Assembly (NCBI RefSeq): GCF_002775205.1
Contig: NC_036446.1
Span: forward strand, 12,462,565-12,526,564
DNA length: 64,000 bases
From: Xiphophorus maculatus
Taxonomy: Eukaryota; Chordata; Actinopteri; Cyprinodontiformes; Poeciliidae
Direction of reading: 5' to 3'
Below, in pieces: positions 1 through 64,000 of this stretch. The position numbers and the translations under genes were made by a program. Numbering within the stretch: the stretch's first letter is position 1; every line of letters starts with the position of its first letter. The notes beneath the pieces were generated by a model. The model worked only from the letters and a program-made list of their open reading frames with translations, was not told the DNA's origin and searched no databases.

Positions 1-239
1 TTGTCAACAAAATATGAAAAGGAAATAGCAAAATCATGTTCTTAGAAGACAAAAGAGGTTGAATCAGCACAATATACAGAGTGGGAAGGAAACGTTTGAA
101 AGGCTTAGCAGGAAATTAGATCATTATTGCAGTTTGCAATGGGATCAAATGTAAATTGAATGAAATAACACTAATTAATGCAACAATAGAATAATATTAA
201 ATGTGATTTTAAAAATAAATAAATAAATAAAAAACTTGC

Positions 240-279
240 CTTCCGGTAGAAACAGTAACACCAAAGTGAAGAGGAACAT
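240..279 (-). CDS. Ly6/uPAR-family protein, first exon only (gene continues off the left edge)
   Basis: The minus-strand ATG is at 279-277 and reads MFLFTLVLLFLPE plus one base, then a splice donor of the rare GC type (AG|GCAAGT) at 239-238. It matches exon 1 of the plus-strand Ly6 gene (MFLFPLVLGVLFLPE) but is two codons shorter. It encodes most of a signal peptide. The two genes are divergent, about 1.2 kb apart, and share mirrored promoters. The rest of the gene is outside the window, so its integrity cannot be judged. The exon call rests on homology to the complete paralogue at 1477-3696. Confidence 0.75.
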
Positions 280-462
280 TTTGCTGGTGAATTATTAGCG
301 AGTTATAATTGTCTCCGCTGAAAAAATATATATTGAAAGTTTAATTCCTGGGAGGGGCTCTACTCTCAGCTTTACGCCTCCCCTAAATAAGCAGATCCTC
401 CTGTTTGTAAATGGTAGATTTTTTTTTTCTGGCTTTCTGACGGTTATGCTACGCACAGACCC

Positions 463-476
463 GTTGCCATAGCAAC
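463..476. promoter_or_regulatory. RFX-type X-box in the minus Ly6 promoter
   Basis: The sequence GTTGCCATAGCAAC fits the X-box consensus GTNRCC-N(0-3)-RGYAAC exactly. It lies about 185 bp upstream of the minus-strand start codon and is mirrored at 1306-1319. RFX factors bind such sites in ciliary, testis and MHC promoters. Use of this site is inferred. Confidence 0.6.
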
Positions 477-527
477 TGACAACAACGCCACTGCAAGTGT
501 TTCAGGATTTAAAAAAAAACATTTCTT

Positions 528-922
528 AACCCTGGTCCTCAAGTTACACTGATTGCCCCGCATGATTTAGTTATTTCCCTGCTTCAGCACACATGTTTTC
601 AATTGATCGCTGATTAACAGGCCGTTGCTGAATTGCAATCATTTGAAAAGGCCAGTTGAAGCAGGCGCGCAGGTGTCAAACCCCAGTCCTCAAGGGCCGG
701 TGTGTCCTGCAGGTTTTTAGATGTGCCACCGGTACAAAACGCTGGAATGAAATGGCTTAATTACCTCCTCCTTGTGTAGATCAGTTCTCCAGAGCCTTAA
801 TGACCTAATTATTCTATTCAGGTGTGGAGCAGCAGAGGCACATCTAAAAGTTGGAGACACCCCAGGGAAACATCTAAAGCAGGTCAGTGTGCCTTGAGTA
901 CCAGGGTTGGGAAACCTTGGTT
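528..922. mobile_element. Non-autonomous hAT-like miniature elements between the divergent Ly6 promoters
   Basis: Two related pieces lie here: 528-670 (starting near CCCTGGTCCTCAAG) and 671-922 (from CAAACCCCAGTCCTCAAGGG to ACCAGGGTTGGGAAACC). They have the layout of the abundant teleost miniature hAT family also seen at 9648-9871: a 'cagtcctc..gggcc' start, an internal 'caggtgtg' motif and a mirrored end. There is no coding capacity. They sit almost at the centre of the Ly6 inverted duplication. Confidence 0.6.
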
Positions 923-1289
923 TGCAGTTCACAGTGGAGATCGCATTCAAGTCGCATATACGTCGGAAGTGTGAACGACCACTCCAAAAAGGAGAAGTAG
1001 GCTTAATTTACTTTGACATCCTTAGCGTGATGTGAAATTCATTTTGTTTCTGTTCAGTTAAATTTTTAAAAAGACGACAAAAAGACGCAACTCTGACAGA
1101 TCATGAGTAAAGCAGGTGTTTAAATTGGCTAATCAACCACCGCTGTTAGCGGTAGTTAATCTGCCACAGATATCTATCTCTTATTAATAATCACAAAATA
1201 CACATAAAGCCTAAAAACATAATATTGTACCGGTCTGAATGTTCTGCTCTTTGTGTGGGGAAATGTTTGAGCATTTTGAATGATCACGT

Positions 1290-1735
1290 AATGGCGTTGT
1301 TGTCAGTTGCTATGGCAACGGGTGTGTAGCGCAACTGTCAGAGAGCGAGAAAAAAACATTAGGATCTGCTTAGTTAGGGGAGGCGTAAAGCTGAGAGTAG
1401 AGCCCCTCAGAAATAAAACTTTCAATATATTTTTTCAGCGGAGACAATTATAACTCGCTTATAATTCACCAGCAAAATGTTCCTCTTCCCTTTGGTGCTT
1501 GGAGTGCTGTTTCTACCGGAAGGCAAGTTTTTGATTACGATTAATATTATTGTAACGTTGCATTTAGTGTGATTTTATTAAACTAAGCTTTTCTTCCATT
1601 TAAAAAACTACATTAATAATCTAACTTATTTTTCTCCCCACGCATTGTGCTGATGTGATTCCGCCATTTTTTGTTGTCTTAAGAACAGGATTTTGTTGTT
1701 TCATTTTCGTGCATTTTCTCTTTGCTTTAATTAGC
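1290..1735 (+). repeat. Right arm of the Ly6 inverted duplication
   Basis: This is the mirror image of 1-500. The shared parts include the X-box, the 'gggaggcgtaaagctgagag' block, the 'cagcggagacaattataactcgc' leader, the first exon and the GC splice donor. The arms are similar but not identical (small indels, two codons in exon 1), so the duplication is not very recent. Confidence 0.85.
1306..1319. promoter_or_regulatory. RFX-type X-box in the plus Ly6 promoter
   Basis: GTTGCTATGGCAAC is an exact X-box palindrome about 158 bp upstream of the start codon at 1477. It is the mirrored counterpart of the site at 463-476. Confidence 0.6.
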
Positions 1736-3696
1736 CAACAGCCTGAAGTGTCATGAATGTTTACCGGCTCCCTCTGGAATTTGCACCGAGAAAACAGCTG
1801 AGTGTCCCTCACAGGATTATCGTTGTTTAGCAGCAACAGAAGTCGCCATTAAAGGTAACTCTTTGTTGTTTCCAGTTGTTGCTTATTAGTTTGGCAACGT
1901 CACACTTAAAATTTGTGTCATTTTACTGTAGATGGCGTAGTGGTTTCTGCTCTCAACATCAAACGTTGCATCATGCCTGATCGATGTGTCGAAAACTCCG
2001 TCAACTACGGAACTTACAGAGTGGTGAAAAATAGCGCCTGCTGCAACGAAGACCTCTGCAACGCTCAAATACCTGGTAATAATTCCCTTATTATATTTGT
2101 CAATACTTTTGCACAACTTGAATTTACAGTTCTCACAAACGTTTTTGTGGTCTACAACCATTGTAGAAATTAAAATCGAATGTTCAGACGACATCCTCTG
2201 AACGTTCGTTCACCAAACATCAAAATGAAACGCTCGGACTTTCAGCGAACATTCGCAGTATTTCAAAATAAAATGGTACATCTATCGTTTAAATAGGTCT
2301 GTGGAAATGCTAATGTGGCGGCAGTTTTCATTTCATTCAAACAATTGTCTTCCATTTCCTATGGAGATCGATCCAATCTTGTAAAAAATTGGAAAATTGA
2401 TTACAACCACTTAAAACACTTTGTAAAGAATTCATTAATTTTACAGTATTAACATCAAAGACTACCAAGATAAAATATGATTTTTAAAAACATAATATGG
2501 CGTAGGGGATGGCGCGACCCACGTTTGTAGGCCTTGAGTCCTTGACGGCATGTCTTTCCCCTTTCCTGTCAGCCTACTTTCATGTAAGGGACACTAGAGC
2601 CCACAAAAGACGTCCTGGAGGGGAAAAGAAAAAAACAATTACATGAATAAAACCCTCTTTAAAACAAAATAAAATGGTACAGTATTAATTTTAATACCAT
2701 AGGTTTTAGAAAAGACAATCACAATAATAATAATAATAATAATAATCAGAATGTGATACAAAAAATATGGAAACCTGTAACCTACTGAACAAAGTAGAGC
2801 CCATTGGTTTCAAATGAAATGCAGAAGCATTGTTTCTGGTGTAGGACAGCAGAAAGCCAGTGGCGTCACTCCTCAGACTATATATAGTATTTTAAATTCA
2901 AATGAAAGTAGTTTGTCTCACCTCTTGGACATATAACCATTGTTTTAATGTAGAGAGTAAGGTTTGGCCTGTGGTCAGCTCACCATGGCAACCACCTGTC
3001 ATGGTGAGCTGTCAGTCATGAGTTCACATCCCACCCTAAAACGGGGCCAAAAGTTTGAATCTGAAAAATAAAGCATAATTTCAAACAGAAAAAGTCTTTA
3101 ATCTGAAAAATAGTTTTGACAAATTTTTGTTTCCATTTTTTTAGTTTCAAATCTTTTATTTAAAACTTTTTATGCAGTTTAAATTTTTTTCAACTATTTT
3201 AAGTGAAATAAGTTGTTGACAAAAAATATATCTGATTCTGCATTGTTTTTCAATGGAATAACTATCTCTGTATCTTAGAGTACAAGTCCGCTCCAAATGG
3301 AAACATGTGCTTCACGTGTGAGGGAGAAAACTGCATGAAAACTCTTAACTGTGTAGGGAATGAAAACTACTGCGTCAAAGCAACACGTAAGAGCCCAATA
3401 TGGTTTTGCATGCTTCATATTTATCCTCAGAAGAATGTTAAGACCAGATCCAAACATGCTACTCACATGTTAACTTTATTTTCATTTCCTCAATGAATGT
3501 AGAAGGAAAAAATGTTACTCTGAAGGGATGTGCCTCCAAGTTGATCTGCTCAAATCAGCGAGCTTCACGGGTGAATGAGTTCAGCGCAGAACAGATTAGC
3601 TGCTGCCAGGGCGACTACTGCAACAGCGCCAGTAAAGCCAGTACCTACCTGCTGCTCCTGTTGGTGCCACTGTTGTTTTCTGCCTTATTGTCTTAG
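1477..3696 (+). CDS. Two-domain Ly6/uPAR (three-finger) GPI-anchored surface protein
   Basis: Five coding exons by splice signals and phase: 1477-1522, 1735-1854, 1932-2075, 3279-3386 and 3503-3696 (612 nt, 203 residues). Residues 1-18 or so are a signal peptide (MFLFPLVLGVLFLPEANS). Domain 1 starts LKCHEC and ends in the family signature CCNEDLCN. Domain 2 starts MCFTCEGENC and ends CCQGDYCN. Both keep the Ly6 cysteine pattern with the closing CC-x4-CN. The tail after NSASKAS is hydrophobic (LLLLLVPLLFSALLS) with no cytoplasmic end, as in GPI-anchored proteins. Intron 1 uses a GC donor (AAG|GCAAGT). The alternative GT donor four bases downstream would need a different acceptor at 1741 and also keeps frame, so the signal-peptide junction is the least certain part. 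The closest family type is fish uPAR-like or PLA2-inhibitor-like proteins; ligand unknown. A possible poly(A) signal AATAAA is at 3957. Confidence 0.85.
2722..2747. repeat. (AAT)n microsatellite in Ly6 intron 3
   Basis: A run of about eight AAT units lies in the largest intron of the Ly6 gene. That intron (2076-3278) is otherwise AT-rich, with no further exon seen. Confidence 0.9.
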
Positions 3697-4239
3697 CTCA
3701 TACTGCATTGCTGCCATGTTTTCTTTTTAATCACAATTAATTTTATAAATCTGTTCTTTTTATTTGATTCTATAAAAATGTGGTTAGCTAAAAAAACACT
3801 TTGTAATTAACAACATCCTCTATATACTTTGTTGTTGAATACAAAAGAAAATATTCCTCAATAAGCACAAAAAAATTAGCTTATTGAGCACCTGCAAAAC
3901 TTGCAAAAACAAAGTTATCATTAGTAAATGTGTTCAAGACTCTTAGAATTTACCAGAATAAATCCAACATATCCATGCAGATATTATTGTTTTCTACATG
4001 AGCTGTCTGATGCAAATTTGAGTTTTGTTTTCTTTAATGACGAGGTTAACAGTTTTTAAAACTAAAAATGTGCTTCAGATTTTATTGGAAATCCATTATT
4101 TTTTTCATTAATAACCAGAAATAAACACAAGAGTTGCAATCTAGTCAGACAACAGACATTTATTTTCTAGTTATGACAGTGGATATTATTAAGTAATTAT
4201 AACAAACAGCCGGTTTAGTTATATAGAAAAACGATATAC
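3697..4239. other. 3' region of the Ly6 gene and AT-rich intergenic DNA
   Basis: AT-rich sequence without open frames of note. AATAAA at 3957-3962 could be the Ly6 poly(A) signal. No gene seen. Confidence 0.6.
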
Positions 4240-5908
4240 TAATTGTTTAATTTACAAAATAACTTTAATCCCCAAATAATCCAAAACTGGTTGAAATATG
4301 CCTCATCTTCATCCAAGATTAATATGTTTGTGGTACAATTATGAATTTGAAACTTTCATTTAATGTCTGTTAAGTATGAAGAATAAAATGAATGATAAAA
4401 TCACTACTCTAGAAAAAGGTTGTATCATTTAATAACAACATAATAAAAATATTCCTGGTTCCATAGAAATAAATTAAAATTGTTAATTAATACTATTATT
4501 TGGACGGTGATTATTGAATTAACAAGGCCATCATATTCGATGATGAAAACCTTCTTTTCTGTTTAATTTGATGTAATTATCAGTGAAAAACATTGTAAGA
4601 AGAAAGTGAAATTTTACATAATAAACATGTAATTTAGATTTTAATTTAAACAGTGAATGGAAATAAATATTTTTGTACTTCCTCCTTTATTTTGCAGGCC
4701 ATTTTTATGTTAATGTTTTTAACATAATTCTTTTTCATAGCTTTATCAAAGCCTATAAAATGTGTTCAAATTAAAACTGACACTTTAACTGCAATAGAGG
4801 AAAATTTTCTATCATTAGAATGTTAAATTTGTGGCAACCAGAAGCTGCCATTAATTAGGTTGACCTGTTTTTAAATATTTTCTTAAAACTTCTTTCATTC
4901 CAGATTTTGACTTTTAAATTGTTTCCTTTGTATTGTAGTGGGAACGTTTTAAGGTTGCTGTGATTAATAACTGAATCTATGCATAGCAGTATGATGATTC
5001 TTGTGTGACACAAGAGTCTTTCATGAAAAAGACTTCTGAAAGAGTTCAGTTTCTCTGGCCTTAGCATTACAATTAAGTCATTGGATTGTTTCTTTATCTC
5101 TCATGGCTCCTAGTGAAAGCAGATGTGTGGTTGCTGTCTGTTCTGTAACCAAGTAGATTATCAAACTATGTGACTGGAATGAAACTCTGACTGTTAAACT
5201 GTAAGCTGTGTTCTGCTCGGGGCTCTTTCTCCTGACTGCTATCAGTGAGAAGAGCCTTCGAATAAATACCGATAAAGAATATATTCGATCTCTGGTTCTT
5301 GAAACAGTTTTTCCACACTCTTTGTTAAAGGAAAATTTCCACAACAGCATCTTTATTATTCTTATATATATATTATATCTTTAATATATTAGGATATTAT
5401 TTGTTAATTGCTGTATTATGTGACTTCTGTTTCATTAATTTTGTGCACAGCTCTTTGGTCCTGTTGGAGTTTAAAGTTCTCTAGAACTAAATCAGGAAGA
5501 GTAACTCCAGAGCTGCAGAGTTTAGATGCTGCATGTTCATTTCTGATGTAAAATAAAGACAAAAACTGAATAAATAAATTACTTCTGGTGTTCCTCTTCA
5601 TGTGATTTAAAACTCATGTGACATTTTTAGACTCTGTTCAGGGAAAATATCAACTGAACAAACTGATCCATGAATGTAAAGACGATCAACCAGGAAATGT
5701 TTCTTTTTCATGCATTTATTGATTTATTTTTCATTTCTGAGGCAGAGAAAGCTCCATTAAGGAGGTCAAGATCAGGTGAGAAAAATATAACAAAACAATT
5801 AATTTATTATAATTCTACAAACATGTGGATCAAACTGATGAAGACATAATGATCAAATTATATATGAGAGGAAATTTGATGAGAATTTTTATTTCATGAC
5901 AGTTTGTT

Positions 5909-7457
5909 TTATTGTATCCCAGTTTTTTGTTTCATCCACCCCAGGTATGCACACACATCTATTAAATAACTTGGTTTCCGAAATGCATAGTTGTTTGTAA
6001 CAAAAGAAATCACACCATAAATCATGTCATTGTACACCACTGCTCCACCAGAGTCGCCCTGTAGAAAAATTTATATCAATATATTTATTTATGTTGTAAA
6101 ACAGAAAATTCTTCTAATCTCTGTAGGGAGATATGTTGAAGAAACAAACTTACAAAGCACATATCCTGGTTCAGTGCTTGAGCACTGAATACACGCCCAT
6201 ATTTCGGCCGGACAATGGAAGCACCAATAACTTTCATGTCGACACATTGAAGATGTGCTGGAATAGCAGAAATTCTCACTGTTGAGAAACATGAGAATCA
6301 TAAACATGTTCTTCACTCGACCTTCTCAAGGGAGACGGAAACGAAGATTTTATTCTAATAACTTCAATATTTCTCTCACATCGCGCTCTACGGTAGTCGA
6401 CTGTTGTTGCTCCCTCTCCTGCCAGCTGAACAACATCGTCTCTAAAACACAATAAGAATAAAATGTAAAATATAATATAACAATGTAGAAAATTAATTAT
6501 TATTAAGAACAATGAAATAACAGAAAAGAAATCCATGAAGGACTTCATCCACTGACACAGGAGTGTCCACCTCCAGTCCTCAGTGTGTCCTACGTCCTTT
6601 ACATGTGTCTCTGGTCCAACACACCTGAGCTAAATGGGTTCTGGTTCTGCTGGTGGCCTGATTACCTGACTCAGGTGTGCTGAAGCAGAGGCAGCAGGAC
6701 TGGAGGAGTGGAGACAGAAAACCTGAAGTCATGTATTTGATCAGAGAAAAACTTACGTTTTAAGAAGATAACTGCAGTCTGGTAGCCTGGCAACTGGAAC
6801 ATCTGTTACTGGTGTCTCAAGCTTCAGCAACATGATGTCATGGCCCAGGTCATAAATCACAGGAGCTTGTTGGATTACCGGATTGTACTGCCCAGCAGTC
6901 CGTGGATGAACTTTTAAAATTACTCTGTTAGTCCTGCAGAAAAGGTTAGATTTTAAGGAACAGACAGAAAACCTGATCATCTGCAGATAAAACTGTCTTC
7001 ATGTCTCTTTCCTACCATCCATCCTCCGACTTCCAGCAGTGAGCTACAGTCAGGATCCACTCAGGGTGGATCAGAGATCCTCCACAGCGGTCCACTTTAT
7101 TACCCTTGCTGCTCTCCAGCCGAACGTGATAAAGACGCTCCGTGTCATGGCAGTTTTGACCTCCAATGATTCTCTTCTGCAGAGAAACATCTGAGTTCAC
7201 TGAAACACCTGAAGAAGAAAAAGGAGGACTTTACTCAGAAATCAGGTGCAAACATGGCAACAAGAACAGAAAAAGGATAAACATTTAAAGATTAAAAAGC
7301 ATCACAGTTTATATGCAAAGAAATTTCAGTGTCAAACAGAATCAGAGGGAAGTTTGAGAGTCACAGAGAGCAGCAGCCTCACTGGAACCAGTGGAAGTGT
7401 CTCCAGTGTTTCCAACTCACCCAGTCCCAGCAGCAGCAGAACCTTCAGCAGAGCCAT
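5909..7457 (-). CDS. Trypsin-like serine protease A (S1 family), catalytic triad intact
   Basis: Six exons on the minus strand: 7457-7421, 7208-7016, 6933-6757, 6441-6380, 6278-6154 and 6058-5909 (744 nt, 247 residues). The signal peptide is MALLKVLLLLGLG.., followed by a short propeptide ending QKR|IIGG, the trypsin-type activation cut. His57 is in TVAHCW, Asp102 in HDIMLLKL, Ser195 in GDSGGA, and Asp189 (DMCFGDS) predicts cleavage after Arg/Lys. Oddities relative to trypsin: the GWG motif near residue 141 is GEG, the SWG strand is ISF, and the Cys168-182 and 136-201 pairs are missing. The small fourth intron (6279-6379) uses donor GTGAGA; an in-frame reading through it reaches a stop, so it must be spliced. 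AATAAA overlaps the stop codon (CAATAAA). Secreted; substrate unknown. Nearly identical to B. Confidence 0.88.
6561..6716. mobile_element. hAT-like miniature element in intron 3 of protease A
   Basis: The block runs from 'gtccacctccagtcctcag' to 'ggactggaggagtggagac', with internal 'acacacctgag' and 'ctcaggtgtg' motifs. It resembles the miniature hAT elements at 671-922 and 9648-9871. The same block sits in intron 3 of all seven protease copies, so it predates their duplication. Confidence 0.6.
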
Positions 7458-7497
7458 TGCTGGTCCAGCTTCCTGTGAATGTCTGCAGTCCTGAAGC

Positions 7498-7552
7498 AGC
7501 TTTTAAACACTGTGTACAACTTCCTGCTGGAAAGAAAGCCACCAATCACAGG
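7498..7552 (-). promoter_or_regulatory. Core promoter of protease A (TATA-like and CCAAT)
   Basis: On the minus strand GATTGG (inverted CCAAT, 7542-7547) is followed by TTTAAAAG about 45 bp before the ATG. The arrangement is the same in all seven copies. Confidence 0.55.
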
Positions 7553-7604
7553 ACAGACAAAGATCTGTGCTGTCATCTGCATACAGAGAAACTTTAACAT
7601 CTCA

Positions 7605-9240
7605 TGGGTGTTGGGTAAAGCAGAACACCTTGGAGCGGGGGGCTCTAAAAGCGGGGAAACTCCATACATTTGCGCTTTGGCATGTTGTTGGCGTACTGAC
7701 AGCCACGATATCTACCTCCTGATTAAGAACAGGGCTGCCCGCACTGACGTGGCTCAGGGATTACGTCACACGCAGGGCCGTGCGCAGTGCCCTAGTGCCT
7801 GCATTTAATGGTCCAATGAAGGAAATTTAAAAAAACAGGATATTTCCTCACTTTCTAAAAAAAACCCAGGACGCCCGGGACAGGACGTGAAATATGGACA
7901 TGTCCCGGGAAATACGGACATTTGGTCACCCTAATTAATAGTAGTATTAATAGCTTACTTCTTTAGTGACAAATTCCTTAACCCTCTCATGCATGAATTA
8001 TCATCCTTTGTGTCAGATTTTTTTTTCCATTTAAAAAAAAAAATTCTTAAGGCATGAAAAAAGGTAGGAAATGTTTTTGTAAACATAATTTATTTTTTGT
8101 GATCAATTGTAATATTGTCCAAATACAAAGTTGTTATTTGAAAAATACATCAGTAGTATTGTTCCTTAGGGGTTATCTGATGTCACAATATTTTTTTTAT
8201 TTGTAAGAGTCATCTACAGCAGAAGGAGGGACCAGGTCTGTTCTCATGCTTTTTTGTCTGTCGGCCATATTGTATTTAACAAAAATAATTTCTTGCATTT
8301 GCAGCTGATGGCCAGTAGTTGATGGTATATTTTATGATGCATTAGTGTCCACTTCAGTGGTCTGTGTGCATTTATAACATAAAAATCCACAGGAAGCACA
8401 AGAAAATGACTTTTAGATAGCTGTCCACTGTAGTGACCACTATGCATGAAAGGGTTAAAAGTGCCGAGCCCTTTATGTTCAAACATGTTCAGTGTGCAGC
8501 CGTGTACGTGTGAGCAGATAAAACAAAGACAAAGAATCCTTTTGTCCATAACAGAGTGTTCCTTATGAATTTCTTGTAACATTTCTTGTCTATGAAATCA
8601 CAAGATTCAATTTTCAATTTAATTTTATCAGGCTGCCCAGTGCTGGACTAAATGCCCAGTTTGCTACAAGCAGCCTGAGTCGATCCCACCAACAGCTATA
8701 AAGAATGTCTGGCTTTATATCGGATTTTCTGATATAGAGAACACCACCTGCTCACTGTTTGCTTTCTCCTTCACCTTAACGTTACTATCAGGCGGTCTAA
8801 AGCCGCTGCTTAGGGGATCTGGGCTGGAGGTTCGCGGTTGTGAATAGAAGTTACTGCAGAACCTCAACTGTTACAGGAAGACTCAGCCCATGGCATTTGG
8901 AGCTCACAAAACATCACATAAACGTTAATGAAAATACTTGTCGCGGCCTTCTACGCTCCAAAACCAAACATTTACAACAAATGCTGTGGGTGGTAACAGG
9001 TGGTTTGATTCTTGCATGTACTTCCAAATTGATTGTTTGAAAAAAAAAAATTCTTTATTTCTTGTAAAAGTATCGACAAAATTATTACTAAAGATCTCTT
9101 ACAACTTAGCTGAAAACTAAAGTTAACTGAATCTGACATGTCAAGTTTAAAATGTGGTCAAAAAAATCATTTTACAAAACCTCCTGTCATCACACCAGAC
9201 ATTTGCCCAAACAATGAACCTGCACCAAGCACCTGGTGTG
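7605..9240. other. Extra DNA in arm A upstream of protease A; fragmented repeats
   Basis: Homology to arm B stops shortly after 7597 ('aacatctcat') and resumes at about 9240 ('taatctaaacaattccaaatataat'). The extra 1.6 kb is a patchwork. It holds a transposon end 'ggacatttggtcaccctaa' (7917-7936), a block with 'gaccactgaagtggaca' type sequence (8330-8440) that also occurs near 20930 and 22890, the locus-wide 'gtgccgagccctttatgttc' unit (8460-8600), and a block at 8634-8870 related to 24770-25045. No gene is recognised. Confidence 0.55.
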
Positions 9241-9549
9241 TTATTAATCACTTAAATTAATGGAAGAGTCTAACAGTTTACCAAAGTAATCTAAACAATT
9301 CCAAATATAATAAAACTAATTACATATTTTGGCTTTAAACTAACATAAATATATTCTAACTGCCCAGAGAAAAACACTAAATTGGTAGAAATTACAATTC
9401 ACAAAATTTAATATAAATGGCCACAACAATACAGTAGCAATAATTTGAATTGCAGCATAGAGCCAAACATGCCACAATTAAATAAATCAAAATGTCCCAA
9501 AAGCATAGAGCAACTGGCATAAGGGCCACCGGGGTATTCCAAGAAGATT

Positions 9550-9639
9550 CAGGGCCGGCCCAAAGTAATATGGGGCCTTAGACAGATTCATGATTTAGCC
9601 CCCCGACCCCTTCTATTAAGAACATCAGCATCACTAACT
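9550..9639. mobile_element. End fragment of a DNA transposon (terminal CAGGGCCG family)
   Basis: 'cagggccggccc' through 'tcactaact' is the mirror of the right end of the element at 15725-16505. Here it is cut by the hAT and Tc1 insertions. Confidence 0.55.
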
Positions 9640-9647
9640 GTTTAAAT

Positions 9648-9871
9648 CAGGGGTGGGCAACTCCAGGCCTCGAGGGCCGGTCTCCTGCAACTTTTAGATG
9701 TATCTCTACTTCAACACACCTGAGTCAAATAATAAGGTCATTAGCAGGACTCTGGAGAACTTGACTGCACTTAGGAGGTGATTCAGCTATTGGATTCAAG
9801 TGTGTTGGACCAGGGAGACATCTAAGAGGTGCAGGACACCAGCCCTTGAGGACCAGGATTGCCCACCCCTG
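9648..9871. mobile_element. Complete non-autonomous hAT miniature element
   Basis: The terminal inverted repeats are CAGGGGTGGGCAA and its complement TTGCCCACCCCTG. They are flanked by the 8-bp direct repeat GTTTAAAT (9640-9647 and 9872-9879), the target duplication size of hAT transposons. At 224 bp with no coding frame, it was mobilised in trans. The mirrored position in arm B lacks it. Confidence 0.9.
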
Positions 9872-9882
9872 GTTTAAATATA

Positions 9883-11451
9883 CACTGCTCAGAAAAATAA
9901 AGGGAACACTCAAATAACACATCCTAGATCTGAATGAAAGAAATATTCTCATTGAATACTTTGTTCTGTACAAAGTTGAATGTGCTGACAACAAAATCAC
10001 ACAAAAATCATCAATGGAAATCAAATGTATTAACCAATGGAGGCCTGGATTTGGAGCCACACACAAAATTAAAGTGAAATAACACTACACGCTGATCCAA
10101 CTTTAATGTAATGTCCTTAAAACAAGTCAAAATGGGGCTCAGTATTGTGTGTGGCCTCCACGTGCCTGTATGACCTCCCTACAACGCCTCCTGATGAGGT
10201 GGCGGATGGTCTCCTGAGGGATCTCCTCCCAGACCTGGACTAAAGCATCCGCCAACTCCTGGACAGTCTGTGGTGCAACGTGACGTTGGTGGATGGAGCG
10301 AGACATGATGTCCCAGATGTGCTCAATCGGATTCAGGTCTGGGGAATGGGCTGGCCAGTCCATAGCTTCAATGCCTTCATCTTGCAGGAACTGCTGACAC
10401 ACTCCAGCCACATGAGGTCTAGCATTGTCCTGCATTAGGAGGAACCCAGGGCCAACCGCACCAGCATATGGTCTCACAAGGGGTCTGAGGATCTCATCTT
10501 GGTACCTAATGGCAGTCAGGCTACCTCTGGTGAGCACATGGAGGGCTGTGCGGCCCTCCAAAGAAATGCCACCCCACACCATTACTGACCCACTGCCAAA
10601 CTGGTCATGCTGAAGGATGTTGCAGGCAGCAGACCGCTCTCCACGGCGTCTCCAGATTCTGTCACGTCTGTCACATGTGCTCAGTGTGAACCTGCTTTCA
10701 TCTGTGAAGAGCACAAGGCGCCAGTGGCGAATTTGCCAATCCTGGTGTTCTCTGGCAAATGCCAAGCGTCCTGCACGGTGTTGAGCTGTGAGCACAACCC
10801 CCATCTGTGGACGTCGGGCCCTCATACCATCCTCATGGAGTCGGTTTCTAACCGTTTGTGCAGACACATGCACATTTGTGGCCTGCTGGAGGTCATTTTG
10901 CAGGGCTCTGGCAGTGCTCCTCCTGTTCCTTCTTGCACAAAGGCGGAGGTAGCGGTCCTGCTGCTGGGTTGTTGCCCTCCTACGGCCTCCTCCATGTCTC
11001 CTGGTGTACTGGCCTGTCTCCTGGTAGCGCCTCCAGCCTCTGGACACTACGCTGACAGACACAGCAAACCTTCTTGCCACAGCTCGCATTGATGTGCCAT
11101 CCTGGATGAGCTGCACTACCTGAGCCACTTGTGTGGGTTGTGGAGTCCGTCTCATGCTACCACGAGTGTGATAGCACCACCAACATTCAAAACTGACCAA
11201 AACATCAGCCAGACAGCATAGGTACTGAGAAGTGGTCTGTGGTCCCAACTGCAGAACCACTCCTTTATTGAGTGTGTCTTGCTAATTGCCAATAATTTCC
11301 ACCTGTTGTCTATTCCATTTGCACAACAGCAGGTGAAATTGATTGTCGATCAGTGTTGCTTCCCAAGTGGACAGTTTGATTTCACAGAAGTTTGATTTAC
11401 TTGGAGTTATATTGTGTTGTTTAAGTGTTCCCTTTATTTTTTTGAGCAGTG
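9883..11451 (-). mobile_element. Complete Tc1-like DNA transposon
   Basis: Terminal inverted repeats of about 30 bp begin CACTGCTCAGAAAAATAAAG on the left. The right end is nearly identical, with AAAAAA in place of AGAAAA. TA dinucleotides flank both ends (9881-9882 and 11452-11453). The element is about 1.57 kb and holds one open transposase gene on the minus strand. It sits three bases from the hAT element, in a site that is empty in arm B. Confidence 0.93.
10139..11155 (-). CDS. Tc1/mariner transposase, open and apparently complete
   Basis: The product is 338 residues from MRRTPQPTQ. The frame extends 35 codons further upstream, but this ATG gives the usual Tc1 start and length. The N-terminal third holds paired-type helix-turn-helix DNA-binding domains ([20 protein letters not shown].. 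and the TARALQNDL region) with a GRRR-type link. The catalytic DDE triad is visible in [16 protein letters not shown] and [10 protein letters not shown], with 34 residues between the second Asp and the Glu (DD34E). There is no stop or frameshift. It would bind the terminal repeats and carry out cut-and-paste at TA sites. Whether it is active cannot be told from sequence. Confidence 0.93.
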
Positions 11452-12873
11452 TATATTTGGAGCCTCAATTGTGCAGAAGATTGTGAAATCAAGATCCTAC
11501 CTGTGAGACCCAGAGTGAACTTAGTTCCTGTGAGTTTTTGTCAGTCAGAGTGTGTAAGTTTAGGACATATTTGAAATATTTTTTAAAATTTTTAAAAATT
11601 ATTTCATGTGGCATATAGTAATGAATCCTGCAGCGAGGCTGCCGACAGTAAACAAATAAAAGGTTTTTATACACTCTATGTTTAAGTTACATTCATGCAG
11701 CAGCCCACTGCAGGTCAAGGACTATCAAACATGTTCAAGATTATTTCAATACAGCAGTGGAATAAAGTCATCCCAAGTGACGTCTCAAGTCTGAAACTTG
11801 GAATTTCAAGTCCTTTCGAGTCTTTTTTTTTTAAAACAATGTTGCAATTATATGTTAAATGTAAATAATAGATCATGTTTTTGTAAAATCTGTATTTCTC
11901 TCAAATCTTCATAAAATGGGCAGCTGAATACGAAGTATAAAAAAATACCATGACCAATTTCACATCTTGGTATTGATAAAGACAAGTTGTGGGAATAAAG
12001 CTTGCAAGAATCATTAACCAAGACACAAGTTGTTGTAGTTCACTCATTTTCCCCTCTGTGCACCACTAAGGTCCGTTTACCAGTTTAAGACCCGACTAAA
12101 ATCCCATTGTCATTACCTTGAGAAATAATGAGCTTTGGTTAAATATAAAACAGGCTTTAATGCATAAAATGTTCAGATGTTTCACATCATCCAATTGGAA
12201 CAGATACAGAGTGACTTTCACCGTCCAGCGCTGGGCTCCACTCAGCTCACCTTAGAATAAATACCAAGTGAAGCAAAGATTGTAGAGCAAGTTCTGCTTT
12301 ATTTTCTCCTCATTCTGCTCCCTCTCTAAGGTTTTCCTGCCTTAATCAGTTTTTGTTTATGTGTGACTGTCTTCACTCTTAAATGTTATGGTTGTGTCAG
12401 TGTGCAGCTGAGTGCATGTGAGCAGATAAAACAGAGAAAAGACAAAGAGTCCTTTTGTCCATAACAGAGTGTTCCTTATGAACTTCTTGCAACATTTCTT
12501 GTCTATAAATTCACAAGATTCGTAGTTTCTTTTACAAAGGACATTTTAGTTACATTAGTCTTTTTGTTTTTCACTGTGTAGCATCAGGGCTTTTTAAAAA
12601 ATTTTTGTAATTATGTTCGTCCTTAACTTGATCTTTGTTAGCACATTAGCTCCACTTTACACCAAACTAACATTTAGTCACATAAAATAGACATTTTTCT
12701 TTTATTAGCAGATGAATATGGCAGATGAGCCTGGTGCCGGAAGAAAAACGACGAGTGGCTGAGGGTCACTGCGTGTAACACAAACTCTGTAAATTCTAGA
12801 CACTAACAGGTACCATAGAATTGCACAAAAATTCGTGAGGGACGGCGGAGTCCCTGCTCGAAATTCTGTGAAC

Positions 12874-12906
12874 GAGGTGTAAGGAGCCTCGGGCTCCTTA
12901 CACCTC
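12874..12906. repeat. Perfect 15-bp inverted repeat with 3-nt loop
   Basis: GAGGTGTAAGGAGCC, then TCG, then the exact complement GGCTCCTTACACCTC. It lies in the spacer of the A/B palindrome. Function unknown. Confidence 0.85.
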
Positions 12907-13029
12907 TTTCTGTTTACAAGGCTGTTGAAAGGCTGTTTACATCGTTTTAAACTGTGTGTTTGTGAGCGTGAGTGGGAATAAAAATAGCAATAGGTATTTT
13001 GTTCCATATAACACAGTAGGAGTGTAACA

Positions 13030-13262
13030 GGTAAACCTTTTATGGATGCAAACTCGACTAAAAACCCACCTGTTTAGGATTGTATTTGAAACGTAATCAA
13101 TTACAAATTTATTGATGGAACTTGACTTAATGTCATGTTTTGATTGTTGATTCTATGTTGCTTTGTGTTTCTGTGTTTGATATGATGTAAAGAACTTTGA
13201 AATGCCTTGCTGCTGAAATGTGCTATGCAAATAAAATTTGATTGATTGATTTGATTGATATG
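13030..13262 (+). mobile_element. 3' end of an L2-clade LINE (or a SINE using its tail)
   Basis: The block 'ctcgactaaaaacccacctg' .. 'gtaaagaactttgaaatgcc' .. 'gctatgcaaataaaatttga', ending in (TTGATTGA) repeats, is the familiar 3' end of teleost L2/Maui-type LINEs. It is 5' truncated, with no domain left. Confidence 0.65.
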
Positions 13263-14884
13263 TAATCATGTCTCTAATTAGTCAAATCGCAGACTGTTAC
13301 TTGCCGGTTCATCACACACAGTGTGTAAGTTCAGGAAGATTTGGTTTATGTAACCCCCATTTATGTGTGTAATATTATTGTTAGTAGTACTTTATATTTT
13401 GTTTCTATTGGATTTTGTCTTGTAATTAATGCCCATAACTTGATGTTAGAGGGCACAGATCTGCCCCCTTCTCCTGACCATGGACCCGGTGTCTGAGTAT
13501 CATGGAGGCAGAGAAACTGAGAATTCTCATTATTAGAGCGAGGGCAGCCAGATTGATGTATTTTGCTGAATTCTTATATTTAGCAAAATATTATTGTTGA
13601 GGGGCACAAGCAGGCCTCCTGACTCACAGATAAAAAAAACAAAAAAAAACCCTCAAAAAGGGCACTAGAGGCATCAAGGATAAAAGGGACAGAGGCTCAA
13701 GCTCTCTCCTGCCCCCCCACTGCACGTGCCTTCTCCTGTCTGTACGTCACCAATAAAATGGTTAAAAAACATTTAATATAAACTGATTCTCCATAATTTT
13801 GCTTTTATAATGTACAGTGTTTTTTGTCACTAACTTTGTGTGTAATGTGTTTTGTGTGGTGAGGATCAATTATAAACGGCAGAGAACAGATTCGAGGTGA
13901 GGCAGGCAGTTCTCTTGACTCATGGCAGGGGGCGCTCATGATCCCAGACATTGATCTCCACAACTGCAGAGTAAGAGACAGCGAGGTAGCCATGAGTACT
14001 AAGTGCAGCAATATATTTATTGTTTTCTCTGCCGATGTCAACATGGATGACTACATTTCTACACTTACACAGTTTTCTTAAGTGGATTTTCAATCGAAGC
14101 AGGAAATAATACTAAAAGAAGAGCAATACTGGAGATGAAAGATTTGCTTCAAACTATGAGACAGAAGGGTACCCCGTGTTTTCAAACAGGGTGGTATGTG
14201 GATGTCTTTCTAGAAACGGCCTTTTCTGCTTCCCTTGTATTCTTTGTGTGACTGGAAACTGCATGGAAGAGCCTTCAAAGCTCTACCAGCATTCATAAGA
14301 ATTCTTTATCTGTAATTTTTTTTACATGTGATCGTATAATTTAAACCAACATTTAACAATTCCTCAAAATAAAACAAAGCATTATTTTTTCATGAATTAT
14401 TCAAAAATAACATCCAATAATATAAAACAGTAAAATAACTGTCAACTGCCACAGCAGCTGCAACAGTCAATCACCATGTCAGTCACAACACAACTTTACA
14501 TATACATGAATTTTTCACCCTGAGCTCACCTAGTGTTGAAGACTGTAAAAACACTCTTCAATATGTGTGACTAGAAACTGCATGCAAGAGCCTTCAAAGC
14601 TGAAAAACAACAGAAGACATAGTTAGTATTATAACTGAGTGATCAGCCACGAACACCAACCGGCGCAGCTCCCTGTCATAAAGTCATATTTTTCCAGCCC
14701 AACCACGGGAAAACTTTACAAATCATATCCATAGATGTTATATGTCCTCACAATATTTTATGGATGTGTTGAACTAAAAAAATATGACCTTAAGTAAAAC
14801 ATGTAGTAAAGAAATGTCTCACTAGCACCTACCTCTACCAGCATTCATAAGAAATCTTGTGGGGGAAGCTGTTTAATGCACTAA

Positions 14885-16420
14885 AGTGGTAATATTTTGA
14901 CAGGTATTTTCTGACATCATTACTCTGACTTTAGATATACAACAAGCACCATTTACAGCAAATATTTTGGCTATAAAATCATTCTTATATTTTAGTTCTT
15001 AACTTGAAGATTTAAGGAAAAAAGTCCATTGTTACCATTTAATTTGTAACAAAGTTAGGCTTTATTGTGGTTCTTTAAAAAACTATTTTATTCATATTTA
15101 AATATTTACATTACATATACTCATTCCAAACTAACCATGATGGACAGAGTGGCTTTAAAGTCCAATGCATTACCACCATCTGTCATGATGTGGTTGAAGT
15201 GTGGACCCAAATGCAGCAGGCAGGAGAAGTAAAACTTCTGTTGTAGATTTAATTAAAAATCAAATGTACAAAAAAAAAAGTCCAAGGGACAAAAATAAAT
15301 TCAAACCAGAGACATGAAGAGACCATGAGGAAACCAGGCAGAAGGGATGAGGATCAGTGGCGTGGAGAAACAAGACGAACCAACATTAGTCTGTGATTTG
15401 ACTAATTAGAGACGTGATTATATATTAATCTGCTAACTCAAAAAAAAAACAAATCTGTTTTATGTGGCTAAAAGTTAGTGTGGTGTAAAGTGAAGCTAAT
15501 ATGATAACAAAGATCAAGTTAAGGACAAACATGAATACAAAAATAGCAAAAAAGCCCTGATGCTACATTGTGAAAAACAAAAAGACTAATGTGACTAAAA
15601 TGTTCTTTGTAAAAGAAACTATGATTTCTTGTGATTTCATAGACAAGAAATTCATAAGGAACACTCTGTTATGGACAAAAGGACTCTTTGTCTTTCCTTT
15701 GTTTTCTCTTCTCGCATGCTGACACAGGGCCGTGCAGAAACCTTTGGAGGGGCAGGGGCTCAAAGTTAAAAAGGGGCACACTGAACAAGATCTTAAAACA
15801 TTGAACAACAATATAGCAACAACCCATATTAGTCAAGAACCTAATATTTAATCAGATCATACTATATCATTGTCATCATGTAAAGACAATGCAAAGCAAA
15901 TGTAGTTTATGTTTCCCTGATAGGTTTAATGTTGCTGTTTCTGCTGCTGACAGTCCTGGAGGGCTGAGTTGATCTGAGACTGAAGTTGTTAAACAGACCA
16001 GAGGAGAGAAGGTCTCTGGTTATGAAGTTATGAAATAAGTAAATTTACTTCTATTTTACTAAATAAACCCTAATAATATCTGACTGTTTAACCTCCATAA
16101 CAACTTGCATGCAGACTGTTTTATAGATCAAAAAAGCTCAGAGGGGTTAACTCTAATGGTGGGGGTCATTCACAGGCTCCTATAAGTGCTTGAATTGTAA
16201 CACAGAATTGTTTTAAATCTAAAAATTTAACATTTATTTATTGTGAATGGCAGTGCTATTAAATTTCATTTAATGCATTCAGCAAAGAAAAAAATCAAAA
16301 GTACATTGAGGATTTAATTAGGAAGTTTGTCCACAAATGTATCACAGCAAATAACAACCAATGATCAGTGATTGATTTTAAACTCAGACAATTAATCTGG
16401 GCTCTAAATCTAAACAGTTA
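14885..16420 (+). repeat. Direct repeat, first copy
   Basis: This begins 'aatattttgacaggtatttt' and runs through the TACATTGTGAAAAAC and CAGGGCCG-element regions. It matches 21215-22750 in the same orientation, about 6.3 kb downstream. Confidence 0.75.
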
Positions 16421-16505
16421 GTGATGCTGATGTTCTTAGTAGGAGGGGTCGGGGGGCTAAATCATGAATCTGTCTCAGGCCCCATATTAGTCTGGGCCGG
16501 CCCTG
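15725..16505. mobile_element. Non-autonomous DNA transposon with CAGGGCCG termini
   Basis: It starts CAGGGCCGTGCAGAAACC and ends GGGCCGGCCCTG, so the outer bases form an inverted repeat CAGGGCCG. It is about 780 bp with no transposase frame and no clear target duplication. Related copies or pieces lie at 9550, 22064, 28749, 43200, 49495 and 57307. Superfamily not determined. Confidence 0.6.
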
Positions 16506-16915
16506 AATCTTCCTGGAATACCCCGGTGGCCCTTATGCCAGTCGCTCTATGCTTTTGGGACATTTTGATTTATTTAATTGTGGCATGTTTGCCTCTATGC
16601 TGCAATTCAAATTATTGCTACTGTATTGTTGTGGCCATTTATATTAAATTTTGTGAATTGTAATTTCTACCAATTTAGTGTTTTTCTCTGGGCAGTTAGA
16701 ATATGTTTATGTTAGTTTAAAGCCAAAATATGTAATTAGTTTTATTATATTTGGAATTGTTTAGATTATTTAATTACCGTAATAAGAGGGGAAATGTTTT
16801 ATTATTAGTGAAATATTCTGTCAATGGAACAAAAACTCTTTTCAAGTTTCTTTAGAACAATGAGATGTTAAAGTTTCTCTGTATGCAGATGACAGCACAG
16901 ATCTTTGTCTGTCCT

Positions 16916-16966
16916 GTGATTGGTGGCTTTCTTTCCAGCAGGAAGTTGTACACAGTGTTTAAAAGC
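16916..16966 (+). promoter_or_regulatory. Core promoter of protease B
   Basis: GATTGG (inverted CCAAT, 16918-16923) and TTTAAAAG (16958-16965), 43 bp before the ATG. Confidence 0.55.
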
Positions 16967-17007
16967 TGCTGCAGGACTGCAGACATTCACAGGAAGCTGG
17001 ACCAGCA

Positions 17008-18550
17008 ATGGCTCTGCTGAAGGTTCTGCTGCTGCTGGGACTGGGTGAGTTGGAAACACTGGAGACACTTCCACTGGTTCCAGTGAGGCTGCTGCTCTCT
17101 GTGACTCTCAAACTTCCCTCTGATTCTGTTTGACACTGAAATTTCTTTGCATATAAACTGTGATGCTTTTTAATCTTTAAATGTTTATCCTTTTTCTGTT
17201 CTTGTTGCCATGTTTGCACCTGATTTCTGAGTAAAGTCCTCCTTTTTCTTCTTCAGGTGTTTCAGTGAACTCAGATGTTTCTCTGCAGAAGAGAATCATT
17301 GGAGGTCAAAACTGCCATGACACGGAGCGTCTTTATCACGTTCGGCTGGAGAGCAGCAAGGGTAATAAAGTGGACCGCTGTGGAGGATCTCTGATCCACC
17401 CTGAGTGGATCCTGACTGTAGCTCACTGCTGGAAGTCGGAGGATGGATGGTAGGAAAGAGACATGAAGACAGTTTTATCTGCAGATGATCAGGTTTTCTG
17501 TCTGTTCATTATAATCTAACATTTTCTGCAGGACTAACAGAGCAGTGTTAAAAGTTCATCCACGGACTGTTATACAGTACAATCCGGTAATCCGACAAGC
17601 TCCTGTGATTTACGACCCGGGCCATGACATCATGTTGCTGAAGCTTGAGACACCAGTAACAGATGTCCCAGTTGCCCGGCTACCAGACTGCATTTATCGT
17701 CTTAAAAAGTAAGTTTTTCTCTGATCAAAAACATGACTTCAGGTTTTCTGTCTCCAGTCCTGCTGCCTCTGCTTCAGCACACCTGAGTCAGGTAATCAGG
17801 CCACCAGCAGAACCAGAACCTGTTTAGCTCAGGTGTGTTGGACCAGAGACACATGTAAAGGACGCAGGACACACTGAGGACTGGAGGTGGACACTCCTGT
17901 GTCAGTGGATGAAGTCTTTCATGGATTTATTTTCTGTTCTTTAATTGTTCTTAATAATAATTAATTTTCTACATTGTTATATTATAATTTTTACATTTTA
18001 TTCTTATTGTGTTTTAGAGACGATGTTGTTCAGCTGGCAGGAGAGGGAGCAACAACAGTCGACTACCGTAGAGAGCGATGTGAGAGAAATATTGAAGTTA
18101 TTAGAATAAAATCTTCGTTTCTGTCTCCACAGAGAAGGTCGAGTGAAGAACATGTTAATGATTCTCATGTTTCTCAACAGTGAGAATTTCTGCTATTCCA
18201 GCACATCTTCAATGTGTCGACATGAAAGTTATTGGTGCTTCCATTGTCCGGCCGAAATATGGGCGTGTATTCAGTGCTCAAGCACTGAACCAGGATATGT
18301 GCTTTGTAAGTTTGTTTCTTCAACATATCTCCCTACAGAGATTAGAAGAATTTTCTGTTTTACAACATAAATAAATATATTGATATAAATTTTTCTACAG
18401 GGCGACTCTGGTGGAGCAGTGGTGTACAATGACATGATTTATGGTGTGATTTCTTTTGTTACAAACAACTATGCATTTCGGAAACCAAGTTATTTAATAG
18501 ATGTGTGTGCATACCTGGGGTGGATAAAAGAAAAAACTGGGATACAATAA
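17008..18550 (+). CDS. Trypsin-like serine protease B (S1 family), catalytic triad intact
   Basis: Six exons: 17008-17044, 17257-17449, 17532-17708, 18018-18079, 18181-18305 and 18401-18550 (744 nt, 247 residues). All introns are GT-AG and the phases close without a break. Signal peptide MALLKVLLLLGLG, activation site QKR|IIGG, His57 in TVAHCW, Asp102 in HDIMLLKL, Ser195 in GDSGGA and Asp189 in QDMCFGDS. The C-terminus is WIKEKTGIQ. As in A, GWG is replaced by GEG, and Cys191 lacks a visible Cys220 partner (NNYAFRKPS). The poly(A) signals AATAAA overlap the stop (18546) and recur at 18566. B is the mirror copy of A with only a few amino-acid differences. With A it is the best candidate for an active enzyme here. 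The altered substrate groove makes activity likely but not certain. Confidence 0.88.
17751..17899. mobile_element. hAT-like miniature element in intron 3 of protease B
   Basis: Same block as at 6561-6716, in the same intron and in the same orientation relative to the gene. Confidence 0.6.
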
Positions 18551-21214
18551 AACAAACTGTCATGAAATAAAATTCTCATCAAATTTCCTCTCATATATAA
18601 TTTGATCATTATGTCTTCATCAGTTTGATCCACATGTTTGTAGAATTATAATAAATTAATTGTTTTGTTTTTGTCTCACCTGATCTTGACCTCCCTAATG
18701 GAGCTTTCTCTTCACCTCAGAAATGAAAAATAAATCAATAAATGCATCAAAAAAAACATTTCCTGGTTGATCGTTTTTATATTCATGGATCAGTTTGTTC
18801 AGTTGATATTTTCCCTGAACAGAGTCTAAAAATGTCACATGAGTTTTAAATCACATGAAGAGGAACACCAGAAGTAATTTATTTATTCACTTTTTGTCTT
18901 TATTTTACATCAGAAATGAACATGCAGCATCTAAACTCTGCAGCTCTGGAGTTACTCTTCCTGATTTAGTTCTAGAGAACTTTAAACTCCAACAGGACCA
19001 AAGAGCTGTGCACAAAATTAATGAAACAGAAGTCACATAATACAGCAATTAACAAATAATATCCTAATATATTAAAGATATAATATATATAAGAATAATA
19101 AAGATGCTGTTGTGAAAATTTTACTTTAACAAAGAGTGAGGAAAAATTATTTCAAGAACCAGAGATCGAATATATTCTTTATCGGTATTTATTCGAAGGC
19201 TCTTCTCACTGATAGCAGTCAGGAGAAAGAGCCCCGAGCAGAACACAGCTTACAGTTTAATAGTCAGAGTTTCATTCCAGTCACATAGTTTGATAATCTA
19301 CTTGGTTACAGAACAGACAGCAACCACACATCTGCTTTCACTAGGAGCCATGAGAGATAAAGAAACAATCCAATGACTTAATTGTAATGCTAAGGCCAGA
19401 GAAACTGAACTCTTTCAGAAGTCTTTTTCATGAAAGACTCTTGTGTCACACAAGAATCATCATACTGCTATGCATAGATTCAGTTATTAATCACAGCAAC
19501 CTTAAAACGTTCCCACTACAATACAAAGGAAACAATTTAAAAGTCAAAATCTGGAATGAAAGAAGTTTTAAGAAAATATTTAAAAACAGGTCAACCTAAT
19601 TAATGGCAGCTTCTGGTTGCCACAAATTTAACATTCTAATGATAGAAAATTTTATTCTATTGCAGTTAAAGTGTCAGTTTTAATTTGAACACATTTTATA
19701 GGCTTTGATAAAGCTATGAAAAATAATTATGTCAAAAACATTAACATAAATATGGCCTGCAAAATAAAGGAGGAAGTACAAAAATATTTATTTCCATTCA
19801 CTGTTTAAATTAAAATCTAAATTACATGTTTATTATGTAAAATTTCACAGAAAATAAAATTTGGTTTTCAAACGTTTAGATATGACAGAAGTTCTCTGGA
19901 AATTTTATAGTAAAATCTGGAAAAGTAAAAAGATGGTAGTACTGCTAAAATATATAATTAAATACTTTCTTCTTACAATGTTTTTAACTGATATTTACGT
20001 CAAATTAAACAGAAAAGAAGGTTTTCATCATCGAATATGATGGCCTTGTTAATTCAATAATCACCGTCCAAATAATAGTATTAATTAACAATTTTAATTT
20101 ATTTTTATGGAACCAGGAATATTTTTATTATGTTGTTATTAAATGATACAACCTTTTTCTAGAGTAGTGATTTTATCATTCATTTTATTCTTCATACTTA
20201 ACAGACATTAAATGAAAGTTTCAAATTTATAATTGTACCACAAACATATTAATCTTGGATGAAGATGAGGCATATTTCAACCAGTTTTGGATTATTTGGG
20301 GATTAAAGTTATTTTGTAAATTAAACAGTTGGTACATCATTCATAAAACAAAGAGACAATTATTATTTTCACAATTAACCAATACTTATGAACAAATCTT
20401 GTCTGAAACACAGTGTACAAAGATAATAATAGCTTAATCTATGAACTGTTCGGTGTTGCGTTCCACCATCTTGGATCTACAGTATTTTCTTTTGTAGCAT
20501 CACCAAAACATAACAAAATATCCACCAGTGGGCATTCTAGTGTGGTTTTCAACCTTGCTGGTCCAGCTTAACTTACAAAAGGCAGCACACTCAATCAACC
20601 TTGAAATAAGCAATCAATAATTACATGATAAATGACAAAATATAAAACTTTATCTACTGTGAAGCATGTGGGAGAGTGAACTTACACATTTTGTCTGACA
20701 AAAACTCACAGGAACTAAGTTCACTCTGAGTCTCATAGGTAGGATCTTGACATCACAAACTTCTGCACAACTGAGGTTCCAAATATATTTAATGACTGAG
20801 AAACACCGTCCTGTTAGTACCTCAGATAATGCATTATATATATAAAAACCCATTTCATACATACCGAGCAACGGACAGCTATCCAAAAGCCATTTTCTTG
20901 TGTTTATATGCGTTTATGTTTTTGTAAATGCACACAGTCCACTAAAGTGGTCACTAGTGCATGATACCAACTGCTGGTCATTAACTACAAGTGCAACAAA
21001 ATGTAGTTAAATTCAATATGGCCAACAGATGAAAAATCACGCCGACCCACTCAGGAATATCCAGTCCGTCCTTCTACTGTAGAAACTCTTGCAGGTAAAA
21101 AATATATTGTGACATGAAGCAACCCCTAAAGATTAGCACTACTGCTGTAGTTTCCGAATAACAACTTTCTATTTGGAGAAATTACAAATGTACGTACTTC
21201 ATGCATTATGGTAA

Positions 21215-22750
21215 TATGGTAATATTTTGACAGGTATTTTCTGACATCATTTCTCTGACTTTAGATATACAACAAGCACCATTTACAGCAAATATTTTGG
21301 CTATAAAAACATTCTCATATTTTAGTTCTCAACTTGAAGATTTAAAGAAAATAGTCCATTGTTACCATTTATTTTGTAACAAAGTTAGGCTTTATTGTGG
21401 TTCTTTAAAAACTATTTTATTCATATTTAAATTTTTACATTACATATATTCATTCCAAACTAACCATGATGGACAGAATGCCTTTAAAGTCCAATGCATT
21501 ACCACCATCTGTCATGATGTGTGTGGTTGAAGTGTGGATCCAAATGCAGCAGGCAAGAGACATAAAAGTCTAATTTAATAAAAAATCAAACTTACAAAAA
21601 AAAAAAAACAAAGTCCAAGGGACAAAAATAAATTCAAACCAGAGACATGAAGAGACCATGAGGAAACCAGGGAGAAGGGATGAGGATCAGTGGCGTGGAG
21701 AAACAAGACGAACCGGCAAGTAACAGTCTGTAATTTGACTAATTAGAGATGTGATTATATATTTATCTGCTAACTGAAATAAAAACAAAAAAAATATCTG
21801 TTTTATGTGGCTAAAAGTTAGTGTGGTGTAAAGTGGAGTTAATGTGCTAACAAAGATTAAGTTAAGGAGAAACATAAATACAAAAATAGAAAAAAGCCCT
21901 GATGCTACATTGTGAAAAACAAAAAGACTAATGTGACTAAAATGTTCTTTGCAAAAGAAACTATGAATCTTGTGATTTTATAGACAAGAAATTCAAAAGG
22001 AACACTCTGTTATGGACAAAAGGACTCTCTGTCTTTTCTCTGTTTTATCTGCTCACATGCACACAGGGCCGTGCAGAAACATTAGGAGGTGCAGGGGCTC
22101 AAAGTTAAAAAGGGGCACACTGAACAAGATCTTAAAACATTGTACAACAACATAGCAACAACCCATTTTGGTCAGGAATCTAATATTTAATCAGATCATA
22201 CTATATCATTGTCATCATGTAAAGACAATGCAAAGCAAATGCAGTTTATGTTTCCCTGATAGGTTTAATGTTGCTGTTTCTGCTGCTGACAGTCCTGGAG
22301 GGCTGAGCTGATCTGAGACTGAAGTTGTTAAACAGACCAGAGGAGAGAAGGTCTCTAGTTATGAAGTTATGAAATAAGTAACTTTGCTGCTATTTTACTA
22401 AATAAACTCTAATAATATCTGACTGTTTAACCTCCATAACAACTTGGCTGCAGACTGTTTTATAGATCAAAAAAGCTCAGAGGGGTTAACTCCAATGGTG
22501 GGGGTCATTCACAGGCTCCTATAAGTGCTTGAATTGTAACACAGAATTGTTTTAAATCTAAAAATTTAACATTCATTTATTGTGAATGGCAGTGCTATTA
22601 AATTTCATTTAATGCATTCAGCAAAGAAAAAAAATCAAAAGTACATTTAGGATTTAATTAGGAAGTTTGTCCACAAATATATCACAGCAAATAACAACCA
22701 ATGATCAGTGATTGATTTTAAACTCAGCCAATTAATCTGGGCTCTAAATC
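21215..22750 (+). repeat. Direct repeat, second copy
   Basis: Matches 14885-16420 in the same orientation. Confidence 0.75.
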
Positions 22751-22755
22751 TATGT
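22064..22755. mobile_element. Truncated copy of the CAGGGCCG-ended DNA transposon
   Basis: It starts CAGGGCCGTGCAGAAACA and follows the element at 15725 until 'gggctctaaatc', where another repeat takes over. The right end is missing. Confidence 0.55.
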
Positions 22756-25276
22756 ATTTCATGACTGAGAAACACCACTTTAGTATCTCAGACCATGCAT
22801 TATGTATATAACCCATTTCATGCATAATGGGCAGTGGACAGCTAACCAAAAGCCATTTGCTTGTGTTTATATGGGGTTTTATTTTGTAAATGCACACAGA
22901 CCACTAAAGTGGTCACTAGTGCATCATACAATACACTGCCAACTACTGGCCATCCACTGTAAGTGCAAGAAAATTTAGTTAAATCCAAATGAAAATTCAG
23001 ACAGATGGAAAAACCATGCCAACTCACTGAGAAATATCCAGTCCCTCCTTCTACTGTAGAAAGTCCAAGGAACAAAAATAAACCTAAACCAGAGACATGA
23101 AGAGACCATGAGGAAACCAGAGAGAAGTCATGAGGAGCAGTGGTGTGGAGTAACAAGACGAACCGGCGAGTAACAGTCTGAGATTTGACTAATTAGAGAC
23201 ATGATTACATATTCATCTGCTAATTAGAAAAAATAATTTCTTTTATGTGGCTAAAAGTTTGCTTGGTATAAAGTGGAGCTTTACACCAAGTGCTAACAAA
23301 GTTTACACAATGTGCTAACAAAGATCAAGTTAAGGACAAACAAAATACAAAAATAGAAAAAAGCCCTGATGCTACATTGTGGAAAAACAAAAGGACTAAA
23401 GGGACTAAAATGTCCTTCTTAAAAGAAACTATGAATCTTGTCATTTTATAGACAAGAAAATGTTACAAGAAATTTTTAAGGAACACTCTGTTTTGGACAA
23501 AAGGAATGTTTGTCTTTTCTCTGTTTTATCTGCTCACATGCACACGGCTGCAAGTTGAACATGTTTGAACATAAAGGGTTCGGCACCTTTATGGAGTTTG
23601 TCACAAAAGAATTAAACTATTTCTACCAAGGGCGTATATTCCATCTCAGTATTGGGGGGAACCATAAACAGGCACATTTCTTAAGAGCAATTCTGGGGGA
23701 GTCGACAAAGTTACATTGAAATATAATGTAAAATGTGGTTTAAAGAGGTTTTAAACCACATTCAAGCTGCAAGGCCAAAACTGACAAGTAATGCACATCA
23801 AACATGTTTTTCTCAGTAAAAAAAAACTGTTGAGAAGTAAAACTAAAATTCAAATGTTGCTTAGAAACAAGTTTTGTTCAGTCTTACTGATCTAATCTCT
23901 GCTACCCCTTTACAAAAATTCAAGGTTCTAAATAAAAAAGCTTTAATGAATAACTGCTCTTAATAAAATTCTTCATAAACATTGATTTATTGAAATGGCT
24001 CCCAATACAAAATATGGGCTATTTAAATTATAACTTGTTAAGTTGGTTTATTTTTAAGCCTTTTTTTAGTTTTGCCATATCCTGGATGACTGAGAACCAA
24101 CAAGTAGATAGAAATGAATATCTGGGGAGTATCATAACTTAAACGTAACTCTTAAAGCACCAGGGTTTATATAGAAACATATTCAGATTTTATTTTGTGG
24201 TTTTAAATGCTCTGTGTTGAAGACAATGAGAAACTAGAAAGTGTGCATTTCCTATGAAAATGCAAGTGTGACTGCTGTGCGTCACACGTGCGGAGGGGCG
24301 GGGGGGGGGGGAAGGGGGCTTGAGCCCCTGCCCTTTTCATGCCTGATGCTCCTAGTGCCCTTTTTGAGTTTTTGGGGTCTTTTTTCGAAAACATTTTTTT
24401 TAAATCTGTGTGTCAGAAAGCCTGTTTGTGCCCCTCAGCAATAATATTTAGCTAAATATAATAATGTAGTAAAAATAAACTGGTCTGGCTGCCCTCAGTC
24501 TAATAATGACTCTCAGAGCCTCCATGTTGTTCAGAACTGAGTCCATGGTAAGGAGGAGGGGGCGGATCTGTGCCCTCTAACTATCAAATTATGGGCAAGA
24601 ATATTTTTTCATACACTGGTTTGTGAATAAAAATGTAGGTCTGATGTTGACGTTAGAAAAATTGTTTCTATTTATATTTTTATAATCGTCCTTGCAATAG
24701 CGGGACAAAACCCGCCTCGCCCCTAAACCCAGAAATGATTCAGCTGCAGAGAAAGTTTTGACTTTAACTGCATCATTCTGCTAAATGTCCGGTTTGCTAC
24801 AAGCAGACTGAGTTGGTCCCAGTGACAGATAGAAAGAATGTCTGTCTTTATCAGACATCCTGATATAAGACACGATACCAACTGTCACTGCGAGTCGCAA
24901 TGCAGCTCAAAGCCCCGGTACCACCTGATACCACCTGAAACCACCTGGTACCACCTACTGACTGTTCGCTCTGCTTCTCTTTAACGTTACTACCAGATGG
25001 GTTAAAGCCGCTGCAGATGGGATCTGGGCTGGAGGTTTGCGGCTGTAAATAGATGTTACTGCAGTTACTGCAAAATATATGAGCTGCTTATTTGAGTCAA
25101 TTCCTTAATATTGATGAAAAATTTCATTGGCTGAATATTCCGCCAACAGAGGGGGAAATGTTTTGATAGTGAAATAATCTTTCAATGGAACAAGAACTTT
25201 TTTCTAATTTCTTTAGAACAATTAGATGTTGACATTCCTCTGTACGCAGATGACAGTGCAGATCAGTGTCTGTCCT

Positions 25277-25327
25277 GTGATTGGTGGCGTTCTTTCCAGC
25301 AGGAAGTTGTGAGCAGAGTTTAAAAGC
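25277..25327 (+). promoter_or_regulatory. Core promoter of protease C
   Basis: GATTGG at 25279-25284 and TTTAAAAG at 25319-25326, before the ATG at 25369. Confidence 0.55.
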
Positions 25328-25368
25328 TGCTGCAGGACTGCAGACATTCACAGGAAGCTGGACCAGCA

Positions 25369-28244
25369 ATGGCTCTGCTGAAGGTTCTGCTGCTGCTGGG
25401 GCTGGGTGAGTCGGAAACACTGGAGACACTGGAGACACTTCCACTGGTTCAGTGAGGCTGCTGCTCTCTGTGTGACTCTCAAATGTCCCTCTGTTTTAGA
25501 CTGAAACTTTATTGCACAAACTGTGACGCTTTTTAATCTTTAACTGTTTATTCTTTTTCTGTTCTTGCTGCCATGTTTGCTCCTGATTTCTGAGTAAAGT
25601 CCTCCTTTTTCTTCTTCAGGTGTTTCAGTGAACTCAGATGTTTCTCTGCAGAAGAGAATCATTGGAGGTCAAAACTGTGATGAAGGTGAGCGTCTTTATC
25701 ATGTTCGGCTAGAAAGCAGCTATGGTAATGAAAAAATCCGCTGTGGAGGATCTCTGATCCACCCTCAGTGGATCCTGACTGCAGCTCACTGCTGGAAGGC
25801 TGAGCCAGGATGGTAGGAAAGAGATATGAAGACAGTTTTATCTGCAAATGATCAGATTTTCTGTCTGTTCATTATAATCTAACCTTTTCTGCAGGACTAC
25901 CGTAGCAACTTTAAATGTTCATCCACGGGCTGTTAGGAAGCAGATACGGGTAATTAAATACGCTCCTCAGATGTTTACACTCTTGGGCCAGCGGCATGAC
26001 ATCATGTTGCTGAAGCTTGAGACACCAGTAGGAAATGTTCCACTTGCTCAGCTACCAGACTGCAGTTATCGTCTTCAAGTGTAAGTGTTTCACTGATCAA
26101 CACCATGACTTCAGGTTTTCTGTCTCCACTCCTCCAGTCCTTCTTCTTCTTTCCTTTTTTTATGGTGGTTGGCAAACAACTTATAGGTGCATTACCGCAC
26201 CTTTCATACTGGAGTATGGATCAGATGTTTAATCTAATCGTTAATTATAATCTCCCCATAATGCCCATTCGTCTTAGAAAACTAAAATGCTGCTAAAAAC
26301 TACATCCCCAGATGATTTCTGAAACAATTCCCTAATATCAAATTTATTTTTATTCCTTCTTAAATCTCTAAGTAACTCATCTCTTTCCTGAACATATTTT
26401 TTGCATTCTAAAAAAATATGTTGTACTGTTTCTAATTTTCCACAATAATTACAACAACCGGTATTATGTGTATTAATTATTTTAATTCTGTATATCCACA
26501 TCTGATTCTACATATAACAGCTTCTTCTTCTTTTTTTAATTCTATTACATTTCCTTAATTCTCCAACTTTTTTTGGATACTATAATAAAACCTATTGCCT
26601 CCTCTATAGCAGTGCTCTTGCCATTTCTTCTTGATATACATTTTAATAATATTCTTTACCTCATTTTTACTTATTTTAATATTTAAATCAACAATATATA
26701 TTAAAATATCAATATATTAATATATTAGAATAATATTCTTTCTATATAACTTTCCACCTCTTTCTTTTCTGTCTCCCTTTTTTCAATAAGTTTAAATCAA
26801 CTTCAACCTGTCCAAAGATCCATGATGGAATAACAACAACAAGACTAATTAGAAAGTTATCTATTCCAACAGTTAATTATTATTATTATAAATATTATAA
26901 TGGTTAACTATTTATAATAAAAAGACAGGACAACACAGAGACTCAAGACACAAAGAAACCCAAAATAAACACACAGAGAACTCAAATCAACACAGAAAAA
27001 CCCCAATCCCGAAAAGTTCTACATCTGCAATAACTGTCTTTAATCCATTTGACAAACTGATTGACGGAATATGATTGACAAACTCCAATCATATCTTGTC
27101 CAGCCTTAAATTTTAATAAAACTTTAAAATCTTCCATCATTATTTTCTTGCTTATCTCAACTCTTTCTTCCTCATCCTCGAGTGATTCTTTTACCAGCAT
27201 TTAGTCCCCTTTTAACCTTATCTTTCCCCCTTCCTCTCTTCTATTTTCTATCATAGATCATCCTATGTCTACATTTTCATCTTCTGAAAGCCCCCCACTA
27301 CAACTAGCCATCTTGATCCACTCACAATCCAGTTTATGCCAAAACCACCTTTAAATTCAATTTATTACTCGCCAGATAACATTTGAGCGCTTTCCCTTTC
27401 AAAGAATCTGCATTCTTTTATCAGCAACAGCCACATCCTCGACTCCCTCCTCCAGTCCTGCTGCCTCTGCTTCAGCACACCTGAGTCAGGTAATCAGGCC
27501 ACCAGCAGAACCAGAACCCATTTAGCTCAGGTGTGTTGGACCAGAGACACATGTAAAGAGCGTAGGACACACTGAGGACTGGAGGTGGACACTCCTGTGT
27601 CAGTGGATGAAGTCCTTTATTGATTTCTTTTCTGTTCTTTCATTGTTCTTCATAACAATTCATTTTCTACATTGTTATCTTGAATATTTACATTTTATTC
27701 TTATTGTGTTTTAGAGGCGATGTTGTTCAGCTGGCAGGAGAGGGAGCAACAACCACTGGCCCCAATAATCAGCGATGTGAGAGAAATATTGAAGTTATGA
27801 GAATAAAATCTTTGTTTCTGTCTCTACAGAGAAGGTTGAGGGAAGAACATGTTTATGATTCTCATGTTTCTCTACAGTAATAGATGCTCCTATTCCAGCA
27901 CATCTACAATGTGTCGACATGAGAGTTGTTCAGGTTTCTGTTGTCATGCCGACATTTGGCCTTTTATTCTATGTTCAAGCACCGAACAAGGATGTATGCT
28001 ATGTAAGTTTGTTTCTTCAATATCTCTTTACAGCGATTAGAAGACTTTTCTGTTTTACAACATACATAAATATATCAATAAAATTTTTCTACAGGGCGAC
28101 GATGGTGGAGCAGTGGTGTACAACGGCATGATTTATGGTGTGATTTCTTTTGGTGTAGCATACTATGCATGTCAGAGTCACGCTACAGTCACGGATGTGT
28201 GTGAATATCTGGGGTGGATAAAATCTACAGCTGGGCTTATTTAA
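25369..28244 (+). CDS. S1-family protease homologue C, catalytic Ser replaced by Asp
   Basis: Six exons: 25369-25405, 25620-25812, 25895-26080, 27715-27776, 27878-28002 and 28095-28244 (753 nt, 250 residues). Signal peptide, QKR|IIGG activation site, His57 (TAAHCW), Asp102 (RHDIMLLKL) and Asp189 (KDVCYGD) are all kept. The active-site motif reads GDDGGA, with codon GAT in place of the TCT of A and B, so the nucleophile is gone. Exon 3 is three codons longer than in A and B. Cys220 is present (YYACQSH). No stop, frameshift or bad splice site is seen, although intron 3 carries 1.3 kb of LINE. A secreted pseudoprotease (decoy, inhibitor or binding protein) is the natural inference; function unknown. 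Shares the Asp change with D. Confidence 0.86.
26141..27446 (-). mobile_element. RNase-H-bearing LINE, internally deleted, in intron 3 of protease C
   Basis: It is inserted on the minus strand inside the intron-3 miniature element, with the 12-bp target repeat CTCCTCCAGTCC at 26129-26140 and 27447-27458. The 3' part encodes a knuckle-like C-terminus (CCNYCGKLETVQHIFLEC). The 5' part keeps an ORF1-like piece (MLVKESLEDEEERVEISKK). Compared with the copy in D, the middle (reverse transcriptase and RNase H) is deleted. A short LTR-derived stretch remains at about 26935-27016. Confidence 0.8.
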
Positions 28245-28660
28245 ACATAAACTATCATGAAATAAAATTCTCATCAAATTTCCTCTCACAAATAATTTTA
28301 TAATTGTATCTTCATCTTTTTGATCCACATGTTTGTAGAATTAGAATAAAGTAATTGTTTTGTTTTATTTTTCTCACCTGATCTTGACCTCCCTAATGGA
28401 GCTTTCTCTGCCTCAGAAATGAAAAATAAATCAATAAATGCATGAAAAACAAACATTTCCTGGTTGATCGTCTTTACATTCATGGTTCAGTTTGTTCACT
28501 TGATATTTTCCCTGAACTGAGTCTAAAAATGTGTCGAGTTTTAAATCACATCAAGAGGAACACCAGAAGTAATTTATTTATTCATTTTTTTTCTCCTCAC
28601 TGGCAAGAACTTTATATATGTGTCACATGCAGATGAAGTAAAGATGAACACAATGAGATG

Positions 28661-30214
28661 CTGATTATTCTGAACTCTTTTACCAGGGGAACCAAGACAA
28701 AATGACAAAAATATAACTTGAATTAGACAGAGTATTTATCCATTCATCCAGGGCCGTGCAGAGACCTTTGGAGGGGCTGGGGCTCAAATTTAAAAAAGGG
28801 GCACATTGAACAAAAGCTCCGTACAACAACATAGCAACAACCCATATTAATCAAGACTCTAATTGGATCCTACTATATCATTGCCATCATGTGGGGAAAT
28901 GCAAAGCAAATGTAGTCTAAAATTTCCCCAACAGGTATAAAGTTTCTGTTTCTGCTCCTGACAGTCCTAGAGGGCTGAGCTGATCTGAGACTGTAGCTGT
29001 TAAACAGACCAGAGGAGAGAAGGTCTCTGGTTATGAAGTTATGAAATAAGCAAAATTGCTGCCATTTTACTAATTAAGCCCTAATAATATGTATTTAACC
29101 TCTAGAACAACCTGGCTGCAGACTGATTTATAGATACAAAAACTCAAAGGGGTTAACTCTATATGATAGTTTGATGTTAAACCTCTAGATCTAGAATTAT
29201 AAGACTGGAATATCAAGGCAAAGAAAACTCAATAGCTGCTGGTAGGGGCCATTCAGGGGCCTCCAAACATTCAGGGGCCTCCAGACACTCAGGGGCCCCT
29301 AGAAATAGTCTAATTGTAACAAAGACAATAGATCTAAACCTGTAGCATCATTTATAGAGAATGACAATGTTATTACATTTTATTTAATGCATTCAGCTGA
29401 GAAAAATAAATAGTACATTTAGGATTTAATTAGGAAGTTTACTTTGTAAAAGTTTAAAGAATCATCTTGACAGTTTTATTGTTGTGTTACCATGGCTACA
29501 ATATGGTGTAATCTTTGCGCTTAATTGGGTTTGTTCACAAATACATCACAGCAAATAACCAATAATCAGTGATTGATTTTAAACTCTGCCAATAAACCTG
29601 GTCCCCTCTCACAGATTCACCTTATCTATATATAAACATGTTAGTGATGCTGAGGTTCTTAGTAGGACGGGTTCTGGGGGGAGGGGGGTTCTGTCTAAGG
29701 CCCCATATAACCTTGGGCCGGCCCTGCATGAACAGCCGCTGCGTTGTGCATCTCTGGAATCTACCTTGAATCTACCTGGAATCTACCTGGAATCCCCCGG
29801 TGGCCCCTATCAGTCCGCCGATGCTTTGGAGACATTTTGATTCATTTCATTGTGGCATGTTTGGCTTTATGCTGCGGTTCTAATTATTGCTACAGTATTT
29901 TCTCTGATGTTTATTTTATGAACTCTAAATGCTCTGGGCCGAATCTTCCTTAACACTTGAGGTTCTGCTTCTATTTACAGCCGCGGACCTCCAACCCAGA
30001 TCCCATCAGCAGTGGCTTTAACCCGCCTGGTAGTAACTGTTAGAATAATGTTATTATCATTGTTATGTTAGTAGTGTTACTAAGGTCATCTATTGCTTAA
30101 GTGTGAACATGTGTGTGAGACAGAGATGACCTCCTTTTAACCCTTAAAACATGTTCTTTGAAGATGGTTTTCTGAGAGTTTTAGACTACATTTGCTTTGC
30201 ATTTCCCCACATGA
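28661..30214. other. Spacer of the C/D palindrome
   Basis: Mostly the CAGGGCCG-ended transposon (28749-29726). 29950-30040 resembles the reverse of 24990-25040. No gene seen. Confidence 0.65.
28749..29726. mobile_element. CAGGGCCG-ended DNA transposon filling the palindrome centre
   Basis: CAGGGCCGTGCAGAGACC at the left and GGGCCGGCCCTG at the right. It is related to 15725-16505 but about 200 bp longer. It has no transposase frame. Confidence 0.6.
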
Positions 30215-30633
30215 TGGCATCTCATTGTGTTCATCTTTACTTCATCTGCATGTGACACATATATAAAGTTCTTGCCAGTGAGGAGAAAAAAAATGAATAA
30301 ATAAATTACTTCTGGTGTTCCTCTTCATGTGATTTAAAACTGGTCACATTTTTAGACTCAGTTCAGGGAAAATATCAAGTGAACAAACTGAACCATGAAT
30401 GTAAAGACGATCAGCCAGGAAATGTTTCTTCTTCATGCATTTATTGATTTATTTTGCCTTTCTGAGGCAGAGAAAGCTCCATTAAGGAGGTCAAGATCAG
30501 GTGAGAAAAATACAACAAAACAATTAATTTATTCTAATTCTACAAACATGTGCATCAAAAAGATGAAGATACAATTATAAAATTATTTGTGAGAGGAAAT
30601 TTGATGAGAATTTTATTTCATGATAGTTTATGT

Positions 30634-33600
30634 TTAAATAAGCCCAACTGTAGATTTTATCCACCCCATATATTCACACACATCCACGACTGCAGCGTGA
30701 CTCTGACATGCATAGTGTGGTTGACCAAGAGAAATCACACCATAAATCATGCCGTCGTACACCACTGCTCCACCATCGTCGCCCTGTAGAAAAATTTTAT
30801 TGATATATTTATGTATGTTGTAAAACAGAAAAGTCTTCTAATCGCTGTAAAGAGATTTTGAAGAAACAAACTTACATAGCAGACATCCTTGTTCGGTGTT
30901 TTAACATAGAATAAAAGGCCAAATGTCGGCGCGACGACAGAAACCCAAATAACTTTCATGTCGACACATTGTAGATGTGCTGGAATAGGAGCATCTATTA
31001 CTGTAGAGAAACATGAGAATTATAACTTGTTCTTCCCTCAACCTTCTCTGTAGAGACAGAAACAAAGATTTTATTCTCATAACTTCAATATTTCTCTCAC
31101 ATCGCTGATAATTGGGGCCAGTGGTTGTTGCTCCCTCTCCTGCCAGCTGAACAACATCGCCTCTAAAACACAATAAGAATAAAATGTAAATATACAAGAT
31201 AACAATGTAGAAAATGAATTGTTATGAAGAACAATGAAAGAACAGAAAAGAAATCCATGAAGGACTTCATCCACTGACACAGGAGTGTCCACCTCCAGTC
31301 CTCAGTGTGTCCTACGCTCTTTACATGTGTCTCTGGTCCAACACACCTGAGCTAAATGGGTTCTGGTTCTGCTGGTGGCCTGATTACCTGACTCAGGTGT
31401 GCTGAAGCAGAGGCAGCAGGACTGGAGGAGGGAGTCGAGGATGTGGCTGTTGCTGATAAAAGAATGCAGATTCTTTGAAAGGGAAAGCGCTCAAATGTTA
31501 TCTGGCGAGTAATAAATTGAATTTAAAGGTGGTTTTGGCATAAACTGGATTGTGAGTGGATCAAGATGGCTAGTTGTAGTGGGGGGCTTTCAGAAGATGA
31601 AAATGTAGACATAGGATGATCTATGGTAGAAAATAGAAGAGAGGAAGGGGGAAAGATAAGGTTAAAAGGGGACTAAATGCTGGTAAAAGAATCACTCGAG
31701 GATGAGGAAGAAGAGTTGAGATAAGCAAGAAAATAATGATGGAAGATTTTAAAGTTATATTAAAATTTAAGGCTGGACAAGATATGATTGGAGTTTGTCA
31801 ATCATATTCTGTCAATCAGTTTGTCAAATGGATTAAAGACAGTTATTGGAGATGTAGAACTTGTCGGGATTGGGGTTTTTCTGTGTTGATTTGAGTTCTC
31901 TGTGTGTTTATTTTGGGTTTCTTTGTGTCTTTAGTCTCTGTGTTGTCCTGTCTTCCCCTTGTTTGTTCCCAGGTGTGACTCGTTCCCTGATTTCTCTCTG
32001 TGTATTTAATCCCACCTGTGTTCCTTGTTCCTCGTCGGGTCCTTGTCTTATCTGTCTAAACTGTTGCGCTGTTAAGTCTGTCGTCTTGTCCATCCGTCAG
32101 TGCTACCTCTAGCTCCAACCCCAGCTTCTGCGTCTCCGGAACCTGCCACACCTCTCGCCGACACTGCACCTATCGTCTCTGCCCCTGTAAGTGACTTATC
32201 TGCCCCAGTCAGTGGGTTCTCTGCCTCTCCCCGTGGTCCCTCGCTGCCCCCTAGTGACTCCTCGCTGCCCCCAGTGCTCCCTTCGAGTCTCCTTACAACA
32301 TTACAAAGAAATATTTAATTATTTCATAATGATGAAGATTATGATGATTGTTTTAATATGAAGTTTTCTTTGTTAGAATTAAATAAAGCACTGAAGAATT
32401 CCAGTAAGTCAATTAATGGGAATGATCAAAACAGTTAAGTATGTTAAATAAACTTAGTGATGTGAGTATAGAAGTATTATTAGAATTTTATAATAGGGCG
32501 TTGGAAGAAGGGTTATTACCTCTTAAATGGAAAGAAGCCATTATCATACCCATTTGTAAACCTAGTACAGATCCTAATTCAGCTGAAAGTTATAGAGCAA
32601 TAGCTCTAACATCATGAATAGGTAAAATTATGGAAAAAAATGGTAAATAATAGATTAATTTATTTTTTAGAATCTAAGGAGAAGATTAAGTCTTCTCAAT
32701 TTGGATTTAGAAAAGGCAGAAGTACAATTATGTCTGGAACATGAAAGTAGACGGGCTCAGATTAATAAGGATAATGTGATAGCAGTCTTCCTGGATATGG
32801 AAAAGGCTTACGACATGTTATGGACAGAAGGGCTGTTGATGAAAATAAAACAAATAGGAACAAGGGGTAAAATATATAGATGGTTAAAAAAACGTAACTG
32901 AAAGAAATATTAGAGTAAAAATAAGAGGGCAAATAAGTTCAAAATATCAAGTAGAGAATGGTACTCCCCTAGGTAATATAAGTTCTATGCTATTTATTAT
33001 AATGGTTAATGATATTTTTAGTAGTATAAATGTTTTGGTGTCTCATTATTTGTAGATGATGGTATTATTTGGAAGAGGGGAAAAATACAGAATTTGTAAA
33101 TAGGAAACTACAAGAAGCATTAATAGTGTAGAAGCTTGGGCCTTAGGATGGGGATTTAGATTCTCAACGTCCAAGCCTAAATTTGTTGTTTTTACAAATA
33201 GAAAATTAAATATTAATGTAAATCTCAAATTATATGGGGATGTTATAGAAGGATCAAATTAAATGTTTCGGTATCTGGTTTGATAAAAAAAAAAAGTTAC
33301 ATGGAAAATACATGTAGGTAAAATAGTTGAAAAAAGTAAAACAAAAAAATGAATATAATGAGATGTTTGAAAGCAAAGAATGAGGGGAAGATATGAATGC
33401 ATTAAAGACCATTTATATTGGACTAATTAGATCAGTTTTTGATTATGGATGCATTTTATACAATTCAGCTTCAAGTAGTTCATTAAAAAAAACAGAAGAG
33501 AATATCAGGCATTAAGACTTTGTTGTGCAGCGATGAAAACTACTCCAGATTCAGCTCTACAGGTTGAGATGGGTGAGATGCCACTGGAGCTCAGGAGAGA

Positions 33601-35620
33601 ACAACTAGCCATAATTTACTGGACAAATATTAAAGGACATAATGAAGTTCATCCTTCATATGTTACACTGCAACCTTGTCAAATTAATAGTTTTGGCTGG
33701 TTAATCATAAATAATTAACCATTATAATAATTATGATAATAATAATTAACCATTGGAATAGATAACTTTCTAATTAGTCCTGTGGTTGTTATTCCATCAT
33801 GGATCTTTGGACAGGTTGAAGTTGATTTAAACTTATTGAACAAAGGGAGACAGTTAGAAAAGAAAGAGGTGGAAAGTTATATAGAAAGAGAATATTCAGA
33901 GTATATATAAATATATACAGATGCTTCTAAAATGTTAAATGATATATAATTTGTAATTCCAGATTTAAATATTATGAGAAATAAAAGAATAACAGATAAA
34001 TTGACAGTGTATACAGGTGAATTAATGGCTATTTTAATGGCTTTAGAATGGATTGAGGAAACAAGAGAGAGAGGTTTTAATTTGTTCAGATTCAAGTAGT
34101 GCATTAATAAGTATTCAAGAGTTAAATTCAGAATCAAGGCAAGATATTATATTGGATATAATTCTCTCAATTTTTAGAATTAAAAATTATGGTTCTCATG
34201 TTAGACTAGTTTGGATTCCTGCCCACATTGGTGTGGTAGGAAATGAGTTGGCCGATAGTTTTGCTAAGAGTGCAGCAAAAAAGAATATTGTTGATTTAAA
34301 TATTACAATAGGTAAAAATGAGGTAAAGAATATTATTAAAATGTATATCAAGAAGAAATGGCAAGAGCACTTTGATAGAGGAGGCAATAGGTTTTGTTAT
34401 TGTATCCAATAAAAGTTGGGGAATTAAGGAAATGTAATAGAATTAAAAAAAAAGAAGAAGCTGTTATATCTAGAATCAGATGTGAATATACAGAATTAAA
34501 ATAATTAATACACATAATACCAGTTGTTGTAATTATTATGGAAAATTAGAAACAGTACAACATATTTTTTTAGAATGTCATAAATATGTTCAGGAAAGAG
34601 ATGAGTTACTTAGAGATTTAAGTAGGAATAAAAATGAATTTGATATTAGGGAATTGTTTCAGAAATCATCTGGGGATGTAGTTTTTAGCAGCATTTTAGT
34701 TTTCTAAGAAGAATGGGCATTATGGGGAGATTATAATTAACGATTAGGTTAAACATCTGATCCATACTCCAGTATGAAAGGTGTGGTAATGCACATATAA
34801 GTTGTTTGCCAACCACCATAAAAAAAGGAAAGAAGAAGAAGGACTGGAGGAGTGGAGACAGAAAACCTGAAGTCATGGTGTTGATCAGTGAAACACTTAC
34901 ACTTGAAGACGATAACTGCAGTCTGGTAGTCGAGCAAGTGGGACATCTCTTACTGGTGTCTCAAGCTTCAGCAACATGATGTCATGCAGCTGGCCCAAGA
35001 GTTTAAACATCTGAGGAGCGTATTTAATTTCCCATCTCTGCTTCCTAACAGCCCGTGGATGAAATTTTAAAGTTGCTACGGTAGTCCTGCAGAAAAGGTT
35101 AGATTATAATGAACAGACAGAAAATCTGATCATTTGCAGGTAAAACTGTCTTCATGTTTTATCTGCATTCCTACCATCCTGGCTCCGACTTTTGGCAGTG
35201 AGCTGCAGTCAGGATCCACTGAGGGTGGATCAGAGATCCTCCACAGCGGATTTTTTCATTACCATAGCTGCTCTCTAGCCGAACATGATAAAGACGCTCA
35301 CCTTCATCACAGTTTTGACCTCCAATGATTCTCTTCTGCAGAGAAACATCTGAGTTCACTGAAACACCTGAAGAAGAAAAAGGAGGACTTTACTCAGAAA
35401 TCAGGTGCAAACATGGCTGCTGGAACAGAAAAAGGATAAACAGTTAAAGATTAGAAAGCATCACAGTTTATATGCAAAGACGTTCCAGTCTGAAACAGAG
35501 GGAAGTTTGAGAGTCACACAGAGAGCAGCACCCTCACTGAACTAGTGGAAGTGTCTCCAGTGTCTCCAGTGTTTCTGACTCACCCAGCCCCAGCAGCAGC
35601 AGAACCTTCAGCAGAGCCAT
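30634..35620 (-). CDS. S1-family protease homologue D, catalytic Ser replaced by Asp
   Basis: Six exons on the minus strand: 35620-35584, 35367-35175, 35086-34901, 31162-31101, 31000-30876 and 30783-30634 (753 nt, 250 residues). Intron 3 (34900-31163) is enlarged by a 3.4-kb LINE. His57 is kept (TAAHCQ, with the usual next Trp changed), as are Asp102 (LHDIMLLKL), Asp189 (KDVCYGD) and the activation site. Ser195 is Asp (GDDGGA), as in C. The C-terminus is WIKSTVGLI. It differs from C at scattered residues (for example REIKYAP-type changes in exon 3 and SLGQPHYACQ near the end) without breaking the frame. Splicing across the large LINE-bearing intron is inferred. Confidence 0.83.
31431..34840 (+). 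mobile_element. RNase-H-bearing LINE (I/Nimb-like) in intron 3 of protease D
   Basis: It is inserted opposite to the host gene, flanked by the 12-bp target repeat GGACTGGAGGAG (31419-31430 and 34841-34852). Reverse-transcriptase pieces lie at about 32500-33720 (SSQFGFRKGRST, FLDMEKAYD, NGTPLG). An RNase H domain lies at about 34080-34290 (CSDSSSALISI, VWIPAHIGVVGNELAD). A C-terminal knuckle lies at about 34530-34590 (CCNYYGKLETVQHIFLEC). The frame is interrupted in several places and no endonuclease is seen, so the copy is dead. RT plus RNase H plus a C-terminal knuckle fits the I superfamily. It holds an LTR-derived piece at 31863-32295. Confidence 0.8.
31863..32295 (+). mobile_element. Partial LTR-retrotransposon fossil nested in the LINE
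   Basis: It begins TGTCGGGATTGG and shares 'gttgtcctgtc', 'ttgttcccaggtgtg', 'tgtattta', 'ccacctgtgttccttgttcc' and 'tcgtcgggtcct' with the LTR at 55157-55460. It is followed by a proline-rich stretch like the interior of that element. Same group but clearly older and more divergent. Fragmentary. Confidence 0.65.
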
Positions 35621-35661
35621 TGCTGGTCCAGCTTCCTGTGAATGTCTGCAGTCCTGCAGCA

Positions 35662-35712
35662 GCTTTTAAACTCTGCTCACAACTTCCTGCTGGAAAGAAC
35701 GCCACCAATCAC
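35662..35712 (-). promoter_or_regulatory. Core promoter of protease D
   Basis: Minus-strand GATTGG (35704-35709) and TTTAAAAG, in the same spacing as the other copies. Confidence 0.55.
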
Positions 35713-35965
35713 AGGACAGACACTGATCTGTGCTGTCATCTGCGTACAGAGGAATGTCAACATCTAATTGTTCTAAAGAAATTAGAAAAAAGTTCTTGTT
35801 CCATTGAAAGATTATTTCACTATCAAAACATTTCCCCCTCTGTTGGTGGAATATTCAGCCAATGAAATTTTTCATCAATATTTGAATTGACTCAAATAAG
35901 CAGCTCATATATTTTGCAGTAACTGCAGTAACATCTATTTACAGCAGTAAAATAACAGCAGTATT

Positions 35966-36255
35966 TTACAGTCTCTGAGCTACAGGGAGCCAGTGTACTG
36001 ACTTTAAAACTGATGTGATCTGCTCAAACTCCCTGGTTTTAGTGAGAACTCCAGCAGCAGCATTCTGGATCAGCTGCAGCTGGAGGATTGATTTGTTAGG
36101 CATACCTGTGAAGACGCTGTTGCAGTAATCGATACGACTGAAGATAAATGCATGGAAGAGTTTCTCTAGATCCTGCTGAGCCATCAGTACTCTAATCCTG
36201 GAAATGTTCTTCAGGTGATAGACAATCAAAAAGAATATAAATGTCTTTACATCCA
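35966..36255 (-). mobile_element. L2/CR1-group LINE fragment (reverse transcriptase C-terminus)
   Basis: A minus-strand open reading shows RIDYCNSVFTGMP, QLQLIQNAAAGVLTKT and SVHWLPV, the conserved end of L2-type reverse transcriptases. It replaces the place where a protease gene body would be expected next to the flank at 36256-37175. Confidence 0.8.
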
Positions 36256-37175
36256 GTTCGAACATCCAGCATCTAAACTCTGCAGCTCTGGAGTTACTAT
36301 TCCTGATATATTTCTAGAGAACTTTAAACTCCAACAGGACCAAAAAGCTGTGCACAAAATTAATGAAACAGAAGTCACATTAAACAACAATTAACAAATA
36401 ATAAAATCCTAATTTAAAAATAATAAAGCATAACAATTTTAATGAAGATACCAAGGACGTAAGTTCAATAATTAAAAACAACAATAATCTGGAATGAAAG
36501 AAGTTTTAAGAAAATATTTAAAAACAGGTCAAACTAATTAATGGTAGCTTCTGGTTGCCACAAATATAGCATGGAAATGATAGAAACTTTTCCTCTAATG
36601 AAGCTAAAAATTCATTGTTAATTTTAATTTTTAATTTTAACACTTTTTAAAGGGTCACATAAAGTTATTAAAAATAATTATCTTAAAAACATTAACATAA
36701 AAATCGCCTGCAAAATAAAGGAGGAAGTGCAAAAATATGTATTTTATTTCACTGTTAAAATTAAAATTTATATAACCTGTGTATTATGTAAAAATTAACA
36801 GAAATTACAATTTGATTTTCAGAAGTTTAAACATGACATAAGTTCTCTGTAAATTTTATAGTAACATCTGGAAAAAGTTAGTACTGTTAAAATATGTCAT
36901 TAAATAATTTATTGTTATGTTTTTCACTGATATTAAATCAAATTAAACAGAAAAGAAGGTTTGCATCATCAAATATGATGGCCTTATTATTTCAATAATC
37001 ACAAATATTATTGTGATTATATTTGTATTAATTAACAATTTTACCTTATTTCTATGGAGCCATTTTTTTTTTTACAAAAAAAAGTTAACCTTTGTTGAAA
37101 ATGTGAATCTCTGCTGAAGATGAGGCATATTTCATCCACCTCTGGATTATTTGGGGATTAAAGTTATTTTGTAAA
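36256..37175 (+). repeat. Orphan downstream flank of a lost plus-strand protease copy
   Basis: The sequence from 'catctaaactctgcagctct' to 'gaggcatatttcatccacct' matches the 3' flank of B (18928-20330) in the same orientation, but no protease exons precede it. It forms an inverted pair with the 3' flank of E. Confidence 0.75.
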
Positions 37176-37620
37176 ATGAAGCCTAGGCGCAAATTCAAAC
37201 TGGAAGACTCCTTCATCCCCACCGGGACCCGTTAATTGAAGCGACCTGCCCACAATCGTCGACCTATCAACGCCGGACCAAGCCACGTCATGTCCAATCA
37301 TCGACCAAGTCCCAGCTGATAAGGACCTTCATTCATGGCGTCCTTCGCTCTCCAGCCGAGCTCAACCCACCGCCACCCCTTCTCCTCCATTCGCCCGGTC
37401 ACCCTTCTTCAACCTCCACCACCAGTGCCGGGCCCTGGGGGATGACGTTCCTAACAGCATCGGGGATGCTCATCTGAAGCCTATCGCTAACGCTGCGATA
37501 ACCGTTATCCCCAGCCGGGGCCCGAGCGCCAAAGACTTTAAATTCTGTTTGTCAATAAACTCCTCTAATTGTCTTCTTATCTCCGTCTGAGTCTCTCCAG
37601 ATTGAATTAAACTGTGAGAA
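37176..37620. other. GC-rich unclassified insert
   Basis: About 440 bp, much richer in GC than its surroundings, inserted at the centre of the inverted pair formed by 36256-37175 and 37621-38440. Its start ('gcctaggcgcaaattcaaact') matches the start of the GC-rich block at about 57921. It contains AATAAA near 37554. It could be an LTR or another retroelement; class unresolved. Confidence 0.5.
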
Positions 37621-38741
37621 TATCTTGTTTCACATTCTTGTCACTTTCTGAATAAATAGAAAGCCTTTTTTGCTGTTAAGATTGATGTAATATTATCAGT
37701 GAAAAATGTGACAAGTATTTAAAGACATATTTTAGCAGTACTTCCATCTTTTTACTTTTCCAGATTTTACAGTAAAATTTCCAGAGAACTTCTGTCATAT
37801 TTAAACTTTTGAAAAGGAAATTGTAATTTCTGAGAAGTTTTACATGATAAACATGTAATTTACATTATAATTTCAACAGTGAAAGAAAATATATTATTGC
37901 TCTTCTTCCTTTATTTTGCAGCTAATTCTTATGTTGTTTTTTATGATAATTCTTTTTTGTAGCTTTATGTGATCCTTTAAAAATTGTTAATTTTAAAATT
38001 AACAATGAATCTTTAGCTTCAATAGAGGAAAAGTTTCTATCATTTTCATGTTAAATTTGTGGCAAACAGAAGCTACCATTAATTAGTTTGACCCATTTTT
38101 AAATATTTTCTTAAAACTTCTTTCATTTGAGATTTTTACTTTTGAATTGTTTTAATTTTTGAACTTTTTATTTCTTTGTATCTTTATTGAAAATAGGATG
38201 TTTTTTATTATTTTTAAAATATTAGGACTCTATTATTTGTTAATTGCTGTATTATGTAACTTCTGTTTCATTAATTTTGTGCACAGCTCTTTGGGCTTGT
38301 TGGAGTTTAAAGTTCTCTAGAACTAAATCAGGAAGAGTAACTCCAGAGCTGCAGAGTATAGATGCTGGATGTTCATTTCTGATGGAAAATAAAGACAAAA
38401 TCTTAATAAATAAATTACTTCTGGTGTTCCTCTTCATGTGATTTAAAATTCATCACGTTTTTAGACTCAGTTCAGGGAAAATATCAAGTGAACAAACTGA
38501 ACCATGAATGTAAAGACGATCAGCCAGGAAATGTTTCTTTTTCATTCATTTATTGATTTATTTTTCATTTTTCAGGTGAAGAGAAAGCTCCATTAGGGAG
38601 GTCAAGATCAGGTGAGAAAAAACAAAACTATTGATTTATTCTAATTCTACAAACATGTGGATCAAACTGATGAAGATACAATTATAAATTTATATGTGAG
38701 AGGAAATTTGATGAGAATTTTAGTTTATTATAGTTTATGTT

Positions 38742-40290
38742 TTATTGAATCCCAGTTGCTGCTTTTATCCACTGCAGATATCCACACACATCCAAGATTG
38801 CAGTTGGTTTCTGACATGCCTTTGCTCCACCAAAAGAAATCACACCATAAATCATGTCATTGTACACCGCTGCTCCACCAGTGTCGCCCTGTAGAAAAAT
38901 TTATATCGATATATTTATTTATGTCATAAACAGAAAAGTCTTCTAATCGCTGCAGAGAGACATTAGAGAAGCAAACTCACACGACATATATCCTTGTTCG
39001 GTGCTGAAGCAAGGAATATATACCCATACGGCGGCATGATGACGGAAATACGAATAACTCTCATGTTGACACATTGAAGGTGTGCTGGAATAGGAGCATT
39101 GGGTGATACTGTAGAGAAACATGAGAATCATTAACATGTTCGCCCCTCGACCTTCTCTGTAGAGACAGAAACAAAGATTTTATTCTCATAACTTCAATAT
39201 TTCTCTCACATTGCTCATTATTGGGGCCGGCTGTTGTTGCTCCATCTCCTGCCAGCTGAACAACATCGTCTCTAAAACACAATAAGAATAAAATGTAAAA
39301 ATGCAAGATAACAATGTAGAAAATTAATTGTTATGAAGAACAATGAAAGAACAAAAAATAAATCTGGACTTCATCCATTGACACAGGAGTGTCCACCTCC
39401 AGTCCTCAGTGTGTCCTACGTCCTTTACATGTGTCTCTGGTCCAACACACCTGAGCTAAACAGGTTCTGGTTCTGCTGGTTGCCTGATAATCTGACTCAG
39501 GTGTGCTGAAGCAGAGGCAGCAGGACTGGAGGAGTGGAGACAGAAAACCTGAAGTCATGTTTTTGATCAGAGAAAGATTTACGCTTTAAGACGATAACTG
39601 CAGTCTGGTAGCCGAGCAACTGGGACATCTGTTACTGGTCTCTGAAGCTTCAGCAAAATGATGTCATGGTCTGGGCCGTAAATCTCAGGAACTTGTTCGA
39701 TTGACTGTATGTACTGTATAACAGTCCGTGGATGAACTTTTAACATTGCTCTGTTAGTCCTGCAGAAAAGGTTAGATTATAATGAACAGACAAAAAACCT
39801 GATAATCTGCAGATAAAACTGTCTTCATGTTTCCTTCCTACCATCCTGGCTCCGACTGCCAGCAGCGAGCCACAGTCAGGATCCACTGAGGGTGGATCAG
39901 AGATCCTCCACAGCGGCTCATATGAGTACCATTGCGGCTCTCTAGCCGAATATGATAAAGACGCTCCGTGTCATCACAGTTTTGACCTCCAATGATTCTC
40001 TTCTGCAGAGAAACATCTGAGTTCACTGAAACACCTGAAGAAGAAAAAGGAGGACTTTACTCAGAAATCAGGTGCAAACATGGCAACAAGAACAGAAAAA
40101 GGCTAAACAGTAAAAGATTTAAAAGAATCTGTTTATACGCAAAGATGTTTCAGTCTGAAAAAGAAACAGAGGAAAGTTTGAGAGTCACAGAGAGCAGCAG
40201 CCTCACTGGAACCAGTGGAAATGTCTCCAGTGTCTCCAGTGTTTCCGACTCACCCAGCCCCAGCAGCATCAGAACCTTCAGCAGAGCCAT
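38742..40290 (-). CDS. S1-family pseudoprotease E, His57 to Arg and Ser195 to Thr
   Basis: Six exons on the minus strand: 40290-40254, 40034-39842, 39759-39583, 39271-39210, 39108-38981 and 38888-38742 (744 nt, 247 residues). The signal peptide is MALLKVLMLLGLG; QKR|IIGG is kept. The His motif reads TVARCW (codon CGC) and the Ser motif GDTGGA (codon ACT). Two of the three catalytic residues are thus changed, while Asp102 (HDIILLKL) and Asp189 (DICRGD) remain. GWG is GDG. A new N-glycosylation site NGT appears in SRNGTHMSR. Exon 5 is one codon longer and exon 6 one shorter than in A and B, and Cys220 is present (KACQKP). The open frame after loss of both residues suggests retention for a non-catalytic role, unless the duplication is very young. 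Confidence 0.86.
39386..39543. mobile_element. hAT-like miniature element in intron 3 of protease E
   Basis: Same block as at 6561-6716. Confidence 0.6.
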
Positions 40291-40331
40291 TGCTGGTCCA
40301 GCTTGCTGTGAATGTCTGCAGTCCTGCAGCA

Positions 40332-40380
40332 GCTTTTAATCTCTGTTCATAATTTCCTGCTGAAGAGAGACACCAATCAC
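40332..40380 (-). promoter_or_regulatory. Core promoter of protease E
   Basis: Minus-strand GATTGG (40373-40378) and ATTAAAAG. The T-to-A change at the start of the TATA-like element is shared with F and G. Confidence 0.5.
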
Positions 40381-41502
40381 AGGACGGACAACCATCTGTG
40401 CTGTCATCTGCATACAGAGAAACTTTAATATCTCATCGTTCTAAAGAAACTTGGAAAAAAGTTCTTGTTCCATTGACAGATTATTTAACTAAAAACAAAA
40501 ACTTTCTCCCTCTCCTAACTAAAATAATCAACCAATGAAACAAAAGTTAATCAATATTAAGGAATTGACTCAAAAAAGCAGCTCATAAATTTTGCTGCAC
40601 AACCTTACAGTGAGTTTTGCTCAAAAGAAAACTTGATTGTAAACTTGATGAAATAAAAATGATTTTCTGAAGAAAGAACGACTCGTATTTGTTTTCATGT
40701 CAATGTTGTTTTTAAGAAATAACAGTTTGGTTTCCAATCTACAAGAATTCACATCTGCCTTTGCTCCCAAAAGTAAATGGCCCTCTACAAACCGATTCTT
40801 TTATTTTGAAAAAGATCAATATTACAGTGCTGGGTGATAAAGAGCATTTGCATTTGTTGTAGGTCTGAAATTACAACAAAAAATTAAACATCACAGAAAT
40901 TCACCCAATTAAATTAAAACAATTTTGATTTTTAAACACATTTAAAAGAAAACTATTGTAAAATTTTAACAGATGTGATTCTATTAAAGACACAACCTCT
41001 TTCATCACCCATGATTCTTTGCTTTTACAGTTTTTCTTGACTGCTTTGATGCATTTGTGAACACAAGAGGCTGAACAGCAGGACTTAAAGTCAAAGTGAC
41101 ACATTTTGTTAACAAAAGGCTCAAACTGTGCCACAGCATTTAAAATATTAAATGTTTCATGACTGAGAAACAACCCCTGTTAGTACTTCAGACCTGCATT
41201 ATATATATAACCCATTTCATGGGCAGTGGAGCCAATGTGCTAACAAAAATCAAGTTAAGGAAAAATCTGAATATAATTTTTTTTAAGAAGTCCTGATGAT
41301 ACAATGTGAAAAACCAAAAGACTAATGTAACTAAAATGTCCTTTGTAAAAGAATCTTGTGATTTTATAGACATGAAATGTTACAAGAAATTCATAAGGAA
41401 CACTCTGTTATGGACAAAAGGACTCTTTGTCTTTGTTTTATCTGCTCACATGCACACGGCTGCAGGCTGAACATCTTTGAACATAAAGGGCTCGGCACCT
41501 TT

Positions 41503-41919
41503 TGTCATGTTGGATTTTAATTTCCTTGCCCACATGCAGGTGCGCACAGAAGAACAGATTTGACAGTTAAGAGGGTTTGTTTTAATGAGGTCAAACAATG
41601 GTTCGAGAATTGAGACTGGGGGACGTCAGGAGGGAACGAGAGTCCAGGTAGGTTCGGGGGTCCCGGGCCGCAGCGGATCCGAACTGCTTGGAGGTGCCAA
41701 CCAACGAGACGCGCCTGACCGGTGAAGTTCCAGGCTTGGCTCCGGGAAGCGGGATCAACATCAACAAGTGGTAACCATCGAGCGATGACTGGTGGTTCCA
41801 CCGCTTCTTAAGAAGCCTGCCGCTGGTTACCGGAATCCGATGCAGGTGCATCAGGCTGTCAAACTCCTCCGCGTAGCTCGTCTCTGGAAAGAACCCTCAC
41901 TCCAACCTGAATCCTGACA
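41503..41919. mobile_element. Solo LTR (fossil), upstream of protease E
   Basis: A 417-bp sequence starting TGTCATGTTGG and ending CCTGACA, flanked by the 5-bp repeat CCTTT (41498-41502 and 41920-41924). No internal region is present, so it is the product of LTR-LTR recombination. Gypsy-like by termini and target size; family not determined. Confidence 0.8.
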
Positions 41920-41924
41920 CCTTT

Positions 41925-44040
41925 ATCTAGTTTGTCACAAAAGAAATAAACTATTAATAGTGCTACTGGTTTCAAACCAGTCCAGTTTATTTAGAGGTAA
42001 AGATAATATCATCTCTCTGCAAGAAACAATATAGGGGATAAGTTATGCATTTGTCCCATGGTAAAGCCAACAATAGATCTTCTCCTGCTAATGACACATA
42101 CAGGTAGTAAAACAAAACGTGTAGGTATATTTTTTCTCAAGAAGGGAAGGCAGCAGCTGGGAGAGGCAGATGTTTCGGTGAACGTGGCTTTTTAGGATCC
42201 CTTTACTGAACCAGGAAATAAACAAATGCTATAAACTTAAAGATCTACAAATCTTTGCAAAATACTATGTGATTGTGTAAGAAAGCCATTAAGATCTCTA
42301 TCAAAATAGATTTCAAGATGCAATAAAACAGATCTCAAAACAAAGATTAATGCCACATAAATGTACATAAAGACATAAATGTACTTTGATTAATTTTATC
42401 ATGTAGTATTTCTATTCTAAATTGTGGATTAAAACTTGTGGATCCTCTATCCAGTGTGAATAACTTCACCGAATGAAGAACAAGCTTGTTTTATCAAACA
42501 TTCACCAGACGCTGAAACACACCTGCAGTTTGTTGGAAATGAGGTGTTGACATTCACAAATGACATTGAAATAAAATCCAGTCCATCCAGTCCTGGTTTG
42601 AGGCGATTCCTCCGGATCCTGATTGAGGAAAAATATCCCAACTTCACAAAATGTGCTTTTATCTAAGCAGAGCTCTGTGGTTCTTCCTATAAGTCTGAAA
42701 TATCTCACATTGAGGTCATTAAACCGAAGTTCAGATCTACCATAACTGACTGATTCCTGCTTGCCTCAGGTTTGCAACCAGCTTCTGAAACCAGTAACCT
42801 CCTCCCAGTGTCAGAATCTCACTGAGGAACAAACTTCATTAGGTTTTCTATCACTTTAATGTTTCTGCTATAACTGATGGATATTTGCATATGAAATTAG
42901 TCAATAGAGTTTCATTTACAATTTTTATATCTTCGTGTTATGAGGTAGATCTCTGCCGGCTGGTGACAAAAAAGTAGATCTTGGTCTCAAAATGTTTGGG
43001 CACCGCAATATTAAACCCATCAGGGAAACATAAACTACATTTGCTTTGCATTGTCCTTTCATGATGACAGTGATATAGTATGATCCGATTAAATATTAGA
43101 TTCTTGATTAATATGGGTTGTTGCCATGTTGTTGTACAATGTTTTAAGATCTTGTTCAGTGTGCCCCTTTTTAAGTTTGAGCCCCTGCCCCTCCAAAGGT
43201 CTTTGCACGGCCCTGTGTGCATGTGAGCAGATAAAACAGAGAAAAGACAAACAGTCCTTTGGTCCATAACAGAGTGTTCCTTATGAATTTCTTGTAACAT
43301 TTCTTGTCTATAAAATCACAAGATTCATTGTTTCTTTTACGAAGTCTTTTTAGTGACATTAGTCTTTTTCTTTTTTTTCTATTTGTAACTTTAGTTAAAT
43401 ATGAGCAAACTGTCTTCAAAAACTCAATAAAGTTCACAGTTTCCTAACATTAAAGTCCAGACCGGATGTTTTCAAAGCATCCAAGTTTATAGAAAGCCAA
43501 CAAGCTCACATATACATAAAACATGATTTTTAACACGTAAGCAACTCTTTATCTGCGAGCTGCACATGTGGTTTTTGTGTTAAACTTCTACAGGCTGTTC
43601 TTGAGAAAACATGCAGTTGTTTGTATTACTCAACTCCATGCACACCTGCTTGCAGCTTGATACAGTCTGCAGGGTCAGTGCTGGCATATTTATTTCCCGT
43701 CTCGTTTTACTACCTGTCTGTGCAGGTGAAGTTCTGTTGTTGGCGTTATTTCTTACAGGTACAGATCACATTTTCTCCATCTCTTAATGAACTGGACTGG
43801 ATTCGTCTGGTGAGTGTTTTTTTAAAACAAGCTTGTTCTTCATTCAGTGAAGTTATTCACACTGGATAGAGGATCCACAAGTTTTAATCCACAAGTTAGA
43901 AAAGAAATACTTCATGATAAAATTTATCAAATAAAAGTACATTTATGTGTTTATCTGCATTTATGTGGCATTAATCTTTGTTTTGAGATCTGTTTTATTG
44001 CATCTTGAAATCTATTTTGATAGAGATATTAATCGGTTCC
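41925..44040. other. Interval between E and F: short inverted arms around a spacer
   Basis: 42425-42490 mirrors 43836-43895 around a spacer. The spacer holds the locus-wide 'cataacagagtgttccttatg' unit (43200-43330) and a piece ending in the CAGGGCCG-type terminus. At about 44035 the sequence jumps into the 3' flank of F, as if a divergent plus-strand copy had been deleted. No gene recognised. Confidence 0.55.
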
Positions 44041-45028
44041 TTACATAGATTTCACTATAAAATTTCCAGAGAACTTCTGTCATATTTAAACTTTTGAAAA
44101 GCAAATTGTAATTTCTGAGAAGTTTTACATAATAAACATGTAATTTACATTATAATTTCAACAGTGAAAGAAAATATATTATTGCTCTTCTTCCTTTATT
44201 TTGCAGCTAATTCTTATGTTGTTTTTTATGATAATTCTTTTTTGTAGCTTTATGTGACTCTTTAAAAATTGTTAATTTTAAAATTAACAATGAATCTTTA
44301 ACTTCAATAGAGGAAAAGTTTCTATCATTTTCATGTTAAATTTGTGGCAAACAGAAGCTACCATTAATTAGTTTGACCCATTTTTAAATATTTTCTTAAA
44401 ACTTCTTTCATTTGAGATTTTTACTTTTAAATTGTTTTAATTATTGAACTTTTTACTTATTTGTATCTTTCTTAAAAATATGATGTTTTTTATTATTTTT
44501 AAAATATTAGGAGTCTATTATCTCTTAATTGCTGTATTATGTGACTTCTGTTTCATTATTTTTGTGCACAGCTCTTTGGTCTTGTTGGAGTTTAAAGTTC
44601 TCTAGAAATAAATCAGGAAGAGTAACTCCCGAGCTGCAGAGTTTAGATGCTGCATGTTCATTTCTGATGGAAAATAAAGACAAAATCTTAATAAATAAAT
44701 TACTTCTGGTGTTCCTCTTCATGTGATTTAAAACTCATGTCGCGTTTTTAGACTCAGTTCAGGGAAAATATCAAGTGAACAAACTGAACCATGAATGTAA
44801 AGACGATCAGCCAGGAAATGTTTGTTTTTCATTCATTTATTGATTTATTTTTCATTTTTCAGGTGAAGAGAAAGCTCCATTAGGGAGGTCAAGATCAGGT
44901 GAGAAAAAACAAAACTATTGATTTATTCTAATTCTACAAACATGTGGATCAAACTGATGAAGATAAAATTATAAATTTATATGTGAGAGGAAATTTGATG
45001 AGAATTTTATTTCATTATAGTTCATGTT

Positions 45029-46582
45029 TTATTGAATCCTAGTTACGGCTTTTATCCACTGCAGATATCCACACACATCCAAGATTGCAGTTGGTTTCTG
45101 ACATGCCTTTATTCCGGCAAAAGAAATCACACCATAAATCATGTCGTTGTACACCACTGCTCCACCAGTGTCGCCCTGTAGAAATATTTATATCAATATA
45201 TTTATTTATGTTATAAACAGAAAAGTCTTCTAATCGCTGCAGAGAGATTTTGAAGAAGCAAACTCACACGACATATATCCTTGCTCGGTGCTGAAGCAAG
45301 GAATATATACCCATACGGCGGCATGATGACGGAAATACGAAAAACCTGCATGTTGACACATTGAAGATGTGCTGGAATAGGAGCATTGGGTGATACTGTA
45401 GAGAAACATGAGAATCATTAACTTGTTCTTCCCTCAACCTTCTCTGTAGAGACAGAAACAAAGATTTTATTCTCATAACTTCAATATTTCTCTCACATCG
45501 TTCATTATTGGGGCCGGCTGTTGTTGCTCCATCTCCTGCCAGTTGAACAACATCGTCTCTAAAACACAATAAGAATAAAATGTAAAAATACAAGATAACA
45601 ATGTAGAAAATTAATTATTATGAAGAACAATGAAATAACAGAAAATAAATCCATGAAGGACTTCATCCACTGACACAGGAGTGTCCACCTCCAGTCCTCA
45701 GTGTGTCCTGTGTCCTTTACATGTGTCTCTGGTCCAACACACCTGAGCTAAACAGGTTCTGGTTCTGCTGGTGGCCTGATTACCTCACTCAGGTGTGCTG
45801 AAGCAGAGGCAGCAGGATTGGAGGAGTGGAGACAGAAAACCTGAAGTCATGTTTTTGATCAGAGAAAGATTTACGCTTTAAGACGATAACTGCAGTCTGG
45901 TAGCCGAGCAACTGGGACATCTGTTACTGGTGTCTGAAGCTTCAGCAAAATGATGTCATGGTGCTGGCCGTAAATCTCAGGAACTTGTCGGATTACCTGA
46001 ATGTACTGTATAACAGTCCGTGGATGAACTTTTAACATTGCTCTGTTAGTCCTGCAGAAAAGGTTAGATTATAATGAACAGACAGAAAACCTGATAATCT
46101 GCAGATAAAACTGTCTTCATGTTTCCTTCCTACCATCCTGGCTCCGACTGCCAGCAGCGAGCCACAGTCAGGATCCACTGAGGGTGGATCAGAGATCCTC
46201 CACAGCGGCTCATATGAGTACCATTGCGGCTCTCTAGCCGAACATGATAAAGACGCTCCGTGTCATCACAGTTTTGACCTCCAATGATTCTCTTCTGCAG
46301 AGAAACATCTGAGTTCACTGAAACACCTGAATAAGAAAAAGGAGGACTTTACTCAGAAATCAGGTGCAAACATGGCAACAAGAACAGAAAAAGGCTAAAC
46401 AGTAAAAGATTAAAAAGAATCTGTTTATATGCAAAGACGTTTCAGTCTGAAACAGAATCAGAGGAAAGTTTGAGAGTCACAGAGAGCAGCAGCCTCACTG
46501 GAACCAGTGGAAATGTCTCCAGTGTCTCCAGTGTTTCCGACTCACCCAGCCCCAGCAGCATCAGAACCTTCAGCAGAGCCAT
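45029..46582 (-). CDS. S1-family pseudoprotease F, His57 to Arg and Ser195 to Thr
   Basis: Six exons on the minus strand: 46582-46546, 46326-46134, 46051-45875, 45558-45497, 45395-45268 and 45175-45029 (744 nt, 247 residues). It has the same double active-site change as E (TVARCW, GDTGGA), the same NGT glycosylation site, Asp189 (KDICRGD) and activation site. It differs from E at a few residues, for example VFRISV for VIRISV, SFAGIKACQ for SFGGAKACQ, and C-terminus WIKAVTRIQ. In several of these it agrees with G instead of E, although E and F are the tandem pair. That points to gene conversion or to G and F being mirror partners. Confidence 0.86.
45680..45834. mobile_element. hAT-like miniature element in intron 3 of protease F
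   Basis: Same block as at 6561-6716. Confidence 0.6.
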
Positions 46583-46623
46583 TGCTGGTCCAGCTTGCTG
46601 TGAATGTCTGCAGTCCTGCAGCA

Positions 46624-46672
46624 GCTTTTAATCTCTGTTCATAATTTCCTGCTGAAGAGAGACACCAATCAC
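46624..46672 (-). promoter_or_regulatory. Core promoter of protease F
   Basis: Minus-strand GATTGG (46665-46670) and ATTAAAAG, as in E. Confidence 0.5.
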
Positions 46673-47791
46673 AGGACGGACAACCATCTGTGCTGTCATC
46701 TGCATACAGAGAAACTTTAATATCTCATCGTTCTAAAGAAACTTGGAAAAAAGTTCTTGTTCCATTGACAGATTATTTAACTAAAAACAAAAACTTTCTC
46801 CCTCTCCTAACTAAAATAATCAACCAATGAAACAAAAGTTAATCAATATTAAGGAATTGACTCAAAAAAGCAGCTCATAAATTTTGCTGCACAACCTTAC
46901 AGTGAGTTTTGCTCAAAAGAAAACTTGATTGTAAACTTGATGAAATAAAAATGATTTTCTGAAGAAAAGCGACTCGTATTTGTTTTCATGTCGATGTTTT
47001 TTTAAGAAAGAACTGTTTGGTTTCCAATCTACAAGAATTCACATCTGCCTTTGCTCCCAAAAGTAAATGGCCCTCTACAAACCGATTCTTTTATTTTGAA
47101 AAAGATCAATATTACAGTGCTGGGTGGTAAAGAGCATTTGCATTTGTTGTAGATCTGAAATTACAACAAAAAATTAATCCTCACAGAAATTCACCCAATT
47201 AAATTAAAACAATTTTGATTTTTAAACAATTAAAAGATAACTATGGTAAAATTTTAACAGATGTGATTCTATTAAAGACACAACCTCTTTCATCACCCAT
47301 GATTCTTTGCTTTTACAGTTTTTCTTGACTGCTTTGATGCATTTGTGAACACAAGAGGCTGAACAGCAGGACATAAAGTCAAAGTGGCACATTTTGTTAA
47401 CAAAAGGCTCAAACTGTGCCAAAACATTTAAAATATTAAATGTTTCATGACTGAGAAACAACCCCTGTTAGTACTTCAGACCTGCATTATATATATAACC
47501 CATTTCATGGGCAGTGGAGCTAATGTGCTAACACAGATCAAGTTAAGGAAAAACCTGAATATAATTTTTTTTTAAGAAGTCCTGATGATACAATGTGAAA
47601 AACCAAAAGACTAATGTAACTAAAATGTCCTTTGTATAAGAATCTTGTGATTTTATAGACATGAAATGTTACAAGAAATTCATAAGGAACACTCTGTTAT
47701 GGACAAAAGGACTCTTTGTCTTTGTTTTATCTGCTCACATGCACACGGCTGCACGCTGAACATCTTTGAACATAAAGGGCTCGGCACCTTT

Positions 47792-48208
47792 TGTCATGTT
47801 GGATTTTAATTTCCTTGCCCACATGCAGGTGCGCACAGAAGAACAGATTTGACAGTTAAGAGGGTTTGTTTTAATGAGGTCAAACAATGGTTCGAGAATT
47901 GAGACTGGGGGACGTCAGGAGGGAACGAGAGTCCAGGTAGGTTCGGGGGTCCCGGGCCGCAGCGGATCCGAACTGCTTGGAGGTGCCAACCAACGAGACG
48001 CGCCTGACCAGTGAAGTTCCAGGCTTGGCTCCGGGAAGCGGGATCAACATCAACAAGTGGTAACCATCGAGCGATGACTGGTGGTTCCACCGCTTCTTAA
48101 GAAGCCTGCCGCTGGTTACCGGAATCCGATGCAGGTGCGTCAGGCTGTCAAACTCCTCCGCGTAGCTGGTCTCTGGAAAGAACCCTCACTCCAACCTGAA
48201 TCCTGACA
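47792..48208. mobile_element. Solo LTR (fossil), upstream of protease F
   Basis: The duplicate of the solo LTR at 41503-41919: same length, same termini, same CCTTT flanks. It was copied with the tandem unit; it is not a second insertion. Confidence 0.8.
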
Positions 48209-48780
48209 CCTTTATCTAGTTTGTCACAAAAGAAATAAACTATTAATAGTGCTACTGGTTTCAAACCAGTCCAGTTCATTTAGAGGTAAAGAAAATATCA
48301 TCTCTCTGCAAGAAACAATATAGGGGATAAGTTATGCATTTGTCCCATGGTAAAGCCAACAATAGATCTTCTCCTGCTAATGACACATACAGGTAGTAAA
48401 ACAAAACGTGTAGGTATATTTTTTCTCAAGAAGGGAAGGCAGCAGCTGGGAGAGGCAGATGTTTCGGTGAACGTGGCTTTTTAGGATCCCTTTACTGAAC
48501 CAGGAAATAAACAAATGCTATAAACTTAAAGATCTACAAATCTTTGCAAAATACTATGTGATTGTGTAAGAAAGCCATTAAGATCTCTATCAAAATAGAT
48601 TTCAAGATGCAATAAAACAGATCTCAAAGCAAAGATTAATGCCACATAAATGTACATAAAGACATAAATGTACTTTGATTAATTTTATCATGTAGTATTT
48701 CTATTCTAAATTGTGGATTAAAACTTGTGGATCCTCTATCCAGTGTGAATAACTTCACCGAATGAAGAACAAGCTTGTTT

Positions 48781-50099
48781 TATCAAACATTCACCAGACG
48801 CTGAAACACACCTGCAGTTTGTTGGAAATGAGGTGTTGACATTCACAAATGACATTGAAATAAAATCCAGTCCATCCAGTCCTGGTTTGAGGCGATTCCT
48901 CCGGATCCTGATTGAGGAAAAATATCCCAACTTCACAAGATGTGCTTTTATCTAATCAGAGCTCTGTGGTTCCTCCTATAAGTCTGAAATATCTCACATT
49001 GAGGTCATTAAACCGAAGTTCAGATCTACCATAACTGACTGATTCCTGCTTGCCTCAGGTTTGCAACCAGCTTCTGAAACCAGTAACCTCCTCCCAGTGT
49101 CAGAATCTCACTGAGGAACAAACTTCATTAGGTTTTCTATCACTTTAATGTTTCTGCTATAACTGATGGATATTTGCATATGAAATTAGTCAATAGTTTC
49201 ATTTACAATTTTTATATCTTCGTGTTATGAGGTAGATCTCTGCCGGCTGGTGACAAAAAAGTAGATCTTGGTCTCAAAATGTTTGGGCACCACACAGCAA
49301 CATTAAACCCATCAGGGAAACATAAACTACATTTGCTTTGCATTGTCCTTTTATGATGACAGTGATATAGTATGATCCGATTAAATATTAGATTCTTGAT
49401 TAATATGGGTTGTTGCCATGTTGTTGTACAATGTTTTAAGATCTTGTTCAGTGTGCCCCTTTTTAAGTTTGAGTCCCTGCCCCTCCAAAGGTCTTTGCGT
49501 GGCCCTGTGTGCATGTGAGCAGATAAAACAGAGAAAAGACAAACAGTCCTTTGGTCCATAACAGAGTGTTCCTTATGAATTTCTTGTAACATTTCTTGTC
49601 TATAAAATCACAAGATTCATTGTTTCTTTTACGAAGTCTTTTTAGTGACATTAGTCTTTTTCTTTTTTTCTATTTGTAACTTTAGTTAAATATGAGCAAA
49701 CTGTCTTCAAAAACTCAATAAAGTTCACAGTTTCCTAACATTAAAGTCCAGACCGGATGTTTTCAAAGCATCCAAGTTTATAGAAAGCCAACAAGCTCAC
49801 ATATACATAAAACATGATTTTTAACACGTAAGCAACTCTTTATCTGCGAGCTGCACATGTGGTTTTTGTGTTAAACTTCTACAGGCTGTTCTTGAGAAAA
49901 CATGCAGTTGTTTGTATTACTCAACTCCATGCACACCTGCTTGCACCTTGATACAGTCTGCAGGGTCAGTGCTGGCATATTTATTTCCCGTCTCGTTTTA
50001 CTACCTGTCTGTGCAGGTGAAGTTCTGTTGGCTTTATTTCTTACAGGTACAGATCACATTTTCTCCATCTCTTAATGAACTGGACTGGTTTTGTCTGGT
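48781..50099. other. Spacer of the F/G palindrome
   Basis: Sequence between the arms ending 'gaagaacaagcttgtttt' (about 48780) and starting 'aacaagcttgttcttc' (about 50110). It holds the 'cataacagagtgttcc' unit at 49500-49620. Short open frames at 49912-50157 and similar are repeats of 43621-43869 and 54609-54923; no domain recognised. Confidence 0.6.
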
Positions 50100-51805
50100 G
50101 ATTGTTTGGTTAAAACAAGCTTGTTCTTCATTCGGTGAAGTTATTCACACTGGATAGAGGATCCACAAGTTTTAATCCACAATTTAGAATAGAAATACTA
50201 CATGATAAAATTAATCAAAGTACATTTATGTCTTTATGTACATTTATGTGGCATTAATCTTTGCTTTGAGATCTGTTTTATTGCATCTTGAAATCTATTT
50301 TGATAGAGATCTTAATGGCTTTCTTACACAATCACATAGTATTTTGCAAAGATTTGTAGATCTTTAAGTTTATAGCATTTGTTTATTTCCTGGTTCAGTA
50401 AAGGGATCCTAAAAAGCCACGTTCACCGAAACCTCTGCCTCTCCCAGCTGCTGCCTTCCCTTCTTGAGAAAAAATATACCTACACGTTTTGTTTTACTAC
50501 CTGTATGTGTCATTAGCAGGAGAAGATCTATTGTTGGCTTTACCATGGGACAAATGCATAAATTATCCCCTATATTGTTTCTTGCAGACAGATGATATTT
50601 TCTTTACCTCTAAATGAACTGGACTGGTTTGAAACCAGTAGCACTATTAATAGTTTATTTCTTTTGTGACAAACTAGATAAAGGTGCCGAGCCCTTTATA
50701 TTCAAAGATGTTCAGCCTGCAGCCGTGTGCATGTGAGCAGATAAAACAAAGACAAAGAGTCCTTTTGTCCATAACAGAGTGTTCCTTATGAATTTCTTGT
50801 AACATTTCATGTCTATAAAATCACAAGATTCTTATACAAATGACATTTTAGTTACATTAGTCTTTTGGTTTTTCACATTGTATCATCAGGACTTCTTAAA
50901 AAAAAATTATATTCAGATTTTTCCTTAACTTGATCTTTGTTAGCACATTAGCTCCACTGCCCATGAAATGGGTTATATACTGTATATAATGCAGGTCTGA
51001 AGTACTAACAGGGGTTGTTTCTCAGTCATGAAACATTTAATATTTTAAATGTTTTGGCACAGTTTGAGCCTTTTGTTAACAAAATGTGACACTTTGACTT
51101 TATGTCCTGCTGTTCAGCCTCTTGTGTTCACAAATGCATCAAAGCAGTCAAGAAAAACTGTAAAAGCAAAGAATCATGGGTGATGAAAGAGGTCTGTGTC
51201 TTTAATAGAATCACATCTGTTAAAATTTTACCATAGTTTTCTTTTAATTGTGTTTAAAAATCAAAATTGTTTTAATTTAATTGGGTGAATCTCTGTGAGG
51301 ATTAATTTTTTGTTGTAATTTCAGATCTACAACAAATGCAAATGCTCTTTACCACCCAGCACTGTAATATTGATCATTTTCAAAATAAAAGAATCGGTTT
51401 GTAGAGGGCCATTTACTTTTGGGAGCAAAGGCAGATGTAAATTCTTGTAGATTGGAAACCAAACAGTTCTTTCTTAAAAAAACATCGACATGAAAACAAA
51501 AACGAGTCGCTCTTTCATCAAAAAATAATTTTTATTTCATCAAGTTTACAATCAAGTTTTCTTTTGAGCAAAACTCACTGTAAGGTTGTGCAGCAAAATT
51601 TATGAGCTGCTTTTTTGAGTCAATTCCTTAATATTGATTAACTTTTGTTTCATTGGTTGATTATTTTAGTTATGAGGGAGAAAGTTTTTGTTTTTAGTTA
51701 AATAATCTGTCAATGGAACAATAACTTTTTTCCAAGTTTCTTTAGAACGATGAGATATTAAAGTTTCTCTGTATGCAGATGACAGCACAGATGGTTGTCC
51801 GTCCT

Positions 51806-51854
51806 GTGATTGGTGTCTCTCTTCAGCAGGAAGTTATGAACAGAGATTAAAAGC
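51806..51854 (+). promoter_or_regulatory. Core promoter of protease G
   Basis: GATTGG (51808-51813) and ATTAAAAG (51846-51853), before the ATG at 51896. Confidence 0.5.
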
Positions 51855-51895
51855 TGCTGCAGGACTGCAGACATTCACAGGAAGCTGGACCAGCA

Positions 51896-53449
51896 ATGGC
51901 TCTGCTGAAGGTTCTGATGCTCCTGGGGCTGGGTGAGTCGGAAACACTGGAGACACTGGAGACATTTCCACTGGTTCCAGTGAGGCTGCTGCTCTCTGTG
52001 ACTCTCGAACTTTCCTCTGATTCTGTTTCAGACTGAAACGTCGTTGCATATAAACAGATTCTTTTTAATCTTTTACTGTTTAGCCTTTTTCTGTTCTTGT
52101 TGCCATGTTTGCACCTGATTTCTGAGTAAAGTCCTCCTTTTTCTTCTTCAGGTGTTTCAGTGAAATCAGATGTTTCTCTGCAGAAGAGAATCATTGGAGG
52201 TCAAAACTGTGATGAAGGTGAGCATCTTTATCATGTTCGGCTGGAGAGACGTAACGGTACTCATATGAGCCGCTGTGGAGGATCTCTGATCCACCCTCAG
52301 TGGATCCTGACTGTGGCTCGCTGCTGGAAGTCAGAGGATGGATGGTAGGAAGGAAACATGAAGACAGTTTTATCTGCAGATTATCAGGTTTTCTGTCTGT
52401 TCATTATAATCTAACCTTTTCTGCAGGACTAACAGAGCAATGTTAAAAGTTCATCCACGGACTGTTATACAGTACATACAGTCAATCCGACAAGTTCCTG
52501 AGATTTACGGCCAGCACCATGACATCATTTTGCTGAAGCTTCAGACACCAGTAACAGATGTCCCAGTTGCTCGGCTACCAGACTGCAGTTATCGTCTTAA
52601 AGCGTAAGTCTTTCTCTGATCAAAAACATGACTTCAGGTTTTCTGTCTCCACTCCTCCAGTCCTGCTGCCTCTGCTTCAGCACACCTGAGTCAGGTAATC
52701 AGGCCACCAGCAGAACCAGAACCTGTTTAGCTCAGGTGTGTTGGACCAGAGACACATGTAAAGGATCTAGGACACACTGAGGACTGGAGGTGGACACTCC
52801 TGTGTCAGTGGATGAAGTCCTTCATGGATTTATTTTCTGTTATTTCATTGTTCTTCATAATAATTAATTTTCTACATTGTTATCTTGTATTTTTACATTT
52901 TATTGTTATTGTTTTTTAGAGACGATGTTGTTCAACTGGCAGGAGAGGGAGCAACAACAGCTGGCCCCAATAATGAACGATGTGAGAGAAATATTGAAGT
53001 TATGAGAATAAAATCTTTGTTTCTGTCTCTACAGAGAAGGTAGAGGGAAGAACATGTTAATGATTCTCATGTTTCTCTACAGTGCCCCCCAATGCTCCTA
53101 TTCCAGCACATCTTCAATGTGTCAACATGCAGGTTTTTCGTATTTCCGTCATCATGCCGCCGTATGGGTATATATTCCTTGCTTCAGCACCGAACAGGGA
53201 TATATGTCGTGTGAGTTTGCTGCTTTAATGTCTCTCTGCAGCGATTAGAAGACTTTTCTGTTTATAACATAAATAAATATATTGATATAAAAATTTCTAC
53301 AGGGCGACACTGGTGGAGCAGCGGTGTACAACGACATGATTTATGGTGTGATTTCTTTTGCTGGAATAAAGGCATGTCAGAAACCAACTGCAATCTTGGA
53401 TGTGTGTGAATACCTGTGGTGGATAAAAGCCGTAACTAGGATTCAATAA
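51896..53449 (+). CDS. S1-family pseudoprotease G, His57 to Arg and Ser195 to Thr
   Basis: Six exons: 51896-51932, 52152-52344, 52427-52603, 52920-52981, 53083-53210 and 53303-53449 (744 nt, 247 residues). Same double active-site loss as E and F (TVARCW, GDTGGA), with Asp102, Asp189 (RDICRGD) and QKR|IIGG kept, and the NGT glycosylation site present. Private features: VKSDVS in place of VNSDVS after the signal peptide, GEHLYH for GERLYH, GEG retained where E and F have GDG, LPPNAPIP at the start of exon 5, and C-terminus LWWIKAVTRIQ. Exon 2 ends WKSEDGW as in A and B, whereas the E and F version is WQSEPGW. This mosaic again suggests conversion between copies. Confidence 0.86.
52646..52802. 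mobile_element. hAT-like miniature element in intron 3 of protease G
   Basis: Same block as at 6561-6716. Confidence 0.6.
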
Positions 53450-54440
53450 AACATGAACTATAATGAAATAAAATTCTCATCAAATTTCCTCTCACATATA
53501 AATTTATAATTTTATCTTCATCAGTTTGATCCACATGTTTGTAGAATTAGAATAAATCAATAGTTTTGTTTTTTCTCACCTGATCTTGACCTCCCTAATG
53601 GAGCTTTCTCTTCACCTGAAAAATGAAAAATAAATCAATAAATGAATGAAAAAGAAACATTTCCTGGCTGATTGTCTTTACATTCATGGTTCAGTTTGTT
53701 CACTTGATATTTTCCCTGAACTGAGTCTAAAAACGTGACATGAGTTTTAAATCACATGAAGAGGAACACCAGAAGTAATTTATTTATTCAGTTTTTGTCT
53801 TTATTTTACATCAGAAATGAACATGCAGCATCTAAACTCTGCAGCTCTGGAGTTACTCTTCCTGATTTAGTTCTAGAGAACTTTAAACTCCAACAAGCCC
53901 AAAGAGCTGTGCACAAAAATAATGAAACAGAAGTCACATAATACAGCAAGTAAGAGATAATAGACTCCTAATATTTTAAAAATAATAAAAAACATCATAT
54001 TTTTAAGAAAGATACAAATAAGTAAAAAGTTCAATAATTAAAACAATTTAAAAGTAAAAATCTCAAATGAAAGAAGTTTTAAGAAAATATTTAAAAATGG
54101 GTCAAACTAATTAATGGTAGCTTCTGTTTGCCACAAACTTAACATGAAAATGATAGAAACTTTTCCTCTATTGAAGTTAAAGATTCATTGTTAATTTTAA
54201 AATTAACAATTTTTAAAGAGTCACATAAAGCTACAAAAAAGAATTATCATAAAAAACAACATAAGAATTAGCTGCAAAATAAAGGAAGAAGAGCAATAAT
54301 ATATTTTCTTTCACTGTTGAAATTATAATGTAAATTACATGTTTATTATGTAAAACTTCTCAGAAATTACAATTTGCTTTTCAAAAGTTTAAATATGACA
54401 GAAGTTCTCTGGAAATTTTATAGTAAAATCTATGTAAGGA

Positions 54441-55156
54441 ACCGATTAATATCTCTATCAAAATAGATTTCAAGATGCAATAAAACAGATCTCAAAACAA
54501 AGATTAATGCCACATAAATGCAGATAAACACATAAATGTACTTTTATTTGATAAATTTTATCATGAAGTATTTCTTTTCTAACTTGTGGATTAAAACTTG
54601 TGGATCCTCTATCCAGTGTGAATAACTTCACTGAATGAAGAACAAGCTTGTTTTAAAAAAACACTCACCAGACGAATCCAGTCCAGTTCATTAAGAGATG
54701 GAGAAAATGTGATCTGTACCTGTAAGAAATAACGCCAACAACAGAACTTCACCTGCACAGACAGGTAGTAAAACGAGACGGGAAATAAATATGCCAGCAC
54801 TGACCCTGCAGACTGTGTCAAGCTGCAAGCAGGTGTGCATGGAGTTGAGTAATACAAACAACTGCATGTTTTCTCAAGAACAGCCTGTAGAAGTTTAACA
54901 CAAAAACCACATGTGCAGCTCACAGATAAAGAGTTGCTTACGTGTTAAAAATCATGTTTTATGTATATGTGAGCTTGTTGGCTTTCTATAAACTTGGATG
55001 CTTTGAAAACATCCGGTCTGGACTTTAATGTTAGGAAACTGTGAACTTTATTGAGTTTTTGAAGACAGTTTGCTTATATTTAACTAAAGTTACAAATAGA
55101 AAAAAAGAAAAAGACTAATGTCACTAAAATGTCCTTCGTAAAAGAAACAATGAATC
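54441..55156. other. G-side flank, mirror of the E-F interval
   Basis: It mirrors about 43350-44035, including the junction 'aaatctatgtaaggaaccga'. No gene seen. Confidence 0.65.
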
Positions 55157-55460
55157 TGTCAGGATCTGTGTTTATTTAGAGTTTTCTGTGTCCTTAAGTC
55201 TCTTCGTTGTCCTGTCCTCCCCTTGATTGTTCCCAGGTGTGTCTCGTCTCTGTGATTACCCTCCCGTGTATTTAACTCCACCTGTGTTCCTTGTTCCTCG
55301 TCGGGTCCTCGTCAACGTCAATGTTATCTTCTTCGTCGTCTGTGTTTCCATGTGCCTGCTGTTCGTTGTATGGACTGAGCTTCTTCATTAAAATCACCAT
55401 ATTCCTCATACCTGGGTCCGCTGCCTCTACCTCACCACCTCACACCCGCACTTCATGACA
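55157..55460. repeat. 5' LTR of the compact element
   Basis: TGTCA..TGACA termini. It holds a TATA-like 'gtatttaact' and 'attaaaatcacc'. Confidence 0.88.
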
Positions 55461-56890
55461 GAAGGACCCGACCAAACCGAATGGTGAGAAATATGACCCA
55501 GTACGACCAAGAGGCATGGTTCCAGCAGCAGTTGGAGTTGGCTCAGCGGGATCTCTACAAGGACGTAGAGATCCTGCCATCTCCGCTGCTGCTGGAAGAA
55601 ATGGGACTGGACTCGGACTACACCCTGGCGATTAGAAAATGTCAGATCCGACCAGTCACCAACCCGGAACCCCCTGAATTCGGCCCCCGCCATTACTCAC
55701 GCCGGGGGAGAAAGCGACGTGAGCCGCCGGTGAACCCGGCCCCTCCCGGATCCGTCACCTCCGCTGTCTGCCCGGAGACAGCGACGTGAGCCGCCGGTGC
55801 ACCCGGTCCCTCGTCGCTTTCTGGAGCCGCCACCTCCGCTGCCAGCTCGGAGACAGCGACGTGAGCCGCCGGTGCACCCGGCTCCTCGTCGCTTTCCGGA
55901 GCCGCAGCCGCTTCCAAGGCTTCGCTGCGGCTCGCCCCCGCAGCCGTTTCCAAGGCTTCGCTGCGGCTCGCCCCCGCAGCCGGCCCCGAGGCTCCGCTCC
56001 GGCTCACCTCCAGCCGGCGCACCGGAGGCCGAATCAGCCGGCGTTCCTGCCGGCGAACCGGAGGCCGAATCAGCCGGCGTTCCTGCCGGCGCACCGGAGG
56101 CCGAATCAGCCGGCGTTCCTCCCGAGACCCCGACTCCCGAGACCCTCTACGTTCCCTCCGAGACCCCGACTCCCGAGACCCCCAGTGTTCCGACCGAGAC
56201 TCCCTGCGTTCCTACCGAGACCGAGACCCCCTGCGTTCCACCCGAGACCCCCTGCGTTCCACCCGAGACCCCCTGCGTTCCACCCGAGACCGAGACCCCC
56301 TGCGTTCCACCCGAGACCGAGACCCCCAGCGTTCCACCCGAGACCGAGACCCCCAGTGTTCCACCCGAGACTCAGACCCCTTGTGCTCCGACCGAGACCC
56401 CCTGTGCTCCACCAGAGACCCTACCTCGGGGGGCTCGTCATCGCCGTCTGTGGGCGGCCCCCGGGACTCCCCATTGCCACCTCCAGCGCCGCGGACGGCC
56501 GCTGGACCGCCTCCGGGGTTCCCGCCTCCAGCGCCACGGATGGCCGCCGGACCGCCTCCGTGGTTCCCGCCTCCGTGGTTCCCGCCTCCGTGGTTCCCGC
56601 CTCCGGCGCCGCGGACGGCCGCCAGACCGCCTCTGTGGTTCCCGTCTCCAGCGCTGCGGACGGCCGCCGGACCGCCTCTGTGGTTCCCGCCTCCTTTGCC
56701 TCCGCCCACCCTGTGGGGAGTTTTTTGTTGTTTTTGGACTCTTGGCCCTCCCTGTGTTTCCGCCCACAACGGTGGGTTGTTTTATGTTTTTTCTGGACTC
56801 TGGCCCCCCCGTCCGGCGCCCCTCCGCCCACCCTTGTTGTGTTTTTTGTTTTGTGGGCGCCTGGTAGCCGCCCTTGAGGGGGGGGGGTAC

Positions 56891-57194
56891 TGTCAGGATC
56901 TGTGTTTATTTAGAGTTTTCTGTGTCCTTAAGTCTCTTCGTTGTCCTGTCCTCCCCTTGATTGTTCCCAGGTGTGTCTCGTCTCTGTGATTACCCTCCCG
57001 TGTATTTAACTCCACCTGTGTTCCTTGTTCCTCGTCGGGTCCTCGTCAACGTCAATGTTAGCTTCTTCGTCGTCTGTGTTTCCATGTGCCTGCTGTTCGT
57101 TGTATGGACTGAGCTTCTTCATTAAAATCACCATATTCCTCATACCTGGGTCCGCTGCCTCTACCTCACCACCTCACACCCGCACTTCATGACA
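56891..57194. repeat. 3' LTR of the compact element
   Basis: Nearly identical to 55157-55460, directly after the G-rich tract. Confidence 0.88.
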
Positions 57195-57199
57195 GAATC

Positions 57200-57920
57200 T
57201 TGTGATTTTATAGACAAGAAATGTTACAAGAAATTCATAAGGAACACTCTGTTATGGACCAAAGGTCTGTTTGTCTTTTCTCTGTTTTATCTGCTCACAT
57301 GCACACAGGGCCGTGCAAAGACCTTTGGAGGGGCAGGGGCTCAAACTTAAAAAGGGGCACACTGAACAAAATCTTAAAACATTGTACAACAACATGGCAA
57401 CAACCCATATTAATCAAGAATCTAATATTTAATCGGATCATACTATATCACTGTCATCATGAAAGGACAATGCAATGCGAATGTAGTTTATGTTTCCCTG
57501 ATGGGTTTAATGTTGCTGTGTGGTGCCCAAACATTTTGAGACCAAGATCTACTTTTTTGTCATCAGCCGGCAGAGATCTACCTCATAACACGAAGATATA
57601 AAAATTGTAAAATTAAAATCCAACATGACAAAAGGTGCCTAGCCCTTTATGTTCAAAGATGTTCAGCCTGCAGCCGTGTGCATGTGAGCAGATAAAACAA
57701 AGACAAAGAGTCCTTTTGTCCATAACAGAGTGTTCCTTTTGAATTTCTTGTAACATTTCATGTCTATAAAATCACAAGATTCTTATACAAAGGACATTTT
57801 AGTTACATTAGTTTTTTGGTTTTTCACATTGTAGCATCAGGACTTCTTAAAAAAAATTATATTCAGATTTTTCCTTAACTTGATCTTTGTTAGCACATTA
57901 GCTCCACTGCCCATGAAATG
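57200..57920. other. Outer G-side flank made of locus repeats
   Basis: 57200-57605 mirrors 49212-49620. A sequence of about 20 bp at 57609-57630 matches the start of the solo LTR. 57634-57920 repeats 50690-50970 in the same orientation and stops at 'gcccatgaaatgg'. No gene. Confidence 0.65.
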
Positions 57921-58154
57921 GAGCCTTGGTGAAAATTCAAACTGGGAGACTCGACCAGCTTCACCACGTCATCTAATCACTACGCCCGACCGCAGCCAAT
58001 CCGGACCGGAGCTTCACGCCGCTCCAGCCAATCGTCGTCCAAAGACACCTTCAAAAGTCCAAGCTACCCTGGGGTCTTCCTGCTCGTCAGCCGTGCTTCG
58101 AACCTACGTGAACGCTTCTCCTACCTCTCCGACATTCAGTCAACAAGTTTCAGC
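57921..58154. other. GC-rich unclassified repeat, left part
   Basis: It starts 'ttggtgaaaattcaaactgg', like the insert at 37176, and continues after the hAT insertion at 60097. No domain recognised. Confidence 0.5.
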
Positions 58155-58927
58155 TAGTGATGGTGAGATGAAGCCTCATGAGGCATTGAACCACTTGAGC
58201 CAAATGGTTCGAGAAAGGGTTCATTTCTTGAGGCTTCATGTGCACACGAAACCACCTACTGGCCAGGTGTATAATCACAGCCAGCTGTATCTTAACACGT
58301 GTGATGCATTGAATTTTTGTCTATTATGGCTCTTGGGAATGACTTCACAAAAGGTGTAGGACGAAATCATTTGTCTACATAAATTATGTATACACATATG
58401 TGTATAATAAAATATTGTTTGAATGTATCCTCTGTGTGTAATTATTCCCAAAATAGTCATGTGTCATGTGATATGGCATGTTGTGTAATAAAGTTTTTCT
58501 GTGACTCTAGAAAAATGGCATGGACTTAATCAGGCAGAGGACAGTGAAAGTGCTTGTGGAACTAGGGAGGGGGTGGTGAATAGGCTAATGCTTGTGTAAC
58601 TTGGATGATTTCATGCATTTTTATTAAGAAACAACAATTTCTCCACAGTTTTTGGTTTCAAACGATTTCTCTTTTTTGACACTACATGGATGAGGTGTTA
58701 TTATTGTACCCCAACTCCTTGGAGCACAATAAACACCTCACCTTTACAGAAAATAAGAAACAGTGAAAAATACAGTTCCTCATAAGCAAACGTAATGCAT
58801 CTGCAAATGTTCAGTTCACCTTACCTTGTTAGGGCTTATCAAGTCAAAATCGAAAGAGGAGGGGAAATCCTCCTCTTTCTCGCCGGCTCCATCCTTCTCC
58901 TATCCTGTCCTCGTGCTCCTAAATCTC

Positions 58928-58981
<54 letters not shown>

Positions 58982-60096
58982 CTCCTAAACTCTCCAAACA
59001 CCAAACTAACTGTCTCAAACTAAATAACCATTATCCAAACTCTGCTATCCAAACTATCAAAACTCTATCCACTCTCTCAACTGACCGCAACTCGCCTACA
59101 ACATGTTAAGAAAAATGATTATTTTGGTGTTTAATACAGTTAATCTACGACATGTGTAACAGTTATATACAATACTCTTATTTGGAACAGGTCTCGTCTG
59201 AGATGCGGTAAGCAGACAGAGCAGGGCCCTTTGCCTCCCCCACACCAGAGCAATAAATTTGCATTCCAATGGGAGTGGGGGCTACGGAGGTGTCTGTGAA
59301 ATCTCATCTTAGGACGTTTGGCGCCAGGGATCTTCCGTATCAGGCAGCGATGGGCACGAAGTGGTCCGCCCTCTTACTTAGATAAAAAACAGACACCTTT
59401 GCCACAATGAGGGGAGTTTTTTTCAAGTTCTCTGAGGGCTGAGGGAGTTTCTAATTGGTCAAAGAACGGAGCGCCTTGACTGCATATATTAAATTGAAGG
59501 AACACCCACTGACTATAAAAATTTGGGTCAATGCTGAGATAGAGAGAGAGAACGCGGCCGCTATTTTTGCCTTTTTGTATTTGTTTTGTGTTTGTCTGTC
59601 TTCCCCCTTGTGTGTTTTTTTATTTTCATGAGAAAATGCATATCTCTGTTCCTCTGCAGCTTTGTTGTCGATTGCTTTGTATGAGATTAAACTCTGTGAT
59701 CTGTGACGTCAACACGTTTTGTTGTTGTTTCGTTTTACCAGCACGCGGTCGCTGCACGTCGCTGCACGGAGAGCGTCACTCGCCAAGGACTCGGGGAGAA
59801 AAGAGGAAGAGCCAAAACGTTTTGTCCAAAGCTAGCATTAAATGATCCTCTTTTTTAATAAACAACCCACATTTTGAATGGAGCTTGTGGGGTTTCTAAA
59901 GCTGTCAAACCCCGCGCCAACATCTGAGCCACTTCCCGAAGCAGTCACGTGATACAGCCAGGCAGCGAGGCTTCGGACGTCATCGTTTTTGGCTCCTCCC
60001 CTAAATGAAGCAAGCCTCGATATGCGCTTTACGGAAACGCCCCCTCCATTACTCGACACACGCCTCGAAGCCTCGGCACATCACGTAACATCACTA
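58155..60096. mobile_element. Non-autonomous hAT-type element, 1.94 kb
   Basis: The ends TAGTGATGG and the complement ..CATCACTA are inverted, with subterminal 'gaagcctcatgaggc' and 'cgaagcctcgg' motifs. They are flanked by the perfect 8-bp repeat GTTTCAGC (58147-58154 and 60097-60104). No transposase frame is seen. A CTAT microsatellite lies inside. Confidence 0.88.
58928..58981. repeat. (CTAT)n microsatellite
   Basis: About 13 uninterrupted CTAT units. The apparent LSIYLSIY peptide in this frame is a product of the repeat. Confidence 0.95.
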
Positions 60097-62560
60097 GTTT
60101 CAGCTGCCTTCCGTCCGCCCAGATCCAGGGAGTATCCTTCACCGGCCAGCTGTGCTCCTGTCGACTCCCCGCTACCCCTCACCAATCTAACCGCCCTCAT
60201 CACGCCTTCCTTCGGCCTCCATCGGCGACGACGAGCCGGAATTTTCCGTCCTCCCCTCGTTGACGTCACAGTCCTCCGCTATCTGCCCGGTTCCCCGCTC
60301 CGGCTCACCATAGGCTGCTGCGGCTCATTGGCGCTGTCCCCCGCAGCAAGCGCTGGTTGTCTCCACGATCCGCCGTGGCTGCTCCGACGCACGTCGGCTC
60401 TTCCTGCTCGTCCCACCATGGACTCGATCCGTTGCCCGATCGTCTCTCCCAGTTCACCTCCGAGAGGACGTCGCATCAGACCGCTACGCTCACCTCCACC
60501 TATCTCGGCTCGCAGCTGGCTTGTCAGCCTCATCAACCCGCAGCTTCATCTGCGCCCATTGGGCGTCGTCTAGGTAAGACGTACCTGCTCCTGACTCGTT
60601 CATTCTCCCTTCGCTTTAGTCTCTGTCAGCGTACCAGTGCCTTTAACTCATGTTTACCACGCCTCCTATCGCCGGTCAGTCTTGGCATTTCCAGGGTCGC
60701 GACTAGCTCGTTCCGTTAGTTCCCCGCTCAGGCCGCCGTAGCCCTCTCTTCCCTCTGTTGCTAAGATCGCTCCAAATTCTGTCAGTAGTTCCAATTTGCA
60801 TTTCAGCTCATTCTGGCCTCCGCCCCAGCTGCCGCTGGTCTCCTAATCGCAGCACCATTTTCTTAAAGCTTTTCATGACTAGTAGAGGGGATCCGCCTAA
60901 AGTTCCATATAAAACGCACCTGAAAACAAACGGAGTTATGGGCAATCTTTTATTTACAATTTCTCTTTTCTGTAAAAAAAAAAAAAAAAGCCGTGCTGCC
61001 CCTTCTACTCCAGATCCATTCAAGCAGCCCATCCACACAGACGGCAGAGCGTCCGAGCGCTGCAGCTCCAAAATGGTGCAGTCATCAGGTATCTGAAAGA
61101 GAAAATACCTTAACTATGGACCCAGCAGGTAGATTACCCGAGAGCAGAGACGCAGCCTACCTAGATCCGCGCTTATCATCTGGTGAACCAGGTGGAAACG
61201 TAACAATGCTGCAGGAACACACGAATGGCTTCATTAGTAGGTCCAGCATCCACAACAACCGCAATCCCAGCCATTGACTGTAGATGGCTTGACGATCTCA
61301 GTTGAGCAATCAGGAACACAAGCCACTCAGGCAGCCAACATACACGGGGAGAAACAGTCACGCACACACACCTTAGCAGCACTATCAATCACGGGGCCGC
61401 TCCTGGTGCACAAAGCGGGGAGGATGGTTCTCCTTCCCCCTCAGTCGGGCCAATGTCGCACCCCGAGTAGTCTGATCATCAGAAGCCGCTCGTAGGCTCT
61501 CTAATTTTGCAGCTTCATTGCGGATCTCATCTGCGTACTTTCCAGTCGTCAATCTTAACCTCCACCCTCGAACAGTTAGCTTCACCTGCACAGTGATCCG
61601 AACTTCACGAGTCCTCTTTCAAGTGATTCATAGTTCACAACGCCGCTCGCTCTGACAGCTTTCTTTCCTCGTCATCCATTGGTTCCGACCCATATCAAGG
61701 AGGCATACCCACAGTTAGTACGCAGACATGCGCGCTAGGTGGTCAGCGTCATCTGTACAGTTGACACACGCGACGGGATAAAACCAGCCAACGTTCTTCT
61801 GGTAAATGGATGGTCAGTAATTACCGCCGGAGCTAGTCGTAGCCGACCACAAAGCTCGCTCGTATAAAACAAGCCTCCCGTTCCCCGATAATCCGACTGC
61901 TTACCACCAAGCCGGACCGTCACTGGCAATATGGCTTACAAAGATCTAACTTCCCTGTTATGTGGCCGATTACCTAAAAGCGTTTCGGTAATCCCCTTCT
62001 GTCGGTCGCTACCAGCCGTTGGAGCAGGACGTATGGCGATCCTCATTGGCAGGAAACTAAACTCCGGCCCGACGTCGACTTTCGGTCTCGTGTCCGTGCT
62101 GTAGTCTACCCTTTTCCTTGCGTTCTCTAAAGAGCTTTTGGGGGATTTACAGGCCCCTATTATTTAGCGATCCAACTTCGTCTCATTGCCCCCAGCATAA
62201 GATAAAAACACTCCAGGATTTTGAGAATTACATCCATGCATTCATCCGTAGTTGCATTAATTAATTAATTAGTTAAGCAGGATTCGTATATCCGTACAAC
62301 TTAATCATATTACAGCAGATCACAGGCAGCCAGTCTGTCCCTCCAGGTCCCGTTATAACTCCCACATCTGCGTCCGTGCAAAGCATTCCTACAGCTTCCC
62401 TTCTTCAGTTCTTTCCTACATCCGCAGTCTGCTCGCTGGAAGCAACTTTCACGCTAAGCTTTAGCAACCTACCACATCATCTAGTCTAGTCTGGTCATCT
62501 AGTCTAGTCGAACCCCGCTGTGAATCGTGGGTCGCGCTATCCCACAGCACGCCCGAAAGT
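60097..62560. other. GC-rich unclassified repeat, right part
   Basis: Continuation of 57921-58154. It has GC-rich, low-complexity open frames (for example 59989-60573) without a recognisable domain. An A-run lies at 60974-60989. It ends near 'catctagtctagtctggtc' and 'cccgctgtgaatcgtgggtc' (about 62480-62535). It probably represents one large, decayed or non-coding mobile element. Confidence 0.45.
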
Positions 62561-63590
62561 TTTATTTTAAAAGAAATTGATCTGGAAAAATTTAGCCTGA
62601 TTTTGTAACATTGACACCAGTTCTGGTGCATGTAACAATGACATTGATTTTCTTTGCTGTTCTTTAACCATGATTTGTCTCTGGTTTTCGCTACTGAAGC
62701 AGTGGAAGCGGACGCAACAGTGCAGGCTGCGTTGGCCTCACTTCCAAATATTTAATTAACATTAACAGCCGCCTCGTTTGGCTCAGAACTTTTCTCTTTG
62801 CAGATGAAGAAGGTTGTTTACAGCAAAGCTATAGTCGGCTGGTCCCAGGTGACGGTCAGTGTTGTCCGCCAGTAGTAGCAGAAGAAAGGCCAAGTCTTCT
62901 TCTCAAGCCCTTGCATGATTTAAAGGTGCAGATGGCTCTGAGTCACCAGGAACTGAGAAATAAATAATAAAATTCACATGTCAAAGAAAATGGAAAAAAT
63001 ATCAAATATAAAACAGTTCACACCTAAATCAATGTGATTTTTTTAAAAAAGGAAAAAAAGGTGCTGTGCACTCTTTTCACCACTAGGGGGCACTAACGAC
63101 TTGCACTCTGCATTTTCACACTTTCTAACTCAACACGGGCAAAAAACTTGTACATTTTTTCATCTTCCTGGCACATTTTGCGTCAGTGTCGTCTTTCACA
63201 AAAGATATTTTAGTGAAAGAGCCAGCAAAAGCTTACAGCACCTGGTGGGAGTCGCTGGACCGGCGGCCTACTCCTAAAGTATGCTCCGCTGATGAGGGTA
63301 ATCGATGACAGCTGAGGATGATGATGACACCACCGCACTCCAACCGGAACCTGTCGCCATCTGGTGGTAAGAGGTGGAAAAGGCGCACAGGAAAAAAACC
63401 CACCAAGAAAACCAGAGAACCCCGGAACATAACAAATCCGTTTTCAGATGTATGATGTAAGATCTGTTATTGAACGGCATTAGCTCCAGTTCATACTCCA
63501 GACCAAATGGTGGCGGTATTGCACACTTTCAGTTTTTTTTAAAACCGCCATGAAAAGAAGAACAGCCATGAAGCCGGAGAAGATAAGATA
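62561..63590. other. Apparently single-copy DNA, no supported gene
   Basis: No domain or convincing exon chain. An ATG directly after an acceptor-like 'ctctttgcag' at 62804 gives only a short frame. Confidence 0.5.
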
Positions 63591-64000
63591 TGATGTTCAT
63601 ATTTACCATTTTTACTCGCATAATATCGCCTTAAAAGTAGAGAGGGCCTCAGTAGCCTGATGTGTTTGCAGTACTGTAGTGTGTATGAAGCATGTAATGT
63701 ACAAAGTGGCAAAGCAGAATAATAAGACATTAAGTTACTAAAAAGTACTACTTCATTAACAATTATAATAAACCAAAAGTGTAATTGTAGCATACTGTAA
63801 TCGCACTACTAATATATAAAATATGTAATGCCAATATACTTAAAATACATTGTAAGTATATTTTAAATGTAATTCAATCACAAAAATAGTACACTCAAAA
63901 TATACTAATCAAGAACTTTTATATTACATTAAAATCAATATTAAAGTACACTAATTTTAACATAAGTTGTCAAAAAAGTACGTTGATGTACACTTAGTAC
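63591..64000. repeat. AT-rich interspersed repeat, cut by the window edge
   Basis: Repeated 'agtacact', 'tatacttaaaata' and 'tattttaaatgta' motifs in both orientations, typical of decayed teleost DNA elements. It runs off the right edge. Confidence 0.45.

Follow-up and report, generated by a model that had tools for sequence, protein, structure and literature searches.

Background

Loss of the catalytic residues is commonly taken as an end point in proteases. HGF/MSP, protein Z and haptoglobin, which carry a non-catalytic S1 domain, are single genes and not a diversifying array. According to the available part of PMC13194640, the S1 domain serves in these proteins as ligand, cofactor or scaffold, and the pseudo-active site region of HGF/MSP is a core recognition interface; the same text describes the inactivated protease paralogues of the scabies mite as an S1-family set altered by substitution at the cleft and in its surroundings, the chymotrypsin-like fold being kept. 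The serine protease homologues of viper venom (SVSPH, e.g. rhinocerases 2 and 3) are treated in PMC3123349, the accessible part of which lists His57Arg in 13 sequences and replacement of Ser195 in seven (five Asn, one Pro and one Thr), reports Asp102 as conserved in all sequences and ascribes several origins to the loss of the triad.

The genes analysed here come from a fish genome and belong to a tandem array (C4 array) which appears similar in process to SVSPH. Compared with the accessible text of PMC3123349, the two share the S1A fold, His57Arg, Ser195Thr and accelerated change in exon segments, which in the fish genes is likewise set against conserved introns and a conserved signal region. 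They differ in that position 195 of the C4 array is occupied by Asp, Thr, Val, Ala or Pro, that Asp102 is lost in 4 of 21 C4 copies, and that SVSPH belong to viper venom and the C4 array to a fish genome. Moreover, tests in the fish array find positive selection on residue 195 itself, a statement not met for SVSPH in that part of PMC3123349. The mite set, going by its description, is similar in having S1 paralogues altered in and around the cleft with the fold retained, but belongs to an arthropod parasite lineage; HGF/MSP, protein Z and haptoglobin, as partially described, resemble the role proposed below in using an S1 domain without catalysis. No fish S1 pseudoprotease array was found in the literature searched (titles and abstract starts, with few subscription journals covered), although one may be published.

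Results

Seven S1A genes in the window

The window, i.e. the whole analysed stretch of 64,000 nt, contains seven S1A (trypsin-fold) genes of six exons each, all with open reading frames. The GDxGG pattern was found seven times in its DNA, against 0.29 matches expected from shuffled sequences. The genes and the duplicated segments are as follows.

5909..7457, minus strand: copy A, exons 7457-7421, 7208-7016, 6933-6757, 6441-6380, 6278-6154 and 6058-5909; H57/D102/S195 (spliced model and residue reading)
17008..18550, plus strand: copy B, six exons; H57/D102/S195 (spliced model and residue reading)
25369..28244, plus strand: copy C, six exons, 1.6-kb intron 3; H57/D102/D195 (GAT, 28101-28103)
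30634..35620, minus strand: copy D, six exons, 3.7-kb intron 3; H57/D102/D195 (30777-30775)
38742..40290, minus strand: copy E, six exons; R57 (39867-39865)/D102/T195 (38882-38880)
45029..46582, minus strand: copy F, six exons; R57 (46159-46157)/D102/T195 (45169-45167)
51896..53449, plus strand: copy G, six exons; R57 (52319-52321)/D102/T195 (53309-53311)
4230..20341: inverted duplication with A and B, arms 97-98% identical
25107..35882: inverted duplication with C and D, arms of 410-809 nt, 96-99%
37762..55112: segmental duplications with E, F and G; E/F direct, spacing about 6.29 kb
43366-46804 and 51674-55112: inverted arms with F and G, 98%

In the spliced models GT-AG introns, a common signal peptide and the R-IIGG activation site are present in all seven copies. 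AATAAA lies within 20 bases past each stop codon, and every exon indel in the seven pairs compared has a length divisible by three. Codon 195 is TCT (Ser) in A/B, GAT (Asp) in C/D and ACT (Thr) in E/F/G, as a preliminary description of this DNA had read it; its claim of intact frames, splice sites, signal peptides, activation sites, Asp102 and Asp189 in C-G was also borne out. The statement that there was no other decay is wrong for E, F and G, in which codon 57 is CGC (Arg) instead of the CAC (His) of A-D. Because His57 is replaced by Arg, the suggestion that Thr195 might act as a weak nucleophile in E-G is rejected as well. Asp102 (GAC), Asp189 (GAT), Gly193 and Asp194 are unchanged in all seven copies. 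A/B carry Val at position 216 and Ser at 226, so these two may be other than Arg/Lys proteases. The coding sequences of the C/D, E/F, E/G and F/G pairs diverge by about 4-6.5%, with the same residue 195 within each pair.

Copies B, C and F match the trypsin domain profile PF00089 over positions 1-220 of 220 (E 5e-24 to 1e-28), and the nearest solved relative of copy B is a trypsin (E 1.2e-16). By domain profile, zymogen site, Ile16 and Asp194 the genes are S1A members; the triad is complete in A and B and incomplete in C and D (S195D) and in E, F and G (H57R, S195T). Copies C-G, having a triad residue replaced, the frame open and the fold retained as judged by profile, are predicted S1 pseudoproteases. 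Scans against Rfam (gathering threshold) and for tRNAs gave no match, and no relative was confirmed in viral and prokaryote collections.

Loss of the triad across the array

The window genes are part of a larger tandem array in the same genome (C4:12.277-12.574 Mb), in which 21 copies were detected, the exon-6 matches being the same 21. Residue 195 is Thr in seven, Asp in five, Val and Ser in three each, Ala in two and Pro in one; the two replacement residues of the preliminary description hold for the window and are too narrow for the array, which has five besides Ser. Residue 57 is His in 15 copies and Arg in 6, residue 102 Asp in 17, Gly in 3 and Asn in 1. At least one of the three residues is replaced in 19/21 copies, the intact H-D-S triad being confined to A and B, and three copies (P06, Q284 and R3) are frame-broken or carry an insertion. 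A sister array (C5), used as control, has H57/D102/S195 in 10/10 modelled copies and Ser195 in 12/12 exon-6 matches; its modelled copies have the same six-exon plan, signal peptide and R-II(G/A)G site. Ser195 is also kept in all six close dispersed copies read (C10, C11, C14, C15 and two on C22).

Whether residue 195 changed independently in C/D and E/F/G, as had been claimed, is undecidable in the window, because a single loss in the C-G ancestor needs no more nucleotide changes when the tree is rooted on the A/B stem. The wider family supports independent changes: on the tree of 31 copies, several nodes of which have low support (40-72 at some), residue 195 must have changed its amino acid at least 10 times. 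Gene conversion can distort trees of array copies; when codon 195 is left out in building an exon-6 tree, 11 amino-acid changes at that residue are nevertheless required.

Divergence and site models

Between classes in the window dN is 0.19-0.26 and intron divergence 0.075-0.11, replacement sites thus being 2-3.3 times as divergent as introns, while signal and propeptide show 0 or 1 replacement differences in three class pairs. For the seven copies the step from M1a to M2a gave 2dlnL 80.6, whereas the highest value among 40 null simulations was 9.4. No stop codon is present where 9.4 would be expected had the C-G branches been neutral (P about 9e-5); for the crowns alone 4.1 would be expected (P 0.017). 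In the codon-based dN/dS check proposed earlier, the site models uncovered a positively selected class; pairwise dN did not significantly exceed dS in three class pairs (bootstrap dN-dS intervals span zero, Fisher P 0.15-0.17). In the mature part dS exceeds intron divergence (P 0.0002, 0.035 and 0.005), and 4-fold sites in unchanged codons (0.037-0.103 vs 0.071-0.102, four class pairs) show no clear excess. Within-class omega is 0.62 in E-G, 1.84 in C/D and 1.46 in A/B, none different from 1.

Recombination was rejected as the source of the site-model signal, since M2a beats M1a in 4/4 segments tested separately with branch lengths free (2dlnL 12.8 to 35.5); so was misalignment, 2dlnL still being 59 after removal of columns near gaps. 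The seven-copy signal depends on codons with at least two differing bases and is gone when those are dropped. This filter is not decisive, because 12 simulated data sets that did contain selection lost their signal in the same way (2dlnL up to 3.0).

Residue 195

Among 20 open-frame C4 and C27 copies, position 195 has an entropy of 2.41 bits (rank 11 of 246 columns) within a loop in which residues 194, 196 and 198 never vary and 193 and 197 each differ in one copy of the 20. Its site omega is 4.25 on the gene tree (P 1.1e-4) and 4.75 on the exon-6 tree built without codon 195 (P 5e-5), both P values uncorrected; correction for 247 columns raises 1.1e-4 to about 0.03. The M1a to M2a comparison gave 2dlnL 218 for the C4/C27 array, with a posterior probability of 0.999 that 195 belongs to the positively selected class, and 71 for the C5 array, with 0.014. 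Omega is significantly below 1 in 68 of 247 columns. Neutral simulation at 195 yielded six or more residues with P=0.038 and entropy of at least 2.41 with P=0.0026; a neutral origin of this diversity is unlikely, not impossible. Selected columns number 41 in the C4/C27 array and 28 in C5, 10 of which coincide (4.6 expected, P 0.007).

Discussion

The reading we consider probable is that the array encodes mostly secreted pseudoproteases which lost catalysis repeatedly and came under diversifying selection, residue 195 included, with the dead active site lying in a binding face. Its starting point is what the sequences show directly: triad residues are lost, frames are open, replacement change exceeds that of introns and the likelihood tests favour selection at 195. 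That the products are secreted, fold and bind, and what sort of partner they bind, we infer. The genes would have been duplicated from a catalytic ancestor, whose triad is kept in the sister array, and would then have repeatedly lost catalysis. Copies without the triad would mostly have been retained as open genes and subsequently pushed to diversify, at 195 itself as well as at many other positions. The pseudo-active site and surrounding loops might form a putative binding face for a fast-changing partner, the placement of sites in the cleft resting on alignment at about 30% identity and not on structure. The partner could be an inhibitor of proteases, a protein from a parasite or pathogen, or one of the mating partner, and the products would work as ligands, as decoys or as cofactors without catalysis, and not as enzymes. 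The preliminary description, which had proposed selection for non-catalytic secreted proteins, is supported on this point by open frames, by replacement divergence above that of introns and by the positively selected class, and as a whole partly supported.

The main rival is relaxed constraint, under which the array is decaying, residues 57, 102 and 195 drift once catalysis is not needed and the copies are on their way to pseudogenes. The three damaged copies among 21, the six residues at 195, which neutral simulation attains in 3.8% of cases, the within-class omega values and the pairwise dN all agree with it. It is nevertheless unlikely in view of the 2-3.3-fold replacement excess between classes, the absence of stops in seven copies where neutral C-G branches would give 9.4, the constancy of the residues next to 195 (19-20 of 20 copies), omega above 1 at 195 (P about 1e-4, uncorrected) and the 68/247 constrained columns. 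Rather more doubtful as the source of the accelerated exon divergence is the acquisition of segments from unseen paralogues, by switching or gene conversion, with 195 carried along instead of selected codon by codon. Such a process (ASSET) is known from viper venom serine proteases, according to the part of PMC2711939 available. Exon differences between B and C are clustered (53 adjacent pairs vs 31.7 expected; 7 vs 4.2 in introns and 3' flank), and class similarity is uneven among exons, B and F differing by 8.5% in exon 3 and 28% in exon 5. Yet the change at 195 is limited to its own codon, codons 196 and 198 being identical in 20/20, the 11 changes are required by a tree from which that codon was omitted, and exons 2-6 recover the groups AB, CD and EFG (exon 1 being too short to tell).

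Two further explanations appear very improbable. Catalysis by a substitute nucleophile or other chemistry (Thr195, or Asp195 with His57) would fit the intact Asp102, Asp189, Gly193 and Asp194 in all seven copies and His57 in C and D, but the general base is missing from E/F/G, the Val, Pro and Ala of sister copies are incapable of such chemistry, and one shared chemistry leaves six residues unexplained. To our knowledge, no Asp195 nucleophile has been described for the S1A fold. An assembly or base-calling artefact might be suspected from the highly similar palindromic arms, but the array sits on a 35-Mb contig and the C5 sister array shows no such variation; base-calling error is not reasonable because each residue 195 of the window recurs in copies about 4-6.5% apart (C/D, E/F/G).

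More tentatively than the diversifying pseudoprotease reading itself, we suggest that the former catalytic serine may now be a hypervariable recognition residue and the pseudo-active site a combinatorial binding face, the array perhaps supplying decoys in an arms race; this might also drive C5, since both arrays have a positively selected class and share selected columns. The lost residue seems still to change faster than neutral while the rest of its loop hardly varies, and it does so in many paralogues of a single genome. With the triad-keeping C5 array as an internal control, the fate of an active site after catalysis becomes directly testable. The finding also suggests the existence of a large group of secreted proteins, probably of fishes, with possible roles as decoys, in immunity or in reproduction.

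Gene models and active-site residues

A degenerate search of the whole window for GDxGG gave seven matches against 0.29 expected. The seven S1A protease-like copies (A-G) form six-exon models of 247-250 residues with GT-AG at every intron, which confirms the reading frames and splice sites described as intact in the preliminary description; intron phases, judged by exon length, are 1-2-2-1-0, and a signal peptide and QKR/IIGG are common to all. Residues were numbered by aligning the copies with porcine trypsin (PDB 1an1). The alignment bears out the proposed switch at residue 195 (Ser in A/B, Asp in C/D, Thr in E/F/G) and the retention of Asp102 and Asp189 in all seven copies. The claim of no other decay in C-G does not hold for E/F/G, which also carry Arg57 (codon CGC). 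A Cys ten residues ahead of Cys232, present in C-G and absent from A/B, is likely the partner of Cys191. None of the seven copies has Trp at position 215, and all have Ser, Ala or Thr at 226; the S1 pocket is therefore unusual even with an intact triad. An N-glycosylation sequon, NGT, lies at mature residue 22 in E/F/G.

Mobile elements and repeats were also seen in the window:

10139-11260, minus strand: Tc1/mariner-type transposase with an open 373-codon frame; Sleeping Beauty is its best solved relative, which, like the compact genes, would fit a teleost
31163-34900: intron 3 of copy D, at 3.7 kb longer than that of C (1.6 kb) and those of A, B, E, F and G (about 0.3 kb each), and resembling inserted repeat material
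55156-57189: a pair of identical 300-nt direct repeats, spaced 1734 bases apart, flanking GC-rich sequence with tandem repeats and long open frames that have no Pfam match; possibly a young terminal-repeat element

Family members elsewhere in the genome

Further arrays of the family were seen in the stretches flanking the window (C4:12462565-12526564) and in a protein search of the genome (704 Mb, 101 contigs), which gave at least 167 exon matches with 150 of 288 candidates scored. Contig C4 carries 21 copies at 12.277-12.574 Mb, and the same 21 were recovered by an exon-6 search (93/93 candidates scored), which found no match at 12.293-12.362 Mb, a stretch not itself read.

Table. Residues 57/102/195 of the C4 copies (Q, P and R lie outside the window) and of two copies on contig C27
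Q277: HDD
Q284: HDT
Q290: HDV
P00, P02: RDV each
P01: HDP
P03, P05: HGA each
P04: HGS
P06: RDT
P07: HDT
A, B: HDS each
C, D: HDD each
E, F, G: RDT each
R1: HND
R2: HDD
R3: HDT
C27 copy a: HDS
C27 copy b: HDD, Gly193 replaced

P06 is broken by a two-base deletion upstream of the activation site and Q284 by an exon 5 frameshift at a run of C. The array holds a further broken copy, R3, in which exon 3 is followed by a GC donor and exon 5 has an insertion resembling a DNA transposon end.

Residue 195 was read in 62 of 67 exon-6 matches. The C5 array (28.40-28.47 Mb) has Ser195 in all 12 exon-6 matches and keeps H57, D102 and S195 in 10/10 modelled copies; its copies differ at the Cys191 position and in the nearby Cys220 region. 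Ser195 is also present in all six of the close dispersed copies that were read (C10, C11, C14, C15, two on C22) and in 12 of 13 more distant matches (C3 0.93-0.97 Mb, C5 23.5 and 27 Mb, C6, C8, C20, C21, C23), the other having Asn. The C3 array (8.36-8.42 Mb, eight exon-6 matches) has Ser in four, Ala in three and Tyr in one; three of the four Ser195 copies have Asp194 replaced by Glu, and position 57, read in 5/8, is His (2), Asp (2) or Thr (1). Since Ser195 is kept in the C5 and dispersed copies, its loss falls mainly in the C4/C27 and C3 arrays. The C3 array, with its losses at 57, 194 and 195, is distinct from that on C4.

Proposed selection at residue 195

These replacements may reflect relaxed decay after loss of catalysis, the main rival explanation. 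Loss of catalysis by itself would leave residue 195 neutral, and the data favour a residue that changes faster than that. The 20 open-frame C4 and C27 copies have D6 S4 T4 V3 A2 P1 at this position (entropy 2.41 bits, rank 11 of 246 columns), encoded by GAT, TCT, ACT, GTT, GCT and CCT, with third base T throughout and codons 196 and 198 identical in 20/20. GCT (Ala) is one step from each of the other five codons, so Ala is a possible hub of change. At least 10 amino-acid changes are needed at 195 (rank 19 of 245) on a 31-copy tree (C4, C27, C5 and one C3 copy) in which several nodes have support of just 40-72, and 11 on an exon-6 tree made without codon 195.

Site models were fitted with branch lengths fixed at IQ-TREE values and one scale factor free. 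For C4+C27, M0 gave omega 1.27, M1a vs M2a 2dlnL was 218, and residue 195 fell in the positively selected class with posterior probability 0.999; positions 57 and 102 had no such signal in this model (0.15 and 0.06). In the C5 control, M0 omega was 1.31 (2dlnL 3.1 vs omega 1) and a positively selected class was found despite the intact triad (M1a vs M2a 2dlnL 71), with 0.014 for residue 195. Site-wise omega at 195 was 4.25 on the gene tree (rank 16 of 247; P 1.1e-4 before and about 0.03 after correction for 247 columns) and 4.75 on the exon-6 tree (P 5e-5, rank 4 of 48). Neutral simulations gave a less extreme picture: entropy at 195 was as high as observed in 0.26%, at least six residues occurred in 3.8%, and at least six residues with an unchanged third base in 1.7%.

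Within the window, between-class dN is 0.19-0.26, dS 0.11-0.18 and intron divergence 0.075-0.11, dN being 2.0-3.3 times intron divergence. From class to class, exons 3, 5 and 6 diverge by 8.5-29% and introns 1, 2, 4, 5 and the 3' flank by 1-16%; in the signal peptide and propeptide, each of the three class pairs tested shows no more than one replacement difference. The suggested dN/dS check gave results that speak against this: in single pairs dN is not significantly above dS, and dS itself is higher than intron divergence. Fourfold sites in unchanged codons diverge by 0.037-0.103 in four class pairs, against 0.071-0.102 for introns; codons in which the residue also changed therefore seem to supply a large part of the excess dS. 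With all seven copies, our own implementation of M0, M1a and M2a gave M0 omega 1.44 (2dlnL 5.9 vs omega 1) and M1a vs M2a 2dlnL 80.6 with omega about 7 at 22% of codons, the highest 2dlnL in 40 null simulations being 9.4. Omega was 1.97 on stem branches (2dlnL 10.6) and no different from 1 within classes (A/B 1.46, C/D 1.84, E-G 0.62). The seven copies contain no stops, against a neutral expectation of 9.4 on the C-G branches, or 4.1 with the C-G crowns alone counted.

Discussion

His57Arg and Ser195Thr replacements occur in viper venom serine protease homologues (PMC3123349), and viper venom serine proteases have been described as showing exon acceleration (PMC2711939). By binding to partners, known S1 pseudoproteases serve as ligands, cofactors or scaffolds, and HGF/MSP does so through its pseudo-active site (PMC13194640). 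Judging from sequence, we think that the C4 copies are secreted binding proteins that would contact a partner partly via the pseudo-active site, which would lie within the contact face.
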